Below, piece by piece: positions 1 through 64,000 of a DNA stretch of 64,000 nucleotides. A model generated the notes under the pieces. It saw only the letters and a list, made by a program, of their open reading frames with translations. It did not search any database and was not told the origin of the DNA. This DNA comes from Kribbella rubisoli. GTDB taxonomy: Bacteria > Actinomycetota > Actinomycetes > Propionibacteriales > Kribbellaceae. Position numbers and translations under genes: made by a program. The DNA lies in contig NZ_SHKR01000015.1 of assembly GCF_004217145.1 (NCBI RefSeq), forward strand, positions 496,001 through 560,000, given 5' to 3'. How positions within the stretch are numbered: the first letter of the stretch is position 1; every line of letters starts with the position of its first letter.

Positions 1-102
1 GTCAGCAACTTATCCCGGAACCCCGCGACAACCGACGCCGGAGTGCCGCACGTCTTCAGTATGGCTGCTGCTGTCCGCACCGAGCCGGTATCGGCGGACC
101 GA

Positions 103-1086
103 TCATGTGGATTGCCCGACCGGGTCCTCCCTGATGCTCAGGCGTTGTAGGGCCTCCGAGAACCGGCCGCCGGCCCGGAGGCGTGCGAGGCCGCTCGTGT
201 AGTCGGTCACCTGCTGCCACTCGTTGTCTGCCACGTAGTAGACGTGTGGACTCACAGGGCCTGGTGAGTCCGCGAAGAAGCTGCTCGCGATTCTGACGAG
301 CATCCCGAAGGCGCCGACCACGGTGTGATCTCGTAACACGTGGATGAGCAACATGTCTCGTGCGGGCATGGCGACGAGGCAGCCGAGCGGCGGACTCTCG
401 ACTCGCAGCGATTCGCGCAGCACGGTATCGAGGACCAGTGCTCGGGAGGCGGTGAACATACTGCCGGTGAGCATGGCGACGTCGGCATCCGGTCCTTGCA
501 CATACTCGACCTGGTCCTTCAGTCGGCGCAGATTCGCCAGGCCTATCCGGGAGGCCTCTTCCCACGGCACCCCGAGACTGTCGACGTCGAAATGCATCGC
601 GACGCCGCGCCCGACGTAGCTGGCCGGCACGGTGACCACACCTGGCACGAACTCAGGCACACTCTCGGCCCAGGTGGGCTCGATCGTGGTCGCACATACC
701 AAGCGAAGATAGAGCTCGCCCTCCAAATCATCCGGAACTGTCGGCCGTCCGTCGACAGGCATCATCTGGTCGAAGTGCGCAGCCACCGCGGCGCGCCACT
801 GTTGTCTTGGCAATCCGGCGACTGTGCGGGCGAGGTTCACGAGACCCGCGACCATCCCGTTTGCGATGTCGCTGTCTCCTCCGATCGGCACCAGCGCCGC
901 CGAGCCGTCGTACCGCAGCGGCAGCCCGCGTTGGGCGACCGCACGCTCGGCCAGACGCACCAACCGCTTCGCCTGGGTCATCGTCAGCGGCATCAGGGTC
1001 GGGTGCGACCGATCCCCGTCTGCGTCCTTGCGCCGTCGTCCGCCACCACAGCCGTTCCGACGGTCCCTGTCTTTGCCAGCACTCAT
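103..1086 (-). CDS. Hypothetical protein, DUF1444-like
   Basis: A 327-aa soluble protein of unknown function. The first 30 residues are Arg/Gly/Asp-rich and probably disordered. The rest resembles, from memory, the DUF1444 (YtpQ-like) family: a mid-protein WEEASRIGLANLRRL segment and, near residue 210, a run of small and hydrophobic residues leading to LVAMPARDMLLIHVL, similar to that family's conserved PxRD stretch. The ATG start is well supported by AAGGAGGTG a few bases upstream. It is divergent from the M1 peptidase gene across about 250 bp. No signal peptide or membrane segment is visible. The family assignment is moderate; no biochemical role can be given. Confidence 0.6.
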   Translation of the reverse strand: MSAGKDRDRRNGCGGGRRRKDADGDRSHPTLMPLTMTQAKRLVRLAERAVAQRGLPLRYDGSAALVPIGGDSDIANGMVAGLVNLARTVAGLPRQQWRAAVAAHFDQMMPVDGRPTVPDDLEGELYLRLVCATTIEPTWAESVPEFVPGVVTVPASYVGRGVAMHFDVDSLGVPWEEASRIGLANLRRLKDQVEYVQGPDADVAMLTGSMFTASRALVLDTVLRESLRVESPPLGCLVAMPARDMLLIHVLRDHTVVGAFGMLVRIASSFFADSPGPVSPHVYYVADNEWQQVTDYTSGLARLRAGGRFSEALQRLSIREDPVGQST

Positions 1087-1336
1087 CGAGCACCTCCTTG
1101 CCCAAAGAAGATATGGACTTTCATCGGCCTGAACCGGACGAGTTCACAACCTGTGGACAACTACTCGACAACCACGGCCCTCACGACAGAGCTCGAGTCA
1201 AAGCTCGAGCCTGAGGCCCCGGATCTGGCTGACTTGTCGGGTAGTGGACTGTACGGTTGGGCCAGATTCATCCTGCGGATCACGCCCGATGGACCATCCG
1301 TTCGCGCCAGTCCTCGAGGACTGCGGAGGAGGAATT

Positions 1337-2758
1337 GTGGGACGTGTCGACCGTCGCCGCGGTTATCTGTTGATCATCTGCGCATTGGCTGTTGGGCTGG
1401 TGGCCGCAACGGGCCTGCCGGCGGATGCCGCCGCCGGACGCGTGTCGGTGTTCTCGCCGGGCGCACCAGGGGCCGGGGATCCGTACTTCCCCGACATGGG
1501 CAACGGCGGCTATGACGTCAGCCATTACGACATCAGGCTGGCGTTCGACCCCAGGACCAAGGCGATCAACGCGACCACGACGATCCTTGCCAGAGCCACG
1601 CAGAATCTCTCCCGGTTCAACCTGGATTTCCAGGGACCACTGAAGATCAGCAAGCTCTCGGTCAACGGACGCGACGCGTCTTTCGCCCGCAGCGGTGCGC
1701 AGGAGTTGGTGATCACTCCGCGGCGCGGCCTGTGGCGGGGGAGCACGTTTGTCGTCTCGGTGACCTACGCAGGCGTCCCGCAGAAGGTCGACGACCCGGC
1801 GCTGGGCGTTTCCGGCTGGGTCGCCACCAAGGACGGCGCGGTCGCAGTCAATCAGCCCATCGGCGCGGCGACGTATTTCCCGGTGAACGACAGCACCGAC
1901 GACAAGGCGACGTACACCCAGACCATCACCGTGCCGACCGGACTTACCGTGCTGGCCAATGGTGAACCGGGGCCTACCACCAAGCACAACGGCCGGACGA
2001 CCTTCCGTTGGCACATGAACCAGCCGATGGCCAGCGAGCTGACCATGATCGCGATCGGGAACTACAACGTCACCCGCAGTGTGACGGCCGGCCTCCCGAA
2101 CATCACCGCGATCGGCAAGTCGATCGACACCGTGGCCGGTCAGGGCAAGGTGTTCAACCAGACCACGGCGCAGATCGTGCAGTGGGAGTCGTCGATGTAC
2201 GGGCGCTACCCGTTCGACTCGACCGGCGGCATCCTCGCCGACGTCGGCGTCGACTACGCCCTGGAGACGCAGAGCCGACCGGTGTACGACCAGCGCACCA
2301 GCGAGGTCGATGGTGACCTGCTTGCTCACGAGCTCGGCCATCAGTGGTTCGGTGACAGTCTCACACCGGTGCACTGGTCGGACATCTGGCTGAACGAAGG
2401 CTTCGCCACCTACTCGGAATGGCTCTACCAGGAAAAGTTCAACGGCACCCCGGTGGGACAGAGCTTCGCGGAGGCGTACGCCGGCGAGAAGGACTGGACC
2501 GGCAAGGTGGCCGACCCCGGACGGGATCACATCTTCGACGACCTGGTGTACAACCGCGGTGCGATGACCTTGCAGGCGCTCCGCCTGAAGATCGGCGACC
2601 GCGCCTTCTTCCAAGTGCTCAACCGGTGGCCGGCGACGTACCGGCACGGCAACGTCTCGACGCAAACCTTCGTCCGATTCGTCGAGCGACTGACTCACCG
2701 CGACCTGAGCGCGTTCTTCCACACGTGGCTCTACCAGCCCGGCAAGCCCAAGCTCTGA
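1337..2758 (+). CDS. Secreted M1-family zinc metallopeptidase
   Basis: Predicted exported aminopeptidase-type metalloprotease of 473 aa. I place the start at the GTG at 1337 because GGAGGAGG lies directly upstream and the protein then begins with a normal signal peptide (basic RRR, hydrophobic core, ADAAAG cleavage region); an in-frame ATG 93 bases earlier would spoil that signal. The zinc site is HELGHQWFGD (His331, catalytic Glu332, His335), with the third ligand Glu354 in WLNEGFATY. An N-terminal beta-saddle domain (about residues 45-220) precedes it, as in M1 enzymes. The exopeptidase GxMEN motif appears as DYALETQ, common in short actinomycete M1 proteins. The large C-terminal helical domain of full aminopeptidase N is missing, so the substrate is uncertain. 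Confidence 0.9.
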   Translation: MGRVDRRRGYLLIICALAVGLVAATGLPADAAAGRVSVFSPGAPGAGDPYFPDMGNGGYDVSHYDIRLAFDPRTKAINATTTILARATQNLSRFNLDFQGPLKISKLSVNGRDASFARSGAQELVITPRRGLWRGSTFVVSVTYAGVPQKVDDPALGVSGWVATKDGAVAVNQPIGAATYFPVNDSTDDKATYTQTITVPTGLTVLANGEPGPTTKHNGRTTFRWHMNQPMASELTMIAIGNYNVTRSVTAGLPNITAIGKSIDTVAGQGKVFNQTTAQIVQWESSMYGRYPFDSTGGILADVGVDYALETQSRPVYDQRTSEVDGDLLAHELGHQWFGDSLTPVHWSDIWLNEGFATYSEWLYQEKFNGTPVGQSFAEAYAGEKDWTGKVADPGRDHIFDDLVYNRGAMTLQALRLKIGDRAFFQVLNRWPATYRHGNVSTQTFVRFVERLTHRDLSAFFHTWLYQPGKPKL

Positions 2759-2770
2759 CCGTCCGGCAAG

Positions 2771-2782
2771 TGGTAAATACCA
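2771..2782. promoter_or_regulatory. GntR/HutC-type operator, copy 1
   Basis: TGGTAAATACCA, a 12-bp dyad and the exact reverse complement of the copy at 2829-2840. It resembles TGGTNNNNACCA operators of HutC-subfamily GntR regulators such as DasR. It lies between the M1 peptidase stop and the GH16-like gene, two genes before a GntR/HutC gene. Confidence 0.7.
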
Positions 2783-2828
2783 TCCGGGTGTCCTGCCAGC
2801 CGCGGCACGAGTTGCGGATATCAATTGT

Positions 2829-2840
2829 TGGTATTTACCA
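2829..2840. promoter_or_regulatory. GntR/HutC-type operator, copy 2
   Basis: TGGTATTTACCA followed by GT, reverse complement of the first copy with centres 58 bp apart. It lies about 137 bp before the GH16-like start codon. The pair suggests looping or cooperative binding by the GntR protein encoded at 4015. Confidence 0.7.
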
Positions 2841-2976
2841 GTGATTCCCGGCCGATACTGCTTATGTTGAGTCCGTTCGAAAAGATCCGTGGAACTCTTG
2901 CAGTTCACTCTTTTGGCATTCATGCTCGACCCTGATCGGCTTCCGCCCGTCCCTGCCGAAGGAGACACGAAGAGCC

Positions 2977-3951
2977 ATGTCACGTCAGCGAACGACCATC
3001 TTCCTCGCCGCCGCCGCGTCGATCGCCTCGGTGGTGAGCGGCGCCTCGGCCGCCGTCGGATCGTCCGATCAGGCCGACCGCAAATCGAGCAACTGCGGCG
3101 TACTGTTCGACGATTTCCAGTACAACGCGCCCACCGATCCTGCTCTCGCCGCCCACGGCTGGAATGCGCGCAGTGAAATGGGCGGGCCGGGTGTGCCGGG
3201 CACTGCCTGGCCGGCAAGCAACATCTCCTTCGTCACCACCGGCGGCCAGAAGGTTGCTCAGCTCAAGGCGACGACCAACGGCGCGGTCTCCGGTACGACG
3301 AACGCCGAGCTCCGCCGGACAACCATGAATCTGCGGAACGGGACCTACGCGACCCGCGTCCGGTACGCCGACACGCCGGCCATCGGAACCGACGGCGACC
3401 ACATCAACGAGACCGCGTTCGCGATCGGCCCGACGAAGTTCGACTACGACCCGATCTACAGCGAGCTCGACTTCACGGAGTACCTGCCGAACGGAGGCTG
3501 GGGAGAGGCCGGCCCCGTCAACTTCCAGACGAGCTGGCACACCTTCCGAGAGGACCCGTGGGACGCACGAACCGCGGAGAGCCGTCAGGACAGGTCGCTC
3601 GACGGCTGGCACACCTATGTCACTCAGGTCGGCAACGGCCACGCGAGGTACTACATCGACGGCAAGCTCACTGCCGACCACACCGTCGACCAGGACGGCA
3701 ACACTGTGCTGCCCCGGCAGGACATGAGCATGAACTGGAACCTGTGGTTCATCGATCTGGACGGGCATCAGGGCACTTCGACGAGTGAGTACCGTGAGCA
3801 GGTCGACTGGGCCTACTACGCCAAGAACGACACCGTCTCGCCCACACAGGCAGACGCGCGCGTGGCGAAGTACCGCAAACACTCCACCACCTACGAGGAC
3901 TCCTTGAGCAACGCCGGGAGCTGCGAGAACTACCAGCCACCGGAGCACTGA
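2977..3951 (+). CDS. Secreted GH16-like glycoside hydrolase / concanavalin-like lectin
   Basis: A 324-aa protein with a signal peptide (MSRQRTT, Ala-rich core, cut near residue 26-28). The central segment YSELDFTEY carries the GH16 catalytic pattern ExDxxE (Glu163 nucleophile, Asp165, Glu168 acid/base), placed as in laminarinases and related beta-glucanases. Later segments (DGWHTYVTQVG, YYIDGKL, MSMNWNLWFID) match the concanavalin-like sandwich common to GH16. One Cys at residue 40 and one near the C terminus could form a disulfide. AAGGAGAC lies upstream of the ATG. Two GntR-type operators precede it and a GntR gene follows, so expression is probably controlled by a sugar-derived effector. 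Exact substrate unknown. Confidence 0.75.
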   Translation: MSRQRTTIFLAAAASIASVVSGASAAVGSSDQADRKSSNCGVLFDDFQYNAPTDPALAAHGWNARSEMGGPGVPGTAWPASNISFVTTGGQKVAQLKATTNGAVSGTTNAELRRTTMNLRNGTYATRVRYADTPAIGTDGDHINETAFAIGPTKFDYDPIYSELDFTEYLPNGGWGEAGPVNFQTSWHTFREDPWDARTAESRQDRSLDGWHTYVTQVGNGHARYYIDGKLTADHTVDQDGNTVLPRQDMSMNWNLWFIDLDGHQGTSTSEYREQVDWAYYAKNDTVSPTQADARVAKYRKHSTTYEDSLSNAGSCENYQPPEH

Positions 3952-4014
3952 CCTCTACGCCCAGCGCTGCGGCGTAACATACGAAACCTTCCAGCAGAAC
4001 CAAGGAGGGTCTTC

Positions 4015-4737
4015 GTGGCAGGCAGCCTGCGAAAGCGAGATCGGGCGCGCGAGCACCTCCTTGGGCTGGTCGAGTCACGAGCGGTCGGCCAGCCCATCCC
4101 GTCCGAGCGCCAACTGTCGGCCGAGCTCGAGATCTCCCGACCCACGCTGCGAGCGGTGGTCGACGATCTGGTGCGCGACGGCCGGCTGGTCCGCGAGCAC
4201 GGCCGCGGCATGTTCGTCGGTAGCCCCAAGGTCGCGCAACAGATCAGCGGCACCCACGGAGCGACGTACCCGACAGCACCCGGGACCTGGACCAGCCGGG
4301 TTCTCAGCCACGCCACGATCCCGGCCGGCACCTTGATCGGCAGCCGGCTCGGGGTCACGCCGCACACACCCGTACTGCGGATCGCCCGGCAGCGCTTCGT
4401 GAACGGCGACCCGATCTGTGTGGAGACCATCCATGTACTGCAGGGGATCGTCGCCGAGTTCGACGTGCGGGCCATCGAGCAGAAGTCGTTCTACGCGTTA
4501 CTCGAAGAGCACTACGGCGTGATCCCGACCGACGCCGAACAGACCCACGCGGCAGCGGCGGCCGACGCCACCGAGTCGGCCCTGCTCGGCGTCGGCTTGG
4601 AAGCGCCGATTCTGATCGTTGAGCGAACCACCCGTGACCAGAACGGCCGCAGGTTCGAGTTCACCCGCGCGGCCTACCGCGGCGATCGATACCAGTTCAG
4701 AACCCACCTGAGCCTTTCGAAGCCGCCCGCCCGATGA
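4015..4737 (+). CDS. GntR-family regulator, HutC subfamily (UTRA domain)
   Basis: A 240-aa regulator with an N-terminal winged helix (about residues 8-70; GQPIPSERQLSAELEISRPTLRAVVDDLVRDGRLVREHGRG is split between the helices and wing) and a C-terminal UTRA effector domain (about 90-235; LRIARQRFVNGDPICVE is typical). It starts at a GTG preceded by AAGGAGGG. It sits 63 bp downstream of the GH16-like gene, whose promoter region carries two TGGT(A/T)4ACCA-type operators, so it most likely represses that gene and perhaps itself in response to a sugar phosphate. Its 3' end overlaps the convergent gene on the minus strand by 41 bp. Confidence 0.9.
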   Translation: MAGSLRKRDRAREHLLGLVESRAVGQPIPSERQLSAELEISRPTLRAVVDDLVRDGRLVREHGRGMFVGSPKVAQQISGTHGATYPTAPGTWTSRVLSHATIPAGTLIGSRLGVTPHTPVLRIARQRFVNGDPICVETIHVLQGIVAEFDVRAIEQKSFYALLEEHYGVIPTDAEQTHAAAAADATESALLGVGLEAPILIVERTTRDQNGRRFEFTRAAYRGDRYQFRTHLSLSKPPAR

Positions 4738-5158
4738 GGGTGGCTACAGCGAGGAGGGTTGGTACGACGATGGCGACAGGTACGGCACCGCCGGTGTCGA
4801 GGGTCTGGCGTGGTGCGACGGTGATGTGGACGGGTGGCCCCGCGACGAGGGCGCCGTTCTTCGGGATGAGTACGACGTACACCGCGAAATGCCCTGGGTT
4901 GACTGCTTGGAAGTCCCAGTCCAAGGAGCTCTGACTGCCGCCGGAGACTGGCTGGGTGACGTCCTGGCTCCAGTCCTCGAGATCGACGTAGACGCCGTCG
5001 AGGCTGACCACGTTCAGGTGCGCGACACCAGGACCGGAGTTGTTGACGACCGACTCGACGGTGAGGGTCTGCCCGATCTGAGCCGTCAGTTGGTCGTGGT
5101 CCATGGTGATCGTCGGGTCGGCGAGCAGAAGGGGTGCGATCAGGCTCAGGAGGTTCAT
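4697..5158 (-). CDS. Membrane-anchored hypothetical protein in ABC exporter operon
   Basis: A 153-aa protein with a short hydrophobic N terminus (MNLLSLIAPLLLA, probable signal) and a C-terminal membrane segment (about residues 122-143, VPVAIVVPTLLAVATLIG) followed by a short basic tail. The middle looks like an Ig- or NPCBM-like beta domain (LTVESVVNNSGPGVAHLNVV). It is the last gene of an operon; its start overlaps the stop of the permease gene by 4 bases, suggesting translational coupling and a job with the transporter, perhaps as an extracytoplasmic accessory part. Its 3' end runs 41 bp into the convergent GntR gene. No named family recognised. Confidence 0.75.
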   Translation of the reverse strand: MNLLSLIAPLLLADPTITMDHDQLTAQIGQTLTVESVVNNSGPGVAHLNVVSLDGVYVDLEDWSQDVTQPVSGGSQSSLDWDFQAVNPGHFAVYVVLIPKNGALVAGPPVHITVAPRQTLDTGGAVPVAIVVPTLLAVATLIGRAASKGSGGF

Positions 5159-5922
5159 CGTGTCCCCGCAGTCAGCCGGACGAGTCGCGGGGCCGCTATG
5201 AGTAAGGCCCCGACCGCGGCCACGGCGATGACCAGCGGTGAGATCAGGTAGTCGAGGTCCTGGGTCCAGCTACGCCGGGCGACCAGGACCTGTGAGATGT
5301 AGTGCAGGGCCGATCCGATCGGATTGATCCGGGTCAGTAGCTGGCCGAAGCCTGTCTTCGGCAGGGCCGGAAGCTGGGTCGGCGCGAACAGTACGAGAAG
5401 CAGCAGTAGTCCGCTGGCAAGGCTGGTCCGGTTGGAGTTCGACCAGGCGCTGAAGATCATCCCGAGACCGCCTAGCCCGACAGCCACCAGCGTGCCGACC
5501 ACCAGTGTCAGGACAGCAGCCTGGCCCGCGCCGGACACACCGCGCCCAAGGACCCACAGGTACGGGATTGCGACGATCAGGCAGGCCAGCCAGATCGTCG
5601 CGGCGGCAGCGAGTTTGCCGATGACGATCGCGCGCCGCGGCGCCGGTGTGAGCAGGAGAGCCTCCAGCGTGCCGCGTTCGCGTTCACCGCTGATCGTGTC
5701 GGCGCTGATCGCTACCGTGAGGAGGACGCCGACGGCCAGAGCGACCTGGACCATGAGGTTCACGGCCTCGCGCTGCTCGAGGAAGTTCATCGCGCGGTTG
5801 GTGGCAGCCAGGTAGGTGATCGCGCTGAGCAAGATGCTGTACCCGAAGATCAGCACCGGGCCGCGCCCACCGATCCAGAGGTCGCGGCTCTCCTGTGTTG
5901 CGACGACGTTCCAGCTAGTCAT
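5155..5922 (-). CDS. ABC-2 type transporter permease
   Basis: A 255-aa integral membrane protein with about six hydrophobic segments. The cytoplasmic loop SADTISGERERGTLEALLLTP is the hallmark of ABC-2 permeases of the NatB/CcmB-like class. It overlaps the ATPase gene upstream by 8 bp and the accessory gene downstream by 4 bp, so the three are one operon. Such systems typically export or confer resistance to ions, lipids or peptides; the substrate cannot be read from sequence. The operon is divergent from an OmpR-type two-component pair, which probably controls it. Confidence 0.88.
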   Translation of the reverse strand: MTSWNVVATQESRDLWIGGRGPVLIFGYSILLSAITYLAATNRAMNFLEQREAVNLMVQVALAVGVLLTVAISADTISGERERGTLEALLLTPAPRRAIVIGKLAAAATIWLACLIVAIPYLWVLGRGVSGAGQAAVLTLVVGTLVAVGLGGLGMIFSAWSNSNRTSLASGLLLLLVLFAPTQLPALPKTGFGQLLTRINPIGSALHYISQVLVARRSWTQDLDYLISPLVIAVAAVGALLIAAPRLVRLTAGTR

Positions 5923-6643
5923 GGCTGTCCTGCCCGGTGAGGTGGAGGAACGCAGTACTCAGGCTGCCGGCTCCGCCGACGATCTCGGCGATCGGGCCTG
6001 CGGCCCGGAGCTTGCCGCGGTCGAGGATGAGGAGGCTGTCGCAGACTCGCTCGACCTCGGTCAGAGTGTGAGTCGACAGTACGACGGTTGCGCCGCGTCG
6101 CCGGGCGACGTCCGCGATGGTGGCCAGGATCTCGCTCTGACCAGCCGGGTCGAGGCCAAGTGTCGGTTCGTCGAGGAACACCACTGCCGGCTCGTTGACC
6201 AGCGCCCTCGCGATGCCAAGACGCTGTTTCATTCCTCGGCTGTACGTCGAGATCCGCGCGCCGGCGCGTTCGCTCAGGCCGACATCGGCCAGTAGCCGCT
6301 CAGCGGCGGCTTGCGCATCGCGCCTGCTTTGACCGAACAGCCGCGCGGCGTACCGAAGGTATTCGGCGCCTGACTGGCGGGCCGGGTAGCCGGCGCTCTC
6401 GGGCAGCACGCCGATGCGCTGCCTGATCTGATGTGGCTGATCTCCGGGGAAGCCGGCGACGGTGAACGTTCCGCCGGTCGGCTCGAGGATTGTGGTGAGC
6501 AGCCGGATCGCGGTGGTCTTGCCGGCGCCGTTGGGCCCGAGGAGACCGATCACCTCGCCCGCGTCCGCCGTGAACGTGAGGCCGTCGAGAGCGTTGCGTG
6601 CGCCGTACCGCTTGCACAGACCGCTTGCCTCGATGGTGGCCAT
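5915..6643 (-). CDS. ABC transporter ATP-binding protein
   Basis: A 242-aa ATPase. Walker A GPNGAGKTT (about residues 36-44), a Q-loop region near LPESAG, signature YSRGMKQ (about 134-140), Walker B VVFLDEP (about 154-160) and a switch His in LSTHT are all present. I chose the ATG at 6643 because the protein then begins directly with the ABC fold (MATIEASGLCKRYG); an in-frame start 105 bases upstream would run through the shared promoter. No strong ribosome site is visible. It pairs with the overlapping permease downstream. The 95-bp gap to the divergent response regulator holds repeated TTCAGC elements. Confidence 0.9.
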   Translation of the reverse strand: MATIEASGLCKRYGARNALDGLTFTADAGEVIGLLGPNGAGKTTAIRLLTTILEPTGGTFTVAGFPGDQPHQIRQRIGVLPESAGYPARQSGAEYLRYAARLFGQSRRDAQAAAERLLADVGLSERAGARISTYSRGMKQRLGIARALVNEPAVVFLDEPTLGLDPAGQSEILATIADVARRRGATVVLSTHTLTEVERVCDSLLILDRGKLRAAGPIAEIVGGAGSLSTAFLHLTGQDSHD

Positions 6644-6676
6644 GGAACGACGGTAGGTGCGTAGGACTGAACCCTT

Positions 6677-6706
6677 GCTGAACGCGGCGTTCAGCCAGGA
6701 TTCAGC
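6677..6706. promoter_or_regulatory. Palindrome plus TTCAGC direct repeats, probable OmpR-type operator
   Basis: GCTGAACGCGGCGTTCAGC (6677-6695) is a perfect dyad around one base. TTCAGC at 6690-6695 recurs at 6701-6706, an 11-bp period as used by OmpR/PhoB-family dimers. The element lies midway between the ABC operon and the response regulator gene and could control both. Confidence 0.55.
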
Positions 6707-6738
6707 GACAATGGAGCACAGTCGCCGGGAGGTGGCAG

Positions 6739-7395
6739 ATGCGCGCACTGGTGGTCGAGGACGAGCTCCGCCTGGCCGTGGGTGTCCGGAACGGTCTGGA
6801 GGCCGAGGGCTATGCGGTCGACGTCGCTCTGACCGGCACGGACGGACTGTGGCTGGCCCGCGAGCAGACGTACGACGTCATGTTGCTCGACATCATGCTG
6901 CCGCAGGTCGACGGCTTCGAGATCTGCGCGACCTTGCGCGGCGCGGGTGTCTGGACACCGATCTTGATGCTCACGGCAAGGGATGCCGACGCCGACCTGG
7001 TCCGGGCGCTGGACACCGGCGCCGACGACTACCTGACGAAGCCGTTCTCGTACGACGTCCTCGTCGCCCGTCTGCGTGCCCTTGTGCGCCGCGGTACGCC
7101 GGAGCGTCCGTGCGTGCTCGAGGCCGGCGACCTGCGCATGGACCCGGCCGCTCGGCGAGCGTGGCGAGGAGACACCGAGCTGGTGCTCACGGCGCGCGAG
7201 CTGGAACTACTGGAATTCCTGATCCGCCGACGGGGGCAGGTCGTCTCGAAGCGAACGATCCTGGATCACGTCTGGGACTACGACTTCGAGGGTGATCCGA
7301 ACATCGTCGAGGTGTACATCCGCCGGTTGCGCAGCAAGCTCGGGAGCGACTGCATCACGACGCTGCGCGGAGCCGGCTACCGCATGATCGAGTGA
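6739..7395 (+). CDS. OmpR-family response regulator
   Basis: A 218-aa DNA-binding regulator. The receiver domain (1-115) has the acidic pair Glu7-Asp8, phosphoacceptor Asp51 in LLDIMLP, Thr79 and Lys101 in YLTKPF. The C-terminal winged helix (about 125-215) ends in the usual VYIRRLRSKLG and LRGAGYRM. GGGAGGTGG precedes the ATG. The sensor kinase gene follows after 15 bases. The divergent ABC exporter operon and the repeats between them suggest that it regulates its own operon and the transporter. Confidence 0.92.
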   Translation: MRALVVEDELRLAVGVRNGLEAEGYAVDVALTGTDGLWLAREQTYDVMLLDIMLPQVDGFEICATLRGAGVWTPILMLTARDADADLVRALDTGADDYLTKPFSYDVLVARLRALVRRGTPERPCVLEAGDLRMDPAARRAWRGDTELVLTARELELLEFLIRRRGQVVSKRTILDHVWDYDFEGDPNIVEVYIRRLRSKLGSDCITTLRGAGYRMIE

Positions 7396-7410
7396 CGGCG
7401 AGGTGGCGTG

Positions 7411-8658
7411 ATGCGGATACGGGTGACGCTGGCGGCGGTTCTCGTCGTCGGGATCGCCTTGGTGGGCGGGGCTCTGCTGCTCGTCGCGCTGCTGGGGAAC
7501 GTACTTACCGGCCAGGTCTGCCAGGACTCCCACGAACGTGCCGCACAACTTGCCGCGGGCAACGATCGGCCGCCTTCGACGGCAACCGAGCTGATCCAAT
7601 GGGTCGATCCGGCCACCGCAGGCGCGCGTATCGCGTCGCCAGGCAGCGGTTGCGTTGCTGTCGAGCCTCCGGGCTACACCGAGGACTTCGTCTTCGCCTC
7701 GGCGGCTTCCGGTGCGGGGGAGGTCATCGTGGGACGGCCGCTGGTCGACGTACTGGACTCGACGCGGTTCGTACGGCGGGTGCTCGTGGTCGGCGTGCCG
7801 TTGATGATGGGAGTGGTCGGAGGGGTGACGTGGCTCGTGACGGGTCGGATGCTGGCCCCGGTCACCGCGATCCGGCGCGAAGTCGACGAGATCACCGCAG
7901 CCGAGCTCCATCGGCGTGTTCCCGCCGCGCGCAGGGATGAGGTCGGACGCCTGGCAACGACGATGAACCGGATGCTGGACCGTCTGCAGCGCTCGCACGA
8001 GAGCCGCCTGCAGTTCGTCTCGGATGCCTCGCACGAACTGCGGTCGCCGATCGCGACGATCCGTCAGCATGCCGAGGTGGCCCGGGCGTATCCCGACCGT
8101 ACGTGCGTCGCCGAACTTGCCGCCACGGTGCTGGCCGAGGACCTGAGGATGCAGTGCCTGGTGGACGATCTCCTGCTGCTCGCCCGCGCCGACGAGGAGC
8201 CGGCCGGTTGTCCGGATACGCCGGTCGACCTTGATGACGTGGTGTTCGCCGCGGCCAGGAAGTTGCGTGAGGCAACGAACCTGACCATCGAGACGGCGGC
8301 CGTCTCGGCCGGGCAGGTCCGTGGCGACAGGGCCGCGCTCGCCAGGATGGTCGGAAACCTCGCCGGCAACGCGGCTCGGCATGCCCGGAGCCTCGTCACG
8401 TTCTCGCTGTCGGAGTCCGCCGGCGGTGTCTTGCTGACAGTCGCGGACGACGGACCCGGCATCGCGCCCGCAGACAGGTCACGGGTCTTCGACCGCTTCG
8501 TGCGGCTCGACGCGGCTCGCACCCGCGAGTCCGGTGGCGCCGGTCTCGGCCTTGCGATCGTCGCCAAGATCGTCGAGAGCCACGGCGGCACGATCGAGAT
8601 CGACACCTCGCCGACCGGCGGCGCAAGCCTCGTCGTCAATCTTCCCAGGGCGGCATGA
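7411..8658 (+). CDS. Sensor histidine kinase
   Basis: A 415-aa kinase partner of the upstream response regulator. It has an N-terminal membrane helix (about residues 5-35), an extracytoplasmic sensor of about 85 residues with two Cys (in GQVCQDS and GSGCVAV) that could pair, a second helix (about 123-148), a HAMP linker, the phosphoacceptor His208 in SDASHELRSPIATI, and an HATPase domain with an N-box (GNLAGNAARHA), DDGPGI and GGAGLGLAI. ATG 7411 is preferred to the adjacent GTG 7408 because GAGGTGG is better spaced. Typical of short antibiotic- or envelope-sensing kinases beside ABC exporters. Confidence 0.9.
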   Translation: MRIRVTLAAVLVVGIALVGGALLLVALLGNVLTGQVCQDSHERAAQLAAGNDRPPSTATELIQWVDPATAGARIASPGSGCVAVEPPGYTEDFVFASAASGAGEVIVGRPLVDVLDSTRFVRRVLVVGVPLMMGVVGGVTWLVTGRMLAPVTAIRREVDEITAAELHRRVPAARRDEVGRLATTMNRMLDRLQRSHESRLQFVSDASHELRSPIATIRQHAEVARAYPDRTCVAELAATVLAEDLRMQCLVDDLLLLARADEEPAGCPDTPVDLDDVVFAAARKLREATNLTIETAAVSAGQVRGDRAALARMVGNLAGNAARHARSLVTFSLSESAGGVLLTVADDGPGIAPADRSRVFDRFVRLDAARTRESGGAGLGLAIVAKIVESHGGTIEIDTSPTGGASLVVNLPRAA

Positions 8659-8755
8659 CTGGTACTTCTATTGCGCGGAGTGGGGGAGTCGTGGATGGTC
8701 TGCGGCCGAGGGCACGTACGCGGCGCGAGCCTCCTGGCGTCGACCCGAGGAGATC

Positions 8756-8769
8756 GGGCCGATCGGCCC
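8756..8769. repeat. 14-bp perfect palindrome
   Basis: GGGCCGATCGGCCC in the 222-bp gap before the gene at 8881. It could be part of a terminator for the kinase gene or an operator; there is no T-tract. Nothing else was recognised in this gap apart from GAAAGGA before the next ATG. Confidence 0.35.
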
Positions 8770-8880
8770 CCGGATCAGGGTCGTTTGGTGCGTAGTCGCG
8801 GCAGGTGATGTGGACCAAGACTCTAAGCAACATCGTTCAGCACTCTGTTGCCGCAGCTTGCGGCTTGAAAGGAACCGATC

Positions 8881-9465
8881 ATGCGCCGCAAGACGTTCGA
8901 TGCGCTGCTCACCTCTGCCGGGTTCGTTCTGGCGATCGTTCTGGTCGCGGCGGGCGGTCTGTTGCTGTGGGCCCATAACTTTGTGGACAACCAGGTCCAG
9001 AGTCAGCTCGCCGCTCAGCAGATCTTCTTCCCGAAGGCCGGCAGCGAGTCCCTCAACGACCCGGCCGTCAAGCCGTACCTGTCGCAGTACGCCGGGCAGC
9101 AGTTGGTGACCGGTGCCCAGGCCGAGGCGTACGCGAACCACTTCATCGCCGTGCACATCAACGAGATGGCCGGTGGCAAGACGTACTCGCAGCTGTCCGC
9201 GGAGTCGCTGGCCAATCCCAACGACGCCAAGCTGGCCGGCCAGGTGCAGACCGTCTTCCGTGGTGAGACGTTGCGCGGCCTGCTGCTCAACGCCTACGCC
9301 TTCGGCAAGATGGGCGAGATCGCTCTGATCGCCGCCATCGCCGCGTTGGCGGCGGCCGGGCTCCTGCTGGTCATGTCGCTCCTTGGCTACGCCCACCTGC
9401 GCCGGGTTCCCGCCGACGCCGAGGTCATGCCGAAACTGACCGCTGCGGTGCCGCACACCGCCTGA
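8881..9465 (+). CDS. Membrane protein of the family often mislabelled LigA
   Basis: A 194-aa protein with one membrane segment at each end (about residues 12-33 and 145-170) and a soluble loop of about 110 residues between them. Actinomycete relatives of this MRRKTFDALLTSAGF-type protein are often annotated as an aromatic ring-opening dioxygenase LigA; nothing in the sequence supports a dioxygenase, so that name should not be carried over. GAAAGGAA precedes the ATG. A strong hairpin follows the stop codon. It stands at the left border of the dormancy-like island, without a clear DevR box. Function unknown. Confidence 0.8.
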   Translation: MRRKTFDALLTSAGFVLAIVLVAAGGLLLWAHNFVDNQVQSQLAAQQIFFPKAGSESLNDPAVKPYLSQYAGQQLVTGAQAEAYANHFIAVHINEMAGGKTYSQLSAESLANPNDAKLAGQVQTVFRGETLRGLLLNAYAFGKMGEIALIAAIAALAAAGLLLVMSLLGYAHLRRVPADAEVMPKLTAAVPHTA

Positions 9466-9476
9466 CCTCGCGATTC

Positions 9477-9511
9477 GGAACCGCCGGCCCGTCGACAGGG
9501 CCGGCGGTTCC
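9477..9511. terminator. Strong hairpin terminator
   Basis: A 14-bp perfect stem (GGAACCGCCGGCCC / GGGCCGGCGGTTCC) around a 7-base loop, 11 bp after the stop codon at 9465. There is no T-tract, as is usual in actinobacteria. Confidence 0.75.
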
Positions 9512-9588
9512 GCCATGTTCCGCTGATGCGCTTCGGACAGCGGTTCGCACGACTGCGACCGGACAGGGCGGGTGGTGGACGGCCCGAC

Positions 9589-9602
9589 AGGGCAGAAGTC
9601 CC
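9589..9602 (-). promoter_or_regulatory. DevR-box-like site
   Basis: Reads GGGACTTCTGCCCT on the minus strand, 93 bp before the DUF1876 gene. One of the weaker matches of the set; it shares GGGACTNNTGCCC with the site at 27271. Confidence 0.4.
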
Positions 9603-9695
9603 CGCCGCGGATGGACCGGATGGCCCTGGCCGGTCGAGGGGGGAGCACAGACGATGGCAGCGAGAGCGGAAACTTCTACGCGGAAGGACAGGACG

Positions 9696-9980
9696 ATGAC
9701 CACGAGGATCACGAGCAGACGCTGGCGCGTCGACATCTTCGTCGACGAGCACGAGGACGAGCACACGACCCACGCCGAGGCTCGCCTGCACACCACCGAC
9801 AAGACTCACCTGATCGGTCGGGGTGCCGCGCACCGGAGCCCGGTCGACAGCGAGATCGCCGAGATCGGCGACGAACTCGCCGTGGCACGCGCCCTGTCGG
9901 ACCTGGCGCACAAGCTGCTGCACGCGGCCGCCTCCGACATCGAAGCGATCACCCATGAGCGCGTCCGCATTCTCAGCTGA
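9696..9980 (+). CDS. DUF1876 family protein
   Basis: A 94-aa protein that matches the DUF1876 family layout: WRVDIFVDEHEDEHTTHAEARLHT (split by strands), a GRG region, and a C-terminal helix with IAEIGDELAVARALSDLAHKLL. The ATG at 9696 is chosen because family members begin just before the WxVDI strand; an upstream in-frame start is less likely. DUF1876 genes are common in actinobacterial stress islands near universal stress genes, as here. A DevR-like site lies 93 bp upstream. Molecular function unknown. Confidence 0.85.
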   Translation: MTTRITSRRWRVDIFVDEHEDEHTTHAEARLHTTDKTHLIGRGAAHRSPVDSEIAEIGDELAVARALSDLAHKLLHAAASDIEAITHERVRILS

Positions 9981-10053
9981 TGGCAATCGTCCCCCCGGAG
10001 TGATCGGAGCTCGAGCCGTACGGCGTACGGGCCGGCGGGACTCTTGAAAGGTT

Positions 10054-10068
10054 GGGACTTTCGGCCCT
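10054..10068 (+). promoter_or_regulatory. DevR/DosR-box-like site (best copy)
   Basis: GGGACTTTCGGCCCT, 41 bp before the start at 10109. It is preceded by TT, matching the TTSGGGACT half of the mycobacterial DosR consensus as I recall it. An identical 15-mer occurs in reverse at 29612. Confidence 0.7.
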
Positions 10069-10108
10069 GGTCCGGGCTCGGGGACATGGGGTGCACTGAA
10101 GGGAGCCG

Positions 10109-10756
10109 ATGGGCAAGGGGGGATCGGCCATGGGATCTCGCGGCTTCTCGTCCGACGGCAACGCGGCGGTGGGCCAGTTCGGCGCGTTCTATCGCGGTGT
10201 GTGGCGGTCATTCTGCGGGGTGTCGTTCCTGCTCGGCGTTCTTGCGGTGTTGTTGCTGTTTCCGCAGGTCCTGGCGCTTGCGTTCCTGACCGGTCTCCTG
10301 GCTGGAGCGACGGCTGCGACCATGTACAGCGCCAGTGATACGGCCCGCTGGACCAGGCGGCAGGTCATGACTGCCGCTGCTGCAGGAGCTGCGGCGATCG
10401 TGCTGGCCGGGGGCCTCGCCGTCGTCCTCGGATCGAGTGTGCTCTGGCTCGTCGCTCTCCTCGGTGCGACTTCGCCGCCTGTCGTCCAGTGGTGCACCGG
10501 GATGCGGGGCCCGGGTACGGCGGCCAGTCGCCGCGACGTACCGGAACGCAGTACAGCGGACCTCTGCCGGCAATGGCGTGAAAGCTACGACGCGCTCCGG
10601 CAAGCGAGGACCGACGCCCAACGCCTCCGCATCGTCGTGGAACGCCAGCGATGCCTGGACGAGCTCGACCGGCGCGATCCCGAGGGACTGCAGGCCTGGT
10701 TGGCCTCCGCCGCCAGCGCTGCCGGCGACCCGACCAGATTCCTCAAGAACCAATAG
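10109..10756 (+). CDS. Hypothetical membrane protein
   Basis: A 215-aa protein with two hydrophobic hairpins (about residues 35-70 and 90-125) and a charged C-terminal half rich in Arg, Asp and Glu that is probably helical and cytoplasmic (YDALRQARTDAQRLRIVVERQ). An ATG at 10130 with GGGGGGA before it is an alternative start. A near-consensus DevR box lies 41 bp upstream, so it is probably a member of the local stress regulon. No family recognised. It converges on the universal stress gene at 10816. Confidence 0.75.
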   Translation: MGKGGSAMGSRGFSSDGNAAVGQFGAFYRGVWRSFCGVSFLLGVLAVLLLFPQVLALAFLTGLLAGATAATMYSASDTARWTRRQVMTAAAAGAAAIVLAGGLAVVLGSSVLWLVALLGATSPPVVQWCTGMRGPGTAASRRDVPERSTADLCRQWRESYDALRQARTDAQRLRIVVERQRCLDELDRRDPEGLQAWLASAASAAGDPTRFLKNQ

Positions 10757-10815
10757 TCCCGGAGGCCTTCGGACCCGGTGGCAGGTGGCCAGGCGTGGCG
10801 GGGTGCGTGGTGATG

Positions 10816-11598
10816 TCAGCCTCCGATGGCAGCCGCGGGAATGATCGCGACGGGGCAGTCGGCGTGGTGAAGGACTGTTTGACTGACGGAGCCGATCAGC
10901 ATGCCGGCGAAGCCGCCGCGGCCGCGGGCGCCGAGGACGATCAGGCTCGCGTCGGTGGCGAGTCGCAGGAGGTGTTCGGCGGGATGGCCCGTGATCTGGA
11001 TCAGTTCTGCCTCGTGGCCACCGCGTGCTTGGACCGCCCGGTGCAGCTCGGCCTCCGTGATCCGGTGCAGCTCGGTTCCTTCGGGCTGGGCCGCGACGAC
11101 GCGTACGGCGAGGTCGTGCCGGCGGGCGTAGTCGAGACCGAAGTCGAGCGCGGTGTCGCTTGCCCGCGAACCGTCGTACCCGATGACGACGCGTACGCCG
11201 GCCAGGCTGCCGAGGTCCGGGCGTACTACGACCACCGGGCACCGCGCGTTCGCTGCGAGGTCGAGGCCCGTGGCCCCGACAAGTCCGCCGATCATCACGC
11301 CGAGACCTCGACTGCCGATCACCACCGCCGCGGCTTCGCCGGAGGCCTTCACCAGGATCACCGACGGGGTGCCCTTCTCGATCCGGGTGTCGGTCGGGAC
11401 AGCAGGTTCTTGCCCACGCGCCAACATGACCGCGTGGTAGACGATGTCGCCTGCTGGGGACACCGAGGCGCCGGGCGTCGCGGCGTACAGCAGCTGAAGT
11501 CCGGTGTGCAGCGAGGCGGCTTCGGCAGCGGCCCATTTGACCGCGACCTCTGCGGCGGGGGAGCCGTCGATGCCCACGACAACAGGTTTGTGACTCAT
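10816..11598 (-). CDS. Universal stress protein, two UspA domains
   Basis: A 260-aa tandem USP. Each half starts with the UspA Asp (VVVGIDGSP and RVVIGYDGS) and ends with the ATP-loop pattern Gx2Gx9G: GSRGLGVMIGGLVGAT in the first, GARGRGGFAGMLIGS in the second, so it probably binds ATP. Its start (GACTCAT on the plus strand) overlaps the stop of the upstream E2-like gene by 4 bases (ATGA), so the two form an operon. An open frame continues upstream, but that part is a shadow of the E2-like gene. Mycobacterial DosR regulons contain many such tandem USPs. Confidence 0.92.
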   Translation of the reverse strand: MSHKPVVVGIDGSPAAEVAVKWAAAEAASLHTGLQLLYAATPGASVSPAGDIVYHAVMLARGQEPAVPTDTRIEKGTPSVILVKASGEAAAVVIGSRGLGVMIGGLVGATGLDLAANARCPVVVVRPDLGSLAGVRVVIGYDGSRASDTALDFGLDYARRHDLAVRVVAAQPEGTELHRITEAELHRAVQARGGHEAELIQITGHPAEHLLRLATDASLIVLGARGRGGFAGMLIGSVSQTVLHHADCPVAIIPAAAIGG

Positions 11599-12389
11599 AC
11601 CGGTTCCTTCTCGGTGAGGTGCGAGCGGATTCCGTCGCCGGCCAGGAGCAGCTCGCGGAGCCGACCGACGAAACGGGCACCTGGAGCGCCGTCGACGACG
11701 TCGTGGTCCAGACTGACGGTCAGCTGGAGAAACTCGCGTTCGACCAGCACGCCTTGGAAGAAGATGGGCCGTCGGGCGATACCGCCGATGACGACACTGA
11801 GGGTGTGCAGCTGAAACCCGATGCCCCACCCGGCGCCAGCGCCGAACATGCCCACCGCCGTCACCCCGATGGTCCCGGCCAGAGCCCGCTGCCGGCGGGG
11901 CAGTCGGTGTACAGCACCGAGCAGCGCCACGCGGACAAAGCCGGGCAGCAGCAGGTATGCATGGACCCACGGCGCCTTCCGAACCGATGAGCTCAGCTGT
12001 GGGTCCGTCTTGACCGCATGGATCTCGTCGTGCAGGTCCTGGACCGTACGGCGCCCCGCGTCCCGAAGGACGTGGGTGAAGGCGAACGGCGAGCCGTCGA
12101 CCTCGACTTCGACGGGGAGGCCGACGTCGACCTGGTTGAAGACCACAATGCGGCCGCGGAGATCGCGGTACGCCTGGACGCTGGGGTCGGCGGCAACCGC
12201 GGTGGCGACGCAATGGATCACGAACGCGGTGAAGAGCTCCTTGGCGTCGTCTCGGCGCAGGGCACCCCGCGCGGACGTGACGTCGACCTCGAACAAGCCG
12301 TGGATGGCATGGCGCCGGCGTGCCGCGCGGCCGGCGTCGATCACCAGCTGCCGGACCCACGGCATCGGTCGTACCTGCATGTCCTGCAC
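11595..12389 (-). CDS. Stand-alone 2-oxoacid dehydrogenase acyltransferase (E2) catalytic domain
   Basis: A 264-aa protein made only of the chloramphenicol-acetyltransferase-like E2 core, with the catalytic HxxxDG motif as HDVVDGAP (near residue 235). It has no lipoyl domain and no E1/E3-binding domain, and no E1 or E3 gene is nearby, so it cannot act as a normal dehydrogenase E2; an acyl transfer with another CoA partner is possible. I chose the GTG at 12389 because AGGAGGTGG stands just upstream; an ATG at 12467 is in frame but lacks such a site. First gene of an operon with the universal stress gene. A DevR-like box lies 82 bp upstream. Confidence 0.78.
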   Translation of the reverse strand: MQDMQVRPMPWVRQLVIDAGRAARRRHAIHGLFEVDVTSARGALRRDDAKELFTAFVIHCVATAVAADPSVQAYRDLRGRIVVFNQVDVGLPVEVEVDGSPFAFTHVLRDAGRRTVQDLHDEIHAVKTDPQLSSSVRKAPWVHAYLLLPGFVRVALLGAVHRLPRRQRALAGTIGVTAVGMFGAGAGWGIGFQLHTLSVVIGGIARRPIFFQGVLVEREFLQLTVSLDHDVVDGAPGARFVGRLRELLLAGDGIRSHLTEKEPV

Positions 12390-12470
12390 GAGCCACCTCC
12401 TGAGCCGGTGTTCTTCGAGCATCGACCCGGCGGATGGCCGTTCGCATCTGCCGATCGGTCCCCGCACTCC

Positions 12471-12485
12471 GGGACCTTGGACCTT
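12471..12485 (+). promoter_or_regulatory. DevR-box-like site in divergent promoter
   Basis: GGGACCTTGGACCTT lies between the divergent E2-like and nitroreductase genes, 82 and 78 bp from their starts. It could serve both. Confidence 0.5.
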
Positions 12486-12562
12486 CAGGGGCGGAAGTGC
12501 GGGGACAGGGACGGGCCTTTCGCCTCTACGGTCATCGGCCAGGGGTGCGGTGCACTGACGGC

Positions 12563-13537
12563 ATGACCACAGATGAGACCACCGGCCTGCCGGAAACGGT
12601 GCGGGACGACTTGCTGCGGGCCGCGGTGGCGGCGCCGTCGATGCATAACACCCAGCCGTGGCGGTTCCGGTTCGTGGAGCGGACGGTCGAGGTGTACAGG
12701 GACCGCGAGCGGGAGCTGCCGGCTGAGGATCCGTCGCGACGGATGCTGTTCATATCGCTGGGTGCCGCGATCTTCAACCTGCGGGTGGCGGCCGCGGCGG
12801 ATGGGATGGGCTCCGAGGTGCGCCACCTGGTCGATCAGCGGCGCCCGGATCTCATCGCCGTCGTAGAGCTGGGAGAGCGGCCGAACGGACAGCTGGCGGC
12901 GCTCGCGCCGTACCTGACCGAGCGCCGGACGAACCGGGAGCCGTTCACGGACGAGCGGTTGCCGGCTCAGCTCCGGACCGAGCTCGACCTGTGCGCTCGG
13001 ATGGAAGGCGCAGTACTGCAATGGCTCGATACATCGGCCCGGCAATGGTGGTTGCGGATGGCAACGAACGAGGCGGTGGCCGCGGACGACGCGTCGTCGG
13101 CGCGGACTGCTGAGCGTAGACGTTGGGTCGGTGGCGATCGGCCGGTCGACGGTGTGCCGTCGAGCGCTCTGGGTTCGCGGGCGGCAGGCGGTGAGTCGGT
13201 GGCGCGGGACATGGCCGCCACGCAGGCCGATGCTGTGCGCCCGGTGGCCGCTTTCGAACGGGAGCCGCAACTCGCGGTCCTCGCGACCCGGTACGACGGG
13301 CCGATCGAGTGGCTGCGAGCCGGGCAGGCGTTGGAGCACGTGCTCCTCGAAGCCACCGCACGAGGGCTGTCCATGTCGTTGCTGAATCAGGCGATCGAGC
13401 ATGAGGAACTGCGGGCGCAGATCAACGATCCGCTCGGCCCGTGGCAGCGTCCGCAGACGGTGATCCGGTTCGGCTACGGTTCCTCGGTCCCGCCGACGCC
13501 TCGCCGAGCCGTCGGGGACGTGCTGATCCGCGATTGA
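12563..13537 (+). CDS. Acg-family nitroreductase-like protein
   Basis: A 324-aa protein of the Acg/Rv2032 type: a fused double nitroreductase fold that in Mycobacterium is one of the strongest DosR targets. The N-terminal AAVAAPSMHNTQPWRFR is the flavin-pocket motif of nitroreductases, and DGVPSSALG plus the C-terminal IRFGYGSSVPPTPRR are typical of the family. Rv2032 keeps FMN but closes the dimer site with a lid, so classic nitroreductase activity is not assured. The ATG at 12563 places the motif at the usual distance; a longer open frame upstream has no ribosome site. A paralogue lies at 26238-27209. Confidence 0.88.
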   Translation: MTTDETTGLPETVRDDLLRAAVAAPSMHNTQPWRFRFVERTVEVYRDRERELPAEDPSRRMLFISLGAAIFNLRVAAAADGMGSEVRHLVDQRRPDLIAVVELGERPNGQLAALAPYLTERRTNREPFTDERLPAQLRTELDLCARMEGAVLQWLDTSARQWWLRMATNEAVAADDASSARTAERRRWVGGDRPVDGVPSSALGSRAAGGESVARDMAATQADAVRPVAAFEREPQLAVLATRYDGPIEWLRAGQALEHVLLEATARGLSMSLLNQAIEHEELRAQINDPLGPWQRPQTVIRFGYGSSVPPTPRRAVGDVLIRD

Positions 13538-13573
13538 CGGGTGGGCTGAGTGGGCCGGGTGGTCCCGCAGGTC

Positions 13574-13588
13574 GGGACCTTGGGCTCT
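13574..13588 (+). promoter_or_regulatory. DevR-box-like site
   Basis: GGGACCTTGGGCTCT, 55 bp before the GAPDH remnant and 226 bp before the PEP-synthase-like gene. Its distance from the intact gene suggests that it originally served the lost GAPDH gene. Confidence 0.5.
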
Positions 13589-13618
13589 GACCGCGGCAGC
13601 CGGTCCGGGTGAGTCTGA

Positions 13619-13774
<156 letters not shown>

Positions 13775-13814
13775 GTTTCAGGGACATCAGGGATTTGAGG
13801 GGAGCGGAGGAACG

Positions 13815-14780
13815 ATGAACAGCGAGTACGCCGTCCGGCTCGACGGTCACGTGGATGCGGCACAGGTAGGCGTGAAGGCTGCCCGGCTGGCCGAACTGGC
13901 CGGTGAGGGCATCCGGGTTCCCGAAGGCTTCGCGGTGACCGCGGACGCTTACGGTGAGTTCGTCCGGGAGGCGCGGCTGGGGCCCGTGATCGCGCGGTCC
14001 GTCCGCAGGTTCCGGGCCGGTCGCGACCTGGTCGTGGCCGCAGCAGAGATCCGCTCCGCTTTCCGCGATGCGTCGCTGCCCGAGACGGTGGTCGACGACA
14101 TCCTGAAGGCCTATCAGGCGCTGGGCGGCGACAGTACCGAGGTCGTCGTTCGTTGCAGCCCGGTGACGTCGGCCGACGCCGTCCGGGACGACGTCTTCCT
14201 GCACCTGACCACCGGGGCCGACGTGATCGCCGCCTGCCGGCGGTGCTTCGCGTCGCTTTTCGGCGCCGTTGCCGTCGGCAACCGTGAGGCCGAGGGCATC
14301 GATCATCTCCGGGTGGTGATGCCGGTGACCGTGCAGCGGATGGTGCGCTCCGATCTCGGGAGCTCAGGCACGGCCCGCGGCGAGAGCACGTTCGTCCGGG
14401 TACGCGCGTCCTGGGGGCTCGGCCAGCCGTCGGCCGCACATGCCGACCTGTACTCCGTCCATCCCGGCGCCCGCCCGATGATCGTCAAGCACCGCGGCGC
14501 CAAGCGGACGAAGACCGTGTACGCCGGTCTCCGCGGAACCCGCACGATCCCGACGACCGCGGCGGAGCGAGCCGGCCTGGTGCTGACCGACGACGATCTC
14601 CGCGAACTCGCTCGGTGGTCGGTCATCGCGGACAAACACTTCCGCCGGCCGACAGCCCTGGAGTGGGCGAAGGACGGATGCTCGGGTGAGCTCGTTGTCG
14701 TCGAGGTCCGTCCGGCAGTCCCGGCGATCGTGACGATCCAGGCTTGTCGTCGTACCGCGCTCGAGGTGCAGTACCGCTGA
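13815..14780 (+). CDS. Lone PEP-synthase/PPDK N-terminal (ATP-binding) domain
   Basis: A 321-aa protein that matches only the nucleotide-binding domain of phosphoenolpyruvate synthase or pyruvate phosphate dikinase: GVKAARLAELAGEGIRVPEGFAVT is split across the first strand-helix units, followed by VVVRCSPVTSAD (usually VRSSA), a CFASLFGAVAV helix and ASWGLGQ. The phosphohistidine swivel domain and the PEP barrel are missing, and several ATP-site positions differ from PpsA, so the full reaction is impossible with this protein alone. GGAGCGGAGGA precedes the ATG. It follows the GAPDH remnant by 40 bp and shares its DevR-like box. A hairpin closes the unit. Confidence 0.8.
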   Translation: MNSEYAVRLDGHVDAAQVGVKAARLAELAGEGIRVPEGFAVTADAYGEFVREARLGPVIARSVRRFRAGRDLVVAAAEIRSAFRDASLPETVVDDILKAYQALGGDSTEVVVRCSPVTSADAVRDDVFLHLTTGADVIAACRRCFASLFGAVAVGNREAEGIDHLRVVMPVTVQRMVRSDLGSSGTARGESTFVRVRASWGLGQPSAAHADLYSVHPGARPMIVKHRGAKRTKTVYAGLRGTRTIPTTAAERAGLVLTDDDLRELARWSVIADKHFRRPTALEWAKDGCSGELVVVEVRPAVPAIVTIQACRRTALEVQYR

Positions 14781-14814
14781 CGTGAGTTCAGCATCGACGC
14801 CCCGCCCGAGAGCC

Positions 14815-14838
14815 AGACCGCCCTGCGCTGGGCGGTCT
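14815..14838. terminator. Bidirectional hairpin terminator
   Basis: A 9-bp stem (AGACCGCCC / GGGCGGTCT) with a 6-base loop, in the 86-bp gap between two convergent genes. Confidence 0.65.
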
Positions 14839-14866
14839 TGCTGCGCCCGCTGTGAGCGCGGTCCTC

Positions 14867-15733
14867 TCAGGAGTCCGGATGGTGTACGACGGCGACCGGG
14901 CTGTGGGAGTGGTACAGCAGGCCGCGGGCCACGGTCCCCATCCGTAGCTCGGAGAACGCCGTACGGCCGAGTCCTCCCACCACCACGAGATCGGCGTCCT
15001 GGGACTCGCGAGCCAGGGCGAGAACCGGGTGATCGGTGATGCTGCGCCAATGGACCGCGACGTCGGGGTACTTCGCGATCCACCCCTCGAGGGTCCGCGC
15101 GAGCAGTTCGTCGGCGGTGTCGCGCCACGGCTCGCGGTCCGGGTCGTCCCAGACGTTGGGGTCCGGGTAGCTCTCCGGGGCCTCGATCGCGTGGACACCG
15201 ACGATCTCGGCACCGGTCGTCGGGGCCAGCTCGAACGCGAATTGGAGCGCGTCCTGACCTTCGACGGATCCGTCGATGCCGACCACGATCCGCCCGCGGG
15301 GCGGGGCCTTGGGGTTCCAGGTATCGGGCACGACGACCAGAGGCACCTTCGTGCTGAGCGCCGTACACACCTGGGAGGTCGAGCCGAGAACGAGTTCGGC
15401 GAAGCCGCCCATGCCGCGGCGCCCGACGACCAGCGCCTGGGACTGCTCGGACTGCTCGAGCAAGATCTGGGCCGGCCGTCCGTGCCGGACTTCGAGCGAC
15501 GCGGATCCGAAGCCGATCAGTTCGAGTTCGTCGAGGGCGTCGTCGAGTACTTCGCTGCCGTCGTCGCGGGTGGCGGGCGGCGCGCCGACGGCTACGTGGC
15601 GGTCCTCGTCCACTACATGCACCGCGTGCAGCGGCGCCGCGTGCAGCAGCGCGTACGACGCTGCCCAGGTCAGCGCGATCAGACCGTCGCGGGATCCGTC
15701 GATCCCCACCAGCACCGGTAGTTGGGTGGGCAT
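14867..15733 (-). CDS. Universal stress protein, two UspA domains
   Basis: A 288-aa tandem USP with VLVGIDGSRDG and RIVVGIDGSVEG opening the two halves. ATP-loop patterns are GRRGMGGFAELVLGST in the first half and GGLGRTAFSELRMGT in the second, both fitting Gx2Gx9G(S/T), so ATP binding is likely in each. AGGAGGTCC precedes the ATG. A good DevR-like box (AGGACCTTCGGCCCT) lies 63 bp upstream. It is the last of three minus-strand genes but has its own promoter region of 117 bp. Confidence 0.92.
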   Translation of the reverse strand: MPTQLPVLVGIDGSRDGLIALTWAASYALLHAAPLHAVHVVDEDRHVAVGAPPATRDDGSEVLDDALDELELIGFGSASLEVRHGRPAQILLEQSEQSQALVVGRRGMGGFAELVLGSTSQVCTALSTKVPLVVVPDTWNPKAPPRGRIVVGIDGSVEGQDALQFAFELAPTTGAEIVGVHAIEAPESYPDPNVWDDPDREPWRDTADELLARTLEGWIAKYPDVAVHWRSITDHPVLALARESQDADLVVVGGLGRTAFSELRMGTVARGLLYHSHSPVAVVHHPDS

Positions 15734-15795
15734 GAGGACCTCCTGGACTCGTACTCCTGGCAGCTCCAGTCAAGCCGTCAGGATGCGGCGTGGGC

Positions 15796-15810
15796 AGGGC
15801 CGAAGGTCCT
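15796..15810 (-). promoter_or_regulatory. DevR-box-like site
   Basis: Reads AGGACCTTCGGCCCT on the minus strand, differing at two positions from the best copies. It lies 63 bp before the USP start at 15733. Confidence 0.65.
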
Positions 15811-15850
15811 GATGAACAGTGCGTTTCGGCCGCTGCTCCCGTCGGCCGGA

Positions 15851-16309
15851 TCAGGCAGATACGAAGGTGATGGGCTGGACAACCTCGATGCGGGTGCCGA
15901 CGTAGTCGCAGGTGGGCAGGTCGTGGTAGACCTCCCAGCTGTCTCCGGTCGCGATCGCGTCGTCGGACGCCAGCCATTTGTCGATGGCTTGGTAGGTCAG
16001 ATCAATCTTCTCGTCCGGAGCGGTGTGCCAGATCGCGACCGCCGGTCCGCCCGGCAGAGTGGACGGCTCGACTGGTCCGCTTTCCGGAATCGGGGCGGCG
16101 ACGGGGAAACCGACCTCCGCCTCGACCGCTCCGTCGGGCAGCTGGTGACACCGGGCGAACGGGAAGCCCGTGGGCGCGATGCCGCGGTGTAGCAGATGCT
16201 CGGCGACGACAGCGCAGGCGGACGGCACCCAGTCCGCCAACTGGCCGCGGACCAACCGGGTCCGGCGGACTGCGGTGGGCTGTTCGGGAAGGGCTCGGAC
16301 TTGGCACAT
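15851..16309 (-). CDS. GyrI-like / effector-binding domain protein
   Basis: A 152-aa single-domain protein of the GyrI-like (AraC effector-binding, SOUL-type) fold: two repeats of about 70 residues with GFPFARCH and AEVGFPV strands and the C-terminal WEVYHDLPTCDYVGTRIEVV signature. There is no DNA-binding domain, so it is a stand-alone small-molecule binding protein. It follows the USP gene upstream by 17 bp and is probably co-transcribed with it. What it binds is unknown. Confidence 0.8.
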   Translation of the reverse strand: MCQVRALPEQPTAVRRTRLVRGQLADWVPSACAVVAEHLLHRGIAPTGFPFARCHQLPDGAVEAEVGFPVAAPIPESGPVEPSTLPGGPAVAIWHTAPDEKIDLTYQAIDKWLASDDAIATGDSWEVYHDLPTCDYVGTRIEVVQPITFVSA

Positions 16310-16326
16310 GGTGGCTCCGCGAGCGC

Positions 16327-17202
16327 TCAGTGAACGACTGCGATGGGTGAATGAACGTGGTGCAGGACGCTTTGGCTCACGGATCCGAGGACCAGGCCGC
16401 TGAATCCGCCGCGGCCACGCGAGCCGACAACGACCAGCTCAGCCGAGGCCGAACGGCGTACGAGTGCCTCGGCCGCCGAGCCCAGGGCGAGTTCGGTCGT
16501 CCACTTGACGTCCGGGTGGTCTGCGGCCGCGCCGGCTACCGACTCGGCGACGAGCAGGCGCGATTCCTCGCGGATCTGTTCCTCGTCGAACTGCAGCATC
16601 GAGGCACCGTCGGCATAGGTCAGGAACGGACTTGTCCACGCATGGATCGCAACGACCTGTGCGTGTAACGACTCGGCCTGGTCGAAGGCGAAGTCGATGG
16701 CCTTCGCCGAGGCCTTGGAGCCGTCGACACCGACGATGACGGTCGGTCCCGCGTCTCCGTGCGGCTGCTCGTCGTGCGGGATCACCACGACAGGGCAGTC
16801 GGCGTGCGCGGTGACCTGGACCGCAACCGAGCCGACGAGCAGTCCGCTCCAGCCGCCGAGTCCACGCGATCCGAGGACCACGAGCCTGGCGTCCCGAGCC
16901 GCGTCGACCAGCGTCTTCGCGGCGGAGCCGCCGACGAGGCTGGTCTCGACCCGCAGACCCGGGTGCTGCTCACGGACGCCGGCGGCGACCTCGTCCAGAC
17001 CCTTCTGGCGGGAAGCTCGCACCGCCTCGAGCGGGACCACCTTTCCTGGGGACGGCCGGGTGAGGATCACGATCTCGAAGGCCTCGACGATCTGCAGTGG
17101 TGCCATCGCACGGTCGGCCGCGGCGGCGGCCCATTTCAGGGCTGCGATGCTGCCTGGTGAGCCGTCGTACCCGATCACGATCGGGGTGGGCTGTGTCGAC
17201 AT
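16327..17202 (-). CDS. Universal stress protein, two UspA domains
   Basis: A 291-aa tandem USP. The halves open with IVIGYDGSPGS and VIVGVDGSKAS; ATP-loop motifs are GSRGLGGWSGLLVGS and GSRGRGGFSGLVLGS, both intact. CCAAGGAGGTCAATGTC gives a strong ribosome site before the ATG. First gene of the two-gene unit with the GyrI-like gene. The 233-bp gap to the divergent DoxX-like gene holds only weak DevR-like candidates (17314-17328 and 17338-17352). Confidence 0.92.
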   Translation of the reverse strand: MSTQPTPIVIGYDGSPGSIAALKWAAAAADRAMAPLQIVEAFEIVILTRPSPGKVVPLEAVRASRQKGLDEVAAGVREQHPGLRVETSLVGGSAAKTLVDAARDARLVVLGSRGLGGWSGLLVGSVAVQVTAHADCPVVVIPHDEQPHGDAGPTVIVGVDGSKASAKAIDFAFDQAESLHAQVVAIHAWTSPFLTYADGASMLQFDEEQIREESRLLVAESVAGAAADHPDVKWTTELALGSAAEALVRRSASAELVVVGSRGRGGFSGLVLGSVSQSVLHHVHSPIAVVH

Positions 17203-17435
17203 GACATTGACCTCCTTGGGTGTTCAGAACCATCGGTCGAGGGAATCACCGGCCATGGGCACCTCCCGGGACAGTCATGGCATCCAGCCTCGCCCCGGCG
17301 GCACGCCGCGGACAGCGGCATACGTCCCGGGACAGAGGGGTCGTTCGGCTCCCGGGAAAGAGGTGACAAGGGCTCTGACCGTTGGCGACGTGAGATCGCA
17401 GGATCGAGGTGTCGGAATAGTGAAAGGACGACACC

Positions 17436-17993
17436 ATGACCACCACGCACCGGCAGCACCTGCCGGCTCCTGCACTGCGGCCCGATGGCGATCGGCACCC
17501 GATCATCACCACGGCGGCCGGGCGAGCGCTCGGCGTCCTGCGGATCGCGTTCGGCCTCAGCTTCTTGTGGGCCTTCGTCGACAAGGTGTTCGGCCTCGGT
17601 TACGCGACCCCGTCCGGCAAGGGCTGGATCGATGGCGGCGACCCGACGGCCGGCTTCCTGGGCAAGGGCACGAGCGGCCCGATGGCCGACTTCTACCACT
17701 CGCTGGTCGGTGACTGGTGGGTTACCCCGCTGTTCATGATTGGTCTGGCCGGTATCGGGCTGGCGCTGACGCTCGGCATCGGGATGCGGATCGCTGCCGT
17801 CGCCGGGACCCTGCTGTATCTGCTGATGTGGTCGGCGAACCTGCCGCCGGAGACCAACCCGGTGCTGGACGACCACATCCTCGGCGCCATCACCGTCGTC
17901 GTCCTCGCACTGGTTGCTGCTGGCAACGTGTGGGGTATGGGCAGATGGTGGAGCAGCCTGGACTTCGTCCGCAAGTACCCGTGGCTGCGGTGA
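17436..17993 (+). CDS. DoxX-like integral membrane protein
   Basis: A 185-aa protein with four membrane helices, DoxX/DoxD-like: GRALGVLRIAFGLSFLWAFVDK in the first helix, a conserved loop with AGFLGKG, then WWVTPLFMIGLAGIGLALTLG and two more helices. DoxX relatives include the thiosulfate:quinone oxidoreductase subunit and small respiratory-chain-associated proteins; here it may interact with the quinone pool under low oxygen (inference). GAAAGGACGACACC lies before the ATG. Its stop overlaps the GTG start of the next universal stress gene (GTGA), beginning a five-gene plus-strand run. Confidence 0.82.
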   Translation: MTTTHRQHLPAPALRPDGDRHPIITTAAGRALGVLRIAFGLSFLWAFVDKVFGLGYATPSGKGWIDGGDPTAGFLGKGTSGPMADFYHSLVGDWWVTPLFMIGLAGIGLALTLGIGMRIAAVAGTLLYLLMWSANLPPETNPVLDDHILGAITVVVLALVAAGNVWGMGRWWSSLDFVRKYPWLR

Positions 17994-18877
17994 CCGACAT
18001 GACCGACATGACCGTCAAGCCGGTCATTCACGTGGGAATCGACGGTTCCTGGCGTGATACGGGTGCCCTGGAGTGGGCTCTGCAAGAGTCCTTACTTCGG
18101 CAAGAGCCACTCCAGGCCGTACATGTGATCGACGAACGCCTCCGGCGGACCGCCGGTTGGGAACCGGATCTCGTCGACGACGCGGCCATGGACCTCATCA
18201 ACGAGGTCCAGAAGCACCTGGACGCGAGTCCGGGCGCGTTGGATCACGAGGCGGGCCTGATGATCGGGCCGCCGGCCCGGATCCTGTCCGAGGCGGCTGC
18301 GAACAGCCGGATGCTGGTTGTGGGCCGCCGGGGGACGGGAGCGTTCAAACGGCTGCTGATCGGCTCCACCTCGGAGGTGGTCGCGGCGCGGGCGAGCGTC
18401 CCGGTCGTCATCGTGCCGGAGTACTGGAAGCCGTCCGACCACGCCGGGCCGGTGCTGGTCGCCCTCGATGACGGGGACGACAACGCCGCCGTGATGGAGT
18501 TCGCGACCGCCGCGGCCTGCGAGCGGAAGCTTCCGATCCGGATCCTGCACGTCTGGGATCTGCCGGCCGTCTTCAGCTGGGACGCGGTGAACTCGGCCGG
18601 CATCAGCTCCGAGTGGGCCGAGCATGCCCGGCGGCACTTCGAGAACGTCGCCGCTGATTGGCACCAGAAGTACCCGGACCTGACCATCCAGGTCGACGTC
18701 CGGCGCGGCCACCCTGTCGACGGCGTCGTCACCGCGGCCGAAGAGTCCGACGCCCAGCTCCTGGCCATCGGCACCCACCACCACACCCAGCTGGCGTCCA
18801 TGCTCCTCGGCTCTGTGACGCGAGGAGTTCTGCACCACACGGGGTGCCCGCTGGCCGTCGTACCTACGCAATCCTGA
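17990..18877 (+). CDS. Universal stress protein, two UspA domains
   Basis: A 295-aa tandem USP. The GTG at 17990 overlaps the DoxX-like stop by four bases; ATGs at 17999 and 18008 are in-frame alternatives. The first half has VGIDGSWRD and the complete ATP loop GRRGTGAFKRLLIGST. In the second half the loop is GTHHHTQLASMLLGS, where the second Gly is His, so ATP binding there is doubtful. It ends in VLHHTGCPLAVVP, typical of USPs. Part of an operon with DoxX and the next USP. Confidence 0.9.
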   Translation: MTDMTDMTVKPVIHVGIDGSWRDTGALEWALQESLLRQEPLQAVHVIDERLRRTAGWEPDLVDDAAMDLINEVQKHLDASPGALDHEAGLMIGPPARILSEAAANSRMLVVGRRGTGAFKRLLIGSTSEVVAARASVPVVIVPEYWKPSDHAGPVLVALDDGDDNAAVMEFATAAACERKLPIRILHVWDLPAVFSWDAVNSAGISSEWAEHARRHFENVAADWHQKYPDLTIQVDVRRGHPVDGVVTAAEESDAQLLAIGTHHHTQLASMLLGSVTRGVLHHTGCPLAVVPTQS

Positions 18878-18887
18878 GGTGAGAAAG

Positions 18888-19802
18888 ATGAGTGACTGGA
18901 ACCGGACCGGCCCTGTCGTGGTCGAGGTCGACGGAAGCGCGGAGAACATTCGCGTGGTGGATTACGCGTCCGCGGAGGCCTTGCGGACGGGTGCGGAGCT
19001 GGTGCTGGTCGCGCCGTACTCCGCGCACGGGTCGTACTCGCCGATGATGCCGGGCTACGCACCGAAGCCGCCCGCCGAGGCGGCGGACGCTGCGCTGCGG
19101 GTGGCGGTGGCGCACGTGCGGCACCGCGACGGGTACGCGACCGAACTGGTCGCGCTCGCCGAGGAGGGCTCCCGGCTCCGGGTCCTCGCAACTGCCGCAC
19201 GGAAGGCCCGGATGCTGGTGGTGGGGCGCTCTCGAAGCCGCGGTCCACAGCGGCTGGTCCACACCCAGGCCAACATCACGCTGGCAGCGCGGGCCGGCTG
19301 CCCGGTGGTCGTCGTACCGCTGTCCTGGAAGCCGTCGCTGGTCGACCGGAAGGTTGCCGTCGGCATCGATGGTACGGCGTTGTCGACCGAGGCGCTCGAG
19401 TTCGCGTTCGGGATCGCGGCGGGGCGGGAGGGCGACCTGATCGTCGTCCACGCCGGGCTGCCGGCCGAGCGTGCCTTCGTGGACGAGGATCCGGACGGTT
19501 CGTGGATCAGCCGCGCCGACTGCATCTTGTCGGAGACCTTGGCACCGTGGACGAGCCGCTTCCCGAACGTGAAGGTGACGCGGTTCCTGAGCAGCCGGCC
19601 GCCGGCTGCGGCACTGGTGCACGAGAGCGGCGACGTCGGACTGATCGTCGTCGGCGCGCACGGCGGCCCGTTACCGGTCGACCCGGTCGCACGGCGCTCG
19701 ACGGCCGCGATGACCTGCCCGGTCGCGATCGTCCCGCACCACCTGACCGATGCCGAGGGCAACCGCTTGGACGACGGCCGCCTGGCCGTCCGAACGCACT
19801 GA
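18888..19802 (+). CDS. Universal stress protein with degenerate ATP loops
   Basis: A 304-aa two-domain USP. ATG 18888 follows GAGGTGAGAAAG; a GTG at 18879 is possible. Both halves keep the fold (VVEVDGSAENIR, VAVGIDGTALS, GCPVVVVP, TCPVAIVP), but neither has Gx2Gx9G(S/T): the first has GRSRSRGPQRLVHTQ and the second GAHGGPLPVDPVARRS. It should therefore belong to the non-ATP-binding class, or work as a partner of the ATP-binding USPs around it. Located 10 bp after the preceding USP gene. Confidence 0.88.
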   Translation: MSDWNRTGPVVVEVDGSAENIRVVDYASAEALRTGAELVLVAPYSAHGSYSPMMPGYAPKPPAEAADAALRVAVAHVRHRDGYATELVALAEEGSRLRVLATAARKARMLVVGRSRSRGPQRLVHTQANITLAARAGCPVVVVPLSWKPSLVDRKVAVGIDGTALSTEALEFAFGIAAGREGDLIVVHAGLPAERAFVDEDPDGSWISRADCILSETLAPWTSRFPNVKVTRFLSSRPPAAALVHESGDVGLIVVGAHGGPLPVDPVARRSTAAMTCPVAIVPHHLTDAEGNRLDDGRLAVRTH

Positions 19803-19817
19803 TCGGAGGTAGCAATC

Positions 19818-20366
19818 ATGTCCGAGACTGTTCGTGCGCTCATCGTCTACGAGACGATGTTCGGCAACACCGAGCGGATCGCGAGGGCGATCCGTGACGG
19901 GTTGCGTCAGTACCTTCCGGCCGAGACGGTGCCGGTGAACCGGGCGCCGAGCGTCGTACCCGGCGACGTCGGTTTGCTGATCGTTGGCGGCCCGACGCAT
20001 GCGTTCTCGATGAGCCGGCCGTCGACGCGGCAGGAGGCGTGGAAGCAGGGCGACGTGGTGTTCCCGATCGAGGTCGGCATCCGTGAGTGGCTGGCCGTGC
20101 TCGAGCCGCCCACAGGACGTCAGTCGGACCTGCTCCGGGTAGCCACCTTCGACACCCGGATCGCCAAGGTACGGCGCTTGCCGGGCTCGGCGGCCCGGTC
20201 CGCGGCGAGACTGTTGCGCCGAATGGGCCTCCGGCCGCTCAGCACGTCGGAGAGCTTCTTCGTGAACGAGACCACCGGCCCGATCAGCGACGTCGAGATC
20301 GAACGCGCCCAGAGCTGGGGCGACGAACTCGGCCGCCTACTGACCCGCACCGCAAAGGTTGCCTGA
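19818..20366 (+). CDS. Flavodoxin-like protein
   Basis: A 182-aa protein with the FMN phosphate loop YETMFGNTERIA at residues 11-22 and the second flavin strand LLIVGGPTHAFSM. The C-terminal half is basic and lacks a recognisable extra domain. Probably a one- or two-electron carrier or an NAD(P)H:quinone reductase-like flavoprotein. It is 15 bp downstream of the USP gene, with GATCGGAGG before the ATG, and belongs to the DoxX-USP-USP run. A second, different flavodoxin lies at 21535. Confidence 0.85.
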   Translation: MSETVRALIVYETMFGNTERIARAIRDGLRQYLPAETVPVNRAPSVVPGDVGLLIVGGPTHAFSMSRPSTRQEAWKQGDVVFPIEVGIREWLAVLEPPTGRQSDLLRVATFDTRIAKVRRLPGSAARSAARLLRRMGLRPLSTSESFFVNETTGPISDVEIERAQSWGDELGRLLTRTAKVA

Positions 20367-20379
20367 CGGGAATGAACTG

Positions 20380-20610
20380 ATGATGCACTCAGCCACTGGC
20401 GCGGTGCTCTGGGCCGTCACCGTGATCGCACTGTGGGGCGGCGCGGCCTGGGCGGCGGTTCACCTACTCCGCCGTCCACACCGCCGGCCCCGCCCCGCTC
20501 TCCCCTCACCCCTCGACATCCTCGAACGCCGCTACGCGGCCGGCGACATGACCCGCGAGGACTTCGACGAGGCCCGAGCCCGTCTCCGCGAACACGAACT
20601 GGACATCTGA
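20380..20610 (+). CDS. Small SHOCT-domain membrane protein
   Basis: A 76-aa protein: one membrane helix (about residues 5-27), an Arg/Pro linker, and a C-terminal SHOCT motif (LDILERRYAAGDMTREDFDEARARL). The double ATG at 20380/20383 is the likely start; the ribosome site is weak. SHOCT domains occur at the ends of many small membrane proteins and are thought to mediate oligomerisation. Last gene of the DoxX run. Confidence 0.8.
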   Translation: MMHSATGAVLWAVTVIALWGGAAWAAVHLLRRPHRRPRPALPSPLDILERRYAAGDMTREDFDEARARLREHELDI

Positions 20611-20686
20611 CCCTGGAGTGCGAGAAGTTCCGGTCCGCTCGCTTTGCCGGCCGACGCTCGCGGCGGGCGGAAGCGGTCCCGGCAAA

Positions 20687-20707
20687 GGTCCCGGGCCGGC
20701 CGGGACC
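20687..20707. repeat. Inverted repeat in the devR-like promoter region
   Basis: GGTCCCGG and CCGGGACC separated by five bases, overlapping the start of the DevR-like box at 20702. It could be an operator for autoregulation or simply a GC-rich hairpin that ends the upstream operon. Confidence 0.4.
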
Positions 20708-20716
20708 GTGGCCCCT
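20702..20716 (+). promoter_or_regulatory. DevR-box-like site before the regulator gene
   Basis: GGGACCGTGGCCCCT, 81 bp before the response regulator start. Suggests autoregulation, as seen for DosR. Confidence 0.5.
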
Positions 20717-20797
20717 GGCGGGTAGCGTGGGAGTCGCGGGATGCTGAAGCGGGCGCCGGTTCGGGCGGGGTACGGCGTGAAGCCGAAGGAGATGGTG

Positions 20798-21451
20798 ATG
20801 ACGATCAAGGTGTTCCTGCTCGACGACCACGAGGTGGTGCGGCTCGGGCTGCACCAGCTGCTCGACGCGGAGCCGGACATCGAGGTCGTCGGTGACGCAT
20901 CGACCGCGGCGGAGGCGATCGCGCGGATCCCCGCTGTACGCCCCGACGTCGCCGTCCTGGATGTCCGGCTGCCCGACGGCGACGGGATCACCGTCTGCCG
21001 TGAGGTCCGCTCGCAGATGGACGAGCCGCCGGCCTGCCTGATGCTGACGTCGTTCTCGGACGACGAGGCGCTGTTCACGGCGATCATGGCGGGCGCTGCC
21101 GGGTACCTGCTGAAGCAGATCCACGGTCAGGCGCTGGTCGACGCGGTACGCCGCCTCGCTGCCGGCGAATCGCTGTTGGATCCGAGCATGACCGTGAAGG
21201 TCCTGGACCGGCTTCGGCACCCGACCGAGACCGAGGATCCGCGCTATGCCTTGTTGACCGAGCAGGAGCGCCGCATCCTCGCGGAGATCGCCGAGGGCAA
21301 GACCAACCGTCAGATCGCGCAGTCCCTGTTCCTGGCCGAGAAGACCGTCAAGAACTACGTCTCCTCGCTTCTCCGCAAGCTCAACCTCGAACGCCGCACC
21401 GAAGCCGCCGTCTTCGCGATCGAACACACCAAGAAGCAACCCCGCAGCTGA
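20798..21451 (+). CDS. devR: DevR/DosR-like NarL-family response regulator
   Basis: A 217-aa regulator. The receiver has Asp9-Asp10, phosphoacceptor Asp55 in VAVLDVRLPDGDG, Thr84 and Lys106. The C-terminal LuxR helix-turn-helix (about 152-207) reads LTEQERRILAEIAEGKTN, then RQIAQSLFLAEKTVKNYVSS, which is close, as I remember it, to mycobacterial DosR across the recognition helix. AAGGAG stands six bases before the ATG at 20798. It is probably the master regulator of the surrounding island, whose promoters carry DosR-like boxes; the likely sensor is encoded at 27307-29058. The gene symbol is by similarity. Confidence 0.85.
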   Translation: MTIKVFLLDDHEVVRLGLHQLLDAEPDIEVVGDASTAAEAIARIPAVRPDVAVLDVRLPDGDGITVCREVRSQMDEPPACLMLTSFSDDEALFTAIMAGAAGYLLKQIHGQALVDAVRRLAAGESLLDPSMTVKVLDRLRHPTETEDPRYALLTEQERRILAEIAEGKTNRQIAQSLFLAEKTVKNYVSSLLRKLNLERRTEAAVFAIEHTKKQPRS

Positions 21452-21490
21452 TGCCGCGCCCAGGAAGGTACAGGTCGTAACCCGCCATTT

Positions 21491-21504
21491 CCGGGCCGGC
21501 CCGG
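21491..21504. terminator. GC palindrome between convergent genes
   Basis: CCGGGCCGGCCCGG, a perfect 14-bp dyad in the 83-bp gap between the convergent devR-like and flavodoxin genes. Possible bidirectional terminator; there is no loop or T-tract. Confidence 0.4.
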
Positions 21505-21534
21505 TCGATCTGCAGCTCGACAGGACGTAGGTGT

Positions 21535-22083
21535 TCAGCCGAGGTAGTAGCCGGCCGTGCGGGTGGGGCGGTGCCAGGTGCTGCGTCGGCTGGCTTCGAT
21601 GGCGGCGCTGATGTCGGCGGCCCAGGCTTTGATCTTGTCCCAGTCGCGGCAGTCGCCAGCCAGGTTGCCGGTTGCGAGGCGACGGGCGAGGAAGCCGGTG
21701 GCGGTGGCGGGGTCGAGGCTGCCGGCGAAGGTGACCGCGGGCGTCGCTCCGACCTCGCGGGCGAGGTGGGCGACGGCCGCCGGCATCGCCTCATCCTGAT
21801 CCTTGTCGGGGCCGACAGGACCGCTGTGGAACAGCCAGACCTGGCGCGTGCGGAGCGCGTCGACGTTGTGGCGAAGGAAGCGGACGGCTTCCTTCCGCCA
21901 TCGGCGCATGTAGAGCGCGCTGCCGAGTACGACGGCGTCGTACGGCTCGATGTCCTTGACCTGCGCGACGTCGAGAACGTCGACGGTATGTCCGTGCGCC
22001 CGCAGTTCGTCGCCGATCGCGTCGGCGATGCCAACGGTCGCGCCCATCTTGCTCGCGTAAGCGACCAATACCTTGCTGGACAT
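21535..22083 (-). CDS. Flavodoxin-domain protein (HemG-like class)
   Basis: A 182-aa flavodoxin-fold protein. The flavin loop is VLVAYASKMGATVGIADAIG, followed by VVLGSALYMRRWRKEAVRFL, a pattern seen in flavodoxin-domain proteins related to menaquinone-dependent protoporphyrinogen oxidase. Here it is more likely a redox carrier of the stress island. The ATG at 22083 has AAGGAGG upstream; a longer frame exists but lacks a site. It follows the USP gene at 22154 by 70 bp and may share its promoter. Confidence 0.82.
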   Translation of the reverse strand: MSSKVLVAYASKMGATVGIADAIGDELRAHGHTVDVLDVAQVKDIEPYDAVVLGSALYMRRWRKEAVRFLRHNVDALRTRQVWLFHSGPVGPDKDQDEAMPAAVAHLAREVGATPAVTFAGSLDPATATGFLARRLATGNLAGDCRDWDKIKAWAADISAAIEASRRSTWHRPTRTAGYYLG

Positions 22084-22153
22084 CAGAGCCTCCTTCGGGG
22101 TCAACTCCAGGACACCAGGCGGCCCCGCCCGGCGGCAGTGCCGAACGACCCGG

Positions 22154-22957
22154 CTACAGAGGACCTTCGATCGCCGCACGGGGGATGATGGTGACCGGAC
22201 ACACTGACTGGTGCAGCATCGTCTGGCTCACCGATCCGAGCAGCAGGCCGGCGAAACCGCCGCGTCCCCGCGAACCGACGACGAGCAGTTGCGCATCGGC
22301 GGACCACTCCAGCAGCAACTCCGACGGATGGCCTGTCACCTCGATCAGCTCGGCCTGACGGGCGTACGGGCGGACCGCGGCAAGCAGGTCGCGATCGTCG
22401 TCGTCCTCGTCGTCGAGCACCGTGACGATCCGGGCCGGCAACTGATGCCTGCGGGCGTACTCGAGGCCGAAGTCGACCGCGGCACCGGCGGTCGGCGAAC
22501 CGTCGTACCCGATCACCACCAGGTTCCCGGCAAGCGCGTCCTCGGTCGGTCGTACGACGACCACCGGGCAGTGAGCGTGTGCCGACAACTCGATACCCGC
22601 CGAACTGACCACCAGGCCGAGGAGACGCCCGGTGACGCGACTGCCGATCACGATGAGGTCGGCGGTCTTCGACTCCGCGAGCAGTACGGCCGACGGGAAG
22701 CCACCGACGCGGGTGCCTGCGACCGGCAGCTCCGGCGCGAACTTCCGGGCCAGCTCGACCGCGTCCGCGACGATCTGATCGGCCTGGGCGCGCAGCCCTG
22801 GTGCTACGTCGCTCCCGCCGAGTGGCACGCGGAACTCGGTCCAGATGAACGCGTGCACCAAGTGCAGCGCCACTCCGCGAGCAGCCGCCTCGGATGCGCC
22901 CCAACGGATAGCGTTCTCGCAGTCGGGGCGACCATCGATGCCTACGACAACCGTCAT
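22154..22957 (-). CDS. Universal stress protein, two UspA domains
   Basis: A 267-aa tandem USP, close in layout to the one at 10816. It opens with VVVGIDGRPD; the second half starts LVVIGYDGSPTAG. The C-terminal ATP loop GSRGRGGFAGLLLGS is intact; the first loop (GSRVTGRLLGLVVSS) has lost the second Gly of Gx2G. AGGAGGCCCGC precedes the ATG. A DevR-like box lies 117 bp upstream in a promoter shared with the divergent GNAT/acyl-CoA synthetase gene. Confidence 0.92.
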   Translation of the reverse strand: MTVVVGIDGRPDCENAIRWGASEAAARGVALHLVHAFIWTEFRVPLGGSDVAPGLRAQADQIVADAVELARKFAPELPVAGTRVGGFPSAVLLAESKTADLIVIGSRVTGRLLGLVVSSAGIELSAHAHCPVVVVRPTEDALAGNLVVIGYDGSPTAGAAVDFGLEYARRHQLPARIVTVLDDEDDDDRDLLAAVRPYARQAELIEVTGHPSELLLEWSADAQLLVVGSRGRGGFAGLLLGSVSQTMLHQSVCPVTIIPRAAIEGPL

Positions 22958-23073
22958 GCGGGCCTCCTTCGCCAGTTGCGGATCTCGGGCAGGTCCTCGC
23001 CGCGGTCGAGGTCGTTGCGCAAGACCATCTCGAACCGCGTTCCCAGCGTCGTGGTCGGCGGTGGTCTCGTTCT

Positions 23074-23088
23074 AGAGGCGAAGGTCCC
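23074..23088 (-). promoter_or_regulatory. DevR-box-like site in divergent promoter
   Basis: Reads GGGACCTTCGCCTCT on the minus strand, 117 bp from the USP start and 77 bp from the GNAT/synthetase start. It may serve either or both. Confidence 0.55.
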
Positions 23089-23164
23089 GGTGGGCGGGGA
23101 CCCTACGGCACTGGCCCGGGGGGACCTGTCGCAGTGGGCTGGTGGGGTGTGGGAGGGAGCTGGG

Positions 23165-25883
23165 ATGACGGCGATCGCGCGGCCGGGTACACCACCTGGG
23201 ACGGGCTGGGACGTGCTGGCGATGGATGGGTCGGTGGTTCGGATCCGGCCGATCCGCGTGGATGACGAATCGGCGCTGGCGGCCATGAACGCGCGGGTGT
23301 CGGACGAGTCGATCTACCTGCGGTTCTTCGGCGTCAGTCGGACCATGGCCGATGACTACACCCATCACCTTGCGGCCGAGTCGGGCGGACACGTGGCACT
23401 GGTGGCCGAGTACGGCGACCACGTCGTCGGTGTCGCGAGCTACGAAGCGCTCCGCACCGGTGAGGCGGAGATGGCCTTCCTGCTGCAAGACTCCGTGCAC
23501 GGCCGCGGGATCGGGACCCTCTTGCTGGAGCAACTCGCGGCGACGGCCCGGGAGAACGGCATCGAACGGTTGCGCGCCGACACTTTGGGCGAGAACGCCA
23601 AGATGCTGCGCGTACTGGTCGGCTCCGGATTCGAGCAGGTTCGCACAATGGACAGCGGCGTGGTGGAACTGGTGCTCGACACCGCGTACCACCCCGCAAC
23701 CCTCGAGCGGATCGCCGATCGGGAGCGGGCGGCAGAGAACCGCTCGCTGCATCGCCTCTTCTCCCCGCAGACGGTGGCCGTGATCGGTGCCGGCCGCAAA
23801 CCCGGTGGCATCGGGCACGAGCTCCTGCTCAACATCGTCAAGGGCGGCTTCACCGGTTCCGTGTACGCCGTGAACCCGCGAGCCGACCAGATCGCGGACG
23901 TGCCGTCGTACCCGTCGATCTCGGCGGTTCCACGCATAGTCGACCTTGGCGGTCATCGCGGTTCCCGCAGAACAGGTGCTCGGCGTGCTGACGGAATGCG
24001 GCGAGAGCGGCGTCGGGGGCGCGGTCGTACTGACGGCCGGATTCTCCGAACTCGGGTCGGCTGGTCGCGAGCTGCAACGGGAGATGCTGGCGGTCGCTCG
24101 CCGACACAGCATCCGGCTGATCGGCCCGAACTGCCTCGGCCTGGTGAACACGGCCCCGGAGGTGAGCCTGAACGCGACGTTCGCGGAGGTGTCGCCCACG
24201 CCGGGGGCGCTCGCCATCGCCGCGCAGTCGGGCGCGGTGGGCATCGCGGTGCTGGAGCACGCCGGACGGACCGGACTGGGCATCTCCGAGTTCGTCTCGC
24301 TCGGCAACAAGGTCGATGTCAGCGGCAACGACGTACTGCTGCATTGGTGGGGTGACCAACGGACGGCGGTGATCGGGCTCTACCTGGAGTCGTTCGGGAA
24401 CCCGCGCAAGTTCGGCGGTCTGGCCCGGATGATCGGCCGGACGAAGCCGGTCCTGGTCGTGAAGGGCGGCCGCTCGGTCGGCGGCCGCCGGGCCGGCGTC
24501 TCGCACACCGCGGCCGCCGCGACACCGGAGACAGCCGTCGATGCGTTGTTCGCGCAGTCCGGCGTACTGCGGATGGACACGGTCGAGGAACTGGTGGAGA
24601 CGGCGCGCGTGCTCGCCGTACCGCCGCTGCCGCAGGGTCGCAGGGTCGCGGTCGTCGGGAACGCCGGGGGAGCGGGCATCCTGGCCGCGGACGCGGCAAG
24701 CCGGCTCGGTCTGGAGTTGCCCGAACTGAGTGCGGCGGTCCAGCAGCAACTTGCAGCGCTCGGTGCAGTGGGTCCGGCGAACCCTGTCGACCTCGGCGCG
24801 GCGGCATCGCCGGCGAGTCTCGAACAGGCCTTGCGGATGATCGTGGCGAGCGGCGAGGTCGACAGCTTGGTGGTGAACTACGCCGTGACGCGGGCCGGGA
24901 ACGTCGCGGACATCTATGCCGCGATCGCCGCTGCCGGGGATCAGGCCGATCTCCCGATCGTTGTGAACTGCGTCGGATCGGCGCACGCCGGTCCGGAGGT
25001 CGCGTTGGCCGACGGGCGCAGGATTCCGGTCTTCCCGTTCCCCGAGAGCGCGGTCCGTGCATTGGCCCATGCCGTCCGCTACGCCGAGTGGCGAGCCCGG
25101 CCGCAGGGCGTCGTACCGGAGCTGGCGCGGGTCGACTCGGCGGGGGCACGCGTCGTCGTAGAACGATTCCTGCGACGCACGCCCAACGGCGGCTGGCTGG
25201 ATCCAGAGGAGGCGAGTCAGCTCCTGAACTGTGCCGGCGTGCCGATGATGCTGGTCCTGACCGCTGAGTCACGCTCGAAGGCGATCGCCGCGGCGGAGAC
25301 TGTCGGCTACCCGGTCGCGTTGAAGACAGCCGCACCCGGCGTGGTGCACAAGACAGACATCGGCGGTGTCCGGGTCGGCCTGGCAAGTGCCGTGCAGCTG
25401 GGACAGGCGTACGACGAGATCGCCGCCGCGGCCGGAAGCCCGCAGGTGCTGGTCCAGGCGATGGCTCCGGCCGGAACCGAACTCGTCATCGGTGTCGTCC
25501 GGGATCGGCTCTTCGGGCCGTTGCTGATGGCCGGCAGCGGGGGAGTACTGACCGACGTACTGGCCGACCGTCAGTGGCGTGGGCTACCGCTGACTGATCT
25601 GGATGCGCTCGACATGCTCCACTCGCTGCGGTGTGCTCCCGTGCTGGCCGGATACCGCGGCGCGCAGGCCGCTGATCAGGACGCTGTGCTTGACGTCATG
25701 CAGCGGATCGCCTGGCTGGCGAACGCAGTACCCGAGCTCGCCGAGCTGGACATCAACCCGCTGGTGGCCGCCCCCGCTGGTGCGTTCGCGGTCGACGTAC
25801 GGATCCGACTGACTCCGGCAACTCCGGAGCCGGACTGGTACGCCCGCCACCTACGCGGCGACCAGCCACTCGCCCAAGGTTGA
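23165..25883 (+). pseudogene. GNAT acetyltransferase / ADP-forming acyl-CoA synthetase, frameshifted
   Basis: Two frames together encode one protein of about 905 aa: an N-terminal GNAT domain (about residues 20-170, acetyl-CoA loop HGRGIGTLLLEQL), a CoA-binding Rossmann domain (VAVIGAGRKPGGIGHELL), a succinyl-CoA-synthetase-like ligase domain (LTAGFSELG, LIGPNCLGLVN) and a C-terminal ATP-grasp domain (YPVALKTAAPGVVHKTDIGG). The reading frame breaks at 23944-23947: one extra base in GACCTTGGCG separates VPRIVDL from AVIAVPAEQV. Removing it restores a continuous protein. Without correction the first frame gives a truncated protein ending near 24357. Related bifunctional enzymes are protein lysine acetyltransferases. 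It could be a true mutation or a sequencing error. Confidence 0.85.
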
Positions 25884-25887
25884 TGAC

Positions 25888-26241
25888 TCAGACGTCTTCG
25901 AGGGCTCGTTCGAAGCGGACTGCTACCCGGCTGAGGGCACGCAGAGCGCCCAGTGTTTCGGCGACCTCCCGGTAGGAGTTCGGCGGATGGACGGTCCGGT
26001 AGAGGTCGTCACGCAGGTCTTGGAGGTGGTCGAGGAGATGCTCGATCTCGTCGACGAGGATCCCGTCATGCGGTTCCTGAGCGACGAGGGCCGGGATGAT
26101 GCGGCCGCGGAAGGCAGTGAGTGTGTGCAGAGCCTCCGTCAGCCGCTGCTCTTCGAGGAACCAGTCGTCGGACTGGCTGGTGCTGGCGATGTTCTCGAGG
26201 TCGGCCTCCCAACGGTCGATCTCCTGGCGCAATGTGGTCAT
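25888..26241 (-). CDS. Small helical protein of unknown function
   Basis: A 117-aa acidic, probably all-helical protein (heptad-like segments such as EEQRLTEALHTLTAFRGRIIPALVAQ, and DEIEHLLDHLQDLRDDLYR). Its start overlaps the stop of the nitroreductase gene by four bases (ATGA), so the two are translated together. It has several His and Glu residues but not the full spacing of a haemerythrin site. It ends 4 bp from the convergent acyl-CoA synthetase stop. No family recognised. Confidence 0.72.
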   Translation of the reverse strand: MTTLRQEIDRWEADLENIASTSQSDDWFLEEQRLTEALHTLTAFRGRIIPALVAQEPHDGILVDEIEHLLDHLQDLRDDLYRTVHPPNSYREVAETLGALRALSRVAVRFERALEDV

Positions 26242-27209
26242 GACTGCTCCTCGGGCAGGAAGTCTGCGACCGGCCGGCGAGCGGTGCCGCTGTGGTGCCG
26301 GGTGCGGCCGAATCGGATGATCATGTGAGCGTGCCCCGGGCGCTCGGTCAGGCGCTGGACCTTGGTGCGCAGGTCCTTGTACTCGAGGGGCTGGTTGAGG
26401 AACGATGCGCTCACGCCGGCCCGGGTCGCGGTCAGCAGCACACGCTCGAGGGCGGCTCCGGCGACGACCTGATCGCCCGGTTCGTCGAAGTCGGTGGACA
26501 GTACTGCGAGCTCCGGGCTCTCCTCGAACCGTCCTTCGTCGCGGAGTCGATCGGTCGGGCGGGTGCCCATGTCCCGGACGGCCGAGGGATAACTGGTCGA
26601 TCGCGGTCCGAGGGCCGAGCTGGGGATGCCGTCGGCGCTGCGCTCGCCGCCGACCCAGCGGCCACGTTCGGCGCGCCGGTGCCAGTCGTGGATCTCGCGC
26701 AGGTCTGTGTCGAGTACCAGGTCGAGGAGCGTGTGGACCTCGGTCTCGCCGAGCCAGGTGAGCTCGGCGCCTTCGGCGTACGCGGCGTGCACCAACGCCA
26801 CGCGCACGTCGTCGGCCAGTGGGGTGGTCTCGGACGGGTGGCGGTCGGTGTGGCGGTATGGAATCTGTGCTGCGAGGTCGAGCAGTTCCTCGTTGCGCGC
26901 CCCCGTGGGCTCGAGGACGACGCGGGCGAGCAGATCGGGTTCCTCCGGGTACGGCGCCAGCCCGAACCAGGTGCCGTACCCGAGGCTCTCGGCCGCGCAC
27001 CGGAGATTGAAGGTGGCGGCACCGGCGGCGATCCGCATCGCCCGGCCGGTCGGGTCCTCAGCTGGAAGTGTGCGGGATCCGTCCAGGTGGACGTCGATCG
27101 CGTGGCCCTCGATCTCGAACCGCCACGGCTGGGTGTTGTGCATACTCGGCGCGGCAACCGCCGCCGCGAGCAGGACGTCGACATCGTTGGCCGGAAGCTT
27201 CTCGGACAC
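26238..27209 (-). CDS. Acg-family nitroreductase-like protein (second copy)
   Basis: A 323-aa paralogue of the protein at 12563, with AAVAAPSMHNTQPWRFE at the N terminus, RGRWVGGERSADGIPSSALG in the middle and MIIRFGRTRHHSGTARRP near the end. In mycobacteria, Acg proteins are DosR-dependent and needed for survival in hypoxia or macrophages. GGGAGGAGCACC precedes the ATG. A DevR-like site lies about 62 bp upstream. First gene of a two-gene unit with the 117-aa helical protein. Confidence 0.88.
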   Translation of the reverse strand: MSEKLPANDVDVLLAAAVAAPSMHNTQPWRFEIEGHAIDVHLDGSRTLPAEDPTGRAMRIAAGAATFNLRCAAESLGYGTWFGLAPYPEEPDLLARVVLEPTGARNEELLDLAAQIPYRHTDRHPSETTPLADDVRVALVHAAYAEGAELTWLGETEVHTLLDLVLDTDLREIHDWHRRAERGRWVGGERSADGIPSSALGPRSTSYPSAVRDMGTRPTDRLRDEGRFEESPELAVLSTDFDEPGDQVVAGAALERVLLTATRAGVSASFLNQPLEYKDLRTKVQRLTERPGHAHMIIRFGRTRHHSGTARRPVADFLPEEQS

Positions 27210-27270
27210 GGGGTGCTCCTCCCATTGGTTCTCCTTCTTCAGGTTCGCCGGAGGGAGGTGGGTGGCGCTG

Positions 27271-27284
27271 CGGGCAAGAGTCCC
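27271..27284 (-). promoter_or_regulatory. DevR-box-like site
   Basis: Reads GGGACTCTTGCCCG on the minus strand, 62 bp before the nitroreductase start and just downstream of the DevS-like stop codon. Confidence 0.45.
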
Positions 27285-27306
27285 GACCTGGGAGGCCGTT
27301 CGGCCG

Positions 27307-29058
27307 TCAGTTGCCGGCGAGCGGTGCGCGGAGTTCGACGATCGTCCCGTGCGGCTCGTTGTCCGTGACCCGGACGGCGCCGCCGAGTGCCTGAGCGCGC
27401 TCGGTCAGGTTGCGCAGACCGCTGTTGCGGTGCTGCTCGCCGATCCCGACGCCGTTGTCGGTGATGCGCGCGACGACTTGTTCACTGTCGGCGCTGACCT
27501 CGACTGTCACCTCGGAAGCCTGGGCGTGGCGGACGACGTTCGACAGCGACTCGCGAACGGTGGCGAGGATCTGCGGTCGTACGACGGCGGGCACCAGGGT
27601 GTCGATCGGACCGGTGCAGATCAACTGGGGCCGGTAGCCGAGTGGCTCGGCGTACTCGGTGACGAGTTTCTGGACGTCACCGCGGAGTGAACTGGAGTCG
27701 GGCGGCTGCTGGAGCTCGAAGATCGCCGCACGGAGATCGTGGATGGTGCTGTCGATGTCCTCGACCGCCTGGCCGAGTCGTTGCTGGTGCTCGGCCTGGA
27801 CCAGTCGCTGCATCCCCTGGAGTTGGAGTCCGGTCGCGAACAGGCGCTGGATGACAAGGTCGTGCAGATCCCGGGCGATCCGGTCGCGGTCCTCGAGTAC
27901 GACGAGCAGGTCGCGGTCCCGCTGCGCCTGTGCACGTTCCATCGCGAGGGTGGCCTGGCCGGCGAACATCCGGATCAGATCGGCGCCTTCGGCGACCCTG
28001 GTGTTGGCGCCTTGTTCCATCACCACGGCGAGGAATCCGCGGGTCGCGGTTGTCCCGGCGGGCAGCGGCGCGATCGTCGCTCGGGCGAGATTCGCGCTTT
28101 CGGGGAACTGGGTCAGTCCGCCGGCCTCCTTGACGAGCTGCGCCAGGTCCTCGACGACGATCTGGTCGCCGCTGCCCGAGCTGACGAGGCGAAGCAGCGG
28201 TAGGTCGGCCGGGAGTCGCCGGCCGGCGTACTGAGTGAACTCCGGTCGCCCGTCGACGGCTCGGACGACCAACTCGTCGCCCTCGGCAAGCACTACGGCT
28301 GCGACCTGTGCGCCCGCGACCTCCCGGGAACGCTGCACGATCAGGTGGAGCGCTTCGTCGGCGTCGAACTCGCCGAGCATCAGTTGGGTGATCTCTGCCG
28401 TCACCTCGTGCCAACGCCGGCGTTGCTCGGAATCGGCGTACAGCCTGGCGTTGTCGATCACGACGCCGGCCGCGGTGGCGAGGGCGGTGACCGTGCGCTC
28501 GTCGTCCTCGGTGAAGTCGGCGTCGCCGGTCTTCTCGGTCAGGTACAGGTTGCCGTAGGCGTGCTCGCGGGTCCGGATCGGTACGCCGAGGAAGCTCTTC
28601 ATCGGCGGGTGGTTGCTCGGGAAGCCGTAGGACCGCGGGTGCTCGGCGAGGTCGTGCAGACGGATCGGTTCGGGGTGCTCGATCAGGAGACCGAGGATGC
28701 CGTGGCCTTCCGGGTACGGGCCGATCGCGGCGATCTCCTCGTCGGTCACGCCGCGGGTGATGAAGCGGACCAGCCGTTTCCCGTCCGGGCCGACGACGCC
28801 GAGAGCGCCGTACCGCGCGCCGGCGAGTTCGCAGGCCGCCGTCACGATGCGGTCAAGGGTGCTGTTGAGGTCGAGATCCGCGCCGATGCCGACAACCGCG
28901 TCGAGGAGCGCGCGCAGTCGCTCCTGGTACTCCATGATCTCGTCGACGCGACCGAGCAGTTCCTGCAGGAGCGCATCCAGACGCACCCGGGAAAGGCCGG
29001 CGTACTCCAGCGCACCTTCGTCCCAGCTTCCCCGCCCGGACCGCGAGTCTTCGGCCAC
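27307..29058 (-). CDS. devS: DevS/DosT-like GAF-GAF sensor histidine kinase
   Basis: A 583-aa soluble kinase. The first GAF domain (about residues 60-205) contains SNHPPMKSFLGVPI; its His150 falls where I recall the haem-ligating His149 of DevS, and NLYLTEKTGDADFTEDDE matches the same family. A second GAF spans about 230-375. HisKA_3 follows with phosphoacceptor His399 in DRIARDLHDLVIQRLF, then an HATPase with ESLSNVVRHAQ and DNGVGIG. There are no membrane segments, so it senses a cytoplasmic gas or redox signal. It lies 36 bp downstream of the PNPOx-like gene, and its probable partner regulator is at 20798. The symbol is by similarity. Confidence 0.87.
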   Translation of the reverse strand: MAEDSRSGRGSWDEGALEYAGLSRVRLDALLQELLGRVDEIMEYQERLRALLDAVVGIGADLDLNSTLDRIVTAACELAGARYGALGVVGPDGKRLVRFITRGVTDEEIAAIGPYPEGHGILGLLIEHPEPIRLHDLAEHPRSYGFPSNHPPMKSFLGVPIRTREHAYGNLYLTEKTGDADFTEDDERTVTALATAAGVVIDNARLYADSEQRRRWHEVTAEITQLMLGEFDADEALHLIVQRSREVAGAQVAAVVLAEGDELVVRAVDGRPEFTQYAGRRLPADLPLLRLVSSGSGDQIVVEDLAQLVKEAGGLTQFPESANLARATIAPLPAGTTATRGFLAVVMEQGANTRVAEGADLIRMFAGQATLAMERAQAQRDRDLLVVLEDRDRIARDLHDLVIQRLFATGLQLQGMQRLVQAEHQQRLGQAVEDIDSTIHDLRAAIFELQQPPDSSSLRGDVQKLVTEYAEPLGYRPQLICTGPIDTLVPAVVRPQILATVRESLSNVVRHAQASEVTVEVSADSEQVVARITDNGVGIGEQHRNSGLRNLTERAQALGGAVRVTDNEPHGTIVELRAPLAGN

Positions 29059-29094
29059 GCGACCACAGTACGCATAGTCACCGCCGAAAATGAA

Positions 29095-29538
29095 CTAACG
29101 AGAGCGGGGACTCGGGCCCCACGGAACCAGCCCGCGACCGTGGAGGGACTCGATGCCCAGGCGGACGAGTTGCGGGTCGTCGATCGGTAGCCACGAATGC
29201 AACGGCAGCCTGTGGCGCAGTTCGGCGCTCTCTTCGGTCGTGACGACCGACAGGTGGCCGATGGCCGTGACAGTCCAGCCCGTGTGGCGCTCGAGATCCA
29301 CGGCGTCGGCCTCGAACGCGACGACATCACCTCGCTCGGCCGCGCGGAACTTGTCACCCTGCCCCGTGCTCAGCACGATCGTGTCGTCGTCCAGCACGAA
29401 GTTGACCAGCCGGATCGCCGGCAGCCCGGCATACGTGTAGACCAGCCGCCCGAGCGGAACCGAACCGAGCAGGCTGAGGCACTCCGCCGGCCCGAGAATC
29501 TGCAACCGGGAATGGTCGAACTGTTGACTCGTGCTCAT
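29095..29538 (-). CDS. Pyridoxamine 5'-phosphate oxidase-fold protein
   Basis: A 147-aa split-barrel flavin-binding protein: LGPAECLSLLGSVPLGRLVYTYAGLPAIRLVNFVLDDD (in two segments) is the usual opening of actinobacterial PNPOx-like proteins, followed by VLSTGQGDKFRAA and VVAFEADAVD. Related proteins bind FMN, F420 or haem and are often found in DosR regulons (Rv3129 is one). It has the best-type DevR box (an exact 15-mer) 74 bp upstream and leads the two-gene unit with the DevS-like kinase. Confidence 0.85.
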   Translation of the reverse strand: MSTSQQFDHSRLQILGPAECLSLLGSVPLGRLVYTYAGLPAIRLVNFVLDDDTIVLSTGQGDKFRAAERGDVVAFEADAVDLERHTGWTVTAIGHLSVVTTEESAELRHRLPLHSWLPIDDPQLVRLGIESLHGRGLVPWGPSPRSR

Positions 29539-30028
29539 CGGACATCCTTCAGGACATCGTGGTCAGGGTGGCCACCTCCACGACGATCGCCGAGCGACGG
29601 GGAAGGACACCAGGGCCGAAAGTCCCGGATTGCGTTCTCCATGCCCGGGGCGTAAGCGGGTGGGGGCCTGCGGTCGATCACCTAGAGGTCACGTTCGGAG
29701 TGCACGATCAAGTCCGGCGGCGCGACTCGCATGCCGGCTGAGTTCGTCGCCGGCCTCAAGGCTGGCCCGTACTTGTGGTTCCACCCAGCCATCCTCGGAA
29801 CCGGCGAGGGCCGCAGCGATGAGTTTCGCGGTGGGCTCGCCTCTGTACAGGCATGAGCTCATCGCACCAGTCACAGACCACGGTGGTCAGCGGAGCGGGG
29901 CGCGGCTTCCGCGTTTCGCCGCCGTACGGCCGCAGGTGACGCCTGTCACCGAGCTCGGTGGCGCCGGGGCCGAGCTCACCGGCCACGGACTTTGTGCGTT
30001 GGCGTGAACAAACAGGAAAGAGAAGGTT
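29539..30028. other. 490-bp intergenic region
   Basis: Between the divergent PNPOx-like and SDR genes. It contains the DevR-like box at 29612-29626 and, near 30015, the AGAGAAGG ribosome site of the SDR gene. A 61-codon frame on the minus strand (29689-29874) has no clear ribosome site and no recognised relatives; I do not call it a gene. Nothing else recognised. Confidence 0.6.
29612..29626 (-). promoter_or_regulatory. DevR/DosR-box-like site (best copy)
   Basis: Reads GGGACTTTCGGCCCT on the minus strand, identical to the site at 10054, 74 bp before the PNPOx-like start. Confidence 0.7.
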
Positions 30029-30820
30029 ATGTTGCTGGAGAACAAGAACATCGTCGTTTACGGCGCCGGCGGCGCGGTCGGCGGTGCGGTGGCGCGCGGT
30101 TTCGCCCATGAAGGTGCCCGGGTGTTTCTGACCGGGCGCGATCCCGGCGTCATCGACTCGGTCGCCAAGGAGATTGTCGCTGCGGGCGGCAAAGCTGAGA
30201 CGGCGGTCGTGGACGCCGGCGACGAGCAGGCGGTGGTTGAGCACCTGGACCAGGTCGTCGCCGACGCGGGCAGCGTCGACGTCTCGTTCAACGCGATCGG
30301 AATCTCACCGCGGGGACTGCAGGGAATCCCACTCGCCGAACTGCCGGTCGAGGATTTCCTGCGCCCGATCACGACCTATTCCCAAGCTCATTTCGTGACC
30401 GCGAAATCCGCCGCACGGCACATGATCGCCCGCGGTTCGGGGGTCATCATGATGCACACACCCGAACCGGCCCGCATGCCTCTTCCGCTCGTGGGCGGCA
30501 TGAGCGTCGGATGGGCGGCGCTCGAGGGTCTCAACCGTGCGCTGTCGGCCGAATGGGCGCAGTACGGCGTGCGCTCGATCTGCTTGCGCACCACGGGCAT
30601 GGTGGAGACACCGGTCATCGATGTCGTGTACGGGCTGCACGCCGACGCGCTCGGCATCACCAAGGAGCAGTTCACCGCAGCCGCGGGCGCGATGTCCCAT
30701 CGCAGGCGCCCGACCACGCTGGCCGAGCTCGCGGACGCGGCAGTGTTCCTCGCCTCCGACCGGGCATCGGCGATGACCGGCACCGTCGCCAACCTGACCG
30801 GCGGAATCATCGTCGACTGA
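30029..30820 (+). CDS. SDR-family protein without the catalytic triad
   Basis: A 263-aa short-chain dehydrogenase fold. The nucleotide loop YGAGGAVGGAVARGF is intact and the C terminus (MTGTVANLTGGIIVD) is typical. At the active site the normal YxxxK before AALEGL is MSVGW: Tyr becomes Met158 and Lys becomes Trp162, and no Ser stands at the usual position about 13 residues before. It therefore probably binds NAD(P) but cannot do ordinary SDR chemistry; a regulatory or unusual reductase role is possible. AGAGAAGG precedes the ATG. A strong hairpin follows, then a hypothetical gene and an ECF sigma factor on the same strand. Confidence 0.85.
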   Translation: MLLENKNIVVYGAGGAVGGAVARGFAHEGARVFLTGRDPGVIDSVAKEIVAAGGKAETAVVDAGDEQAVVEHLDQVVADAGSVDVSFNAIGISPRGLQGIPLAELPVEDFLRPITTYSQAHFVTAKSAARHMIARGSGVIMMHTPEPARMPLPLVGGMSVGWAALEGLNRALSAEWAQYGVRSICLRTTGMVETPVIDVVYGLHADALGITKEQFTAAAGAMSHRRRPTTLAELADAAVFLASDRASAMTGTVANLTGGIIVD

Positions 30821-30827
30821 CCTGACC

Positions 30828-30856
30828 GCCCCGGCCACCGCTCGGGTGGCCGGGGC
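30828..30856. terminator. Strong hairpin terminator
   Basis: A 12-bp perfect stem (GCCCCGGCCACC / GGTGGCCGGGGC) with a 5-base loop, 7 bp after the SDR stop and 26 bp before the next start. It should reduce read-through into the downstream gene. Confidence 0.7.
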
Positions 30857-30881
30857 ATCCCTGGATAGAGGAGCAAGAGCA

Positions 30882-31589
30882 ATGAACGATCTACTCGCGA
30901 GCGCGGTTGCCGCACACGGCGGCGTGGACCGGTGGAGGCGGATCCATACGATCACTGTCGACGCCGCCATATCTGGAGCCTTCTGGCAGATCAAGGGACA
31001 AAGCGATGCGCTGACGAAGGTCCGCTTCGAGGTCGACACCAGGCGGGAGCGGCTGACCATGGACTTCGTCGGCCAGGACAGACGGTCGGTCTTCGAGCCC
31101 GACCGGGTCGTCCTGGAACGACCGATCGGTACGGCGGTCGAGGCACGCGACGACCCGGAACGGTCGTTCGACGGCCACCAGTTCGAGACGCCGTGGGACG
31201 ACCTGCATCTCGCGTACTTCACCGGGGAAGGACTGTGGACGTATCTGAACACGCCGTTCCTGTTCACCTGGCCGGGGTTCGTCTGTGAGGAGATCTCCGC
31301 GATCGAGGTCAACGGTGAAACCTGGCGGCGGCTGCAGGTGATCTTCCCCGATCACATCAAGAGCCACACCCGCACGCAGGTGTTCTGCTTCGGCCCGGAC
31401 GGTTTGCTGCGCCGTCACGACTTCACAATCGACATCGTCGGCCAGACGGTCGAGTCGCAGCTTCACGCGGCCGACTACCGCGAGGTGGACGGCATCGTCA
31501 TCCCCGCCACGCGACGGGCCTACGCCCCGATGGGCGACGACCAGATCACCTTCGTCGCCATCGACATGGCTGACATCGCCATCCACTGA
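30882..31589 (+). CDS. Hypothetical protein
   Basis: A 235-aa soluble protein, mostly beta-strand by appearance, that starts with a short helix (NDLLASAVAAHGGVDRWRRI). Proteins with AHGGxxxW near the start followed by long beta strands often resemble lipoprotein-carrier (LolA/LppX-like) folds, but there is no signal peptide here. The ATG at 30882 follows AGAGGAGCAAG. It lies between the SDR-like gene and the ECF sigma gene on the same strand and could belong to that regulon. Function unknown. Confidence 0.75.
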   Translation: MNDLLASAVAAHGGVDRWRRIHTITVDAAISGAFWQIKGQSDALTKVRFEVDTRRERLTMDFVGQDRRSVFEPDRVVLERPIGTAVEARDDPERSFDGHQFETPWDDLHLAYFTGEGLWTYLNTPFLFTWPGFVCEEISAIEVNGETWRRLQVIFPDHIKSHTRTQVFCFGPDGLLRRHDFTIDIVGQTVESQLHAADYREVDGIVIPATRRAYAPMGDDQITFVAIDMADIAIH

Positions 31590-31657
31590 GCGGACATCAC
31601 GATGAACAACACCGACCGGGCGAGCCGCATATCGAGCCACCACAGAATCGGTGGATC

Positions 31658-32698
31658 ATGCACGTCATGACTGAAGCCAAGGCCGGAGACGAGGATTTCG
31701 GAAGGCTGAGCGAACCGTTCCGGCGTGAGCTGCTTGCCTACTGCTACCGCATGCTCGGCTCGGTCGACGAGGCCGAAGAGGTGGTGCAAGACGTCTACCT
31801 CGACGCCTGGCGAGCCTACGACGCGTTCGAGGGACGGTCATCGCTGCGTACCTGGCTGTACCGCATCGCGACCCGCGCTTGTTTCAAGGCGCTGGAGAAA
31901 GGTAGACGCAGGCCTCTGCCCGCGGATCTCGGCGCACCCCAGACAAACTTGGATGCGGCGCTTGGCCCACAAGCTCGGGAGGTGCCGTGGCTCCAGCCGA
32001 TACCTGACTTCCTGTTCACCGCTGCACCGGCCGATCCGGCGACGGTCGTGGTGGAACGACAGACAGTGCGGCTCGCGCTGGTCGGAGCGCTCCAGCAGTT
32101 GCCGCCGCGACAGCGAGCCGTGCTGATTCTCCGCGACGTGCTGCAGTGGCGTACCGCGGAAGTGGCCCAGCTGCTGGAGATGACCACAGCCGCCGTCAAC
32201 AGCGCGCTCCAGCGCGCCCGAGCCCAGGTTCCGCTCAGCCAGGACGACCTGACCGAGCCTGCTGAGCCGCGACAGCGGGCCTTGCTCGACCGCTATGTGA
32301 CTGCCTTCGAAACCGCGGATGTCAATCAACTCGTCGCGGTCCTGGCCGAGGACGCCAGATGGGAGATGCCGCCGATCGTGACCTGGTTCGAAGGGCGCGA
32401 CACGATCCTCGCCTTCCTGGCCAAACAGATGCGAGCGATCGGACCGGCGGTGCTGGTCCCGACCTCCGCCAACGGACAACCTGCCTTCGCGGTGTACGCC
32501 GGCGGCAGCGACGGCGCGCTCCGGCCGCACGCGCTGCACGTACTGACACTCACAACCGAAGGAGTCTGCCGGGTCGTCGCGTTCCACGGCCCGGGCCTGT
32601 TTCCGCTGTTTCGGCTCTGTCACTGCCAAGGACCACTGGCTTCAAGGCTTGTTTCGCCAGAGGGTTCTGGCGAGGTAGAGGCAGGCGGCGAGGGTTAG
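31658..32698 (+). CDS. ECF sigma factor with SnoaL-like C-terminal domain
   Basis: A 346-aa SigJ/ECF-type sigma factor. Region 2 (about residues 15-85) has LLAYCYRMLGSVDEAEEVVQDVYLDAWRAYD in two helices; region 4 (about 130-195) has LPPRQRAVLILRDVLQWRTAEVAQLLEMT. A C-terminal NTF2/SnoaL-like domain (about 205-325; VTAFETADVNQLVAVLAEDA, then WFEGRDTILAFL) takes the place of a separate anti-sigma protein in this class. ATG 31667 is an alternative start. The last 57 bp overlap the convergent DUF4386-like gene, so the final 18 residues may be an extension not shared with relatives. Confidence 0.88.
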   Translation: MHVMTEAKAGDEDFGRLSEPFRRELLAYCYRMLGSVDEAEEVVQDVYLDAWRAYDAFEGRSSLRTWLYRIATRACFKALEKGRRRPLPADLGAPQTNLDAALGPQAREVPWLQPIPDFLFTAAPADPATVVVERQTVRLALVGALQQLPPRQRAVLILRDVLQWRTAEVAQLLEMTTAAVNSALQRARAQVPLSQDDLTEPAEPRQRALLDRYVTAFETADVNQLVAVLAEDARWEMPPIVTWFEGRDTILAFLAKQMRAIGPAVLVPTSANGQPAFAVYAGGSDGALRPHALHVLTLTTEGVCRVVAFHGPGLFPLFRLCHCQGPLASRLVSPEGSGEVEAGGEG

Positions 32699-33325
32699 TG
32701 CGCCGTGGAGGATGCGGAGGCCGGGGGTGGCGAAGAACTGGGGGATGAACAGGGTGAAGGCTGCGGCCAGGGGGATGCCCGACCAGCGGGCGAGGAGGGC
32801 GGAGCGCCAGATGGCTGTGGCGGCGAGGATCGTGCCTGCCGCGAGGAGTAGGAGGCCGACGGCGAAGAGGGTGACGGCGGCGGGGTTGAAGCGGAAGTCG
32901 TTGATCATGTCGAGAGCGCCGGCGTCATGGCTGTCCAGGGCGTGTTGCGCTATGACGTGGGCTCCGAAGACTTCTACGCCGTAGTACGTGAGGGTCAGGC
33001 CGGTGCCTAGCCAGGTTGCGACCAGCGCCCGGGCCGCGAGTTTGCCGGCTGGTGTCGGCCGGAGTACGCCGTACAGGGCCTGGACGCCGAAGGCCAGCAG
33101 GATGAAGCCGGCGATCGCGGACAGGTGGGCGGCGATCCAGGAGGCAGAGGCCATGCCGCGAGCGCCGGCGAGGGTCGTTTCGTCGCCGTACGGGCGAATG
33201 GCCGGGTAGAGCAGGAACGCGATGCCGGCCGCGGCGATCGCGATCGCGCCGGCGCGCCTTGTGACGGGCTCGGCGTTGGCCTGTACGGCGAGACCGTCTG
33301 CGGGGGCCAGGGGAGTGCTTTGCAT
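32642..33325 (-). CDS. DUF4386-like integral membrane protein
   Basis: A 227-aa protein with about six membrane segments (for example AIAIAAAGIAFLLYPAI, IAAHLSAIAGFILLAFGVQ, FAVGLLLLAAGTILAATAIW), similar in layout to DUF4386-type proteins. Two copies of AGAGCNNNGCTCT lie 35 and 85 bp before the start, a typical TetR-family operator arrangement, so it is probably induced when a ligand releases a TetR repressor; no TetR gene is in this window. Its 3' end overlaps the sigma-factor gene by 57 bp. Confidence 0.72.
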   Translation of the reverse strand: MQSTPLAPADGLAVQANAEPVTRRAGAIAIAAAGIAFLLYPAIRPYGDETTLAGARGMASASWIAAHLSAIAGFILLAFGVQALYGVLRPTPAGKLAARALVATWLGTGLTLTYYGVEVFGAHVIAQHALDSHDAGALDMINDFRFNPAAVTLFAVGLLLLAAGTILAATAIWRSALLARWSGIPLAAAFTLFIPQFFATPGLRILHGALTLAACLYLARTLWRNKP

Positions 33326-33359
33326 GGGTGGACCAATCCGTGAGCAGGAGACGCATTAG

Positions 33360-33372
33360 AGAGCAGTGCTCT
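33360..33372. promoter_or_regulatory. TetR-type operator, copy 1
   Basis: AGAGCAGTGCTCT; the dyad extends to GAGAGCAGTGCTCTC at 33359-33373. It lies 35 bp upstream of the DUF4386-like start. Confidence 0.65.
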
Positions 33373-33409
33373 CAGGGCTAAGCATGAGTAGAAGCGGCGC
33401 ACTATGTCA

Positions 33410-33422
33410 AGAGCGCTGCTCT
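33410..33422. promoter_or_regulatory. TetR-type operator, copy 2
   Basis: AGAGCGCTGCTCT, same half-sites as copy 1 with centres 50 bp apart. Confidence 0.6.
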
Positions 33423-33451
33423 CTATTAGTGGCGCCCCCGCGATGCGGGCG

Positions 33452-34201
33452 TCAGCCGGGGAGTGAGCGGGTGTTGATGAGTTCTTGGGCGACGTCCCGG
33501 AGTTTGACGTTGGTGTCCTGGGAGTAGCGCTTGAGGACGGTGAAGGCTCGGTCGGCGTCGAGCTGGAATCGTTCCATCAGGATTCCCATGGCTTGGCCGA
33601 CGACTTTGCGGGCGTCGGCGGCTGCCGTGAGGTTCTGCAGATTCCGCGCATTCGCGACGGCGACCGAAGCGTGCCGCGCAAGGATCTGGGCGATCGCTTC
33701 GTCATCCGCGCCGAAACCGTCGGGGATACGGCTGTAGAGGCCGAGTACGCCGACCGTGGACGACTCAGGGCCGAGCAGCAACGGCACATCCAGCACGCTG
33801 CGTACGCCGAGTTGGCGGACTCTGGCGGCCCACTTCGGCCACCGTGAATCGGTGGTCGTGTCGCAGACGGAGATGGTGACTTGGTCTCGCATCGTGGCAA
33901 CCAACGGCCCGTCACCTGTGTCGAGTTGAATCTGGTAGATCTCGGCGACAACGGAGTCGGTGACCGCGGGAATCTCGGGCCGGCCACGGGTGGACAGAGC
34001 CACACCGGCATAGCTGCAGTCCAATGCTTGGAGCGCGAACTGCACGACTGAGTCGATGGTCTCCTCGAGTCCTTCGGCGTCGTGCATCTCGACTGCGAGC
34101 CGGGCGAAGACCTCGGCATGCGTCACGTCGACCGGGCCCAGTGCGGGCAGCTCCGGCGGTCCGCCGGCGGCCATGTCTCCGGTGCGATCCATCTGCGCCA
34201 T
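33452..34201 (-). CDS. GAF-ANTAR putative RNA-binding antiterminator
   Basis: A 249-aa regulator: a GAF sensor domain (about residues 30-175; VQFALQALDCSYAGVAL, LLGPESSTVGVLGLYS) and a C-terminal ANTAR domain (about 190-245; ARKVVGQAMGILMERFQLDADRAF split over two helices, then LRDVAQELINT). ANTAR domains bind paired RNA stem-loops to prevent termination. The ATG at 34201 follows AGGAG; an upstream in-frame ATG is less likely. It has no obvious operon partner. Actinobacteria carry many such proteins; the ligand is unknown. Confidence 0.88.
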   Translation of the reverse strand: MAQMDRTGDMAAGGPPELPALGPVDVTHAEVFARLAVEMHDAEGLEETIDSVVQFALQALDCSYAGVALSTRGRPEIPAVTDSVVAEIYQIQLDTGDGPLVATMRDQVTISVCDTTTDSRWPKWAARVRQLGVRSVLDVPLLLGPESSTVGVLGLYSRIPDGFGADDEAIAQILARHASVAVANARNLQNLTAAADARKVVGQAMGILMERFQLDADRAFTVLKRYSQDTNVKLRDVAQELINTRSLPG

Positions 34202-34335
34202 TTCGTTCTCCTGCTGTGAGGGCGTCCACCCGGCATTGGTCTCTGCTGCCCGGGTGGGCCGCTGGTCGTGCGGCCACACCCGTCAGCTCGCGAACCGAGA
34301 TCGATGCCGCCCGTCGGGCATCGGTCTCGCATGGT

Positions 34336-34779
34336 TCAGGCGTTGATCTCGCGCTGTGAATCAGTGCCCGTGATGGCGATCTTGCGCGGTTTGGCCTTCT
34401 CGGCGATCGGGATCCGCAGCGTGAGGACGCCTGCGTCGTACGTCGCTTCGATCCGCTCGGTGTCGAGGGTCTCGCCCAGGAACAGCTGCCGCGAGAAGAT
34501 CCCGAAGGACCGTTCGGCGACCTGCATCTCGACGTCGTCGGAGACGCGTGGTGGGCGGCGCTCCGCCTTCACGGTCAGCACGTTGCGTTCGACGTCGAGC
34601 TCGATCGCGTCCGGCGTGACGCCGGGAAGATCGAAGGCGACGACGTACTGGTCACCGGACCTGTACGCGTCCAGTGGCATGGAGCTCGGCCTCGACCAGG
34701 TGCCCTGCTGGGCGGAGCCGTTGAGGAGCTGGTGGGTCAGTTGGTCCAGCTCGCGGAAGGGGTCCGTGCGCATCAACAT
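34336..34779 (-). CDS. Small heat-shock protein, Hsp20/alpha-crystallin family
   Basis: A 147-aa ATP-independent chaperone. The alpha-crystallin domain runs from about residue 38 to 135 ([52 protein letters not shown]), with the IxI-like RIPI near the end. The ATG at 34779 has AGGAGGTG upstream. It is divergent from an HSP18-type regulator gene, and the 115-bp gap contains two GTCATC-N5-GATGAC dyads, so heat or stress control by that neighbour is likely. Confidence 0.92.
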
Positions 34780-34838
34780 CGTCGTACACCTCCTGATGTC
34801 AGCTCTAGTGGTGTCAACACGCGCCACTGTTGTAGCAT

Positions 34839-34882
34839 GTCATCGAATCGATGACAAGCCGAGGTGTCATCCAGTAGATGAC
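34839..34882. promoter_or_regulatory. Two GTCATC-N5-GATGAC operators
   Basis: Perfect dyads at 34839-34855 (spacer GAATC) and 34866-34882 (spacer CAGTA), 27 bp apart, between the Hsp20 gene and the divergent regulator. The second ends 12 bp before the regulator GTG, so binding should also block the regulator's own transcription. Confidence 0.7.
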
Positions 34883-34894
34883 GGATGGTGTGAA

Positions 34895-35539
34895 GTGGCC
34901 TGGAGTCAACAGCGGCAGGCTCTGATCGACGGCATCAAGCTTCTCGAGACGGCCGATCGTCTCGACGACGCGGACGCGGCAGAGCTGGTGGCGGCGCTGG
35001 AAGCGCTCGCCCGGCTGCGCGGCAGCCTCGACCAGTGGGAGCCGATGCTCATCGACGTGGCGCGGGCGAGCGGCCTGACGTGGGCGCAGCTCGCGCCGGC
35101 GCTCGGGGTTGCCAGTCGGCAGGCTGCTGAGCGACGGTATCTACGGCTCAAGCCGCAGGCCGTCGAGCACGCCGGTACGACCCGCGAACACCGCGTCGAC
35201 GCGGCGCGCAATCAGCGTTCCGCCGAGCGTGCTGTTGCCGACTGGGCTCGCGTCAACGCGGCCAGACTTCGTCAGCTCGCCGGCCAGATCACAGCACTTT
35301 CCGCCGACGCCGCCAGGTCCGTCTCCGGCGACGCGCGCACTGCGATCGACCGCGTGCGCGAGGTCCTCGGCAGTGACGACGCCGCGCGGCTGGTCGAGCC
35401 ACTGTCCGATGCGGCCCGGTCGCTTCGGACCACCCACCCGGACCTGGCCGACCAGATCACCATCCTCACCCAGACCACCGACGAGATCCGCGATGCAGAC
35501 CTCGCCCGCCGGACGACGCCGGGAGGTAACGAGGAATGA
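34895..35539 (+). CDS. HSP18-type transcriptional regulator
   Basis: A 214-aa protein, mostly helical. A helix-turn-helix lies at about residues 50-72 (GLTWAQLAPALGVASRQAAERRY); the rest is rich in Ala, Arg and Asp and resembles a coiled-coil rod. Relatives encoded next to small heat-shock genes in actinobacteria are annotated as HSP18 transcriptional regulators. The GTG at 34895 is preferred because the protein then starts at the conserved AWSQQRQALIDGI; the ribosome site (GGATGG) is weak. It probably binds the two GTCATC dyads upstream. Its last 74 bp overlap the convergent redox gene. Confidence 0.8.
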   Translation: MAWSQQRQALIDGIKLLETADRLDDADAAELVAALEALARLRGSLDQWEPMLIDVARASGLTWAQLAPALGVASRQAAERRYLRLKPQAVEHAGTTREHRVDAARNQRSAERAVADWARVNAARLRQLAGQITALSADAARSVSGDARTAIDRVREVLGSDDAARLVEPLSDAARSLRTTHPDLADQITILTQTTDEIRDADLARRTTPGGNEE

Positions 35540-36527
35540 GCAGTCCCGCCCCGACTGACTCCACGGGGTGGGAGCTGTTGTTCCACTTGGTGAGCAGGTG
35601 ATCGGCGAAGAGGCCGTCGATCGCGAGTGAACAGCGGGCACCGAACAGCACGTCGCCGATCGCGTCGGGGTGTTGTCGCACGTAGCTTCCGCACAGGTCG
35701 TGGGCGGCGATCTGTTCATGTACGGCGTCGGCCTCGACGTGCTCGGTGAAGTAGCGGGCTTCGTCTTCGGAGGCGCCTAGCCGGATGGCGCCCGCGGCGT
35801 ACTGGCGATTTGGCAGGGTGGAGGTCATCTCGAGCGCGGCCAGGTGGCCGATGAGCGCGCCGGTCCAGCGGCTGTGCATCGCGAACAGCGACATCACGTT
35901 CGACATCGCCAGCGTGACGGCCGGTACAACGCCGACGTACTCGCCGTAGGTGTCGTCGAGGCCGAGCCAGCGCATCGTCGTACGGAACAGCTCGGAGTGC
36001 ATGCGTTCCGCGCGGCCGCCGCCGTACTCGTCGGCCTCGATCTCGACCAGTGCCGCCTTGGCCGCGCCGTCGAGCCGAGCGATGCCGAAGCTGTGCGGGT
36101 CGGCCTCCTTCAGTTGGTACACGGACCGGTTGAGGACGAAGTCGCGGAACTGCTCCCTGGTGGCATGCCTGCGCAGGTACGGCGCCAACCGCGGCCCGTC
36201 AGCGGCATCCGTCAACGCCCGCAACTGCGTCGCTACCGGTTCTGCCGTCGTCGTGACCCGGCAGTTCGTCTCCAGCCAGTCGGTCCACGGCCGCTCCAGC
36301 CTCGTACGGAAGGCGATGACGTCGGGATCCCATTGGAAATCAGGGCTTACATCGTCGAAGCCGCGGTACTGCAGTTCATAGGCGACCCATAGGGCGAGTT
36401 GTAGATCGTCGTCGGCGTACGGGCGATCAAGTGGGTCGATCTCTGGAGTGAGAGGTGTGTTGTCGCGACGCGTCAGCCGGTTGGTCAACCAGGTGCTGAG
36501 CCGCCCCCGCGGGGAAGGTAGTTGCAT
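35466..36527 (-). CDS. Iron-containing redox enzyme family protein (haem-oxygenase-like fold)
   Basis: A 353-aa all-helical protein of the haem-oxygenase-like diiron class: EIEADEYGGGRAERMHSELF and YFTEHVEADAVHEQIAAHD supply the carboxylate and His ligands expected of such a site. The ATG at 36527 gives a sensible N terminus; the open frame upstream is not supported by a ribosome site. Its C-terminal 24 residues lie in the 74-bp overlap with the HSP18-type gene. It is divergent, 45 bp away, from a CDGSH iron-sulfur protein, a common pairing that suggests a shared redox role. Confidence 0.8.
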   Translation of the reverse strand: MQLPSPRGRLSTWLTNRLTRRDNTPLTPEIDPLDRPYADDDLQLALWVAYELQYRGFDDVSPDFQWDPDVIAFRTRLERPWTDWLETNCRVTTTAEPVATQLRALTDAADGPRLAPYLRRHATREQFRDFVLNRSVYQLKEADPHSFGIARLDGAAKAALVEIEADEYGGGRAERMHSELFRTTMRWLGLDDTYGEYVGVVPAVTLAMSNVMSLFAMHSRWTGALIGHLAALEMTSTLPNRQYAAGAIRLGASEDEARYFTEHVEADAVHEQIAAHDLCGSYVRQHPDAIGDVLFGARCSLAIDGLFADHLLTKWNNSSHPVESVGAGLLIPRYLPASSGGRGLHRGSRRWSG

Positions 36528-36572
36528 GCATCCCGGTACCCGGCCGGATTCCCCTGTGGGTACAGGCATTTC

Positions 36573-36755
36573 ATGAACGAGATTCGCGCCTACCCGGACG
36601 GTCCGCTGCTGGTCCGCGGCGACTTCCAGCTCGTGGACGAGAACGGCGATCCGATCCCGGCGTCCCGGCGTACGGTCGCGTTGTGCCGCTGCGGGCGCAC
36701 CGGCATCCCGCCGTTCTGCGACGGCACCCACACCCTGCCGATCAAACGACGCTGA
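36573..36755 (+). CDS. CDGSH iron-sulfur domain protein
   Basis: A 60-aa protein with a CDGSH-type 2Fe-2S site: CRCGRTGIPPFCDGTH gives the three Cys and one His ligands (C-x-C, then C and H in FCDGTH). The N-terminal part (YPDGPLLVRGDFQLVDENG) is the usual beta cap. The ATG at 36573 is the family-consistent start; the ribosome site is weak. Probably a small redox or cluster-transfer protein working with the divergent iron redox enzyme. Confidence 0.9.
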   Translation: MNEIRAYPDGPLLVRGDFQLVDENGDPIPASRRTVALCRCGRTGIPPFCDGTHTLPIKRR

Positions 36756-36756
36756 A

Positions 36757-36779
36757 CACCCGGTCGGGCTTGTCGGGTG
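36757..36779. terminator. Possible hairpin between convergent genes
   Basis: CACCCG and CGGGTG around 11 bases, directly after the CDGSH stop and before the KAP gene stop. Weak. Confidence 0.35.
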
Positions 36780-36784
36780 GAGAA

Positions 36785-39235
36785 TCAGACCACACCGGCG
36801 CACGCACGGATCACGGTGCTGTTCAGGTTGGTCCAGCGGGGATCACGCAGCAGTTCTGTGACCGCTTCGTCGCGGAGCAGCTGGTCGACTTCGACCGCCA
36901 AGGGGTCCTTGTTGTCCTTCCAGTCGTCGATCGTCGACGGGTGCGCGCGCAGGTGGTCGGCGAGTTGCGGCCACCTGATCTCGATCACGGTCCACAGCGC
37001 CAGTTGCTCGGTCGGCACGAACGCCTCCTCGAGTGTCCGCAGTGACCGCAGGACCCCGTAGGTGTTGACGAACAGTTTCATGCTGCGCGGATTCGGATCG
37101 AGCAACGGGACGAAGGGGGCCAGGTCGTGCGTGGTCGCGTTCTCGATCGCGCGCTCCGAGAACCGCACGGCCGCCCGCCCGAGAACTTCGATGCGTCGGC
37201 CGGGGTCGGTGATGCCCTGCGCGATCCGGCCGGCCGAGATCAACCCCTGCTCGCTGTTGGCGCCGTCGACCGCGGCTTGCGCACTGGCGATGAGCTTCAG
37301 CTGTTCGGCGGTCGTGTCCGCCTCGATCGCGCCGCGCGTCAGCAGGGTCGTGAAGTACTTCTCGCGCGCGGCAGGCGTCACGACGGGCAGCAGGACGTGG
37401 AGCTGGAAGACCTTCTCGAGGAACAGGTACCCGAGTGGACGACCTGGTTCGGTGGTCGCCTGGAACGCAGCGAACTGCTGTTCGTAGCTCGAGCGGATCC
37501 ACCGACCGTCGGCCGCCACGAAGCCGTACGGCCCCGGCTTCCTGCGTTTCGAACGCTGTCCGTGCGAGCGATCCTCGAGGAACGCCGGCGCCTCCTTCAC
37601 GAGGGTTTGTACGACCTCGAGGAACTCCACGACGTACTTGGCGTCACAGCGATCCAGGTCGTCGATGAGGAAGACCACCGGACGAGGGGCCCGTGACAGC
37701 GTTCGGGCGAAGAGCCGACCCACCTGGCGCGTCGGGTTCTCGCTGTTCTCCGTCAGGCTCTCGGCAGATTTCTTCGACCCGGGCAGGAGGTAGCGAGTCG
37801 CTGCCACGATCCCGGCGAACACGACCGATGCCAGCGACGTCAGCTTCAGGGCGGAGTCCGCCAGCTTTCCTCCCGCGGTGAGGTCGATTCCCCTGAGGCC
37901 GGCCGCCATCACCCCGAGGAGCACCAGTACGGCGATGACGAACGGCACCCATCGGGCCCGGAACCGGTCGAAGAAGGTCCGGCCCCACACCCACAGGTGA
38001 CGCCATCCGGTCGCGTCTTGCGCGATCTCCCGCTGCAGGGCGCTGAGCAGGGTCCACCATTGAACGCCGACCCGCTGCTCGCGCCAGGCGTTGATCGGGA
38101 CCGGAAGGAATTCCCGTTTGGGCTTGCCCTGCTCGGGATTGTCATGCCTGAGCTTGTCCTGGAGGAAGTAGAACAGCGATGACTTCCCGGCGCCCCACGG
38201 CCCGTCGATATGCACCAGAAACGCTTCTCGCGGCTCCGGGTCGTCGTAAGCCAATCGTTTGACCCGCTCGGCCAGGGCCACCGCCAGGTCTTCACGGCCG
38301 AGCAGATCCTTCGTCGCAGGCGAGTCGGTCGACCAGTCCGTGCGATACGCCGCCAAGTGTCGCGGTTCCACCGGCGCCTCACGACGCATCCGGTCCCGAA
38401 CGGCGTTCTGATCGAGGTCCTGCGCCACCGCAGGCTCCAGCTCGGCCAGTGCCAGTACGGTCAGATTGCCGTCGAGCACCTGGTGGCGAGTGTTTTGGAC
38501 GACACCCGGGCCGTACGACTGCCGAACCGCGACCAGCCACTCGTCGACGGTACGTCGCTGTCCCTTGTCAGCATGAACTTCCACAGAGGCGAAGGAGCCA
38601 TCGGCGTACTCCGGGTGATGGACTTGCAGGGCCTTCACGATCGCGCCGGCCGTCACCGGAGTCGTCGGGCCGAGGGAGTTGCGGACCGAACTCACACTGC
38701 GCGACAGCTCTTCGTCCCGGATGCCATCGGATCCTGCGGCCAACTCGCTCAACTCGCGGCGGGCACGCTCGACATCGACCTTGAGATCATGCAGGCGCAT
38801 GCCGAGTCTGCCCACACCTGTATCCGTCAGCGCGGACTGCAGGAGAGCATCGGCAAGATCTACCTCGTTGACCTCGGACCCTTGCACCTTCAGGTGATGG
38901 CGAAGAGCATCCGCGAGCTCGGGCTCGAAGAGGATGCCTTGAACATCCATTTGCTTGCGGTCAACGATCGGGACGCTGATGATCTTCAGGACCCGACCGT
39001 ACTCCGGTACGTCGAGACCCGCCCTCGACATCACCTCGGCCACGGCCCAGGACGTCTGGCAGATCGCCCACAACAGGATCGAGCGTGTCACTCCCAGCCG
39101 GCGCGTGGCACCTTGGCCTCTCCTGTCCAGCTGGACCGCCGCCGACAGGCGGAGAGCCTCCAGCTGCCAATGCGGCAAGCCGACTCCGAGCTTGTCGGCA
39201 AATGCACCCAGCGAAATCGACCCATTATCGGCCAC
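36785..39235 (-). CDS. KAP-family P-loop NTPase with membrane insertion
   Basis: An 816-aa protein. The GTG at 39235 is chosen because GGGGGGAG stands just upstream; an ATG 51 bases earlier is possible. The C-terminal two-thirds is a KAP NTPase: Walker A GPWGAGKSS (about residues 345-353), two membrane helices in the insertion (about 430-447 and 466-484), and Walker B VVFLIDDLDRC (about 521-531). The N-terminal 300 residues are helical and include a segment (VDLADALLQSALTDTGVGRL) that faintly resembles Clp N-terminal repeats. KAP proteins include phage-exclusion protein PifA, so a membrane-linked defence role is possible. It stands alone, divergent from the HAD gene. Confidence 0.85.
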   Translation of the reverse strand: MADNGSISLGAFADKLGVGLPHWQLEALRLSAAVQLDRRGQGATRRLGVTRSILLWAICQTSWAVAEVMSRAGLDVPEYGRVLKIISVPIVDRKQMDVQGILFEPELADALRHHLKVQGSEVNEVDLADALLQSALTDTGVGRLGMRLHDLKVDVERARRELSELAAGSDGIRDEELSRSVSSVRNSLGPTTPVTAGAIVKALQVHHPEYADGSFASVEVHADKGQRRTVDEWLVAVRQSYGPGVVQNTRHQVLDGNLTVLALAELEPAVAQDLDQNAVRDRMRREAPVEPRHLAAYRTDWSTDSPATKDLLGREDLAVALAERVKRLAYDDPEPREAFLVHIDGPWGAGKSSLFYFLQDKLRHDNPEQGKPKREFLPVPINAWREQRVGVQWWTLLSALQREIAQDATGWRHLWVWGRTFFDRFRARWVPFVIAVLVLLGVMAAGLRGIDLTAGGKLADSALKLTSLASVVFAGIVAATRYLLPGSKKSAESLTENSENPTRQVGRLFARTLSRAPRPVVFLIDDLDRCDAKYVVEFLEVVQTLVKEAPAFLEDRSHGQRSKRRKPGPYGFVAADGRWIRSSYEQQFAAFQATTEPGRPLGYLFLEKVFQLHVLLPVVTPAAREKYFTTLLTRGAIEADTTAEQLKLIASAQAAVDGANSEQGLISAGRIAQGITDPGRRIEVLGRAAVRFSERAIENATTHDLAPFVPLLDPNPRSMKLFVNTYGVLRSLRTLEEAFVPTEQLALWTVIEIRWPQLADHLRAHPSTIDDWKDNKDPLAVEVDQLLRDEAVTELLRDPRWTNLNSTVIRACAGVV

Positions 39236-39393
39236 AGTGCCTCCCCCCACCGAACAGCCCATTTCGACGCTAGCCATGGTGTGCACTTCCTGGCAATGGC
39301 GCCGCCCGACGTCGAGAAATGGTCAGATGGTCTTGCGGCCTGGCACTGCCGGTGGGACGCTCAATTTGTGGGCGCCGTCCGGGGGGAGAGGCG

Positions 39394-39840
39394 ATGGACG
39401 ACGGTATAGCGGTCTTTTTCGATCTTGGTGACACCTTGGCGAGCGGGGTCTTCGAGCAGGGGCATCTCGCGCGCCTGGATGTGTACCCATTTGTGCCGGA
39501 GATTCTGGCGCGGCTCCGGTCGGACGGAGCCAGGCTGGGATTGATCTCCAACACCGACGAAACTGCCGCCACCATGAACAAGCTGCTGGACACGTCGGGG
39601 TTGGCGAGTCTCGTCGACGCGGGATTGTGCTTGTTCAGCTCGGTCGAGGGGATGGACAAGTCGGAGCCTGCGTTCTTCGTTCTGGCGCGGGATAGGGCGG
39701 GCTTGCCGGCGGCTCGGTGCGTGTTCGTGGGGGAGGACAGCGATGAACGCCGTACTGCGGCTTCCGTCGGCTTTCGGGTGTCGCCTCATCCGCTGCATGC
39801 GTTGCACCTGGTCGAGGCCGGGTTGCGTTCCCATGGCTGA
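39394..39840 (+). CDS. HAD-superfamily hydrolase-like protein
   Basis: A 148-aa HAD-fold protein. Motif I is FFDLGDTLAS (Asp10 and Asp13), motif II is LGLISNTDE, the motif III Lys is in MDKSEPAFF, and motif IV is VFVGEDSDERRTA. All four motifs are present, so it should be active as a phosphatase or related hydrolase, though it lacks a cap domain and is shorter than most. GGGGAGAGGCG precedes the ATG. It is the first gene of the plus-strand arm of the unusual cluster; the next starts 14 bp after its stop. Confidence 0.85.
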   Translation: MDDGIAVFFDLGDTLASGVFEQGHLARLDVYPFVPEILARLRSDGARLGLISNTDETAATMNKLLDTSGLASLVDAGLCLFSSVEGMDKSEPAFFVLARDRAGLPAARCVFVGEDSDERRTAASVGFRVSPHPLHALHLVEAGLRSHG

Positions 39841-39854
39841 TCGGAAGGAGCAGA

Positions 39855-40559
39855 ATGTCGATCATGGCCCTTGATTCTCGGGCGTTTCCGGGCGGGATCA
39901 CCGATGCCGCAGGCAACACCGGGTTCGTCAATCTGCCGGGCGACGAGATCGTGGCAATCGATCTGGCCACCGGTGACACGCGGTGGCGCGTCGCCGGAGC
40001 CGGTCGCCCGCTGCTGGCTACTGACTCCGCCTTACTCGTCGTACGGCGACAGCAACGCCGGCTCGAGCTGGCCCTGCTCGACGCCATGAACGGTGATGTC
40101 AGGAACGACATCGGCCCGCTGCCCGTACCTGACTGGGCCGCGGACGAATGGGATACCAGTGGTGGCTTCGTGGCTGTCGCGCAACCACAGGGGAGCCAGT
40201 CCCAGGTTGCCTGGCGGGCCGTGAAGCGGTATCACGGCGGCGCTGCGCCCACGGCGGAAGTCCTTTCCGGCGTGGGCGATGAGGCCGGCGGAACGGTCTT
40301 GGTCGACCTTGATACCGGCCAGATGCACGCATTGCAGGACGTCGATCCATCCACGCTCGGGGGCGCCGAACTCGGCGAGCGAGCGCAACGGACGACGTCA
40401 ACGGGGGGCCGGGTCTACCAGCTCGACTCGAAGCCGTTCTCCGACGGTACGACCGTCGTCACCCTGACCGCGAGCCGGGAGGGTGACGAGGTTCCCCTAT
40501 GGGAAACCGTCCTGGATCGACGTGGCACTCGCCGGCGGCCTCCGCCTTTGCGGCAGTGA
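39855..40559 (+). CDS. Hypothetical protein with a PQQ-like propeller blade
   Basis: A 234-aa protein, beta-rich. Near the N terminus GDEIVAIDLATGDTRWRV is a typical PQQ-type propeller blade (VxAxDxxTGxxxW), and GGTVLVDLDTGQMHAL looks like a second. There are too few blades for a closed propeller, so it may be a fragment or may complete a propeller with a partner. AAGGAG precedes the ATG; no signal peptide. Followed after 33 bp by the large BNR protein gene. Confidence 0.65.
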   Translation: MSIMALDSRAFPGGITDAAGNTGFVNLPGDEIVAIDLATGDTRWRVAGAGRPLLATDSALLVVRRQQRRLELALLDAMNGDVRNDIGPLPVPDWAADEWDTSGGFVAVAQPQGSQSQVAWRAVKRYHGGAAPTAEVLSGVGDEAGGTVLVDLDTGQMHALQDVDPSTLGGAELGERAQRTTSTGGRVYQLDSKPFSDGTTVVTLTASREGDEVPLWETVLDRRGTRRRPPPLRQ

Positions 40560-40592
40560 CACGGATCCGCGGAACTCGGAAAGGGTCGTGAC

Positions 40593-43055
40593 GTGACGAC
40601 CAGCAACGAAGGATTAGCCGACCGAGGCCTCACCATCGAGCAGGTACGCACTCTGCGACAGACCCGAGGCTTGTCCTCGGCGGGGATCCAGGCCATCCCC
40701 GAGTCGGCGTTGGCGCGTGCGCTGCGACGGCTGGAGTACCCGGACATGCCTCGCGCCCGGGAGCTGTTCCGAAGGAACCAAGCGCGTGACGAACGTGGGC
40801 TGTTCCCCACGCACGCCCTGCTGGGCGCTGCCCGCCAGCTCGACAGCATCCGCCTGCGACGCGCCGAGCGGGCCGCCGTGGCAGGAGTGCCGACGGGAAC
40901 CACGGTCGCTCCACAGCGACTGGGCATGCATCCGGCGCCGACCGCCGGGCTGGCCCGTCCGAACTGGGTCTCGATCGGTCCCGGAAACATCGGCGGACGG
41001 ACGCGGTCCCTGGTCTTCCATCCGCAGGAGCCCGACACGATCTGGGCAGCCAGCGCGGGCGGAGGTCTCTGGCGCACCGACGACGCCGGGCAGACTTGGC
41101 AACCGGTCGACGACCTGATGGCGAATCTGGCTGTCACCTCCGTCGCGATCGATCCCACCGACCCGGACGTGCTGTATGCGGGGACCGGCGAGGGCTTCTT
41201 CAACGTCGATGCGATCCGCGGAGCCGGGCTGTTCCGCACGGTCGACGGCGTGACCTGGAGCCAGCTCCCCGCCACCCTCGGCGCACCTTTCGCAACGGTC
41301 AACCGGATCGCCTTGAACGCGACCGGCGAAGTTCTCCTCGCCGCCGGCACCGGCGGATTGTCGCGGAGTGCCGATGCGGGTCGCACTGCCTGGACGAAGG
41401 TGCTGACCGCGCAGATCGCAGACGTCAAGTGCCACCCGACGGATCCGGACAAGGCTGTCGCCGGCTCGCTGCGAGGCGGGACGGCGTGGTTGACAGCTGA
41501 CGGCGGCCAGACCTGGACGGAGGCTGAGCACGACACGCCGTGGGAGGGTCGCGTCGAACTGGCCTACGCCACCGCGGATCCCGAGGTCGTCTACGCGTCG
41601 GTCGACATCCGCAACGGAGAGATCTGGCGATCCACCGATGGCGGCGCCAGCTTCACCGCACGTACGTCGCTCAACGCCGACGGCGATCCCGCGTCGTACC
41701 TGGGCGACCAGGGCTGGTACGGAAACGTCATCTGGGCCGGGGATCCCGAGGACTCCGACCTGGTTGTCGTCGGCGGCGTCGACCTGTGGCGAAGCACCGA
41801 TGGCGGCGACACTGTGAACGAGATGAGCACCTGGTGGAGCCGCGAGTCCGCCCACGCGGATCAGCACGCGATCGCATCCCACCCGAACTTCGACGGCCAG
41901 AGCAACAGTACGGTGCTGTTCGGCAACGACGGCGGGGTCTACCGGGCGCCGGACATCCGCACGGTAGGCGACGATCCGGACCTGCCGAAGGTCAACGGCT
42001 GGCAGAACCTGAACAACGATTACGGCGTGACCCAGTTCTATTCGGGCGCCGTCAACTCCGAGGGCACGATCATCGGCGGCGCCCAGGACAACGGCACCCT
42101 GGCCTTCCATCCCCCCAACGGCGCCGACAAGTGGATCGAGATCTTCGGCGGCGACGGCGGGTTCTGTGCAGCGGACCCCCAGGATCCGGACATCTTCTAC
42201 GGCGAGTACGTCTTCCTGAACATCCACCGCAACCTCGACGGGGCAACCTCCGACGACACGACCGGCGATCGCTACATCAGTGGACAGTTCTGGGACGCGG
42301 TCAACGAGCGTTGGGACTTCAAGCCCGCCCCGTTCACCATCGCGGACGCCAAGACCCAGCGGGCAGCGTTCATCGCGCCGTTCACCCTGGATCCGAACGA
42401 CTCCGACCGAATGCTCGCCGGCGGCGAGTCGCTCTGGCGGACGAACGACGTCAAGGCGCCGAACACCCCGACGTCGGGACCCAAGTGGACCCGGATCAAG
42501 CCGCCGTCGGCTTCGCCCGGTTCCCCGCGGCCGTTCAATGCGATCAGTGCGATCTCGATCGCGCCGGGCGACTCGGATCGGGTCTGGGTCGGCTACGAGG
42601 ACGGCCAGGTCTGGCACAGCGATGACGGCACGGATCCGGCCCCGCTGTGGCAGCGTGTCGACGGCGTGGGCGCGGCGCCGCTCGTGACAGGGCGGTTCTG
42701 CACACAGATCGCACTGCCGGCCGGCCAACCGGACGTCGTACTGGCGACCTTCGGCGGCTATGTCGCCAACAATGTCTGGCGCAGCGACGACGGCGGGACG
42801 ACTTGGCGGAGCATCGGGGCCGGTTTGCCCGGGGCACCGGTCCGGGCGATCACCGTGCATCCACGTCGGCAGGATTTCCTCTATCTAGGCACCGAGTTGG
42901 GCCTGTTCGCGAGTGACGACGGCGGGACTAGCTGGTCGGCCACCAACGAAGGCCCGACCAGTTGCTCGGTCGAAGACCTGATCTGGAGTGACGAAACCCT
43001 GATCTGCGTCACTCATGGCCGGGGAATGTTCACCATCGACCTCTCGGGCGTATAG
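40593..43055 (+). CDS. Large BNR/Asp-box beta-propeller protein
   Basis: An 820-aa protein. After a charged helical N terminus (about residues 1-120, no signal peptide) come many BNR/Asp-box blades, e.g. RTDDAGQTWQ, LTADGGQTWT, RSTDGGASF, RSDDGGTTWR, SDDGGTSWS, as in sialidase-, sortilin- and xyloglucanase-type propellers. No catalytic sialidase Arg triad can be claimed. Its first blade (IGPGNIGGRTRSLVF, AASAGGGLW) matches the opening of the 1,153-aa protein on the opposite arm. The GTG start follows GGAAAGG. Probably a binding scaffold; the ligand is unknown. Confidence 0.8.
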   Translation: MTTSNEGLADRGLTIEQVRTLRQTRGLSSAGIQAIPESALARALRRLEYPDMPRARELFRRNQARDERGLFPTHALLGAARQLDSIRLRRAERAAVAGVPTGTTVAPQRLGMHPAPTAGLARPNWVSIGPGNIGGRTRSLVFHPQEPDTIWAASAGGGLWRTDDAGQTWQPVDDLMANLAVTSVAIDPTDPDVLYAGTGEGFFNVDAIRGAGLFRTVDGVTWSQLPATLGAPFATVNRIALNATGEVLLAAGTGGLSRSADAGRTAWTKVLTAQIADVKCHPTDPDKAVAGSLRGGTAWLTADGGQTWTEAEHDTPWEGRVELAYATADPEVVYASVDIRNGEIWRSTDGGASFTARTSLNADGDPASYLGDQGWYGNVIWAGDPEDSDLVVVGGVDLWRSTDGGDTVNEMSTWWSRESAHADQHAIASHPNFDGQSNSTVLFGNDGGVYRAPDIRTVGDDPDLPKVNGWQNLNNDYGVTQFYSGAVNSEGTIIGGAQDNGTLAFHPPNGADKWIEIFGGDGGFCAADPQDPDIFYGEYVFLNIHRNLDGATSDDTTGDRYISGQFWDAVNERWDFKPAPFTIADAKTQRAAFIAPFTLDPNDSDRMLAGGESLWRTNDVKAPNTPTSGPKWTRIKPPSASPGSPRPFNAISAISIAPGDSDRVWVGYEDGQVWHSDDGTDPAPLWQRVDGVGAAPLVTGRFCTQIALPAGQPDVVLATFGGYVANNVWRSDDGGTTWRSIGAGLPGAPVRAITVHPRRQDFLYLGTELGLFASDDGGTSWSATNEGPTSCSVEDLIWSDETLICVTHGRGMFTIDLSGV

Positions 43056-43087
43056 CCGGCATTTCGATCTTTTGGAGGGAGTAAACG

Positions 43088-43333
43088 ATGGCCGAATCAC
43101 GGGTGACTGTTCGTCGGCGATTCTGGTTCGAGGCCGTACTAGCTGCTGTCACCGGCGTGCTGTTCGTCGTGACATTGTTCTGGCACGAGTGGCTGGAGGC
43201 ATTCGGATTCGATCCGGATCATGGCGACGGCTCGGCCGAATGGCTGATCGTGGGCGTGTTACTGCTGATCTGCGTGGCGTCGAGCGCCGTCGCGCGCATT
43301 GAATGGCGCCGGACCGCAATCGACTCGGTCTAG
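43088..43333 (+). CDS. Small two-helix membrane protein
   Basis: An 81-aa protein with two membrane segments (about residues 12-30 and 48-66) joined by a short acidic loop (FDPDHGDGSAEW). TTTGGAGGGAG precedes the ATG. One base separates its stop from the ATG of the peptidase gene, so they are translated together. It may anchor the peptidase or another cluster member at the membrane (inference). No family recognised. Confidence 0.75.
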   Translation: MAESRVTVRRRFWFEAVLAAVTGVLFVVTLFWHEWLEAFGFDPDHGDGSAEWLIVGVLLLICVASSAVARIEWRRTAIDSV

Positions 43334-43334
43334 G

Positions 43335-44885
43335 ATGGCGCCGCCTGTCATTCTGAAGGTCATCGTGACGAACCGCGCCGCGGCGCGGGCGAAGTACGGC
43401 GCGGGCGGGTGGCGGCAGATTCGGGCTGCCGTCACTGCGCTCGTCAAGGCAGACGCTGCCAGGGGGATCACCACCCGGCTGATAGCACTGGATTCGGCTG
43501 CTGACGCCCGCAAGGTCGGCGCCGCCCAGATTTCCGCTGTGGCCGATGTCGCCGGCACGAAGGCGCTCATCGACCAGATCTTCACCGCATGGGACCCGGC
43601 GTACCTCATGCTGCTCGGCGGTCCGGAGCTGGTCTGTCTGGTGAATCTCCAGAATCCCTTGTGGACCGGCGATCCGCAGGACGATCCGGACCAGTTCATC
43701 CCGAGCGACCTGCCGTACGCCTGCCCGACCCCGCTGACCTTCGCGGCCTCCGCCTATCGCGGCCCGACCCGGGTGGTCAGCCGAATGCCCGACCTCACCG
43801 GGGTGCACGACTGCGGCGCCCTGCTCACGCAGCTCGACCTCGCCGCGACCGCCCGAACGATGATCCGGCTCTCCCCGGAGCCGGTGTTCGCGGTGAGCGC
43901 GAAGGTGTGGCAGGTCTCGACCCGGAAGTCGATCGCGGGCCTGCCGGACGTGAGCGGCGTCGTGAACACGTCGCCGGCGGAGGGCCCGAGCTGGACCAAG
44001 AACCAGTTCGCGCCGAGGCTGCATTTCGTCAACTGTCACGGCGCCGAGTTCGATCCGGACTGGTACGGGCAGGCCACGCCCAGCAACTGGAATCTCCCGA
44101 CGGCTCTTGCCGCCAAGAACCTCCCGGGCCTGGCCGGTCAGGTGGTCGCCGCCGAGTGCTGCTACGGCTCTGCCCATTGGCCGCCATCGGCTGCGGGCGG
44201 CCAGGCCGGCCTGGCAATGACCTACCTGATCAACGGCGCCGCGGGAGTCTTCGCTGCGACGACCGTTGCCTACGGCCCGGCCAGCACGAACAACTACGCT
44301 GATGTGATGTGCCGGCTGTTCGGTGAAGAGGTGCTCAACGGCGCGTCGCTCGGCCGAGCCGTGCTGGCGGCGAGGCAGCGGTATGTGGCCGGCCAGCCGT
44401 TCATTGATCCGACCGATGTGAAGACGCTCGCGCAGTTCCAGCTGCTCGGTGATCCCTCCGCCGTACCGTTTCAGATGCCGGACGGCGGCTCTCCGCCCGC
44501 AGGCCGTCGCCGGCGGTCCGTTGTCGATCCACCGAAGGCGTCTGCAGCGACCCTGGCCCGCCGCGTCACCCTGACTGCAGTAGGGACGGCACTGGATCAG
44601 ACGATTCTGGCGAGTACGCCGGAAGCCCTGCCGCAAGCTGCCATCGACCGCGAGACGCTGGTCGGCTTGGTCGGTCGGGAACTCCCGTCGGACCTGGCGA
44701 TCCGCAGCTTCGGCACCGAGCGCACCGAGCGCACCGAGCGTGCAGCGGGCGGCGTACCGGCCGAGCGGTCGCCGCGCGTCCATGTCGCGTTCGTCCCGGC
44801 CGGCAGGCAACGTCCGCCGTCGCTGGTTCTGGTGCGGGAGCAACCGGGCGCCGACCCGGAGGTCCGGGTGGTGGTGCGTCGGTGA
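43335..44885 (+). CDS. C25/gingipain-like (caspase-fold) cysteine peptidase
   Basis: A 516-aa protein. The probable catalytic dyad is His235 in LHFVNCHGAEFD and Cys276 in VVAAECCYGSAHW, with the spacing and strand context of C25/caspase-like peptidases; the upstream IPSDLPYACP and GPTRVVSRMPDLTG match the pre-catalytic subdomain of gingipain-type enzymes. Neither a signal peptide nor a propeptide is seen, unlike secreted gingipains. The C terminus (from about 380) is a separate region with three tandem Thr-Glu-Arg units at 44714-44740. It overlaps the next gene by four bases (GTGA). Confidence 0.75.
   Translation: MAPPVILKVIVTNRAAARAKYGAGGWRQIRAAVTALVKADAARGITTRLIALDSAADARKVGAAQISAVADVAGTKALIDQIFTAWDPAYLMLLGGPELVCLVNLQNPLWTGDPQDDPDQFIPSDLPYACPTPLTFAASAYRGPTRVVSRMPDLTGVHDCGALLTQLDLAATARTMIRLSPEPVFAVSAKVWQVSTRKSIAGLPDVSGVVNTSPAEGPSWTKNQFAPRLHFVNCHGAEFDPDWYGQATPSNWNLPTALAAKNLPGLAGQVVAAECCYGSAHWPPSAAGGQAGLAMTYLINGAAGVFAATTVAYGPASTNNYADVMCRLFGEEVLNGASLGRAVLAARQRYVAGQPFIDPTDVKTLAQFQLLGDPSAVPFQMPDGGSPPAGRRRRSVVDPPKASAATLARRVTLTAVGTALDQTILASTPEALPQAAIDRETLVGLVGRELPSDLAIRSFGTERTERTERAAGGVPAERSPRVHVAFVPAGRQRPPSLVLVREQPGADPEVRVVVRR
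44714..44740 (+). repeat. Three tandem 9-bp repeats
   Basis: CACCGAGCG repeated three times inside the peptidase gene, encoding (Thr-Glu-Arg)3. A potential slippage site that keeps frame. Confidence 0.8.
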
Positions 44886-45124
44886 AGACGACCTCGACGA
44901 CCGGCACCATCTCGATCCGCCGAGTCGCGGCGGACTCGAAGAGTGATCAGGTGACGGTGGTTCTGACGACGCCGGATCACGCTTGGCTGTTGCGGCGTAC
45001 GGGGCAGCAGCCGTTCGGCATCGACCCGGACCTGGCCGAGCTCGACGGGAGAAGGGTGGCCGTCACCGGCTACGCGGGCGGAGGTGTCTTCCTGCTCACC
45101 GAGGATCCCGTCGCCCTCGATTAG
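44882..45124 (+). CDS. Small beta-rich protein
   Basis: An 80-aa protein (TISIRRVAADSKSDQVTVVLTT, DGRRVAVTGYAGGGVFLLTED), probably a small beta barrel. Its GTG overlaps the peptidase TGA by four bases, so it depends on peptidase translation; it could be an inhibitor or a partner of that enzyme (inference from coupling only). It ends 6 bp from the stop of the convergent 1,153-aa gene. No family recognised. Confidence 0.7.
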   Translation: MKTTSTTGTISIRRVAADSKSDQVTVVLTTPDHAWLLRRTGQQPFGIDPDLAELDGRRVAVTGYAGGGVFLLTEDPVALD

Positions 45125-45130
45125 GGACGG

Positions 45131-48100
45131 TCAGCTGAGCTGCAGCGACTTCGCCGCGGCGTGCGGCGAGGAGGTGACCAGCTGGTCGCCGGTCTGGGCC
45201 GTGTTCGCCCCGCCCAGCGCGAGATCGGCGGCGCTGATCTGATCCAGTTCGCTCATCACCACTGCCAGGAAGACCACCGCCGAGCCGGTTGCATCGGCGC
45301 TGAGATCGACGTCGAAGGTCACTGCCTTCGGGACTCGCGTGTCGACGCCGTCCGCGGGGCTCTGCCACAGGTCCGTCGATGCTCTCGACCAGCCGTCGGG
45401 CAGCGCTGCGGGCTGCGCGGCCGAGGGCGCGGCGGCCACCAGCGCGGGCCACAGCAGAGTGATCGGTACGACGCCGTCCGGGGGATAGCTGTGGCGCAGC
45501 AGCGCGACCTTCACTTTCGCTGCCGGCAGGGCGTCACTCCATCGATGATGGACGAGGACGTGGACCTTCAGGTGGCGTGCCTTCGTGGACACCTGGGCGC
45601 GATCGGTGGCCGGGCCGGCCTTGGGGACCTTCGCGAGCTGGGACTCCGTCGGTCCGGTAGCGGCGGCCGCACCGGTCGTATCGATGACGATGTCGGGGCT
45701 GTCGTCCCAATGAACGGGGTTCTGCTGGTCGCCGTTGAGCAGGGCGCCACCTGTCGGAGTCGGCAGGACCCGCCGCGTGTCGGTCGGATAGAGCCGCAGG
45801 AACGTCCGCGGTTTGGTGACCACCTGGCCGAGGTCTACCTCCCACACCCCGCGCGATTGGATCGCTGCTCGCAACAGCTTGACGCCGGAGCCGGAGAACA
45901 GCGAGAGGTCCTGGACGGCGGCCGTCGGCAGGCCGTTCATGAATCGCTCCCAGACCCACGAGTACGTCGGCGCGCCGCCGATGGTCAGCGTGCCTTTGAC
46001 CACGCCGACGCTGGTCGCGACGTACACCGTGCTCGGCAGGTCCGGATCGACGAGGACACCGAGCGCCGGTGACGTGACTCGGTCCGCCGGGGTCGACCAG
46101 GTGCCGTTCGCATGCGGGTTGCGCAGACCGGTCGGCATCCACTGGTCCTTGCCGTCGAAGAACCACAACGTGTCCCGTCCGGTGCCGCCGTACGGCGTGC
46201 CCGTCGTGGCGACGTAGCACGAGCCGAGCGGTCCCAAGGCAGGATCGTGCACAGACAGATCGCTCACGATGCCGGCTGCCGGGAGGAAGGCGAGCGGCTG
46301 CCCCGCTTGGAAGGCGGTTGTCTCGGCCCCGGGCAGTGGATCCTTGATCTTCTGCCGTGGCGTCGTGGCCATCGGCGTCCACGTGAAGGGCGCCGAAGCT
46401 CCGGCGGCGCGGCTGCCGACCATCCAGACCACGCCGGTCGCGTAGAGCGCGACCGCACGTAGCACGAGACGTCCGCCGGCGTCGTTGGGCGCGACGCTCA
46501 GCTTGACCGTGATGACACCGGAACCGCTCGCCCCGGTCCCCACATAGGTGCTGCTGCAGCAGTCCGTCGAGCCGACCGTGTCGCTGTAGGTGGCCGGCCC
46601 GGCCACCGGATTGAGCACGTCCTGGGCGAGGTTCGGATTGTCGCCGCCGCGCGGATCGGTTGCTGTCGGCAACGTCACCCAGGAGCGGCCCCAGTCGCGG
46701 CTGTACCAGACCCGGTCGCTGCCGAAGGCCAGGTGGGTCTCGTCGCCGTGTCTGACGGCTGTCGCGCCGGAGTAGAACAGGGATGCCTGGGACTCGATCG
46801 TCTCCGAGGTCTTGAGGGCGCTCTTCGCACGGGCCTGCCGGCGCTCGACGGGCGCGATGCCGGAACCGTCGCTGCTGTTCCAGGTCGCCTGGGTGTACTG
46901 CCGGAAGTACCGGCCCTTGTCGGCGGGGTCGAAGACGACTCCGCCGCCGTCGCCCCGGAACGACTGGCGCCAGACTCCGTCACCGGTACGGATCGCCGTT
47001 CCGTTGTCCTGGAATCCGGCCGCCACGACACCGGGGTTGGTCGGATGGCTCGCGACGAACCCGGGCTGCAGCACGGCCAGACCGTCGTTCAGGTTCGCGA
47101 ACGTGCCCGCATCTCCGTCGGCGTCGGAGCGGAACAGCCCGCCGTCGCAACCGACCCACAGCGTGTGTTTGGTCGCATCGGCCGGCGAGACCGGCCCGCC
47201 GCGTACGACGTGGACGTCGGCGTGCACCCCCTCGCCGACGAGGGTGGGGTTGGCCGCTGTCGCCGTTGTGTCGCACCGGTAGAGGGCCGCGTTCCATCCC
47301 GTCGACGTGGACACGGTCGCACCGCCGACGTAGACCCGGCCGGCGGTCGTCGGGTGGGTCTCGATGCACATGTCGTAGTCGGACTGGTCCGAGGCCGACA
47401 AGAACAGGTCCTCGGCCATCCCGGTCAGCCTGACCGCCGCGAGACCCGCCAGCGACGCCGCCGCGGCATCGACCAGCCACAACGCGGCCGGGGGATCCTG
47501 GCGCGAGTTGCCGGCGGGGATGACGGCGCGGCCGAGGGCGAAGAGCTTCGTGCCGTCAGTTGCCAGCCGTATGCGGGTGCCGCCCCGGTTCAGCCGGGCG
47601 GTCCGCGGGAGCGGATTCTTGGCGACGCCGGGCAGACCTACGGCCGTGAAGACCAGAGCTCCGAGGTTGATCGGGTTGGCGTCGGCGCCGGTCAGCTCGG
47701 CCGCCATCAGGGCGCTGGCAGTCGCCACCCAGATCCGCAGCTTGTCAGGTGCGAGACGGGTGAGGACCACATCGAGCGGCTGCGTCGCGAGGCCGTTGAC
47801 CCAGCTCACTGCCTTCGTCCACGTCCCGCCCGGGACCAGTACATAGAGGCCGTTCGTGGTCGCCGCGACGAGCTGATTCTTGACCGACGGATCGCCGGCG
47901 ATTCGGAAGAACCCGTGTCCCCGCAGGGTATCCGGGTCGGTGGTCCTGACATCGCCCTTGACCACCTGCCAGGCGCCGGCGGCTACCGCCGGGTCCCGGT
48001 TGAGGAAGCCGACGCCGAGGAGGTTTCCGCCGGGCAGGCCGCCGCCCGGGTCACCACCGGCCGGCAGCGCGGGCATCAGACCGCCGGCGGCGAGACGCGG

Positions 48101-48592
48101 CTCGCCGGTGCCGACCCAGACGACGTCGTCGGACCCGTCGTCCTGGGCGCCCCAGATCACGTGGACGGCGCCACAGGACAGGGCGCTCGAGATCGTCGCC
48201 ACGTCGCTGAGGTCGCTCAGCTGGAAGTCGTCCAACGGGGTCCAGGTCTCGCCGCGGTCGGCCGAGAACCAGGCCCCGCCGCCGGCCGAGGCGGCGTACA
48301 GACGGCGTCCCTTGACGGGTTCGATCTGGAGATCGCGGATCCGGCCCGCCACGTTGGGATCGCCGCCGGCCTGCCCGTTGGTCATCACGGTCGGGCCGAT
48401 CGGCAGCCAGAGGTTGTGGTCGCCGGACGGCGCGGTGTGCGCAACGGCGCGACGGCTGCGGCTGCGGGCCCGCTTGGGCAGCGGGCCGGTCGTGCCCGGA
48501 TCCTGCATCGGCCGGTACCGGTCGAGGAAGGCAGCGCGCGCCTGCGGCCTGTCGTCGCCCCTGGGCGGGGCGGGCCAGTCGTACCTCGCCAT
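45131..48592 (-). CDS. Giant BNR-type propeller protein
   Basis: An 1,153-aa protein without a signal peptide. After a basic N terminus (PKRARSRSRRAVAHT) the first blade reads IGPTVMTNGQ, VAGRIRDLQIEP, AASAGGGAWFSADRGETW, matching the layout of the 820-aa protein on the plus strand. More blades follow (VWYSRDWGRSWVTLP, LWVGCDGGLFRSDADGD). The last 250 residues look like a beta-sandwich with LFLRLYPTDTRRV-like strands. TAGGAGACC precedes the ATG and overlaps the stop of the upstream gene. Last gene of the minus-strand operon. Function unknown. Confidence 0.75.
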   Translation of the reverse strand: MARYDWPAPPRGDDRPQARAAFLDRYRPMQDPGTTGPLPKRARSRSRRAVAHTAPSGDHNLWLPIGPTVMTNGQAGGDPNVAGRIRDLQIEPVKGRRLYAASAGGGAWFSADRGETWTPLDDFQLSDLSDVATISSALSCGAVHVIWGAQDDGSDDVVWVGTGEPRLAAGGLMPALPAGGDPGGGLPGGNLLGVGFLNRDPAVAAGAWQVVKGDVRTTDPDTLRGHGFFRIAGDPSVKNQLVAATTNGLYVLVPGGTWTKAVSWVNGLATQPLDVVLTRLAPDKLRIWVATASALMAAELTGADANPINLGALVFTAVGLPGVAKNPLPRTARLNRGGTRIRLATDGTKLFALGRAVIPAGNSRQDPPAALWLVDAAAASLAGLAAVRLTGMAEDLFLSASDQSDYDMCIETHPTTAGRVYVGGATVSTSTGWNAALYRCDTTATAANPTLVGEGVHADVHVVRGGPVSPADATKHTLWVGCDGGLFRSDADGDAGTFANLNDGLAVLQPGFVASHPTNPGVVAAGFQDNGTAIRTGDGVWRQSFRGDGGGVVFDPADKGRYFRQYTQATWNSSDGSGIAPVERRQARAKSALKTSETIESQASLFYSGATAVRHGDETHLAFGSDRVWYSRDWGRSWVTLPTATDPRGGDNPNLAQDVLNPVAGPATYSDTVGSTDCCSSTYVGTGASGSGVITVKLSVAPNDAGGRLVLRAVALYATGVVWMVGSRAAGASAPFTWTPMATTPRQKIKDPLPGAETTAFQAGQPLAFLPAAGIVSDLSVHDPALGPLGSCYVATTGTPYGGTGRDTLWFFDGKDQWMPTGLRNPHANGTWSTPADRVTSPALGVLVDPDLPSTVYVATSVGVVKGTLTIGGAPTYSWVWERFMNGLPTAAVQDLSLFSGSGVKLLRAAIQSRGVWEVDLGQVVTKPRTFLRLYPTDTRRVLPTPTGGALLNGDQQNPVHWDDSPDIVIDTTGAAAATGPTESQLAKVPKAGPATDRAQVSTKARHLKVHVLVHHRWSDALPAAKVKVALLRHSYPPDGVVPITLLWPALVAAAPSAAQPAALPDGWSRASTDLWQSPADGVDTRVPKAVTFDVDLSADATGSAVVFLAVVMSELDQISAADLALGGANTAQTGDQLVTSSPHAAAKSLQLS

Positions 48593-48601
48593 CGCGGTCT
48601 C

Positions 48602-51600
48602 CTAGCTGCTCGTCGGCGTGCCGTCGGCCGGGGTGCCGGGATCGGGGGCGATCCGGATCCAGCCCTCTTGAACCTCCGGCTGGGTGTCGGGCAGCAGCGC
48701 CGACTGGGTCGCCGACAGGATCGGGTCGTCCCTCCAGCTCGAAGGGGTGTCCCGGTGGGTGAAGAGTTGTTCGGCCGGGAACGACGCCACCTTCGGCAGC
48801 CGGACCTTGTCAGCGTCGATCAGCAGCGGTCCGCTGCGCAGCGACGGCGCGATGGTCGCGAGACCGGGCTGAACCCAGTCCCTCGCCAGCGATTGGCTCG
48901 TCCGCGGCAGAATCCCGGTGCTGAGGTGCGCCTTGCCGCCGGGGTGCATCAGCAGGGTCAGCCGGATCGTCTGGCCGGGACGGATCCGGATGCTGCCTTC
49001 GGCATCGATGTACGGAAGCTCCGGATCGATCGGGACCGGGGCCAGCGGGGCGGCGTTGTCGGCATCCAGTACGCCGCGCCCGCGGCCGCTGGGCAGCGCC
49101 TCGTCCGCGATCACGCGGTCGACGAGGTGGAACACCGAGAAGTCGTCGTCGACGAAATAGCCGAGCAGGCCGTCGTCGGAACGGGTGACTTCACCGAGCC
49201 TGACCTCGAAGCTTTCCTGCGCGAGCGCGTCGTACGCCGCTTGCCGGCCGGTCCGCAGCGACTCGTCGGAGTACACGCGGTTGTCGAGATCGCGCTGTAC
49301 GTCGAGCGACAGCCGCGCAGTCACGACGGCGATCGGCCGGCCCACCACGCCGGCGATGTGTTCGGTGCCGAGCGAACCGAGCGGATCGACGGTCCACAGC
49401 GTCGTGTCGATGGCACGGAGCAGCGCCGACAACGCGGACTCCGCTCCGGCGCGGTCCGGCGTACCCTGCCGGGCTTTGGCATCGGCGGCGACGACGCCGG
49501 CGGCGATCCAGCCGACCCGGTGATGAGTGACATCGGGATCGTCGGTAGGTCCTGCCGCCGGCGCGACGTCCGTGCGGCCCGGTGCGATCTCCCAGGACAC
49601 TGCGTCCGAGAACGGATCGTGCAGGAGTTCGCCGAGCGGCCGGCCGTCGGTGGCGAACACCTCCAGCGACTCGTCGAGGTGGTCAGGGAGCAGGAAGCCG
49701 GCAACCGGATTCACCTGCGCGGCCGGATCGGCCTGATCGACGCGGGCCAAGGCTGCCTCCGTGGACGTCGACGTGGCGTCCACCAGGTCGAACCGCCAGC
49801 GGGACGGCGGCGTCAGCCGTGGGCGGCAGAGCATGGCACCGTCGTCGCCGTACCGGACCCGCTCCGGAACCAGCACCCGATCGAGTGGCAACGGTACCCA
49901 GCGACCGAAGGCGTCGACCAAGCGCGCCGATGTCATCGTGATCAGACCTTCGGCCAGCAGTCGGGGGAGAGCCGACACGACAGCCTGCCGGGTGCCGTCA
50001 TCGGCTTGCTCGGAGTCCTTGTGCAACAGCCCACGGTCATAGCTGAGCCCGAGCAGTTGCTCGCGAATGCCGTCCAGGGCGAGTGACATCAGATCGAGCT
50101 CGCGCAAGGAGTCGCGCAAACCCGCCAAGGCGTTCTCTGTCGACGGATCGGCCAGGCCGTGGCCGCCGATATCGCGCTGTCTCTCCTCGTTCAGCCAGCG
50201 GTCCAGGCCTGCGGCGATCGTGCCGGCCGCGCCTGCGGCCAGTGGAGAACGGCCTTGGAAAGTCAGCGTCTCGGACGCTGTCGGGAGCGTGTCGGCGAGC
50301 GGCTCGAGATCGGTTCCGGTCAGCTGCCAGCCGGTTGCGGGCACCAGACCGAAGCTCACCTCCCAATCGCAGAACAGCGGCCGCCAGGGTTGTCCCCAGA
50401 TCGTCACCCCTTCGGGATGCGCCCAGACGCCGGCCGAGAGGGAGGCACGCAGCAAGCCTTCGGTCGCCTTCTGCCGAGTGGCCGCGGAGTTCACCGCCGC
50501 GCCGGTGAAGGTCGCGAGCCGGCTGTCGTCGGCGGAGTAGTACGCGTGTGCGACGGCGGACTCGGCCAGGTACCGGATCGAGGCCAGGGAGCTGTCGGTC
50601 CCGCCGGCCTTGGCGCGGTTGGTCCGCCAGCTGCTGAGGAACGGGTCCTCTGCCAGGGACTCCCGGGCGAGGGCGAGGATCTCGTCCGGGATCGCGGCTG
50701 TGCCCAGACTCGCCAGCAGTTCGGCGCCGGCCAGAATTCCGCTGTGGCCGCGGGAGACCTGATCGGACAGCCGGCAGACCAGGACTCCGTTGGCTTCCTC
50801 GCGCTCGACCGCGGACAGGACGCGGCCGCCGCCGGCGACACCGACCATCGGCGCGGCCGGTTGGTGGAACGCGGGCGCCGGCCGCGGGACCTCGCGAACG
50901 ACGGCCGGGGCCGCGGGCGGCATCGCGTTGAGCAGCCCGTCGAAGCGCGAGATCGCTTGCGGTACGAACGTCTCCTTGGCAGTCAACTGCGGGCGCTCGA
51001 TGGCGCTCCACAACACACTGGCCTTCAGCACGATCGGGGTCTTGCCCGCGGTGCCCGAGACCGTCGTACGGCGGAAGCGCGCGCCCGGGTCGGCCGACGG
51101 CGCCGGCTTGTCGACGAATCGGTCGACGCCCTCGACGCCGCCGGGCTGCGAGACGAATCCGTGCGCGTGCTCGTATTCGGCGACGTCGGACCAGATGTCG
51201 CTGTTCCCGATCCGGATCAATTCGCCGGAGGCGAAGGCCGCCAGCAGCCGTTCGGCGTCGCGTCGAGCGTCATGGTCGGCTGGGTCGGCCGGGCCGAGGT
51301 CGGTGCCGGCCGCGGACAGTGTCGCCGCCAGCTCCGGGGTGGAACTGCCGAGCACCACCCGCAGGTCGTCGGACGCCGGCCGGCTGTCCGGGGTCGGTGC
51401 TCCGTTCAACGGGACGCCGTGGATGCGTCCGTGCAGCAAGGTCGTGCGCGTCGGCGCCGGCGGAAGTGCCGCCGCCGCGACCACGTCGTGCAGGAATCCG
51501 CTCACCATCGGCGAAAGGGTCTGCGCCACCGGACTGACCGAGCCTGGGAGTACGCCGGACGCGGCGGCCTTGCCGGCGTCGAACGCCAGCGGCTGGGTGT

Positions 51601-52471
51601 ACCGCTGGGTCGCCGGCAACCCGAAGGTGTCGGCCACGCGGTACCGCCGATCGGAAGCCGCGCGCTGATCCGTGTTGGTGCTCGGATGATCGGGGTCGTT
51701 CCATCTCAGGTCTTTCAGCCGGCTCCGGTAGCCGACGTCCGTGCCGACGCCGTCGAGCGGGTCATGTCCGGAGATCGACCACCACGCCGCCACGAGATAG
51801 GACACGGCGTCGCCCTCGACCTTCGTGCCGGTCAGGTCGGCCAGATCGTCGTAGAAGCTGAATCGGCCGAGCGCCGCGTCGTACGACTGGGCCCACGAGG
51901 CACCGCCGGCGTGCGCGGTCAGCTGGTCCGCGGGTACCGGATCGGCAACCGACGCTGGGACTCCAGCCGGCCAGTCGGACAGCGGCGTGACGTTGCCGGT
52001 GTCGGCCTCGACGACCCAGCCGGTCGCCAGGGGAGTGGGACTGCCCAGTGGTACGGCGAGCCGAATCACGACCCAGCGGTCCGGGAACACCGGCAGGCTG
52101 AGCCTGCGCCGGGTCGCGTCCCCAGGGGCGGCGGGATCGTCGACGAACGTCCCCCGGCTGAGCGCCGCGGGCGGCGACCACAGCAGGTGTACGCCGGGTG
52201 GGCGCGGCGTGCCGGCGTCGTTGACGTCCAACGGCGGGGGCTCGGTCTTGCCGTCCCGCCAGTGCAGCCGCACCATCGGCTCGGAATCGTTGCCTCCGGC
52301 CCGTACCACCAGCGCCTGGACGTCGACCGGAACGAGCAGCCGGGGCTCGCGGACGAGGAAGGTGTCGAAGTTGTTCAGGTCGGCCGCGATCGCGCCGAGC
52401 TGACTGAGCGCGGCCCAGCGAGGTGTCAACGCCGCCGCCCGCACCTGGTCCGGGTCGAACTGGCTCATCAC
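48602..52471 (-). CDS. Uncharacterised 1,289-aa protein
   Basis: A large soluble protein I cannot assign. Visible traits: a beta-rich opening third (RLHWRDGKTEPPPLDV, LPVFPDRWVVIRLAVPLG), a WWSISGHDPLDG motif near residue 235, helical middle segments, and a beta-rich C terminus (IRIRPGQTIRLTLLMHPGGKAHLSTG). No signal peptide, membrane helix, Walker motif or nuclease motif. The start is GTGATG: the GTG overlaps the upstream stop by four bases. It is the fourth gene of a coupled operon. It is as long as many structural or scaffold proteins, which suggests an assembly role (inference). Confidence 0.7.
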   Translation of the reverse strand: MMSQFDPDQVRAAALTPRWAALSQLGAIAADLNNFDTFLVREPRLLVPVDVQALVVRAGGNDSEPMVRLHWRDGKTEPPPLDVNDAGTPRPPGVHLLWSPPAALSRGTFVDDPAAPGDATRRRLSLPVFPDRWVVIRLAVPLGSPTPLATGWVVEADTGNVTPLSDWPAGVPASVADPVPADQLTAHAGGASWAQSYDAALGRFSFYDDLADLTGTKVEGDAVSYLVAAWWSISGHDPLDGVGTDVGYRSRLKDLRWNDPDHPSTNTDQRAASDRRYRVADTFGLPATQRYTQPLAFDAGKAAASGVLPGSVSPVAQTLSPMVSGFLHDVVAAAALPPAPTRTTLLHGRIHGVPLNGAPTPDSRPASDDLRVVLGSSTPELAATLSAAGTDLGPADPADHDARRDAERLLAAFASGELIRIGNSDIWSDVAEYEHAHGFVSQPGGVEGVDRFVDKPAPSADPGARFRRTTVSGTAGKTPIVLKASVLWSAIERPQLTAKETFVPQAISRFDGLLNAMPPAAPAVVREVPRPAPAFHQPAAPMVGVAGGGRVLSAVEREEANGVLVCRLSDQVSRGHSGILAGAELLASLGTAAIPDEILALARESLAEDPFLSSWRTNRAKAGGTDSSLASIRYLAESAVAHAYYSADDSRLATFTGAAVNSAATRQKATEGLLRASLSAGVWAHPEGVTIWGQPWRPLFCDWEVSFGLVPATGWQLTGTDLEPLADTLPTASETLTFQGRSPLAAGAAGTIAAGLDRWLNEERQRDIGGHGLADPSTENALAGLRDSLRELDLMSLALDGIREQLLGLSYDRGLLHKDSEQADDGTRQAVVSALPRLLAEGLITMTSARLVDAFGRWVPLPLDRVLVPERVRYGDDGAMLCRPRLTPPSRWRFDLVDATSTSTEAALARVDQADPAAQVNPVAGFLLPDHLDESLEVFATDGRPLGELLHDPFSDAVSWEIAPGRTDVAPAAGPTDDPDVTHHRVGWIAAGVVAADAKARQGTPDRAGAESALSALLRAIDTTLWTVDPLGSLGTEHIAGVVGRPIAVVTARLSLDVQRDLDNRVYSDESLRTGRQAAYDALAQESFEVRLGEVTRSDDGLLGYFVDDDFSVFHLVDRVIADEALPSGRGRGVLDADNAAPLAPVPIDPELPYIDAEGSIRIRPGQTIRLTLLMHPGGKAHLSTGILPRTSQSLARDWVQPGLATIAPSLRSGPLLIDADKVRLPKVASFPAEQLFTHRDTPSSWRDDPILSATQSALLPDTQPEVQEGWIRIAPDPGTPADGTPTSS

Positions 52472-53520
52472 AGACCACCCAGTACTTTCGCGGCCAGCTG
52501 GAACCTGTCGGCGAGGGCGCCGATCTTGATCGTCGCCACGAAGGCATCGGCTGTCGCCGGAACCGACGTGTCACCGAACACCTGGCGCAGCGGGAAGCGC
52601 AGCATCTGCAGGGCGAACTCGGCGGAGTCGACGGATGCGCCCATGTTGGTTGCGGCGATGTTGATCATGTCCTGGTTGAGCTTCTTCATGTTGATGACGC
52701 CCGGTGCGCCCGGCCGGAACGGCACCGGCACCGTGACGTCCTGGCCACCGGACTTGATCGGACCGTTGTTCGGAGCAGCCACATCCCGGACCGTCACGAC
52801 CGCGGTCTGCTGGGCCGGATCGGCGCCCGGGTCGAGCCGCACGCCGAACTGGATGCCGGACCGAGGTTCCTCGAGGTGTACGACGGCAGGGACACCGTCG
52901 AACAGCACCAGCAGAACGGCCGGCGCGAGTCGCTCCATCCGGAGCAACCGGACCCGGTCCGGACTCGTGTCCATATCAGGGATGGTCTGGTCGTCCGGGC
53001 GCGTGTCCGTCGCATAGGCGCGGACGTGCAGACCCGGCCACCCCGACACGAGGCGCGAACGCAGCAGGAAGCCGCTGATCTGACCCCCGGCGCCGATCGG
53101 TCGTCCTTCGGCGTCCACGGCCGGGGCGTCCGAATCCTTCATCCGTACCAGGCGTTCCGCTGCATCGACCTCGTCGCGCACGGTCCGGTACAGCTCGGCC
53201 AATTGGATGCGGTCCGCGGCATTGACCGTGCTCGCGCTCAATGCGCCCTCGACAAGGGCGTCCGTCGCGTTGCGGTCGAGGTAGAAGAAGCGGATCGTCT
53301 CGGCCGGGATCAGCTCGGCGTCCGGTACCAGATAGCTGAACGGCACGCCCTGGAGCAGACGCAGCTGGGCCAGGAACCGGACGATCTCCGCGGGTACGAC
53401 GCCGTCCGGCCTGATGCCGTCCTCGACGCCGTCGGGGCGGGGGAGCTGGGTGAGGGTCAGGGCCAGCGTTCCGACGGTCGCCTTCATCGCATCGACGTAG
53501 GTCTTGGTCTGCAGTTCCAT
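52468..53520 (-). CDS. Uncharacterised 350-aa protein
   Basis: A soluble protein with no recognised domain. It contains SYLVPDAELIPAETIRFFYLDRNATDALVEGALS, a distinctive segment (here in one stretch around residues 62-95, ending ...GALS) rich in aromatic residues, and a C-terminal helical part (MINIAATNMGASVDSAEFALQ is split by a turn). GGAGGA precedes the ATG. It is coupled to the gene upstream (one-base gap) and to that downstream (four-base overlap), so the three products are probably made in fixed ratio. Confidence 0.7.
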   Translation of the reverse strand: MELQTKTYVDAMKATVGTLALTLTQLPRPDGVEDGIRPDGVVPAEIVRFLAQLRLLQGVPFSYLVPDAELIPAETIRFFYLDRNATDALVEGALSASTVNAADRIQLAELYRTVRDEVDAAERLVRMKDSDAPAVDAEGRPIGAGGQISGFLLRSRLVSGWPGLHVRAYATDTRPDDQTIPDMDTSPDRVRLLRMERLAPAVLLVLFDGVPAVVHLEEPRSGIQFGVRLDPGADPAQQTAVVTVRDVAAPNNGPIKSGGQDVTVPVPFRPGAPGVINMKKLNQDMINIAATNMGASVDSAEFALQMLRFPLRQVFGDTSVPATADAFVATIKIGALADRFQLAAKVLGGL

Positions 53521-53521
53521 G

Positions 53522-55504
53522 TCAGTCCTCCGGCCCGTTGATCCGCGCCCGGGCAGCGGCTTCGCCGATCAACCGGTCGAGCGTGTCCTTCTTCCGGCCG
53601 CGCCGGGGCTTCTGGCCGTGCGGCGGCGCCTCGGTCGCCTTCAACGCACTCATCACCAGATCGTCGACCCGGAGGCCGAGGGTGTTGTTCAACGCCAGCA
53701 GGGAGGCCTTGTCGCCGGCCGCCGGGATCGTCGGTGCCTCCTGTGTCTGCACCGGCACGGTTGCGAGGCCGTCGACGCCGTAGGCCTTGGTGATCGCCAT
53801 CAGCCGGTCGGCATCGAGGCCGAGGCCGGCCAGTACGTCGGACGTCTGGAGCTGCAGGAGCTCGGCCGGCATCCGCGCGGCCGTGACGGCGGGGGCCGAT
53901 GGGCCGAGAGCATCGGCCGGCAGGGTGACGAAGGCATCGACGACGACGGTACGCACGAGGTCTTCGAGCGCGTTGCGGCCGCTCGCAGCGCCGAGGCCGA
54001 GTCCGGTCACGACCGAGCTTGCCAACGCGTCGGCGAGTTCGCGGGCCCGCGCGGCGCCGAACAGCTCGCGGCGCCACTGCATCAACTGCGCGACCAGGGT
54101 CGGCTTGTTCAGCGTCAGCAACCGGCCGATCTCGAACAGCGCCGCGAGCGAGATGTCCTCCCGGCCGTCCGGCACCACCTTCCGCAGCTGGTCGCCGGTG
54201 TGGGCGAGAGGAAGGACGCCCTGCACGGCTTCGGCACGCACGGTCGGCTGCGGCGTGAGCGGACCGCGGTACCAGGAACGACTTGCTTCGCCGCGTCGGG
54301 TGCGATGGGCGAGGGAGATGTGCCCGGTCGCCGCGACCTCCAGATTCGGGGGCGCGGTCGTTTCGTCCACGGTGCCGAGCAGCCCCACGTCCAGGTTGTT
54401 CATCAACCGCTCGAAGCCGCCCTCGCCGGTACAGGTGAACTCCCAGGAAACCAGCACCGGGAATCGCAGCTTCCGGACGAGCACCTCGGCGAACCCGGCG
54501 TTGACGCCGGCCTTGTACGCGCTCGCGGTCTGGAAGTCGGCCGACCCGGCGACACCGTTGACGACCGGGCCGATGGCCCACGCGCCGGCTTTGCTCTCGA
54601 TGCCCTGCGCCGTACTGAAGGGCACGAGGCTGCCGGACTCGACTGCCTTCGCCACGCCCTTGCCCTGGATCTGCAGCGCCGGCCCGAGCGTCATGGCGAT
54701 CTGGTCGATGGTGGCATCCGGAGCGGGCGCGAGCAGTTGCTGGTCGATGAGGTCGGTGGTGAGGGTGGCGTTGAAGGAGTGCGACGGCGCGGGTTCGGTC
54801 GGCAGCAGGACGTCGAGCTGGCGCTCGAGATTGATCAGGTACGCCGTGTATTTGAGCGGCTTGGCCTCCGCCCCCGCGCTCGCGGGCGCGGCCGGTTGCG
54901 GCAGCCGGCTGGACAGCACCACCGCGAGGAAACCGTCGTCGTCGCCGAGGGCGAGTTCGGTGTCGCGCAGATCCACCTTGCGGACATGGCACAGCAGGTC
55001 GAGCTCGTCGCGGCAGGGGAACACCTTGTCGACGATGTCCTGCCCGACCTCGAGATACTTCGCCTTCGGTACGTCGGCCTCCGGGCCCAGGTCGATGCCG
55101 GCCGACACACACCGCGAAGGATCGACGTCCGGCGACAACGTCCCTTCGCCGTCCGCGAGTACGACGAGCGCGAGCCACGGGGGCTGTTGCCCGGCCGGGC
55201 TGCCTGGGGCGGGGTTGCGTTCCCACGGCAGCGTGCGTCGCTTGATGACGATCTGGGGCAGTCGCTCGCGCCAGTCTCCCTCGGTCCCGGCCGGCGGGAA
55301 CGTCGACAGGATCTGGTCCGGCGGCAGCTTGTAGCGCGGGGCGTCGACGACCAGATGGAAGGCGGTGTCGTCGATCGGCACGGTCGCCGGGCCGTCGTGG
55401 GGAGTCTGAGCGATCACCTGCTGCGAGCCCGTCGCGGTGTAGGCGCCGGCCGGTAAGGCAGGACGCGCACTCGGGTACAGCTCGAAAAAGCCCGGAGTCG
55501 TCAC
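53522..55504 (-). CDS. Uncharacterised 660-aa protein
   Basis: A soluble protein of unknown family. It starts at a GTG overlapping the giant gene's stop by four bases. Segments such as RLPQIVIKRRTLPWERNP, WLALVVLADGEGTL and FPVLVSWEFTCTGEGGFERL suggest alternating beta and helical domains. The C terminus is basic (HGQKPRRGRKKDTLDRL). No signal peptide or membrane helix. Position and coupling link it to the giant DUF6603-like protein; one reasonable guess is that it binds that protein. Confidence 0.7.
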   Translation of the reverse strand: MTTPGFFELYPSARPALPAGAYTATGSQQVIAQTPHDGPATVPIDDTAFHLVVDAPRYKLPPDQILSTFPPAGTEGDWRERLPQIVIKRRTLPWERNPAPGSPAGQQPPWLALVVLADGEGTLSPDVDPSRCVSAGIDLGPEADVPKAKYLEVGQDIVDKVFPCRDELDLLCHVRKVDLRDTELALGDDDGFLAVVLSSRLPQPAAPASAGAEAKPLKYTAYLINLERQLDVLLPTEPAPSHSFNATLTTDLIDQQLLAPAPDATIDQIAMTLGPALQIQGKGVAKAVESGSLVPFSTAQGIESKAGAWAIGPVVNGVAGSADFQTASAYKAGVNAGFAEVLVRKLRFPVLVSWEFTCTGEGGFERLMNNLDVGLLGTVDETTAPPNLEVAATGHISLAHRTRRGEASRSWYRGPLTPQPTVRAEAVQGVLPLAHTGDQLRKVVPDGREDISLAALFEIGRLLTLNKPTLVAQLMQWRRELFGAARARELADALASSVVTGLGLGAASGRNALEDLVRTVVVDAFVTLPADALGPSAPAVTAARMPAELLQLQTSDVLAGLGLDADRLMAITKAYGVDGLATVPVQTQEAPTIPAAGDKASLLALNNTLGLRVDDLVMSALKATEAPPHGQKPRRGRKKDTLDRLIGEAAARARINGPED

Positions 55505-55602
55505 CGGCGTGCCCCCTTCTTCGCGGCTTTCTTCGCAGGCTTCTTCGCAGCCTTCTTGACGGCCTTCTTCGCAACCTTCTTGGTGACCTTCTTGGCGGTC
55601 TT
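55501..55602 (-). repeat. Lys/Ala-rich repeat coding for an H1-like tail
   Basis: The 3' end of the giant gene encodes repeated AKK/VKK units (for example AKKVTKKVAKKAVKKAAKK), then GARR and stop. It is highly basic and likely disordered, and suggests binding to DNA, RNA or an acidic polymer. Confidence 0.85.
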
Positions 55603-58600
55603 GCTGGGCTTGTCGTCGGCGGTATCGTCGCCGAGAGCGATGCTGACCTGCCGATCGCCGGGCCCGCCGACCAGCGGTTGCCGCACCGCCGCGGCGATCC
55701 CGGACCTGGCCAGCGATTCGGCCATCGCGACCGCATCGACAGACGTCCCTAGTACTCCGGCGAGCTGTCCCGTGCCGCAGCCCTCGACCGAGACCCGTGG
55801 ATTCGGGCCCTCGGTCTCGACCGCGTAGATCAGGATCGTCCGCACTCCGTCAACGAGGACCCGCGGCGGCTGCGGCGTACCGGTTGCGTCAAGCGACCGG
55901 ACCGCGTCGGCCAGGTTGATCGACACCTCGGCCGCCGCGTCGCCGCCGACCTGGTCGTCGATGACGACTGCGACTGCGCCGACCGGGTCGGTGAAAGCGG
56001 TGACCACGCGGGCCGCGGTTGCCAGTTCCCGTCCGCTGACCCAGCCGCCGTCGCCTCGCTCACGGTTGCCGGGCACTCTGCTGCCCTGAGCTGTGACGAC
56101 CACGCCGTCGCCGAGTGCGGCTCCCCAGCCCAGAGCAGGCAGCGACTGTCCGGCGTACCAGCCCGCGAAGGAGCCGCCCAGTGCGGCCGACTGTCCGAGT
56201 CCGACGACAATGACCCGTTCTGTTGCCATCGGCAACTCGACGTCGATCCGGGGCCCTTCCGACCCGACAATGCGATCGTCGAGCACCTGGCCACCGGCGG
56301 CGAGGCACAGGACCCGGGTCAGCACTCCGCCCGTCACACTCAGGACGTCGGGGTGCTTACCCGTCGGCCGATTCGCGATCGTCACCACCGCAAGCTCACC
56401 GTCATGCAGGATCGCTCCGCCCTTGGTGCTCTTGCCTGTCTTCGGCAGTCCAGCGACGAGACCCGCCGACATCGCGGCAAGGCGCTGCTGCGCAGCGGGC
56501 GTAGGCGCCGCGTTGGCGACGGCGCCGACCGCCTCCGACGCGAGCCGCGTCAGCGGTGTCACGCCGACGGCCGAGAGGGTCGGTCCGGCAGCCTGCGCCC
56601 GCCGCGGGATGAGGTGAAGCGCCATCTGGGTCTGGCCCACTGACGCGGCCTGAACGGTCGCGAGGCGCGGTGCAGCCAACGGTACGGCGGTGCCGCGGTC
56701 CCGCACCGTGGTCCTTACCGGCCGGTCGAGCGTCAACGTCATCGGGACGCCGAGCACGCTCTTCACCATCGGTGGCACCCGGCGCGGCGGCGTGGGGGAG
56801 CGGTCGACGACTGCGGTCACTTCCGTGGACACCGCGTCCGGGCTGTCGACGAGATCGTCGGCGAGCGAGCCGAACGTCGGCGCCGCCGCGCGTTCACCGC
56901 GCAGCGCGGCGACCGTCGTCCGTCCGTTGCCTGCGGCATCGAGTACGAGGGCGGCGCGGACGAACCGCTGATCGGCGCCCGGACTGCCGGCCACCAGGAC
57001 CTTCGCGGCGTCCTTCAGCGCCTTCGCTTCCGCGACCCGGCCGTCGGTCTGCCCGCGGTTGGTGATGAACGGGAGCGGTTTCCGCCCGGCCAGCGGCAGT
57101 TCGACCTGGTGATAGTTGATCGGCTTCGCGCCGGTGAACAGGCTGTCGGGCAGCCGAGTGTCGACGGTGAATCCGTCGCACCCGTTGACGGTGTCGCCGG
57201 CGGGAATGGTCTTCGCGTCCGGGTTCTGCGCCGGACCCCAGACGCCCTTCGGGAACTGGGCTGCCGGTCGCAGGGTCAGCCGGACAGCGTCCAGGCTGAA
57301 TGCCTGGTTCACGTCCGACGTCACCTTGACCGTGAGTGTCGAGTTCATCGTCGCGGCGTACATCGGGGCGACGCCGAGGCCAGGTGTGGCCACGGTCTCG
57401 GCGTGCGATCCGGCGGCGGAGGTGAGGGCGACCTGCTGACTCGGGACCGTGGTCACGAACGTCATCTGGAACTCGGGTACGACGCGGAACGGCAAGTCGG
57501 CGCTTCCGTCGGGCGGCTTGGCGACACCGCCCGAGTTCGGCGTACCGGACGTTCCGGCTGTCAGCGCGCCGCGGATGACGGCTGCCTGCACGACCTGGGC
57601 GTCCTTCTCGCCGCGAAGGTACTTCTGGGCGAAGTCGCCGGCCGACAGGGCCCGCTCGGCCGGGTCGGCCCGGTCGCCGAACGAGAACGGGATACCCACC
57701 CCGCAGATCGAGAAGTGTCCTTCGACGTGGATCGGCGGCCCGGACACGTTGACGTCGAAGCCGAGCGACACGTCGATGTCGATGCTGCCGAACAGCAGCC
57801 AGATGGTGATGCCGACCCGGGCTTCGGCGTACACGTCGATGTCGAAGAAGAACGGGTCGAAGAAGACGATGCCGTCGCCGCCGAAGTCCAGGGACGCGTG
57901 CGCCGGTCCCAGGTGAGCGGCGACGTGCATGCTGGCTCCGGCCATGATGGCCTCGGAGCACAACGCGAAGTACACGCCGCCTTCGACCTTGATGTTGCCG
58001 TTCGGCTGCCAACGCAGGCCGACCCGGGGCACCTCGGGATAGCCGTCGTGATGGAACCGCGGATGGTACCCGCCGACGGTGATCACGAACTGCCCGGCGT
58101 TCGGGCCCTTCCACCAGGTCTCGAACGCGAATCCACCCGTGAGCCGGACGGACTTGTCGAGCAGCCAAGAGTTCTCGGTGAGCTGGGCCTGGACCAGGAG
58201 GAGCCCTTCCTTGGTCGAGAACCTCGCGAGCAGCGCGAGCTCGATCGAGACCAGCGTGAGCACCGGCGTCGGGAGCAGCGCGCGGGCGAGTCCGAGGACG
58301 GCGATCTCGAGGCCGTCGCCGAACTGGACCGTCACAAGAATCTCTCCGGTGACCAGGACGAAGCTGGTAAAGCTGAGTCCGGCCGCGACCCAGTACTCGC
58401 CCCGGGCCGCAGGCACGATCGCGCGCATGTCCTGGAGTTGGCGCATCGGCTCGGGCGGCGGCCCGAACGCACGGAGCGCCTGCATGAACGGATGGGTGCC
58501 GATCTCGTCGATCGTCGGCGTGTGCAGGGCGCGGTTGATGCCGAAGCCGACGGCGATGCCGGTCACGAAGAACGCCGGCGGGCCGCCGATCGGGGCATGC

Positions 58601-61600
58601 AGGACCCCGAAGGCGAAGAACGAGGCGAACTCCTCGCCGCCGGGCGCGGTCGGGTGGGCGTAGCCGCCGAACATGTCGACCCGGTAGGTGCCGTAGCCGA
58701 TCTGGAGCATCCCGAGGTACTCGACGCCGCTGAGCGGGGCATCGAGCGGGAACTTCACCAAACCGCCGGCCAGGGTCAACGGGCCGAAGCTGGCTGCGAT
58801 CGCGAAACCGTCGACGTCGACCTCCCACGACGTCGGAGAGAACAGTGGCCGGGAGACGTGGTAGCTCAGCCGCAGCTTCTCGACCGCCGCGGTCAGACCG
58901 AGCAGCGACACCTGTCCGTCGAGGTAGAGGCTCACCATCTCCAGTTGCCGCGGGGTGAGGTTCTGCCGGTACGCGACCCCGAGGCCGACCTGTTCGAGGT
59001 ACACGGGCCCGAACGCGCGCTGGATCGGCAGGAACCACGGACCGTCGCCCTGACCTGCCTGCAAGGTGATTGCTACGCCAGTGCCGTGGTCCTGGACCGC
59101 GAGGGCCGGGCTGAACGCCGGCCGCGGTGGCGCGCCGCTGCCGCCCGCGTCCCGCATGATCCCTTTCGCGACGGCGTTCTCGCCGCCTCCGGACCCGAGC
59201 GGAACGGCAAGCCCGCCGAGCTCGACGTGTACGCCGCCGGCCAGATCCGGCACACCGCCACCGCCCAGAACGATGCTGCCGAACAGATGCAGCGCGACGG
59301 TTTCCAGCTTCAACCCGGCATCCACCAGCGGCCCGGTCGACTTGCCGAGACGAAGACCGACCCCGTTGATCGCGATCCCCGGTGCAGGTTCGATGCCGGC
59401 CCCGTTGACGCGCAGCAGGTCGAGCACGATGCCGGGAGAGGGGCGCGGGCCGGTGGGCGGCTCGATCCACGACGCATCCACCACGAGACGCAGGCTCAGC
59501 TCGCCGTCGGGGGTGAGGTCGATTCCCGCCTGGTCGGACGTTGACAGCGATACCCCGAGCACGCCGTCGGTGTTCGCGGCTCCGAACTCGAACTGACCCA
59601 CGGTGACCTTGGGAGCTGCCGTGGCGAACTCGTCGGCCAGCGTCAGCAGCTTTCCCGGCCAGCCGGACAGCACGTCGGGCAGCAGCCGCGGCGGGACGTC
59701 GTCGGTGAGGATCGAGCCCTCCAGGACGTCCTTGACCTTCAGGCCGCCGGTGCCGACGGCCTTGTCGAGAAGGTCCTGGATCTCTTGGACGCCGAGTACC
59801 CATCCGCCGACCAGGTCCAGCACGGCACTGATCGCGGCGAGCGCGACCGCTGTGGCGTTGGTGTCCTGCGCAACGTCACCTGTATTCGTCCGAGTGCTGA
59901 CGAGAACGCTCAGACCGTCCGCTTGCCGCCAGCGCCCCGCGAGTTCCCGATGACCGGCGGTGGTCGGGGACAGCGCGTCGAGCCCGAGCCCGACCTGGAT
60001 CTCCCAGCCGGATCCGGCGTCCGAGCCGGCCCGCACGAACGGCCGTACGATCGGTCCGTCCAGGTCGATGGTCGCCGGGCCGACGCCGGCCGACCACCCG
60101 GTCAAGCCGGTGGCGTCGAGGTCCATCGTGAGGTCGACGGCGTCGATGACGGGCAGGCCGGTCACGCTCGCCGACACCGAGACCGCCAGCGGGTTCGCAT
60201 GGATGACCGCTCGCGCGGCGCCGATGTCAACGGTCAGTACGCCGGCACCGGACAGTACGGCTGCATGCTCGCCCGCGGGCAGGTCCAGCAGCCGCACGAG
60301 CAGCGGATCGAGCGCGGCAACGCTCTCGGTGAGAAGCGAAGCGAGACGGGCACGAAGGTAGGCGGGCGGGTCAGCGGCCAACGCCTTCAACGCAGTCGAG
60401 TCGAAGACAGCAGGAGTTCCTGCGGCGAGAGCCAGGCCGCGACCCATCGCTCCGACCAGCTCGCCGATCTCGGTCCGTACGGCGTCTCCCGAGAGCGCGG
60501 CCAACTCGGTGAGAGCTCGGGGCAGTACCTCGACGACACCGGTCTGGAGCAGTGCCCCGAGTCCCGCTGTGTTCGGGTAGAGCTCGACGTCGGCGCCCGT
60601 CGCCGGGCGAAGGATCAGCCGTAGGGCGCCGCCGCCGACCAGCAGATGCGCGGCCCGGCGATGCTGCGGGGTCGTCGTACCGGCTGGACCGTCCGGCACC
60701 CCGAAGTACACCTCGATGCTCGGGCTGGGGGAGGTCCCTGACAAGGTCAGGCCGGCGGTGAAGCCGGCCGCGACCGAGGCAGGCAAGGCCAGCCACGACG
60801 TGACATCTACGGCGAGGGAGAGCACCGGACCCGATGATCCTGGCGTGGCGGTCACCGTGACGCCGTTGACGATCGGCCACTGACCGCGAGGGCTTGCCAC
60901 AAAGCCGAGGAAGGGCTTCAGCGACTCGAACAGGTTGATGACTTTGTCGGCGTCGAGCGGGCCGCCGGACACGACCGAGAGCTTCCCGGCCTCCCGGAAC
61001 CAGCGGGCCGGATCCTCGAACAGTCCGACCGGCGACGACATCGCCCGGAAACCCTGCGCGTCAGCGGCTTTCAGCATGCCGAGTGCGTCGGTGAGCGCCT
61101 CGAGCACCAGGCCGACCCGGCGATCGATCCGTCGCAGTCCCTCGAGCAGGATCCGGGTGGCCTCGGCGGGAACCGCAGTCATGGCGAGCTTGGCAAGACC
61201 ATCCAGATCGAGCGTCGGCAAGAGAGCTATCGGCGGTACGCCGGGGGGCCGGAGCAGCTGGACCCGCAGCGGAGCGGTCTCGATCGACAACGCGAAGGCA
61301 TCAGCGACCGGATCGCCCAGGCCGAATGCCGCCGTCGGGCGGCCGGAGCTGTCGAAGTCGACGGTCGCGTGACAGGCAAGGAGACCGTCGTTCGCCGCCG
61401 CGGTGAAGCCGACGGTGCGCGCGGCGAGATCGGCTGCGACGGTGACGGGGCCGGACGCAACCCGAACGCTGTCACCGGTCACAGTCATTCCGGGAACGAT
61501 GGCGGCGAGGGCGTCCAGCAAGGCTGTCCGGCTGGTCGCCTGCGCGGCCAATGCGGCCACATGCCCGCGCGGATCATGCAGGAGATGCAGGAGGGCGTCG

Positions 61601-64000
61601 GGGACGAGCGCCCCGCCGGGTTGAGTAATCGCCAGCGCGCTGAACAACGACGAAAGCAGTTGGGCCGGACCGGTCGGCACGGCCGCGAGTTTCGCTGTCA
61701 CCGCTGCGACAAGTGCCTGCGCCTCGGGCAGGATCGGCTTGGTTTCCAGCTCTCCGGTCGCCAGCCCGGGTGGTGCGGCGAGCAAGGCCGAGAAGTCGGC
61801 GCCGAGGGCAGAGCCCTCCTGCAAGGTGAGCTGTGCGGACGATTCGCCGCCATGCAACGCGATCTCGATGCGAGCGCTCAGCCGGCGAAGTTCGAGCGGA
61901 AGTGCACCGCCGCTCGGTACGACGCCCGGTCCGCCGATCAGCCACCCGTCCGTATCGGCGACAGTGAGTTCGAGAACCAGGCCTGCGCTCGCTGCCGAGA
62001 CCTCGCCGAGAGTCAGGGAAACGGCGCCGGTGACGGTTACGCCATGGCCTCCCGGCGGCAGGAGCAGGTCGAATGGCACCCGCAGAGCCGCCCTGGTCGA
62101 TTCCGGCAACGCGTTTGCTTCGGCGACCCGAGCCTGAGCTCTGCCCGACAGTCCGGCCGCGAACACCGCGGTCAGCGCACGTGCCACGGCGGCATCTTCG
62201 AGTACGCCGAAGACGGCAACGGCGGACAGGCCGGTACGGACGGGAAGCTGAGGCCGCGGTGCTTCGAGATCGGTCACGAACGGGACCCCGCGAGCAGCAG
62301 CCATGAAGCCGTCGACGAGCTGCCGTCCGAGCGCGAGATCGGCATCGTCGTGCTCGGCCGGATCCGGCGGCGGTAGCAGTGCGCGCAACAGCCGCACGGC
62401 ATCGGCAGGTACTCCGGTTCGCGCCGAATCGAAGGTGACCGGGCTCCACGGCGTACCCAGGGTGATCAGGTGGGTGACACCGGCCACTGCGTCGGCAGCC
62501 ATTCGTGCGGCGTGTCCGGCACCGCCGAGTGCGACCAGTACCACGGGCCCGGCGGTCGCGAGACTCCGCAGTACATTCTCGAGACGCTGTGCCTGGCCGA
62601 CCAGACCTGTTGGGTCGTCCACTCCGCCGAGAGTCGCGTCCGCTCGCGGTGCGAGGGCGACGACCCAGTCACCTGTCGCCGGAGCGGCCACCGTGAACGA
62701 GGCGGGTGCGACTCCAGGGGTTGTCAGGTCGAGCAGTCGTCCGGCCGAAGTCGTCCAAGCCGGGTCGCTCGCTGAGGTGATGGCAACGCGGACGACCACG
62801 GCGTTGGCAGGGAGACCGCCGTTCACCAGCGTGTCCAGTTGGAGTGAGGCCAGGCCGGTGTGATCCAGGTCGGGACACCGTACGACGGTCAGCGCCTCGA
62901 TCGGATCGGGTGGCGGCGCGACCAGCCCGTCGGTACCGACCCAGCGACCTACGAGGGCCGCGAGCCCGACGGCGATCCCGTCCCGTCCGGCCGCGAGGGC
63001 AGCGACGTCGGCACCGGCACGAGCTTCGTCGAAGAGCGCCTGGGCCAGGCCGTCCGGCGGTAGACCGGGCATGCCAGGACGCCAACCGGTCAACGCCTGA
63101 CCGGCCACCGAGGCTGCGAGTACCGGTCCGTGTGGAGCCATCCAGACCGACAGAGCTGGTCCGGTCCCGGTTGGCGTAAGCGCCGCGAGCCAAGGGTCAA
63201 CCGGCGTACCGGAGCCGCTGAACGATCCCGCCAAGCCGTCGAGACTCCCACCGAGCAGATGAGCGATGGTCGAGGTCAGACTCCCCAACAGGTCGGCGTC
63301 GGTCACCAGCGCGCGCAGCCAGGCCGTGAGTGTGGGACCTGGCGCGGCGACGAGCGACTGCAGCGACAGCCGCGGACCGGTCAGCCCGCCCGACAAGGTC
63401 CAGCCGGTGAGGTCGACGAGGTCGGAGAACCAACCCAGCGGCGCGTTCGCGGCGAGTACGCCGAACAGCGCTTCCACCGAGTTCCACGCTTCGGCCGGTA
63501 CGTCGATATGTCCCGCGGCATCAACTGTCGGCAGGACGAGCGGGATCCGGTCGACTCCGGTGTCGATCGCCAGACCCGGCGCGAGCAACTGGACGGCGAG
63601 GCCATGGTCCGGGCTCCAACCGGCCTGGAGACCGATGAAGTCCGCGGCGATGGCCACCGGCCCGAGTGCCAGTCGAGCCTCGGTCCCGCCGCTGGCCCGG
63701 AGCTTCACGGTCAGGTCGATCTGCAACGGGAAAGTGGCCCGAGGGCCGGCCAGGTCGAGCGCCGCGAGCCGAACCCGTACCTCGGTTCGCACCTCGGTGC
63801 ATCCGCCGCCGAGGTCGTCGACGAGCAGCGAGACGACAGGCTCGACCACGAGGACGCCGTCGACCAGCGCGAGATCAAGCCGGAGGTGGTCGATGATCGG
63901 TACAGACCACGGTCCGACGGCGGCGTCGACCACCGAGATCGCCTCGGTGATCTGGGCAGGACCGGCCACGAGGTTGCGCAACCGGGTCAGGACGGCAGGC
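55501..64000 (-). CDS. Giant DUF6603-like protein, truncated by the window edge
   Basis: At least 2,832 codons, open to the right edge, so the true start is outside. The middle (about 57.7-59.3 kb; GPVYLEQVGLGVAYR, LRLSYHVSRPLFSPTSWEV, FFDIDVYAEARVGITIWL, FSICGVGIPFSFGDR) resembles, from memory, proteins annotated DUF6603. The first 1,500 residues are long beta-repeat-like stretches rich in Leu, Ala, Gly and Val; a GGAGHAARMA segment hints at a Rossmann-like or alpha/beta-hydrolase-like insert. The last 33 residues (55501-55602) are almost only Lys, Ala and Thr/Val with KKA/KKV steps, as in histone H1-like tails. No signal or membrane helix is seen in the available part. First visible gene of a coupled operon. 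Confidence 0.75.
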   Translation of the reverse strand, partial: PAVLTRLRNLVAGPAQITEAISVVDAAVGPWSVPIIDHLRLDLALVDGVLVVEPVVSLLVDDLGGGCTEVRTEVRVRLAALDLAGPRATFPLQIDLTVKLRASGGTEARLALGPVAIAADFIGLQAGWSPDHGLAVQLLAPGLAIDTGVDRIPLVLPTVDAAGHIDVPAEAWNSVEALFGVLAANAPLGWFSDLVDLTGWTLSGGLTGPRLSLQSLVAAPGPTLTAWLRALVTDADLLGSLTSTIAHLLGGSLDGLAGSFSGSGTPVDPWLAALTPTGTGPALSVWMAPHGPVLAASVAGQALTGWRPGMPGLPPDGLAQALFDEARAGADVAALAAGRDGIAVGLAALVGRWVGTDGLVAPPPDPIEALTVVRCPDLDHTGLASLQLDTLVNGGLPANAVVVRVAITSASDPAWTTSAGRLLDLTTPGVAPASFTVAAPATGDWVVALAPRADATLGGVDDPTGLVGQAQRLENVLRSLATAGPVVLVALGGAGHAARMAADAVAGVTHLITLGTPWSPVTFDSARTGVPADAVRLLRALLPPPDPAEHDDADLALGRQLVDGFMAAARGVPFVTDLEAPRPQLPVRTGLSAVAVFGVLEDAAVARALTAVFAAGLSGRAQARVAEANALPESTRAALRVPFDLLLPPGGHGVTVTGAVSLTLGEVSAASAGLVLELTVADTDGWLIGGPGVVPSGGALPLELRRLSARIEIALHGGESSAQLTLQEGSALGADFSALLAAPPGLATGELETKPILPEAQALVAAVTAKLAAVPTGPAQLLSSLFSALAITQPGGALVPDALLHLLHDPRGHVAALAAQATSRTALLDALAAIVPGMTVTGDSVRVASGPVTVAADLAARTVGFTAAANDGLLACHATVDFDSSGRPTAAFGLGDPVADAFALSIETAPLRVQLLRPPGVPPIALLPTLDLDGLAKLAMTAVPAEATRILLEGLRRIDRRVGLVLEALTDALGMLKAADAQGFRAMSSPVGLFEDPARWFREAGKLSVVSGGPLDADKVINLFESLKPFLGFVASPRGQWPIVNGVTVTATPGSSGPVLSLAVDVTSWLALPASVAAGFTAGLTLSGTSPSPSIEVYFGVPDGPAGTTTPQHRRAAHLLVGGGALRLILRPATGADVELYPNTAGLGALLQTGVVEVLPRALTELAALSGDAVRTEIGELVGAMGRGLALAAGTPAVFDSTALKALAADPPAYLRARLASLLTESVAALDPLLVRLLDLPAGEHAAVLSGAGVLTVDIGAARAVIHANPLAVSVSASVTGLPVIDAVDLTMDLDATGLTGWSAGVGPATIDLDGPIVRPFVRAGSDAGSGWEIQVGLGLDALSPTTAGHRELAGRWRQADGLSVLVSTRTNTGDVAQDTNATAVALAAISAVLDLVGGWVLGVQEIQDLLDKAVGTGGLKVKDVLEGSILTDDVPPRLLPDVLSGWPGKLLTLADEFATAAPKVTVGQFEFGAANTDGVLGVSLSTSDQAGIDLTPDGELSLRLVVDASWIEPPTGPRPSPGIVLDLLRVNGAGIEPAPGIAINGVGLRLGKSTGPLVDAGLKLETVALHLFGSIVLGGGGVPDLAGGVHVELGGLAVPLGSGGGENAVAKGIMRDAGGSGAPPRPAFSPALAVQDHGTGVAITLQAGQGDGPWFLPIQRAFGPVYLEQVGLGVAYRQNLTPRQLEMVSLYLDGQVSLLGLTAAVEKLRLSYHVSRPLFSPTSWEVDVDGFAIAASFGPLTLAGGLVKFPLDAPLSGVEYLGMLQIGYGTYRVDMFGGYAHPTAPGGEEFASFFAFGVLHAPIGGPPAFFVTGIAVGFGINRALHTPTIDEIGTHPFMQALRAFGPPPEPMRQLQDMRAIVPAARGEYWVAAGLSFTSFVLVTGEILVTVQFGDGLEIAVLGLARALLPTPVLTLVSIELALLARFSTKEGLLLVQAQLTENSWLLDKSVRLTGGFAFETWWKGPNAGQFVITVGGYHPRFHHDGYPEVPRVGLRWQPNGNIKVEGGVYFALCSEAIMAGASMHVAAHLGPAHASLDFGGDGIVFFDPFFFDIDVYAEARVGITIWLLFGSIDIDVSLGFDVNVSGPPIHVEGHFSICGVGIPFSFGDRADPAERALSAGDFAQKYLRGEKDAQVVQAAVIRGALTAGTSGTPNSGGVAKPPDGSADLPFRVVPEFQMTFVTTVPSQQVALTSAAGSHAETVATPGLGVAPMYAATMNSTLTVKVTSDVNQAFSLDAVRLTLRPAAQFPKGVWGPAQNPDAKTIPAGDTVNGCDGFTVDTRLPDSLFTGAKPINYHQVELPLAGRKPLPFITNRGQTDGRVAEAKALKDAAKVLVAGSPGADQRFVRAALVLDAAGNGRTTVAALRGERAAAPTFGSLADDLVDSPDAVSTEVTAVVDRSPTPPRRVPPMVKSVLGVPMTLTLDRPVRTTVRDRGTAVPLAAPRLATVQAASVGQTQMALHLIPRRAQAAGPTLSAVGVTPLTRLASEAVGAVANAAPTPAAQQRLAAMSAGLVAGLPKTGKSTKGGAILHDGELAVVTIANRPTGKHPDVLSVTGGVLTRVLCLAAGGQVLDDRIVGSEGPRIDVELPMATERVIVVGLGQSAALGGSFAGWYAGQSLPALGWGAALGDGVVVTAQGSRVPGNRERGDGGWVSGRELATAARVVTAFTDPVGAVAVVIDDQVGGDAAAEVSINLADAVRSLDATGTPQPPRVLVDGVRTILIYAVETEGPNPRVSVEGCGTGQLAGVLGTSVDAVAMAESLARSGIAAAVRQPLVGGPGDRQVSIALGDDTADDKPSKTAKKVTKKVAKKAVKKAAKKPAKKAAKKGARR

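What the first reader, a model, noticed from the sequence alone, without database searches (positions are those of the whole stretch)
39394..64000. Undescribed convergent cluster: giant DUF6603-like protein, coupled unknowns, two BNR giants and a caspase-fold peptidase
Seen directly: a plus-strand run of six genes converges with a 6-bp gap on a minus-strand operon whose genes overlap or abut (GTGA at 55501-55504, one-base gap at 53521, GTGA at 52468-52471, ribosome site overlapping the stop at 48602). The operon encodes >2,832-, 660-, 350-, 1,289- and 1,153-aa proteins, all without Sec signals in the visible parts. Known: BNR and PQQ blades are binding propellers and the C25/caspase fold is proteolytic. 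Inference: fixed-ratio giant subunits plus a peptidase, a HAD enzyme and a small membrane protein could build a large complex that is processed by proteolysis; a defence, assembly or export role is open. I know no named system with this set.
Basis: partly seen in the sequence, partly recalled or inferred. Interest (0 to 1): 0.8.

Follow-up and report, generated by a model that had tools for sequence, protein, structure and literature searches.

The report
Widespread undescribed giant-protein conflict operon
The window holds one branch of a bacterial operon, described in none of the papers found by the searches made here and present in many phyla, in which large proteins of unknown role travel together while an enzyme gene at one end and binding-protein genes at the other are exchanged, which suggests a new kind of defence or antagonism machine.

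Summary
In detail: gene borders, overlaps and convergence are as described. The giant continues past the window, to about 3,343 aa, preceded by one more small gene. The core giant(DUF6603)-u660-u350-u1289 is widespread: in 80 loci fetched with u350, clusters for u660/u350, u1289 and DUF6603 were called in 77, 72 and 70, mostly in one order, with correlated divergence. Starting from DUF6603 instead, 13 of 24 loci hold the full set. The gene 5' of DUF6603 is exchanged: 30 of 40 selected proteins carry an enzyme signature (15 MBL, 12 EEP, lipase, LanM-like, HNH-like), with 13 changes on a 35-row tree. Genes at the 3' end carry propeller, lectin-like or Hint domains. Seven of 40 5' proteins match LmuA/RTasMBL defence models. 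In the window the 3' gene is the BNR protein. The convergent C25 peptidase recurs at the same place in two relatives only: a conserved but optional link. HAD and PQQ genes are not conserved. Best reading: a modular conflict system, probably intracellular defence. Function is unproven.

The parts
55501..64000 (-). Giant DUF6603 protein, about 3,343 aa; continues to about 65532 beyond the window
   Evidence: start inferred from homologue L118
57547..59025 (-). DUF6603 domain (residues 1659-2151 of the windowed part); a homologue is modelled as a long amphipathic antiparallel beta meander
   Evidence: Pfam E 1.1e-117; AF2 model of homologue L106, fold searches, strand amphipathicity
62299..62856 (-). 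alpha/beta-hydrolase-like segment inside the giant, nucleophile serine replaced here (reading by motif; no Pfam hit)
   Evidence: Alignment of 23 giants, two of them the same genome: GHS/AHS in 8, serine replaced in 12, segment absent in 3
53522..55504 (-). u660, core protein, often fused to u350 elsewhere
   Evidence: no Pfam, NCBIfam, PHROG or PDB-sequence match
52468..53520 (-). u350, core protein
48602..52471 (-). u1289, core protein
45131..48592 (-). BNR-type beta-propeller-like protein (1,153 aa), 3' member of the giant subtype
   Evidence: cluster c6 in 7 of 80 loci, tblastn hits in 11 loci, two of them the same genome
44882..45124 (+). 80-aa small protein, convergent with the BNR gene
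   Evidence: Homologue beside the C25 gene in L037, which clusters with the equivalent gene of L041
43299..44885 (+). C25 (caspase-fold) peptidase; NCHG and ECCYGS motifs present (catalytic role recalled)
   Evidence: Pfam 1.4e-9; convergent homologues in L037 and L041; motifs
43088..43333 (+). 81-aa probable membrane protein; homologues near the C25 gene in L037 and beside the operon in L050
40593..43055 (+). BNR/Sortilin propeller (820 aa); generic family, link to the operon not shown

Best explanation
This is the actinobacterial 'giant' branch of an undescribed conflict system that has spread between phyla. Shown: a core of DUF6603 protein, u660, u350 (often fused) and u1289, mostly in one order, co-diverging, without evident Sec signals, with an exchangeable enzyme gene 5' and exchangeable propeller, lectin-like, Ig-like or Hint genes 3'. 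Inferred: the core builds a large cytoplasmic assembly whose DUF6603 subunit offers a long amphipathic beta surface to a membrane or lipid; the 3' proteins recognise a trigger or target; recognition frees or activates the 5' enzyme (nuclease-like in most loci sampled, a lipase in one), which damages nucleic acid or membrane. In the window's branch no separate 5' enzyme is recognised: the giant carries a degenerate alpha/beta-hydrolase-like segment, and the convergent C25 peptidase is the likely processing or executing enzyme. I favour intracellular defence (abortive type) over export.
For: Core clusters in 70-77 of 80 loci across phyla; independent DUF6603-first set 13 of 24; correlation of distances between core families r 0.79-0.91 over 39 loci, permutation maximum 0.19. 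30 of 40 selected 5' proteins with enzyme signatures; 13 class changes on a 35-row tree; L080 and L093, sisters at 100% local support with 59-64% core identity, carry an MBL and an EEP gene respectively. 7 of 40 match PADLOC models LmuA and RTasMBL and 5 match Avs1a; MBL enzymes of Hachiman and AVAST are pro-nucleases activated by a protease, and related nucleases occur with caspases in canu loci (PMC12799240: abstract, start of the text and passages seen). One plasmid copy lies near CATRA and CHAT genes. C25, in the genomes searched, only beside the operon.
Against: No phage-defence or toxin data. The PADLOC matches concern MBL proteins, a superfamily with many other roles, and membership in the pro-nuclease family was not tested by tree. 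10 of the 40 chosen 5' genes have no recognised enzyme; 5 more loci with a 5' neighbour were left out of the 40 (four genes of 96-234 aa, one u1289), and 8 loci have no same-strand gene within 400 bp. No sensor NTPase or nucleotide-signal gene is recognised in the core. 3' tips (Fib_succ_major, collar-like, lectin) would suit an outward-facing device equally. Defence-island enrichment was not measured; annotated contexts of only three plasmid copies were readable.
Confidence: 0.47

Rival explanations
1. A Sec-independent toxin-delivery complex released by lysis: the 5' enzyme is the payload, DUF6603 forms or lines a membrane-inserting beta structure, the 3' proteins are receptor-binding tips, and Hint domains or the C25 peptidase process the particle.
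For: Exchangeable payload-like enzymes and propeller, lectin, Fib_succ_major and Hint 3' genes; beta-barrel-like and apoB-like fold matches for DUF6603; no evident signal peptides; a baseplate V and a GH-E nuclease gene near one plasmid copy.
Against: No sheath, tube or Tc-like family matched by the window's proteins; no immunity gene noticed (not searched for systematically); the enzyme is a separate gene in the 30 signature-bearing cases, not fused to the core.
Confidence: 0.3
2. A lipid- or membrane-handling machine (bridge or lipoprotein-like) with housekeeping enzymes, not a conflict system.
For: Amphipathic beta meander, strand amphipathicity 2.69 against 1.41 shuffled; best Foldseek hit ApoB100, E 2.4e-5; a lipase gene in L070 and hydrolase-like segments in giants; EEP and MBL superfamilies include lipid phosphodiesterases (recalled).
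Against: HNH-like and LmuA/Avs1a-type MBL genes fit nucleic acid; sporadic presence (u660 at full strength in 3 of 58 relatives; DUF6603 in 24 of 246 genomes) and enzyme exchange are unlike housekeeping.
Confidence: 0.15
3. The minus operon is real, but the plus-strand C25 gene and small gene are unrelated neighbours. (This rival concerns only the C25 link and can be true alongside the others.)
For: C25 absent from 9 of 11 giant-subtype genomes, Actinopolymorpha rutila among them, and from G028, which has the full operon.
Against: The two other C25 homologues in those genomes both lie convergently at the same operon end with the same kind of small gene.
Confidence: 0.25

Closest known systems
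MBL pro-nuclease/protease modules of Hachiman, AVAST, Lamassu, DRT and canu (PMC12799240, abstract and passages seen)
   Same: Separate, typically upstream MBL-fold gene (7 of 40 5' proteins match PADLOC LmuA/RTasMBL models); proteases or caspases as partners and Ig-like folds in canu; effector exchange
   Different: The window's core proteins match no recognised family of those systems; no protease was recognised in the MBL loci here (not searched systematically); the window's branch has C25 but no MBL gene
Polymorphic toxin systems (PMC3482391, search listing only)
   Same: Exchangeable enzymes and Hint domains
   Different: Enzyme is a separate gene, not a C-terminal cassette; no immunity gene noticed
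Tc toxins and contractile injection systems (recalled)
   Same: Giant proteins without evident Sec signals in one operon, exchangeable enzyme and tip
   Different: No sheath, tube, baseplate or Tc family match in the window's core proteins (the giant was not run against PHROGs)
DUF6603 (Pfam PF20248)
   Same: The giant is a member
   Different: Pfam calls it a family of unknown function; no paper in the held library names it

Membership tests
DUF6603 (PF20248) | Match over curated cut-off | tested here: met
   394 bits against 27
MBL-effector defence systems (Lamassu/AVAST/Hachiman/DRT/canu) | MBL effector gene in the operon | tested here: inconclusive
   Met in part of the relatives: 15 of 40 5' proteins by motif, 7 of 40 by PADLOC LmuA/RTasMBL; not in the window's own branch
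MBL-effector defence systems (Lamassu/AVAST/Hachiman/DRT/canu) | Core sensor of a known system (SMC-like, STAND NTPase, helicase, RT) | tested here: not met
   No Pfam or NCBIfam family for the window's u660, u350, u1289; only DUF6603 above cut-off in the giant
MBL-effector defence systems (Lamassu/AVAST/Hachiman/DRT/canu) | Protection against phage | not testable with these tools
   Needs experiment
Polymorphic toxins | Toxin domain as C-terminal cassette of the large protein | tested here: not met
   The enzyme is a separate gene in the 30 signature-bearing cases of A8; in giants a hydrolase-like segment is internal, not C-terminal
Polymorphic toxins | Adjacent immunity gene | not tested
   None noticed; no systematic search
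Contractile injection / phage-tail-like systems | Sheath, tube or baseplate families | tested here: not met
   No Pfam or PHROG match to such families in u660, u350, u1289
Peptidase C25 | Pfam match and His/Cys motifs | tested here: met
   38.1 bits against 23; NCHG and ECCYGS, catalytic role recalled
Outer-membrane beta-barrels / LLTP beta belts | Closed barrel or lipid-wrapping belt | tested here: inconclusive
   VIA Z 13.3 to OccK11 over 280 residues but rmsd 12.6; ApoB100 E 2.4e-5 with TM 0.15/0.26

The most novel reading that the evidence does not exclude
A new cross-phylum class of conflict machine: a giant amphipathic beta protein (apoB- or barrel-like) with three scaffold proteins of no recognised family forms a membrane- or lipid-associated assembly that is fitted, by gene exchange, with different nucleases or lipases at one end and different recognition propellers or lectins at the other; in one actinobacterial branch the killing step has moved from a separate nuclease to a caspase-like C25 peptidase.
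Probability: 0.35. Interest if true: 0.92.

Novelty: categorically new. Interest (0 to 1): 0.77.

Why it matters
In the window three of the four core proteins have no recognised family, yet the core is kept together from Paenibacillus and Lachnospiraceae to Bacteroidota, cyanobacteria, proteobacteria and actinobacteria while its terminal genes are exchanged. If a defence or antagonism function is shown, it adds a core without any recognised NTPase or nucleotide signal, built around a beta-rich giant resembling lipid-binding or barrel proteins. It also gives DUF6603, a family without a described function, a testable context.

Tried and rejected
Rejected: phage- or virus-borne module (none of 35 pattern matches in viral contigs encodes a relative; 0 records in phages). 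Ordinary secreted hydrolase cluster: few core proteins show a Sec-type N-terminus by a crude test (u660/u350 fused 0 of 39, u350 0 of 44, DUF6603 1 of 51, u1289 9 of 64 above the threshold, starts being approximate). Known-fold identification of u660/u350: the model (mean pLDDT 76.8) gave no Foldseek hit at E <= 0.001 and best VIA Z 5.8, so only Ig-like sandwiches are suggested; absence of a match does not show a new fold. PDB sequence profiles gave only chance-level hits. u1289 was not folded (2 of 2 jobs used). The plus-strand HAD and PQQ genes found no relative in the related loci.

Against my reading: 7 of 24 DUF6603-first loci show none of the core partners and 4 only a divergent u660-like protein; in four of the seven my DUF6603 profile also failed, so the family includes other cluster types. 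A second, sub-cut-off match in G064 was not fetched. The A1 profile found u350 in only 4 of 296 genomes of the phylum, a first look that scores few candidates; one strong new hit there (G532) was not followed. u350 hits come from two short peptide patterns, so the 80 loci are not a random sample, and 12 of 92 relatives were not kept. The 40 5' proteins (A8) are a selection: of 40 loci with a same-strand gene within 400 bp of DUF6603, 35 went in and L071, L076, L085, L086 and L114 were left out; 5 came from other loci; 8 loci had no such gene (L063, L082, L084, L088, L101, L106, L108, L116; in L084 an M16 peptidase gene lies further off). I took the enzyme gene from two or three genes upstream in L078, L093, L104, L109 and L115. 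Gene starts come from my own simple caller and often run too long. The FastTree run warned of long branches and uneven composition. Actinopolymorpha rutila appears twice (G055 and L039), and three Paenibacillus copies are near-identical (L073, L079, L110), so counts over loci are not independent. Correlated distances also follow from joint horizontal transfer or shared species history and show co-inheritance only.

Full report
OBSERVATION. The gene map in the finding is correct. The window is one stretch of a 715,339-base contig. Extending it to the right shows that the giant ORF continues; the homologue L118, 60% identical, begins at the residue matching a GTG in the window's genome, which gives about 3,343 aa. 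A ~230-aa gene overlaps it upstream and has homologues upstream of the giant in L118, L119, L117, G055 and G028, and a weak one in L095. Pfam finds DUF6603 in the giant, C25 in 43299-44885 and Sortilin/BNR in 40593-43055, and no family for the 1,289-, 350- and 660-aa proteins; NCBIfam and PHROGs add nothing for these three beyond one chance-level match.

CONSERVATION. Among 58 relatives, u660 matched 7, the window's genome included; three are full-strength (the window, G028, G055), the others weak partial matches. G028 and G055 hold the same order giant-u660-u350-u1289-BNR, with the ~230-aa gene before the giant. The core or parts of it were seen on Embleya, Streptomyces clavuligerus and Paenibacillus sonchi plasmid records; in P. 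sonchi no giant was detected. A pattern search with u350 in one genome per species gave 92 relatives, of which 80 loci were kept. They come from Actinomycetota, Gemmatimonadota, several proteobacterial classes, Bacteroidota, Cyanobacteria, Bacillota, Nitrospira, SAR324, Acidobacteria and others. In these 80, gene clusters for u660/u350, u1289 and DUF6603 were called in 77, 72 and 70 loci; several contigs end inside the operon. The order is mostly DUF6603-u660-u350-u1289 on one strand, u660 and u350 often fused; L071, L085, L086 (cyanobacterial) and L114 place u1289 elsewhere, and some loci show no u1289.

INDEPENDENT ASCERTAINMENT. Starting from the Pfam model, 24 of 246 genomes of the class have DUF6603, the window's included, and 0 of 14 control genomes do. 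I fetched 24 places from the 23 others. 13 of 24 hold DUF6603 with u660/u350 and u1289, 4 have only a divergent u660-like protein, and 7 neither by my profiles. The remainder look like a second DUF6603 cluster type (see Noticed in passing). Over 39 loci with all three families, distances correlate at r 0.91 (DUF6603-u1289), 0.79 (DUF6603-u350) and 0.80 (u1289-u350), with a permutation maximum of 0.19.

THE 5' GENE IS EXCHANGED. I assembled 40 proteins encoded 5' of DUF6603 (A8): 35 from the 80 loci and 5 from L011, L013, L014, L121 and L122; the selection and what it leaves out are told under Tried and rejected. Pfam at E 0.01 finds Lactamase_B in 12, Exo_endo_phos in 7, Lactamase_B_2 in 3, and Lipase_3, DUF4135 (LanM-like by recall), Methylase_S and MDHAR3-like_C in 1 each (single tables), several below the curated cut-offs. 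By motif (motif meanings recalled): WN[LIV] with SDHxP, the EEP signature, in 12; HxHxDH in 9; THxDxDH in 6 of 7 tested; HHIVP, HNH-like, in 1, which Pfam does not confirm. With the lipase and the LanM-like protein that makes 30 of 40 with an enzyme signature; the other 10 are L014, L052, L058, L059, L060, L068, L069, L083, L090 and L095. Outside A8, two more HNH-like (L133, L135) and two more MBL genes (L134, L136) were seen among 8 further loci. PADLOC: LmuA and RTasMBL models match 7 of 40 each, Avs1a 5, PDC-M48B 5 and 1. On a DUF6603 tree of 35 rows the class changes 13 times (least possible 9; shuffled mean 21.1, as low in 0 of 200), so it is clustered but repeatedly replaced. Taibaiella L080 (MBL) and Methylovulum L093 (EEP) are sisters with 59-64% identical cores.

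THE 3' GENES ARE EXCHANGED TOO. 56 proteins downstream of, or in some loci beside, the core (A9) match Fib_succ_major in 5, Vint and other Hint models in up to 5, kelch, WD40, YNCE and BNR propeller models in 2-4 each (overlapping models), Laminin_G_3 in 2 and HYDIN-type Ig in 2; 63 families matched, 25 were shown. In the window's branch the 3' gene is the 1,153-aa BNR-type protein, with hits in 11 loci.

INSIDE THE GIANT. In 23 giants aligned (22 genomes, A. rutila twice), a segment resembling an alpha/beta-hydrolase nucleophile elbow has GHS or AHS in 8, has the serine replaced in 12 (the window included) and is absent in 3. Pfam does not report it, so this is a reading by eye. It would mean that an 'enzyme' became part of the giant and decayed in this branch.

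STRUCTURE. The DUF6603 protein of L106 (919 aa, 46-row alignment) is modelled as a long antiparallel beta meander, mean pLDDT 75, pTM 0.57. Foldseek: ApoB100 first at E 2.4e-5, then usher, SlpA and other barrels, all with low TM. VIA: porins at Z about 13 but rmsd mostly 12-14, residues 241-629, i.e. the strand order agrees and the curvature does not. Alternating residues in 25 strands that I chose are amphipathic, 2.69 against 1.41 for shuffles. The fused u660/u350 protein of L073 gave no significant match.

THE C25 PEPTIDASE. In 58 relatives only the window's own copy is found. In 11 genomes carrying giant-subtype loci, only two have it, and both copies lie convergently at the BNR end with the same kind of small gene: Frankiales MAG L037 (55% over the main match) and Streptomyces sp. 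MMG1533 L041 (44%). In the two extended stretches the other plus-strand genes are not conserved, except the 81-aa gene in L037.

MECHANISM. What works like a conflict system: exchange of destructive enzymes around a conserved core, exchange of binding modules, sporadic distribution, some plasmid copies (8 of 72,556 records), MBL genes matching models of Lamassu, AVAST and DRT. In PMC12799240 (abstract, start of the text and passages seen) MBL enzymes are pro-nucleases activated by proteases in Hachiman and AVAST, and caspase-nuclease loci with Ig-like folds exist. Not shown here: any activity, assembly, location or trigger. I prefer intracellular defence over an exported particle mainly because the core lacks evident Sec signals, no injection component is recognised and the 5' enzyme stays a separate gene; the margin is small.

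LITERATURE. DUF6603 and PF20248 are named in no paper of the held library. In the combined-term searches no title or abstract start that was listed describes this operon (only the top of each list was seen). Term searches in PMC12419801 (passages) and PMC7159879 (no hits) showed no such operon. Subscription papers and preprints were not searchable.

ORGANISM.

The membership row on the MBL gene was lowered to inconclusive and the confidence of the best explanation from 0.48 to 0.47, because the selection behind the 40 5' proteins had not been told.

Noticed in passing
L019, L021, L123 (also L020, L124 in part): A second DUF6603 cluster type: DUF6603 protein next to a very large protein (a short u660-like stretch in L019 and L021) and a ~1,340-1,500-aa protein with a shared 'LETRF' motif near its start, plus a 564-aa 'DPLWTLARQWQ' protein in L021; L020 also has an S8-like and an Amidohydro_2 gene. 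Pfam has no family for the 'LETRF' and 'ARQWQ' proteins of L021.
   Followed up: partly
L069, L075, L090, L094, L099, L102, L107, L109, L115 (3' genes, cluster c4): Lachnospiraceae-type loci carry a ~600-aa 3' gene ending in a shared domain that matches Hint/Vint models in some members; what it splices or releases is unknown.
   Followed up: partly
L104:13791-15896 and L078, L080, L093, L096 (3' genes): The C-terminus of the L104 protein resembles a phage tail collar domain (recalled motif); those of the others look Fib_succ_major/C-type-lectin-like, a kind that diversity-generating retroelements can target (recalled). A crude motif scan of L078, L080, L093, L096 and L112 printed no reverse transcriptase.
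   Followed up: partly
L148 (Paenibacillus polymyxa plasmid p-YT9A): The operon sits about 7-11 kb from a 'phage baseplate assembly protein V' gene with a GH-E nuclease and pentapeptide and ankyrin genes.
   Followed up: no
L149 (Streptomyces sp. NBC_01276 plasmid): CATRA conflict-system and CHAT genes lie about 5-10 kb upstream of a DUF6603 operon.
   Followed up: no
L003:14965-18657 (about 90.4 kb in window numbering): 1,230-aa protein starting MSAVFISHSNVARDQAEAEAFGKALADAGYENVFLD, TIR-like by eye, some 24 kb upstream of the giant.
   Followed up: no
L002:11761-15519: Secreted S8-type peptidase (by eye) of 1,252 aa upstream of the operon, separated by a plus-strand gene; no evident link.
   Followed up: no
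L105:994-3012: A LanM-like DUF4135 protein in the 5' enzyme position in Ferrimonas aestuarii; an unusual partner, not an obvious nuclease.
   Followed up: no
G532:C25:951-1757 (L033): Strong u350 match (E 5.2e-78) in a 2.8-Mb genome of another family of the phylum.
   Followed up: no
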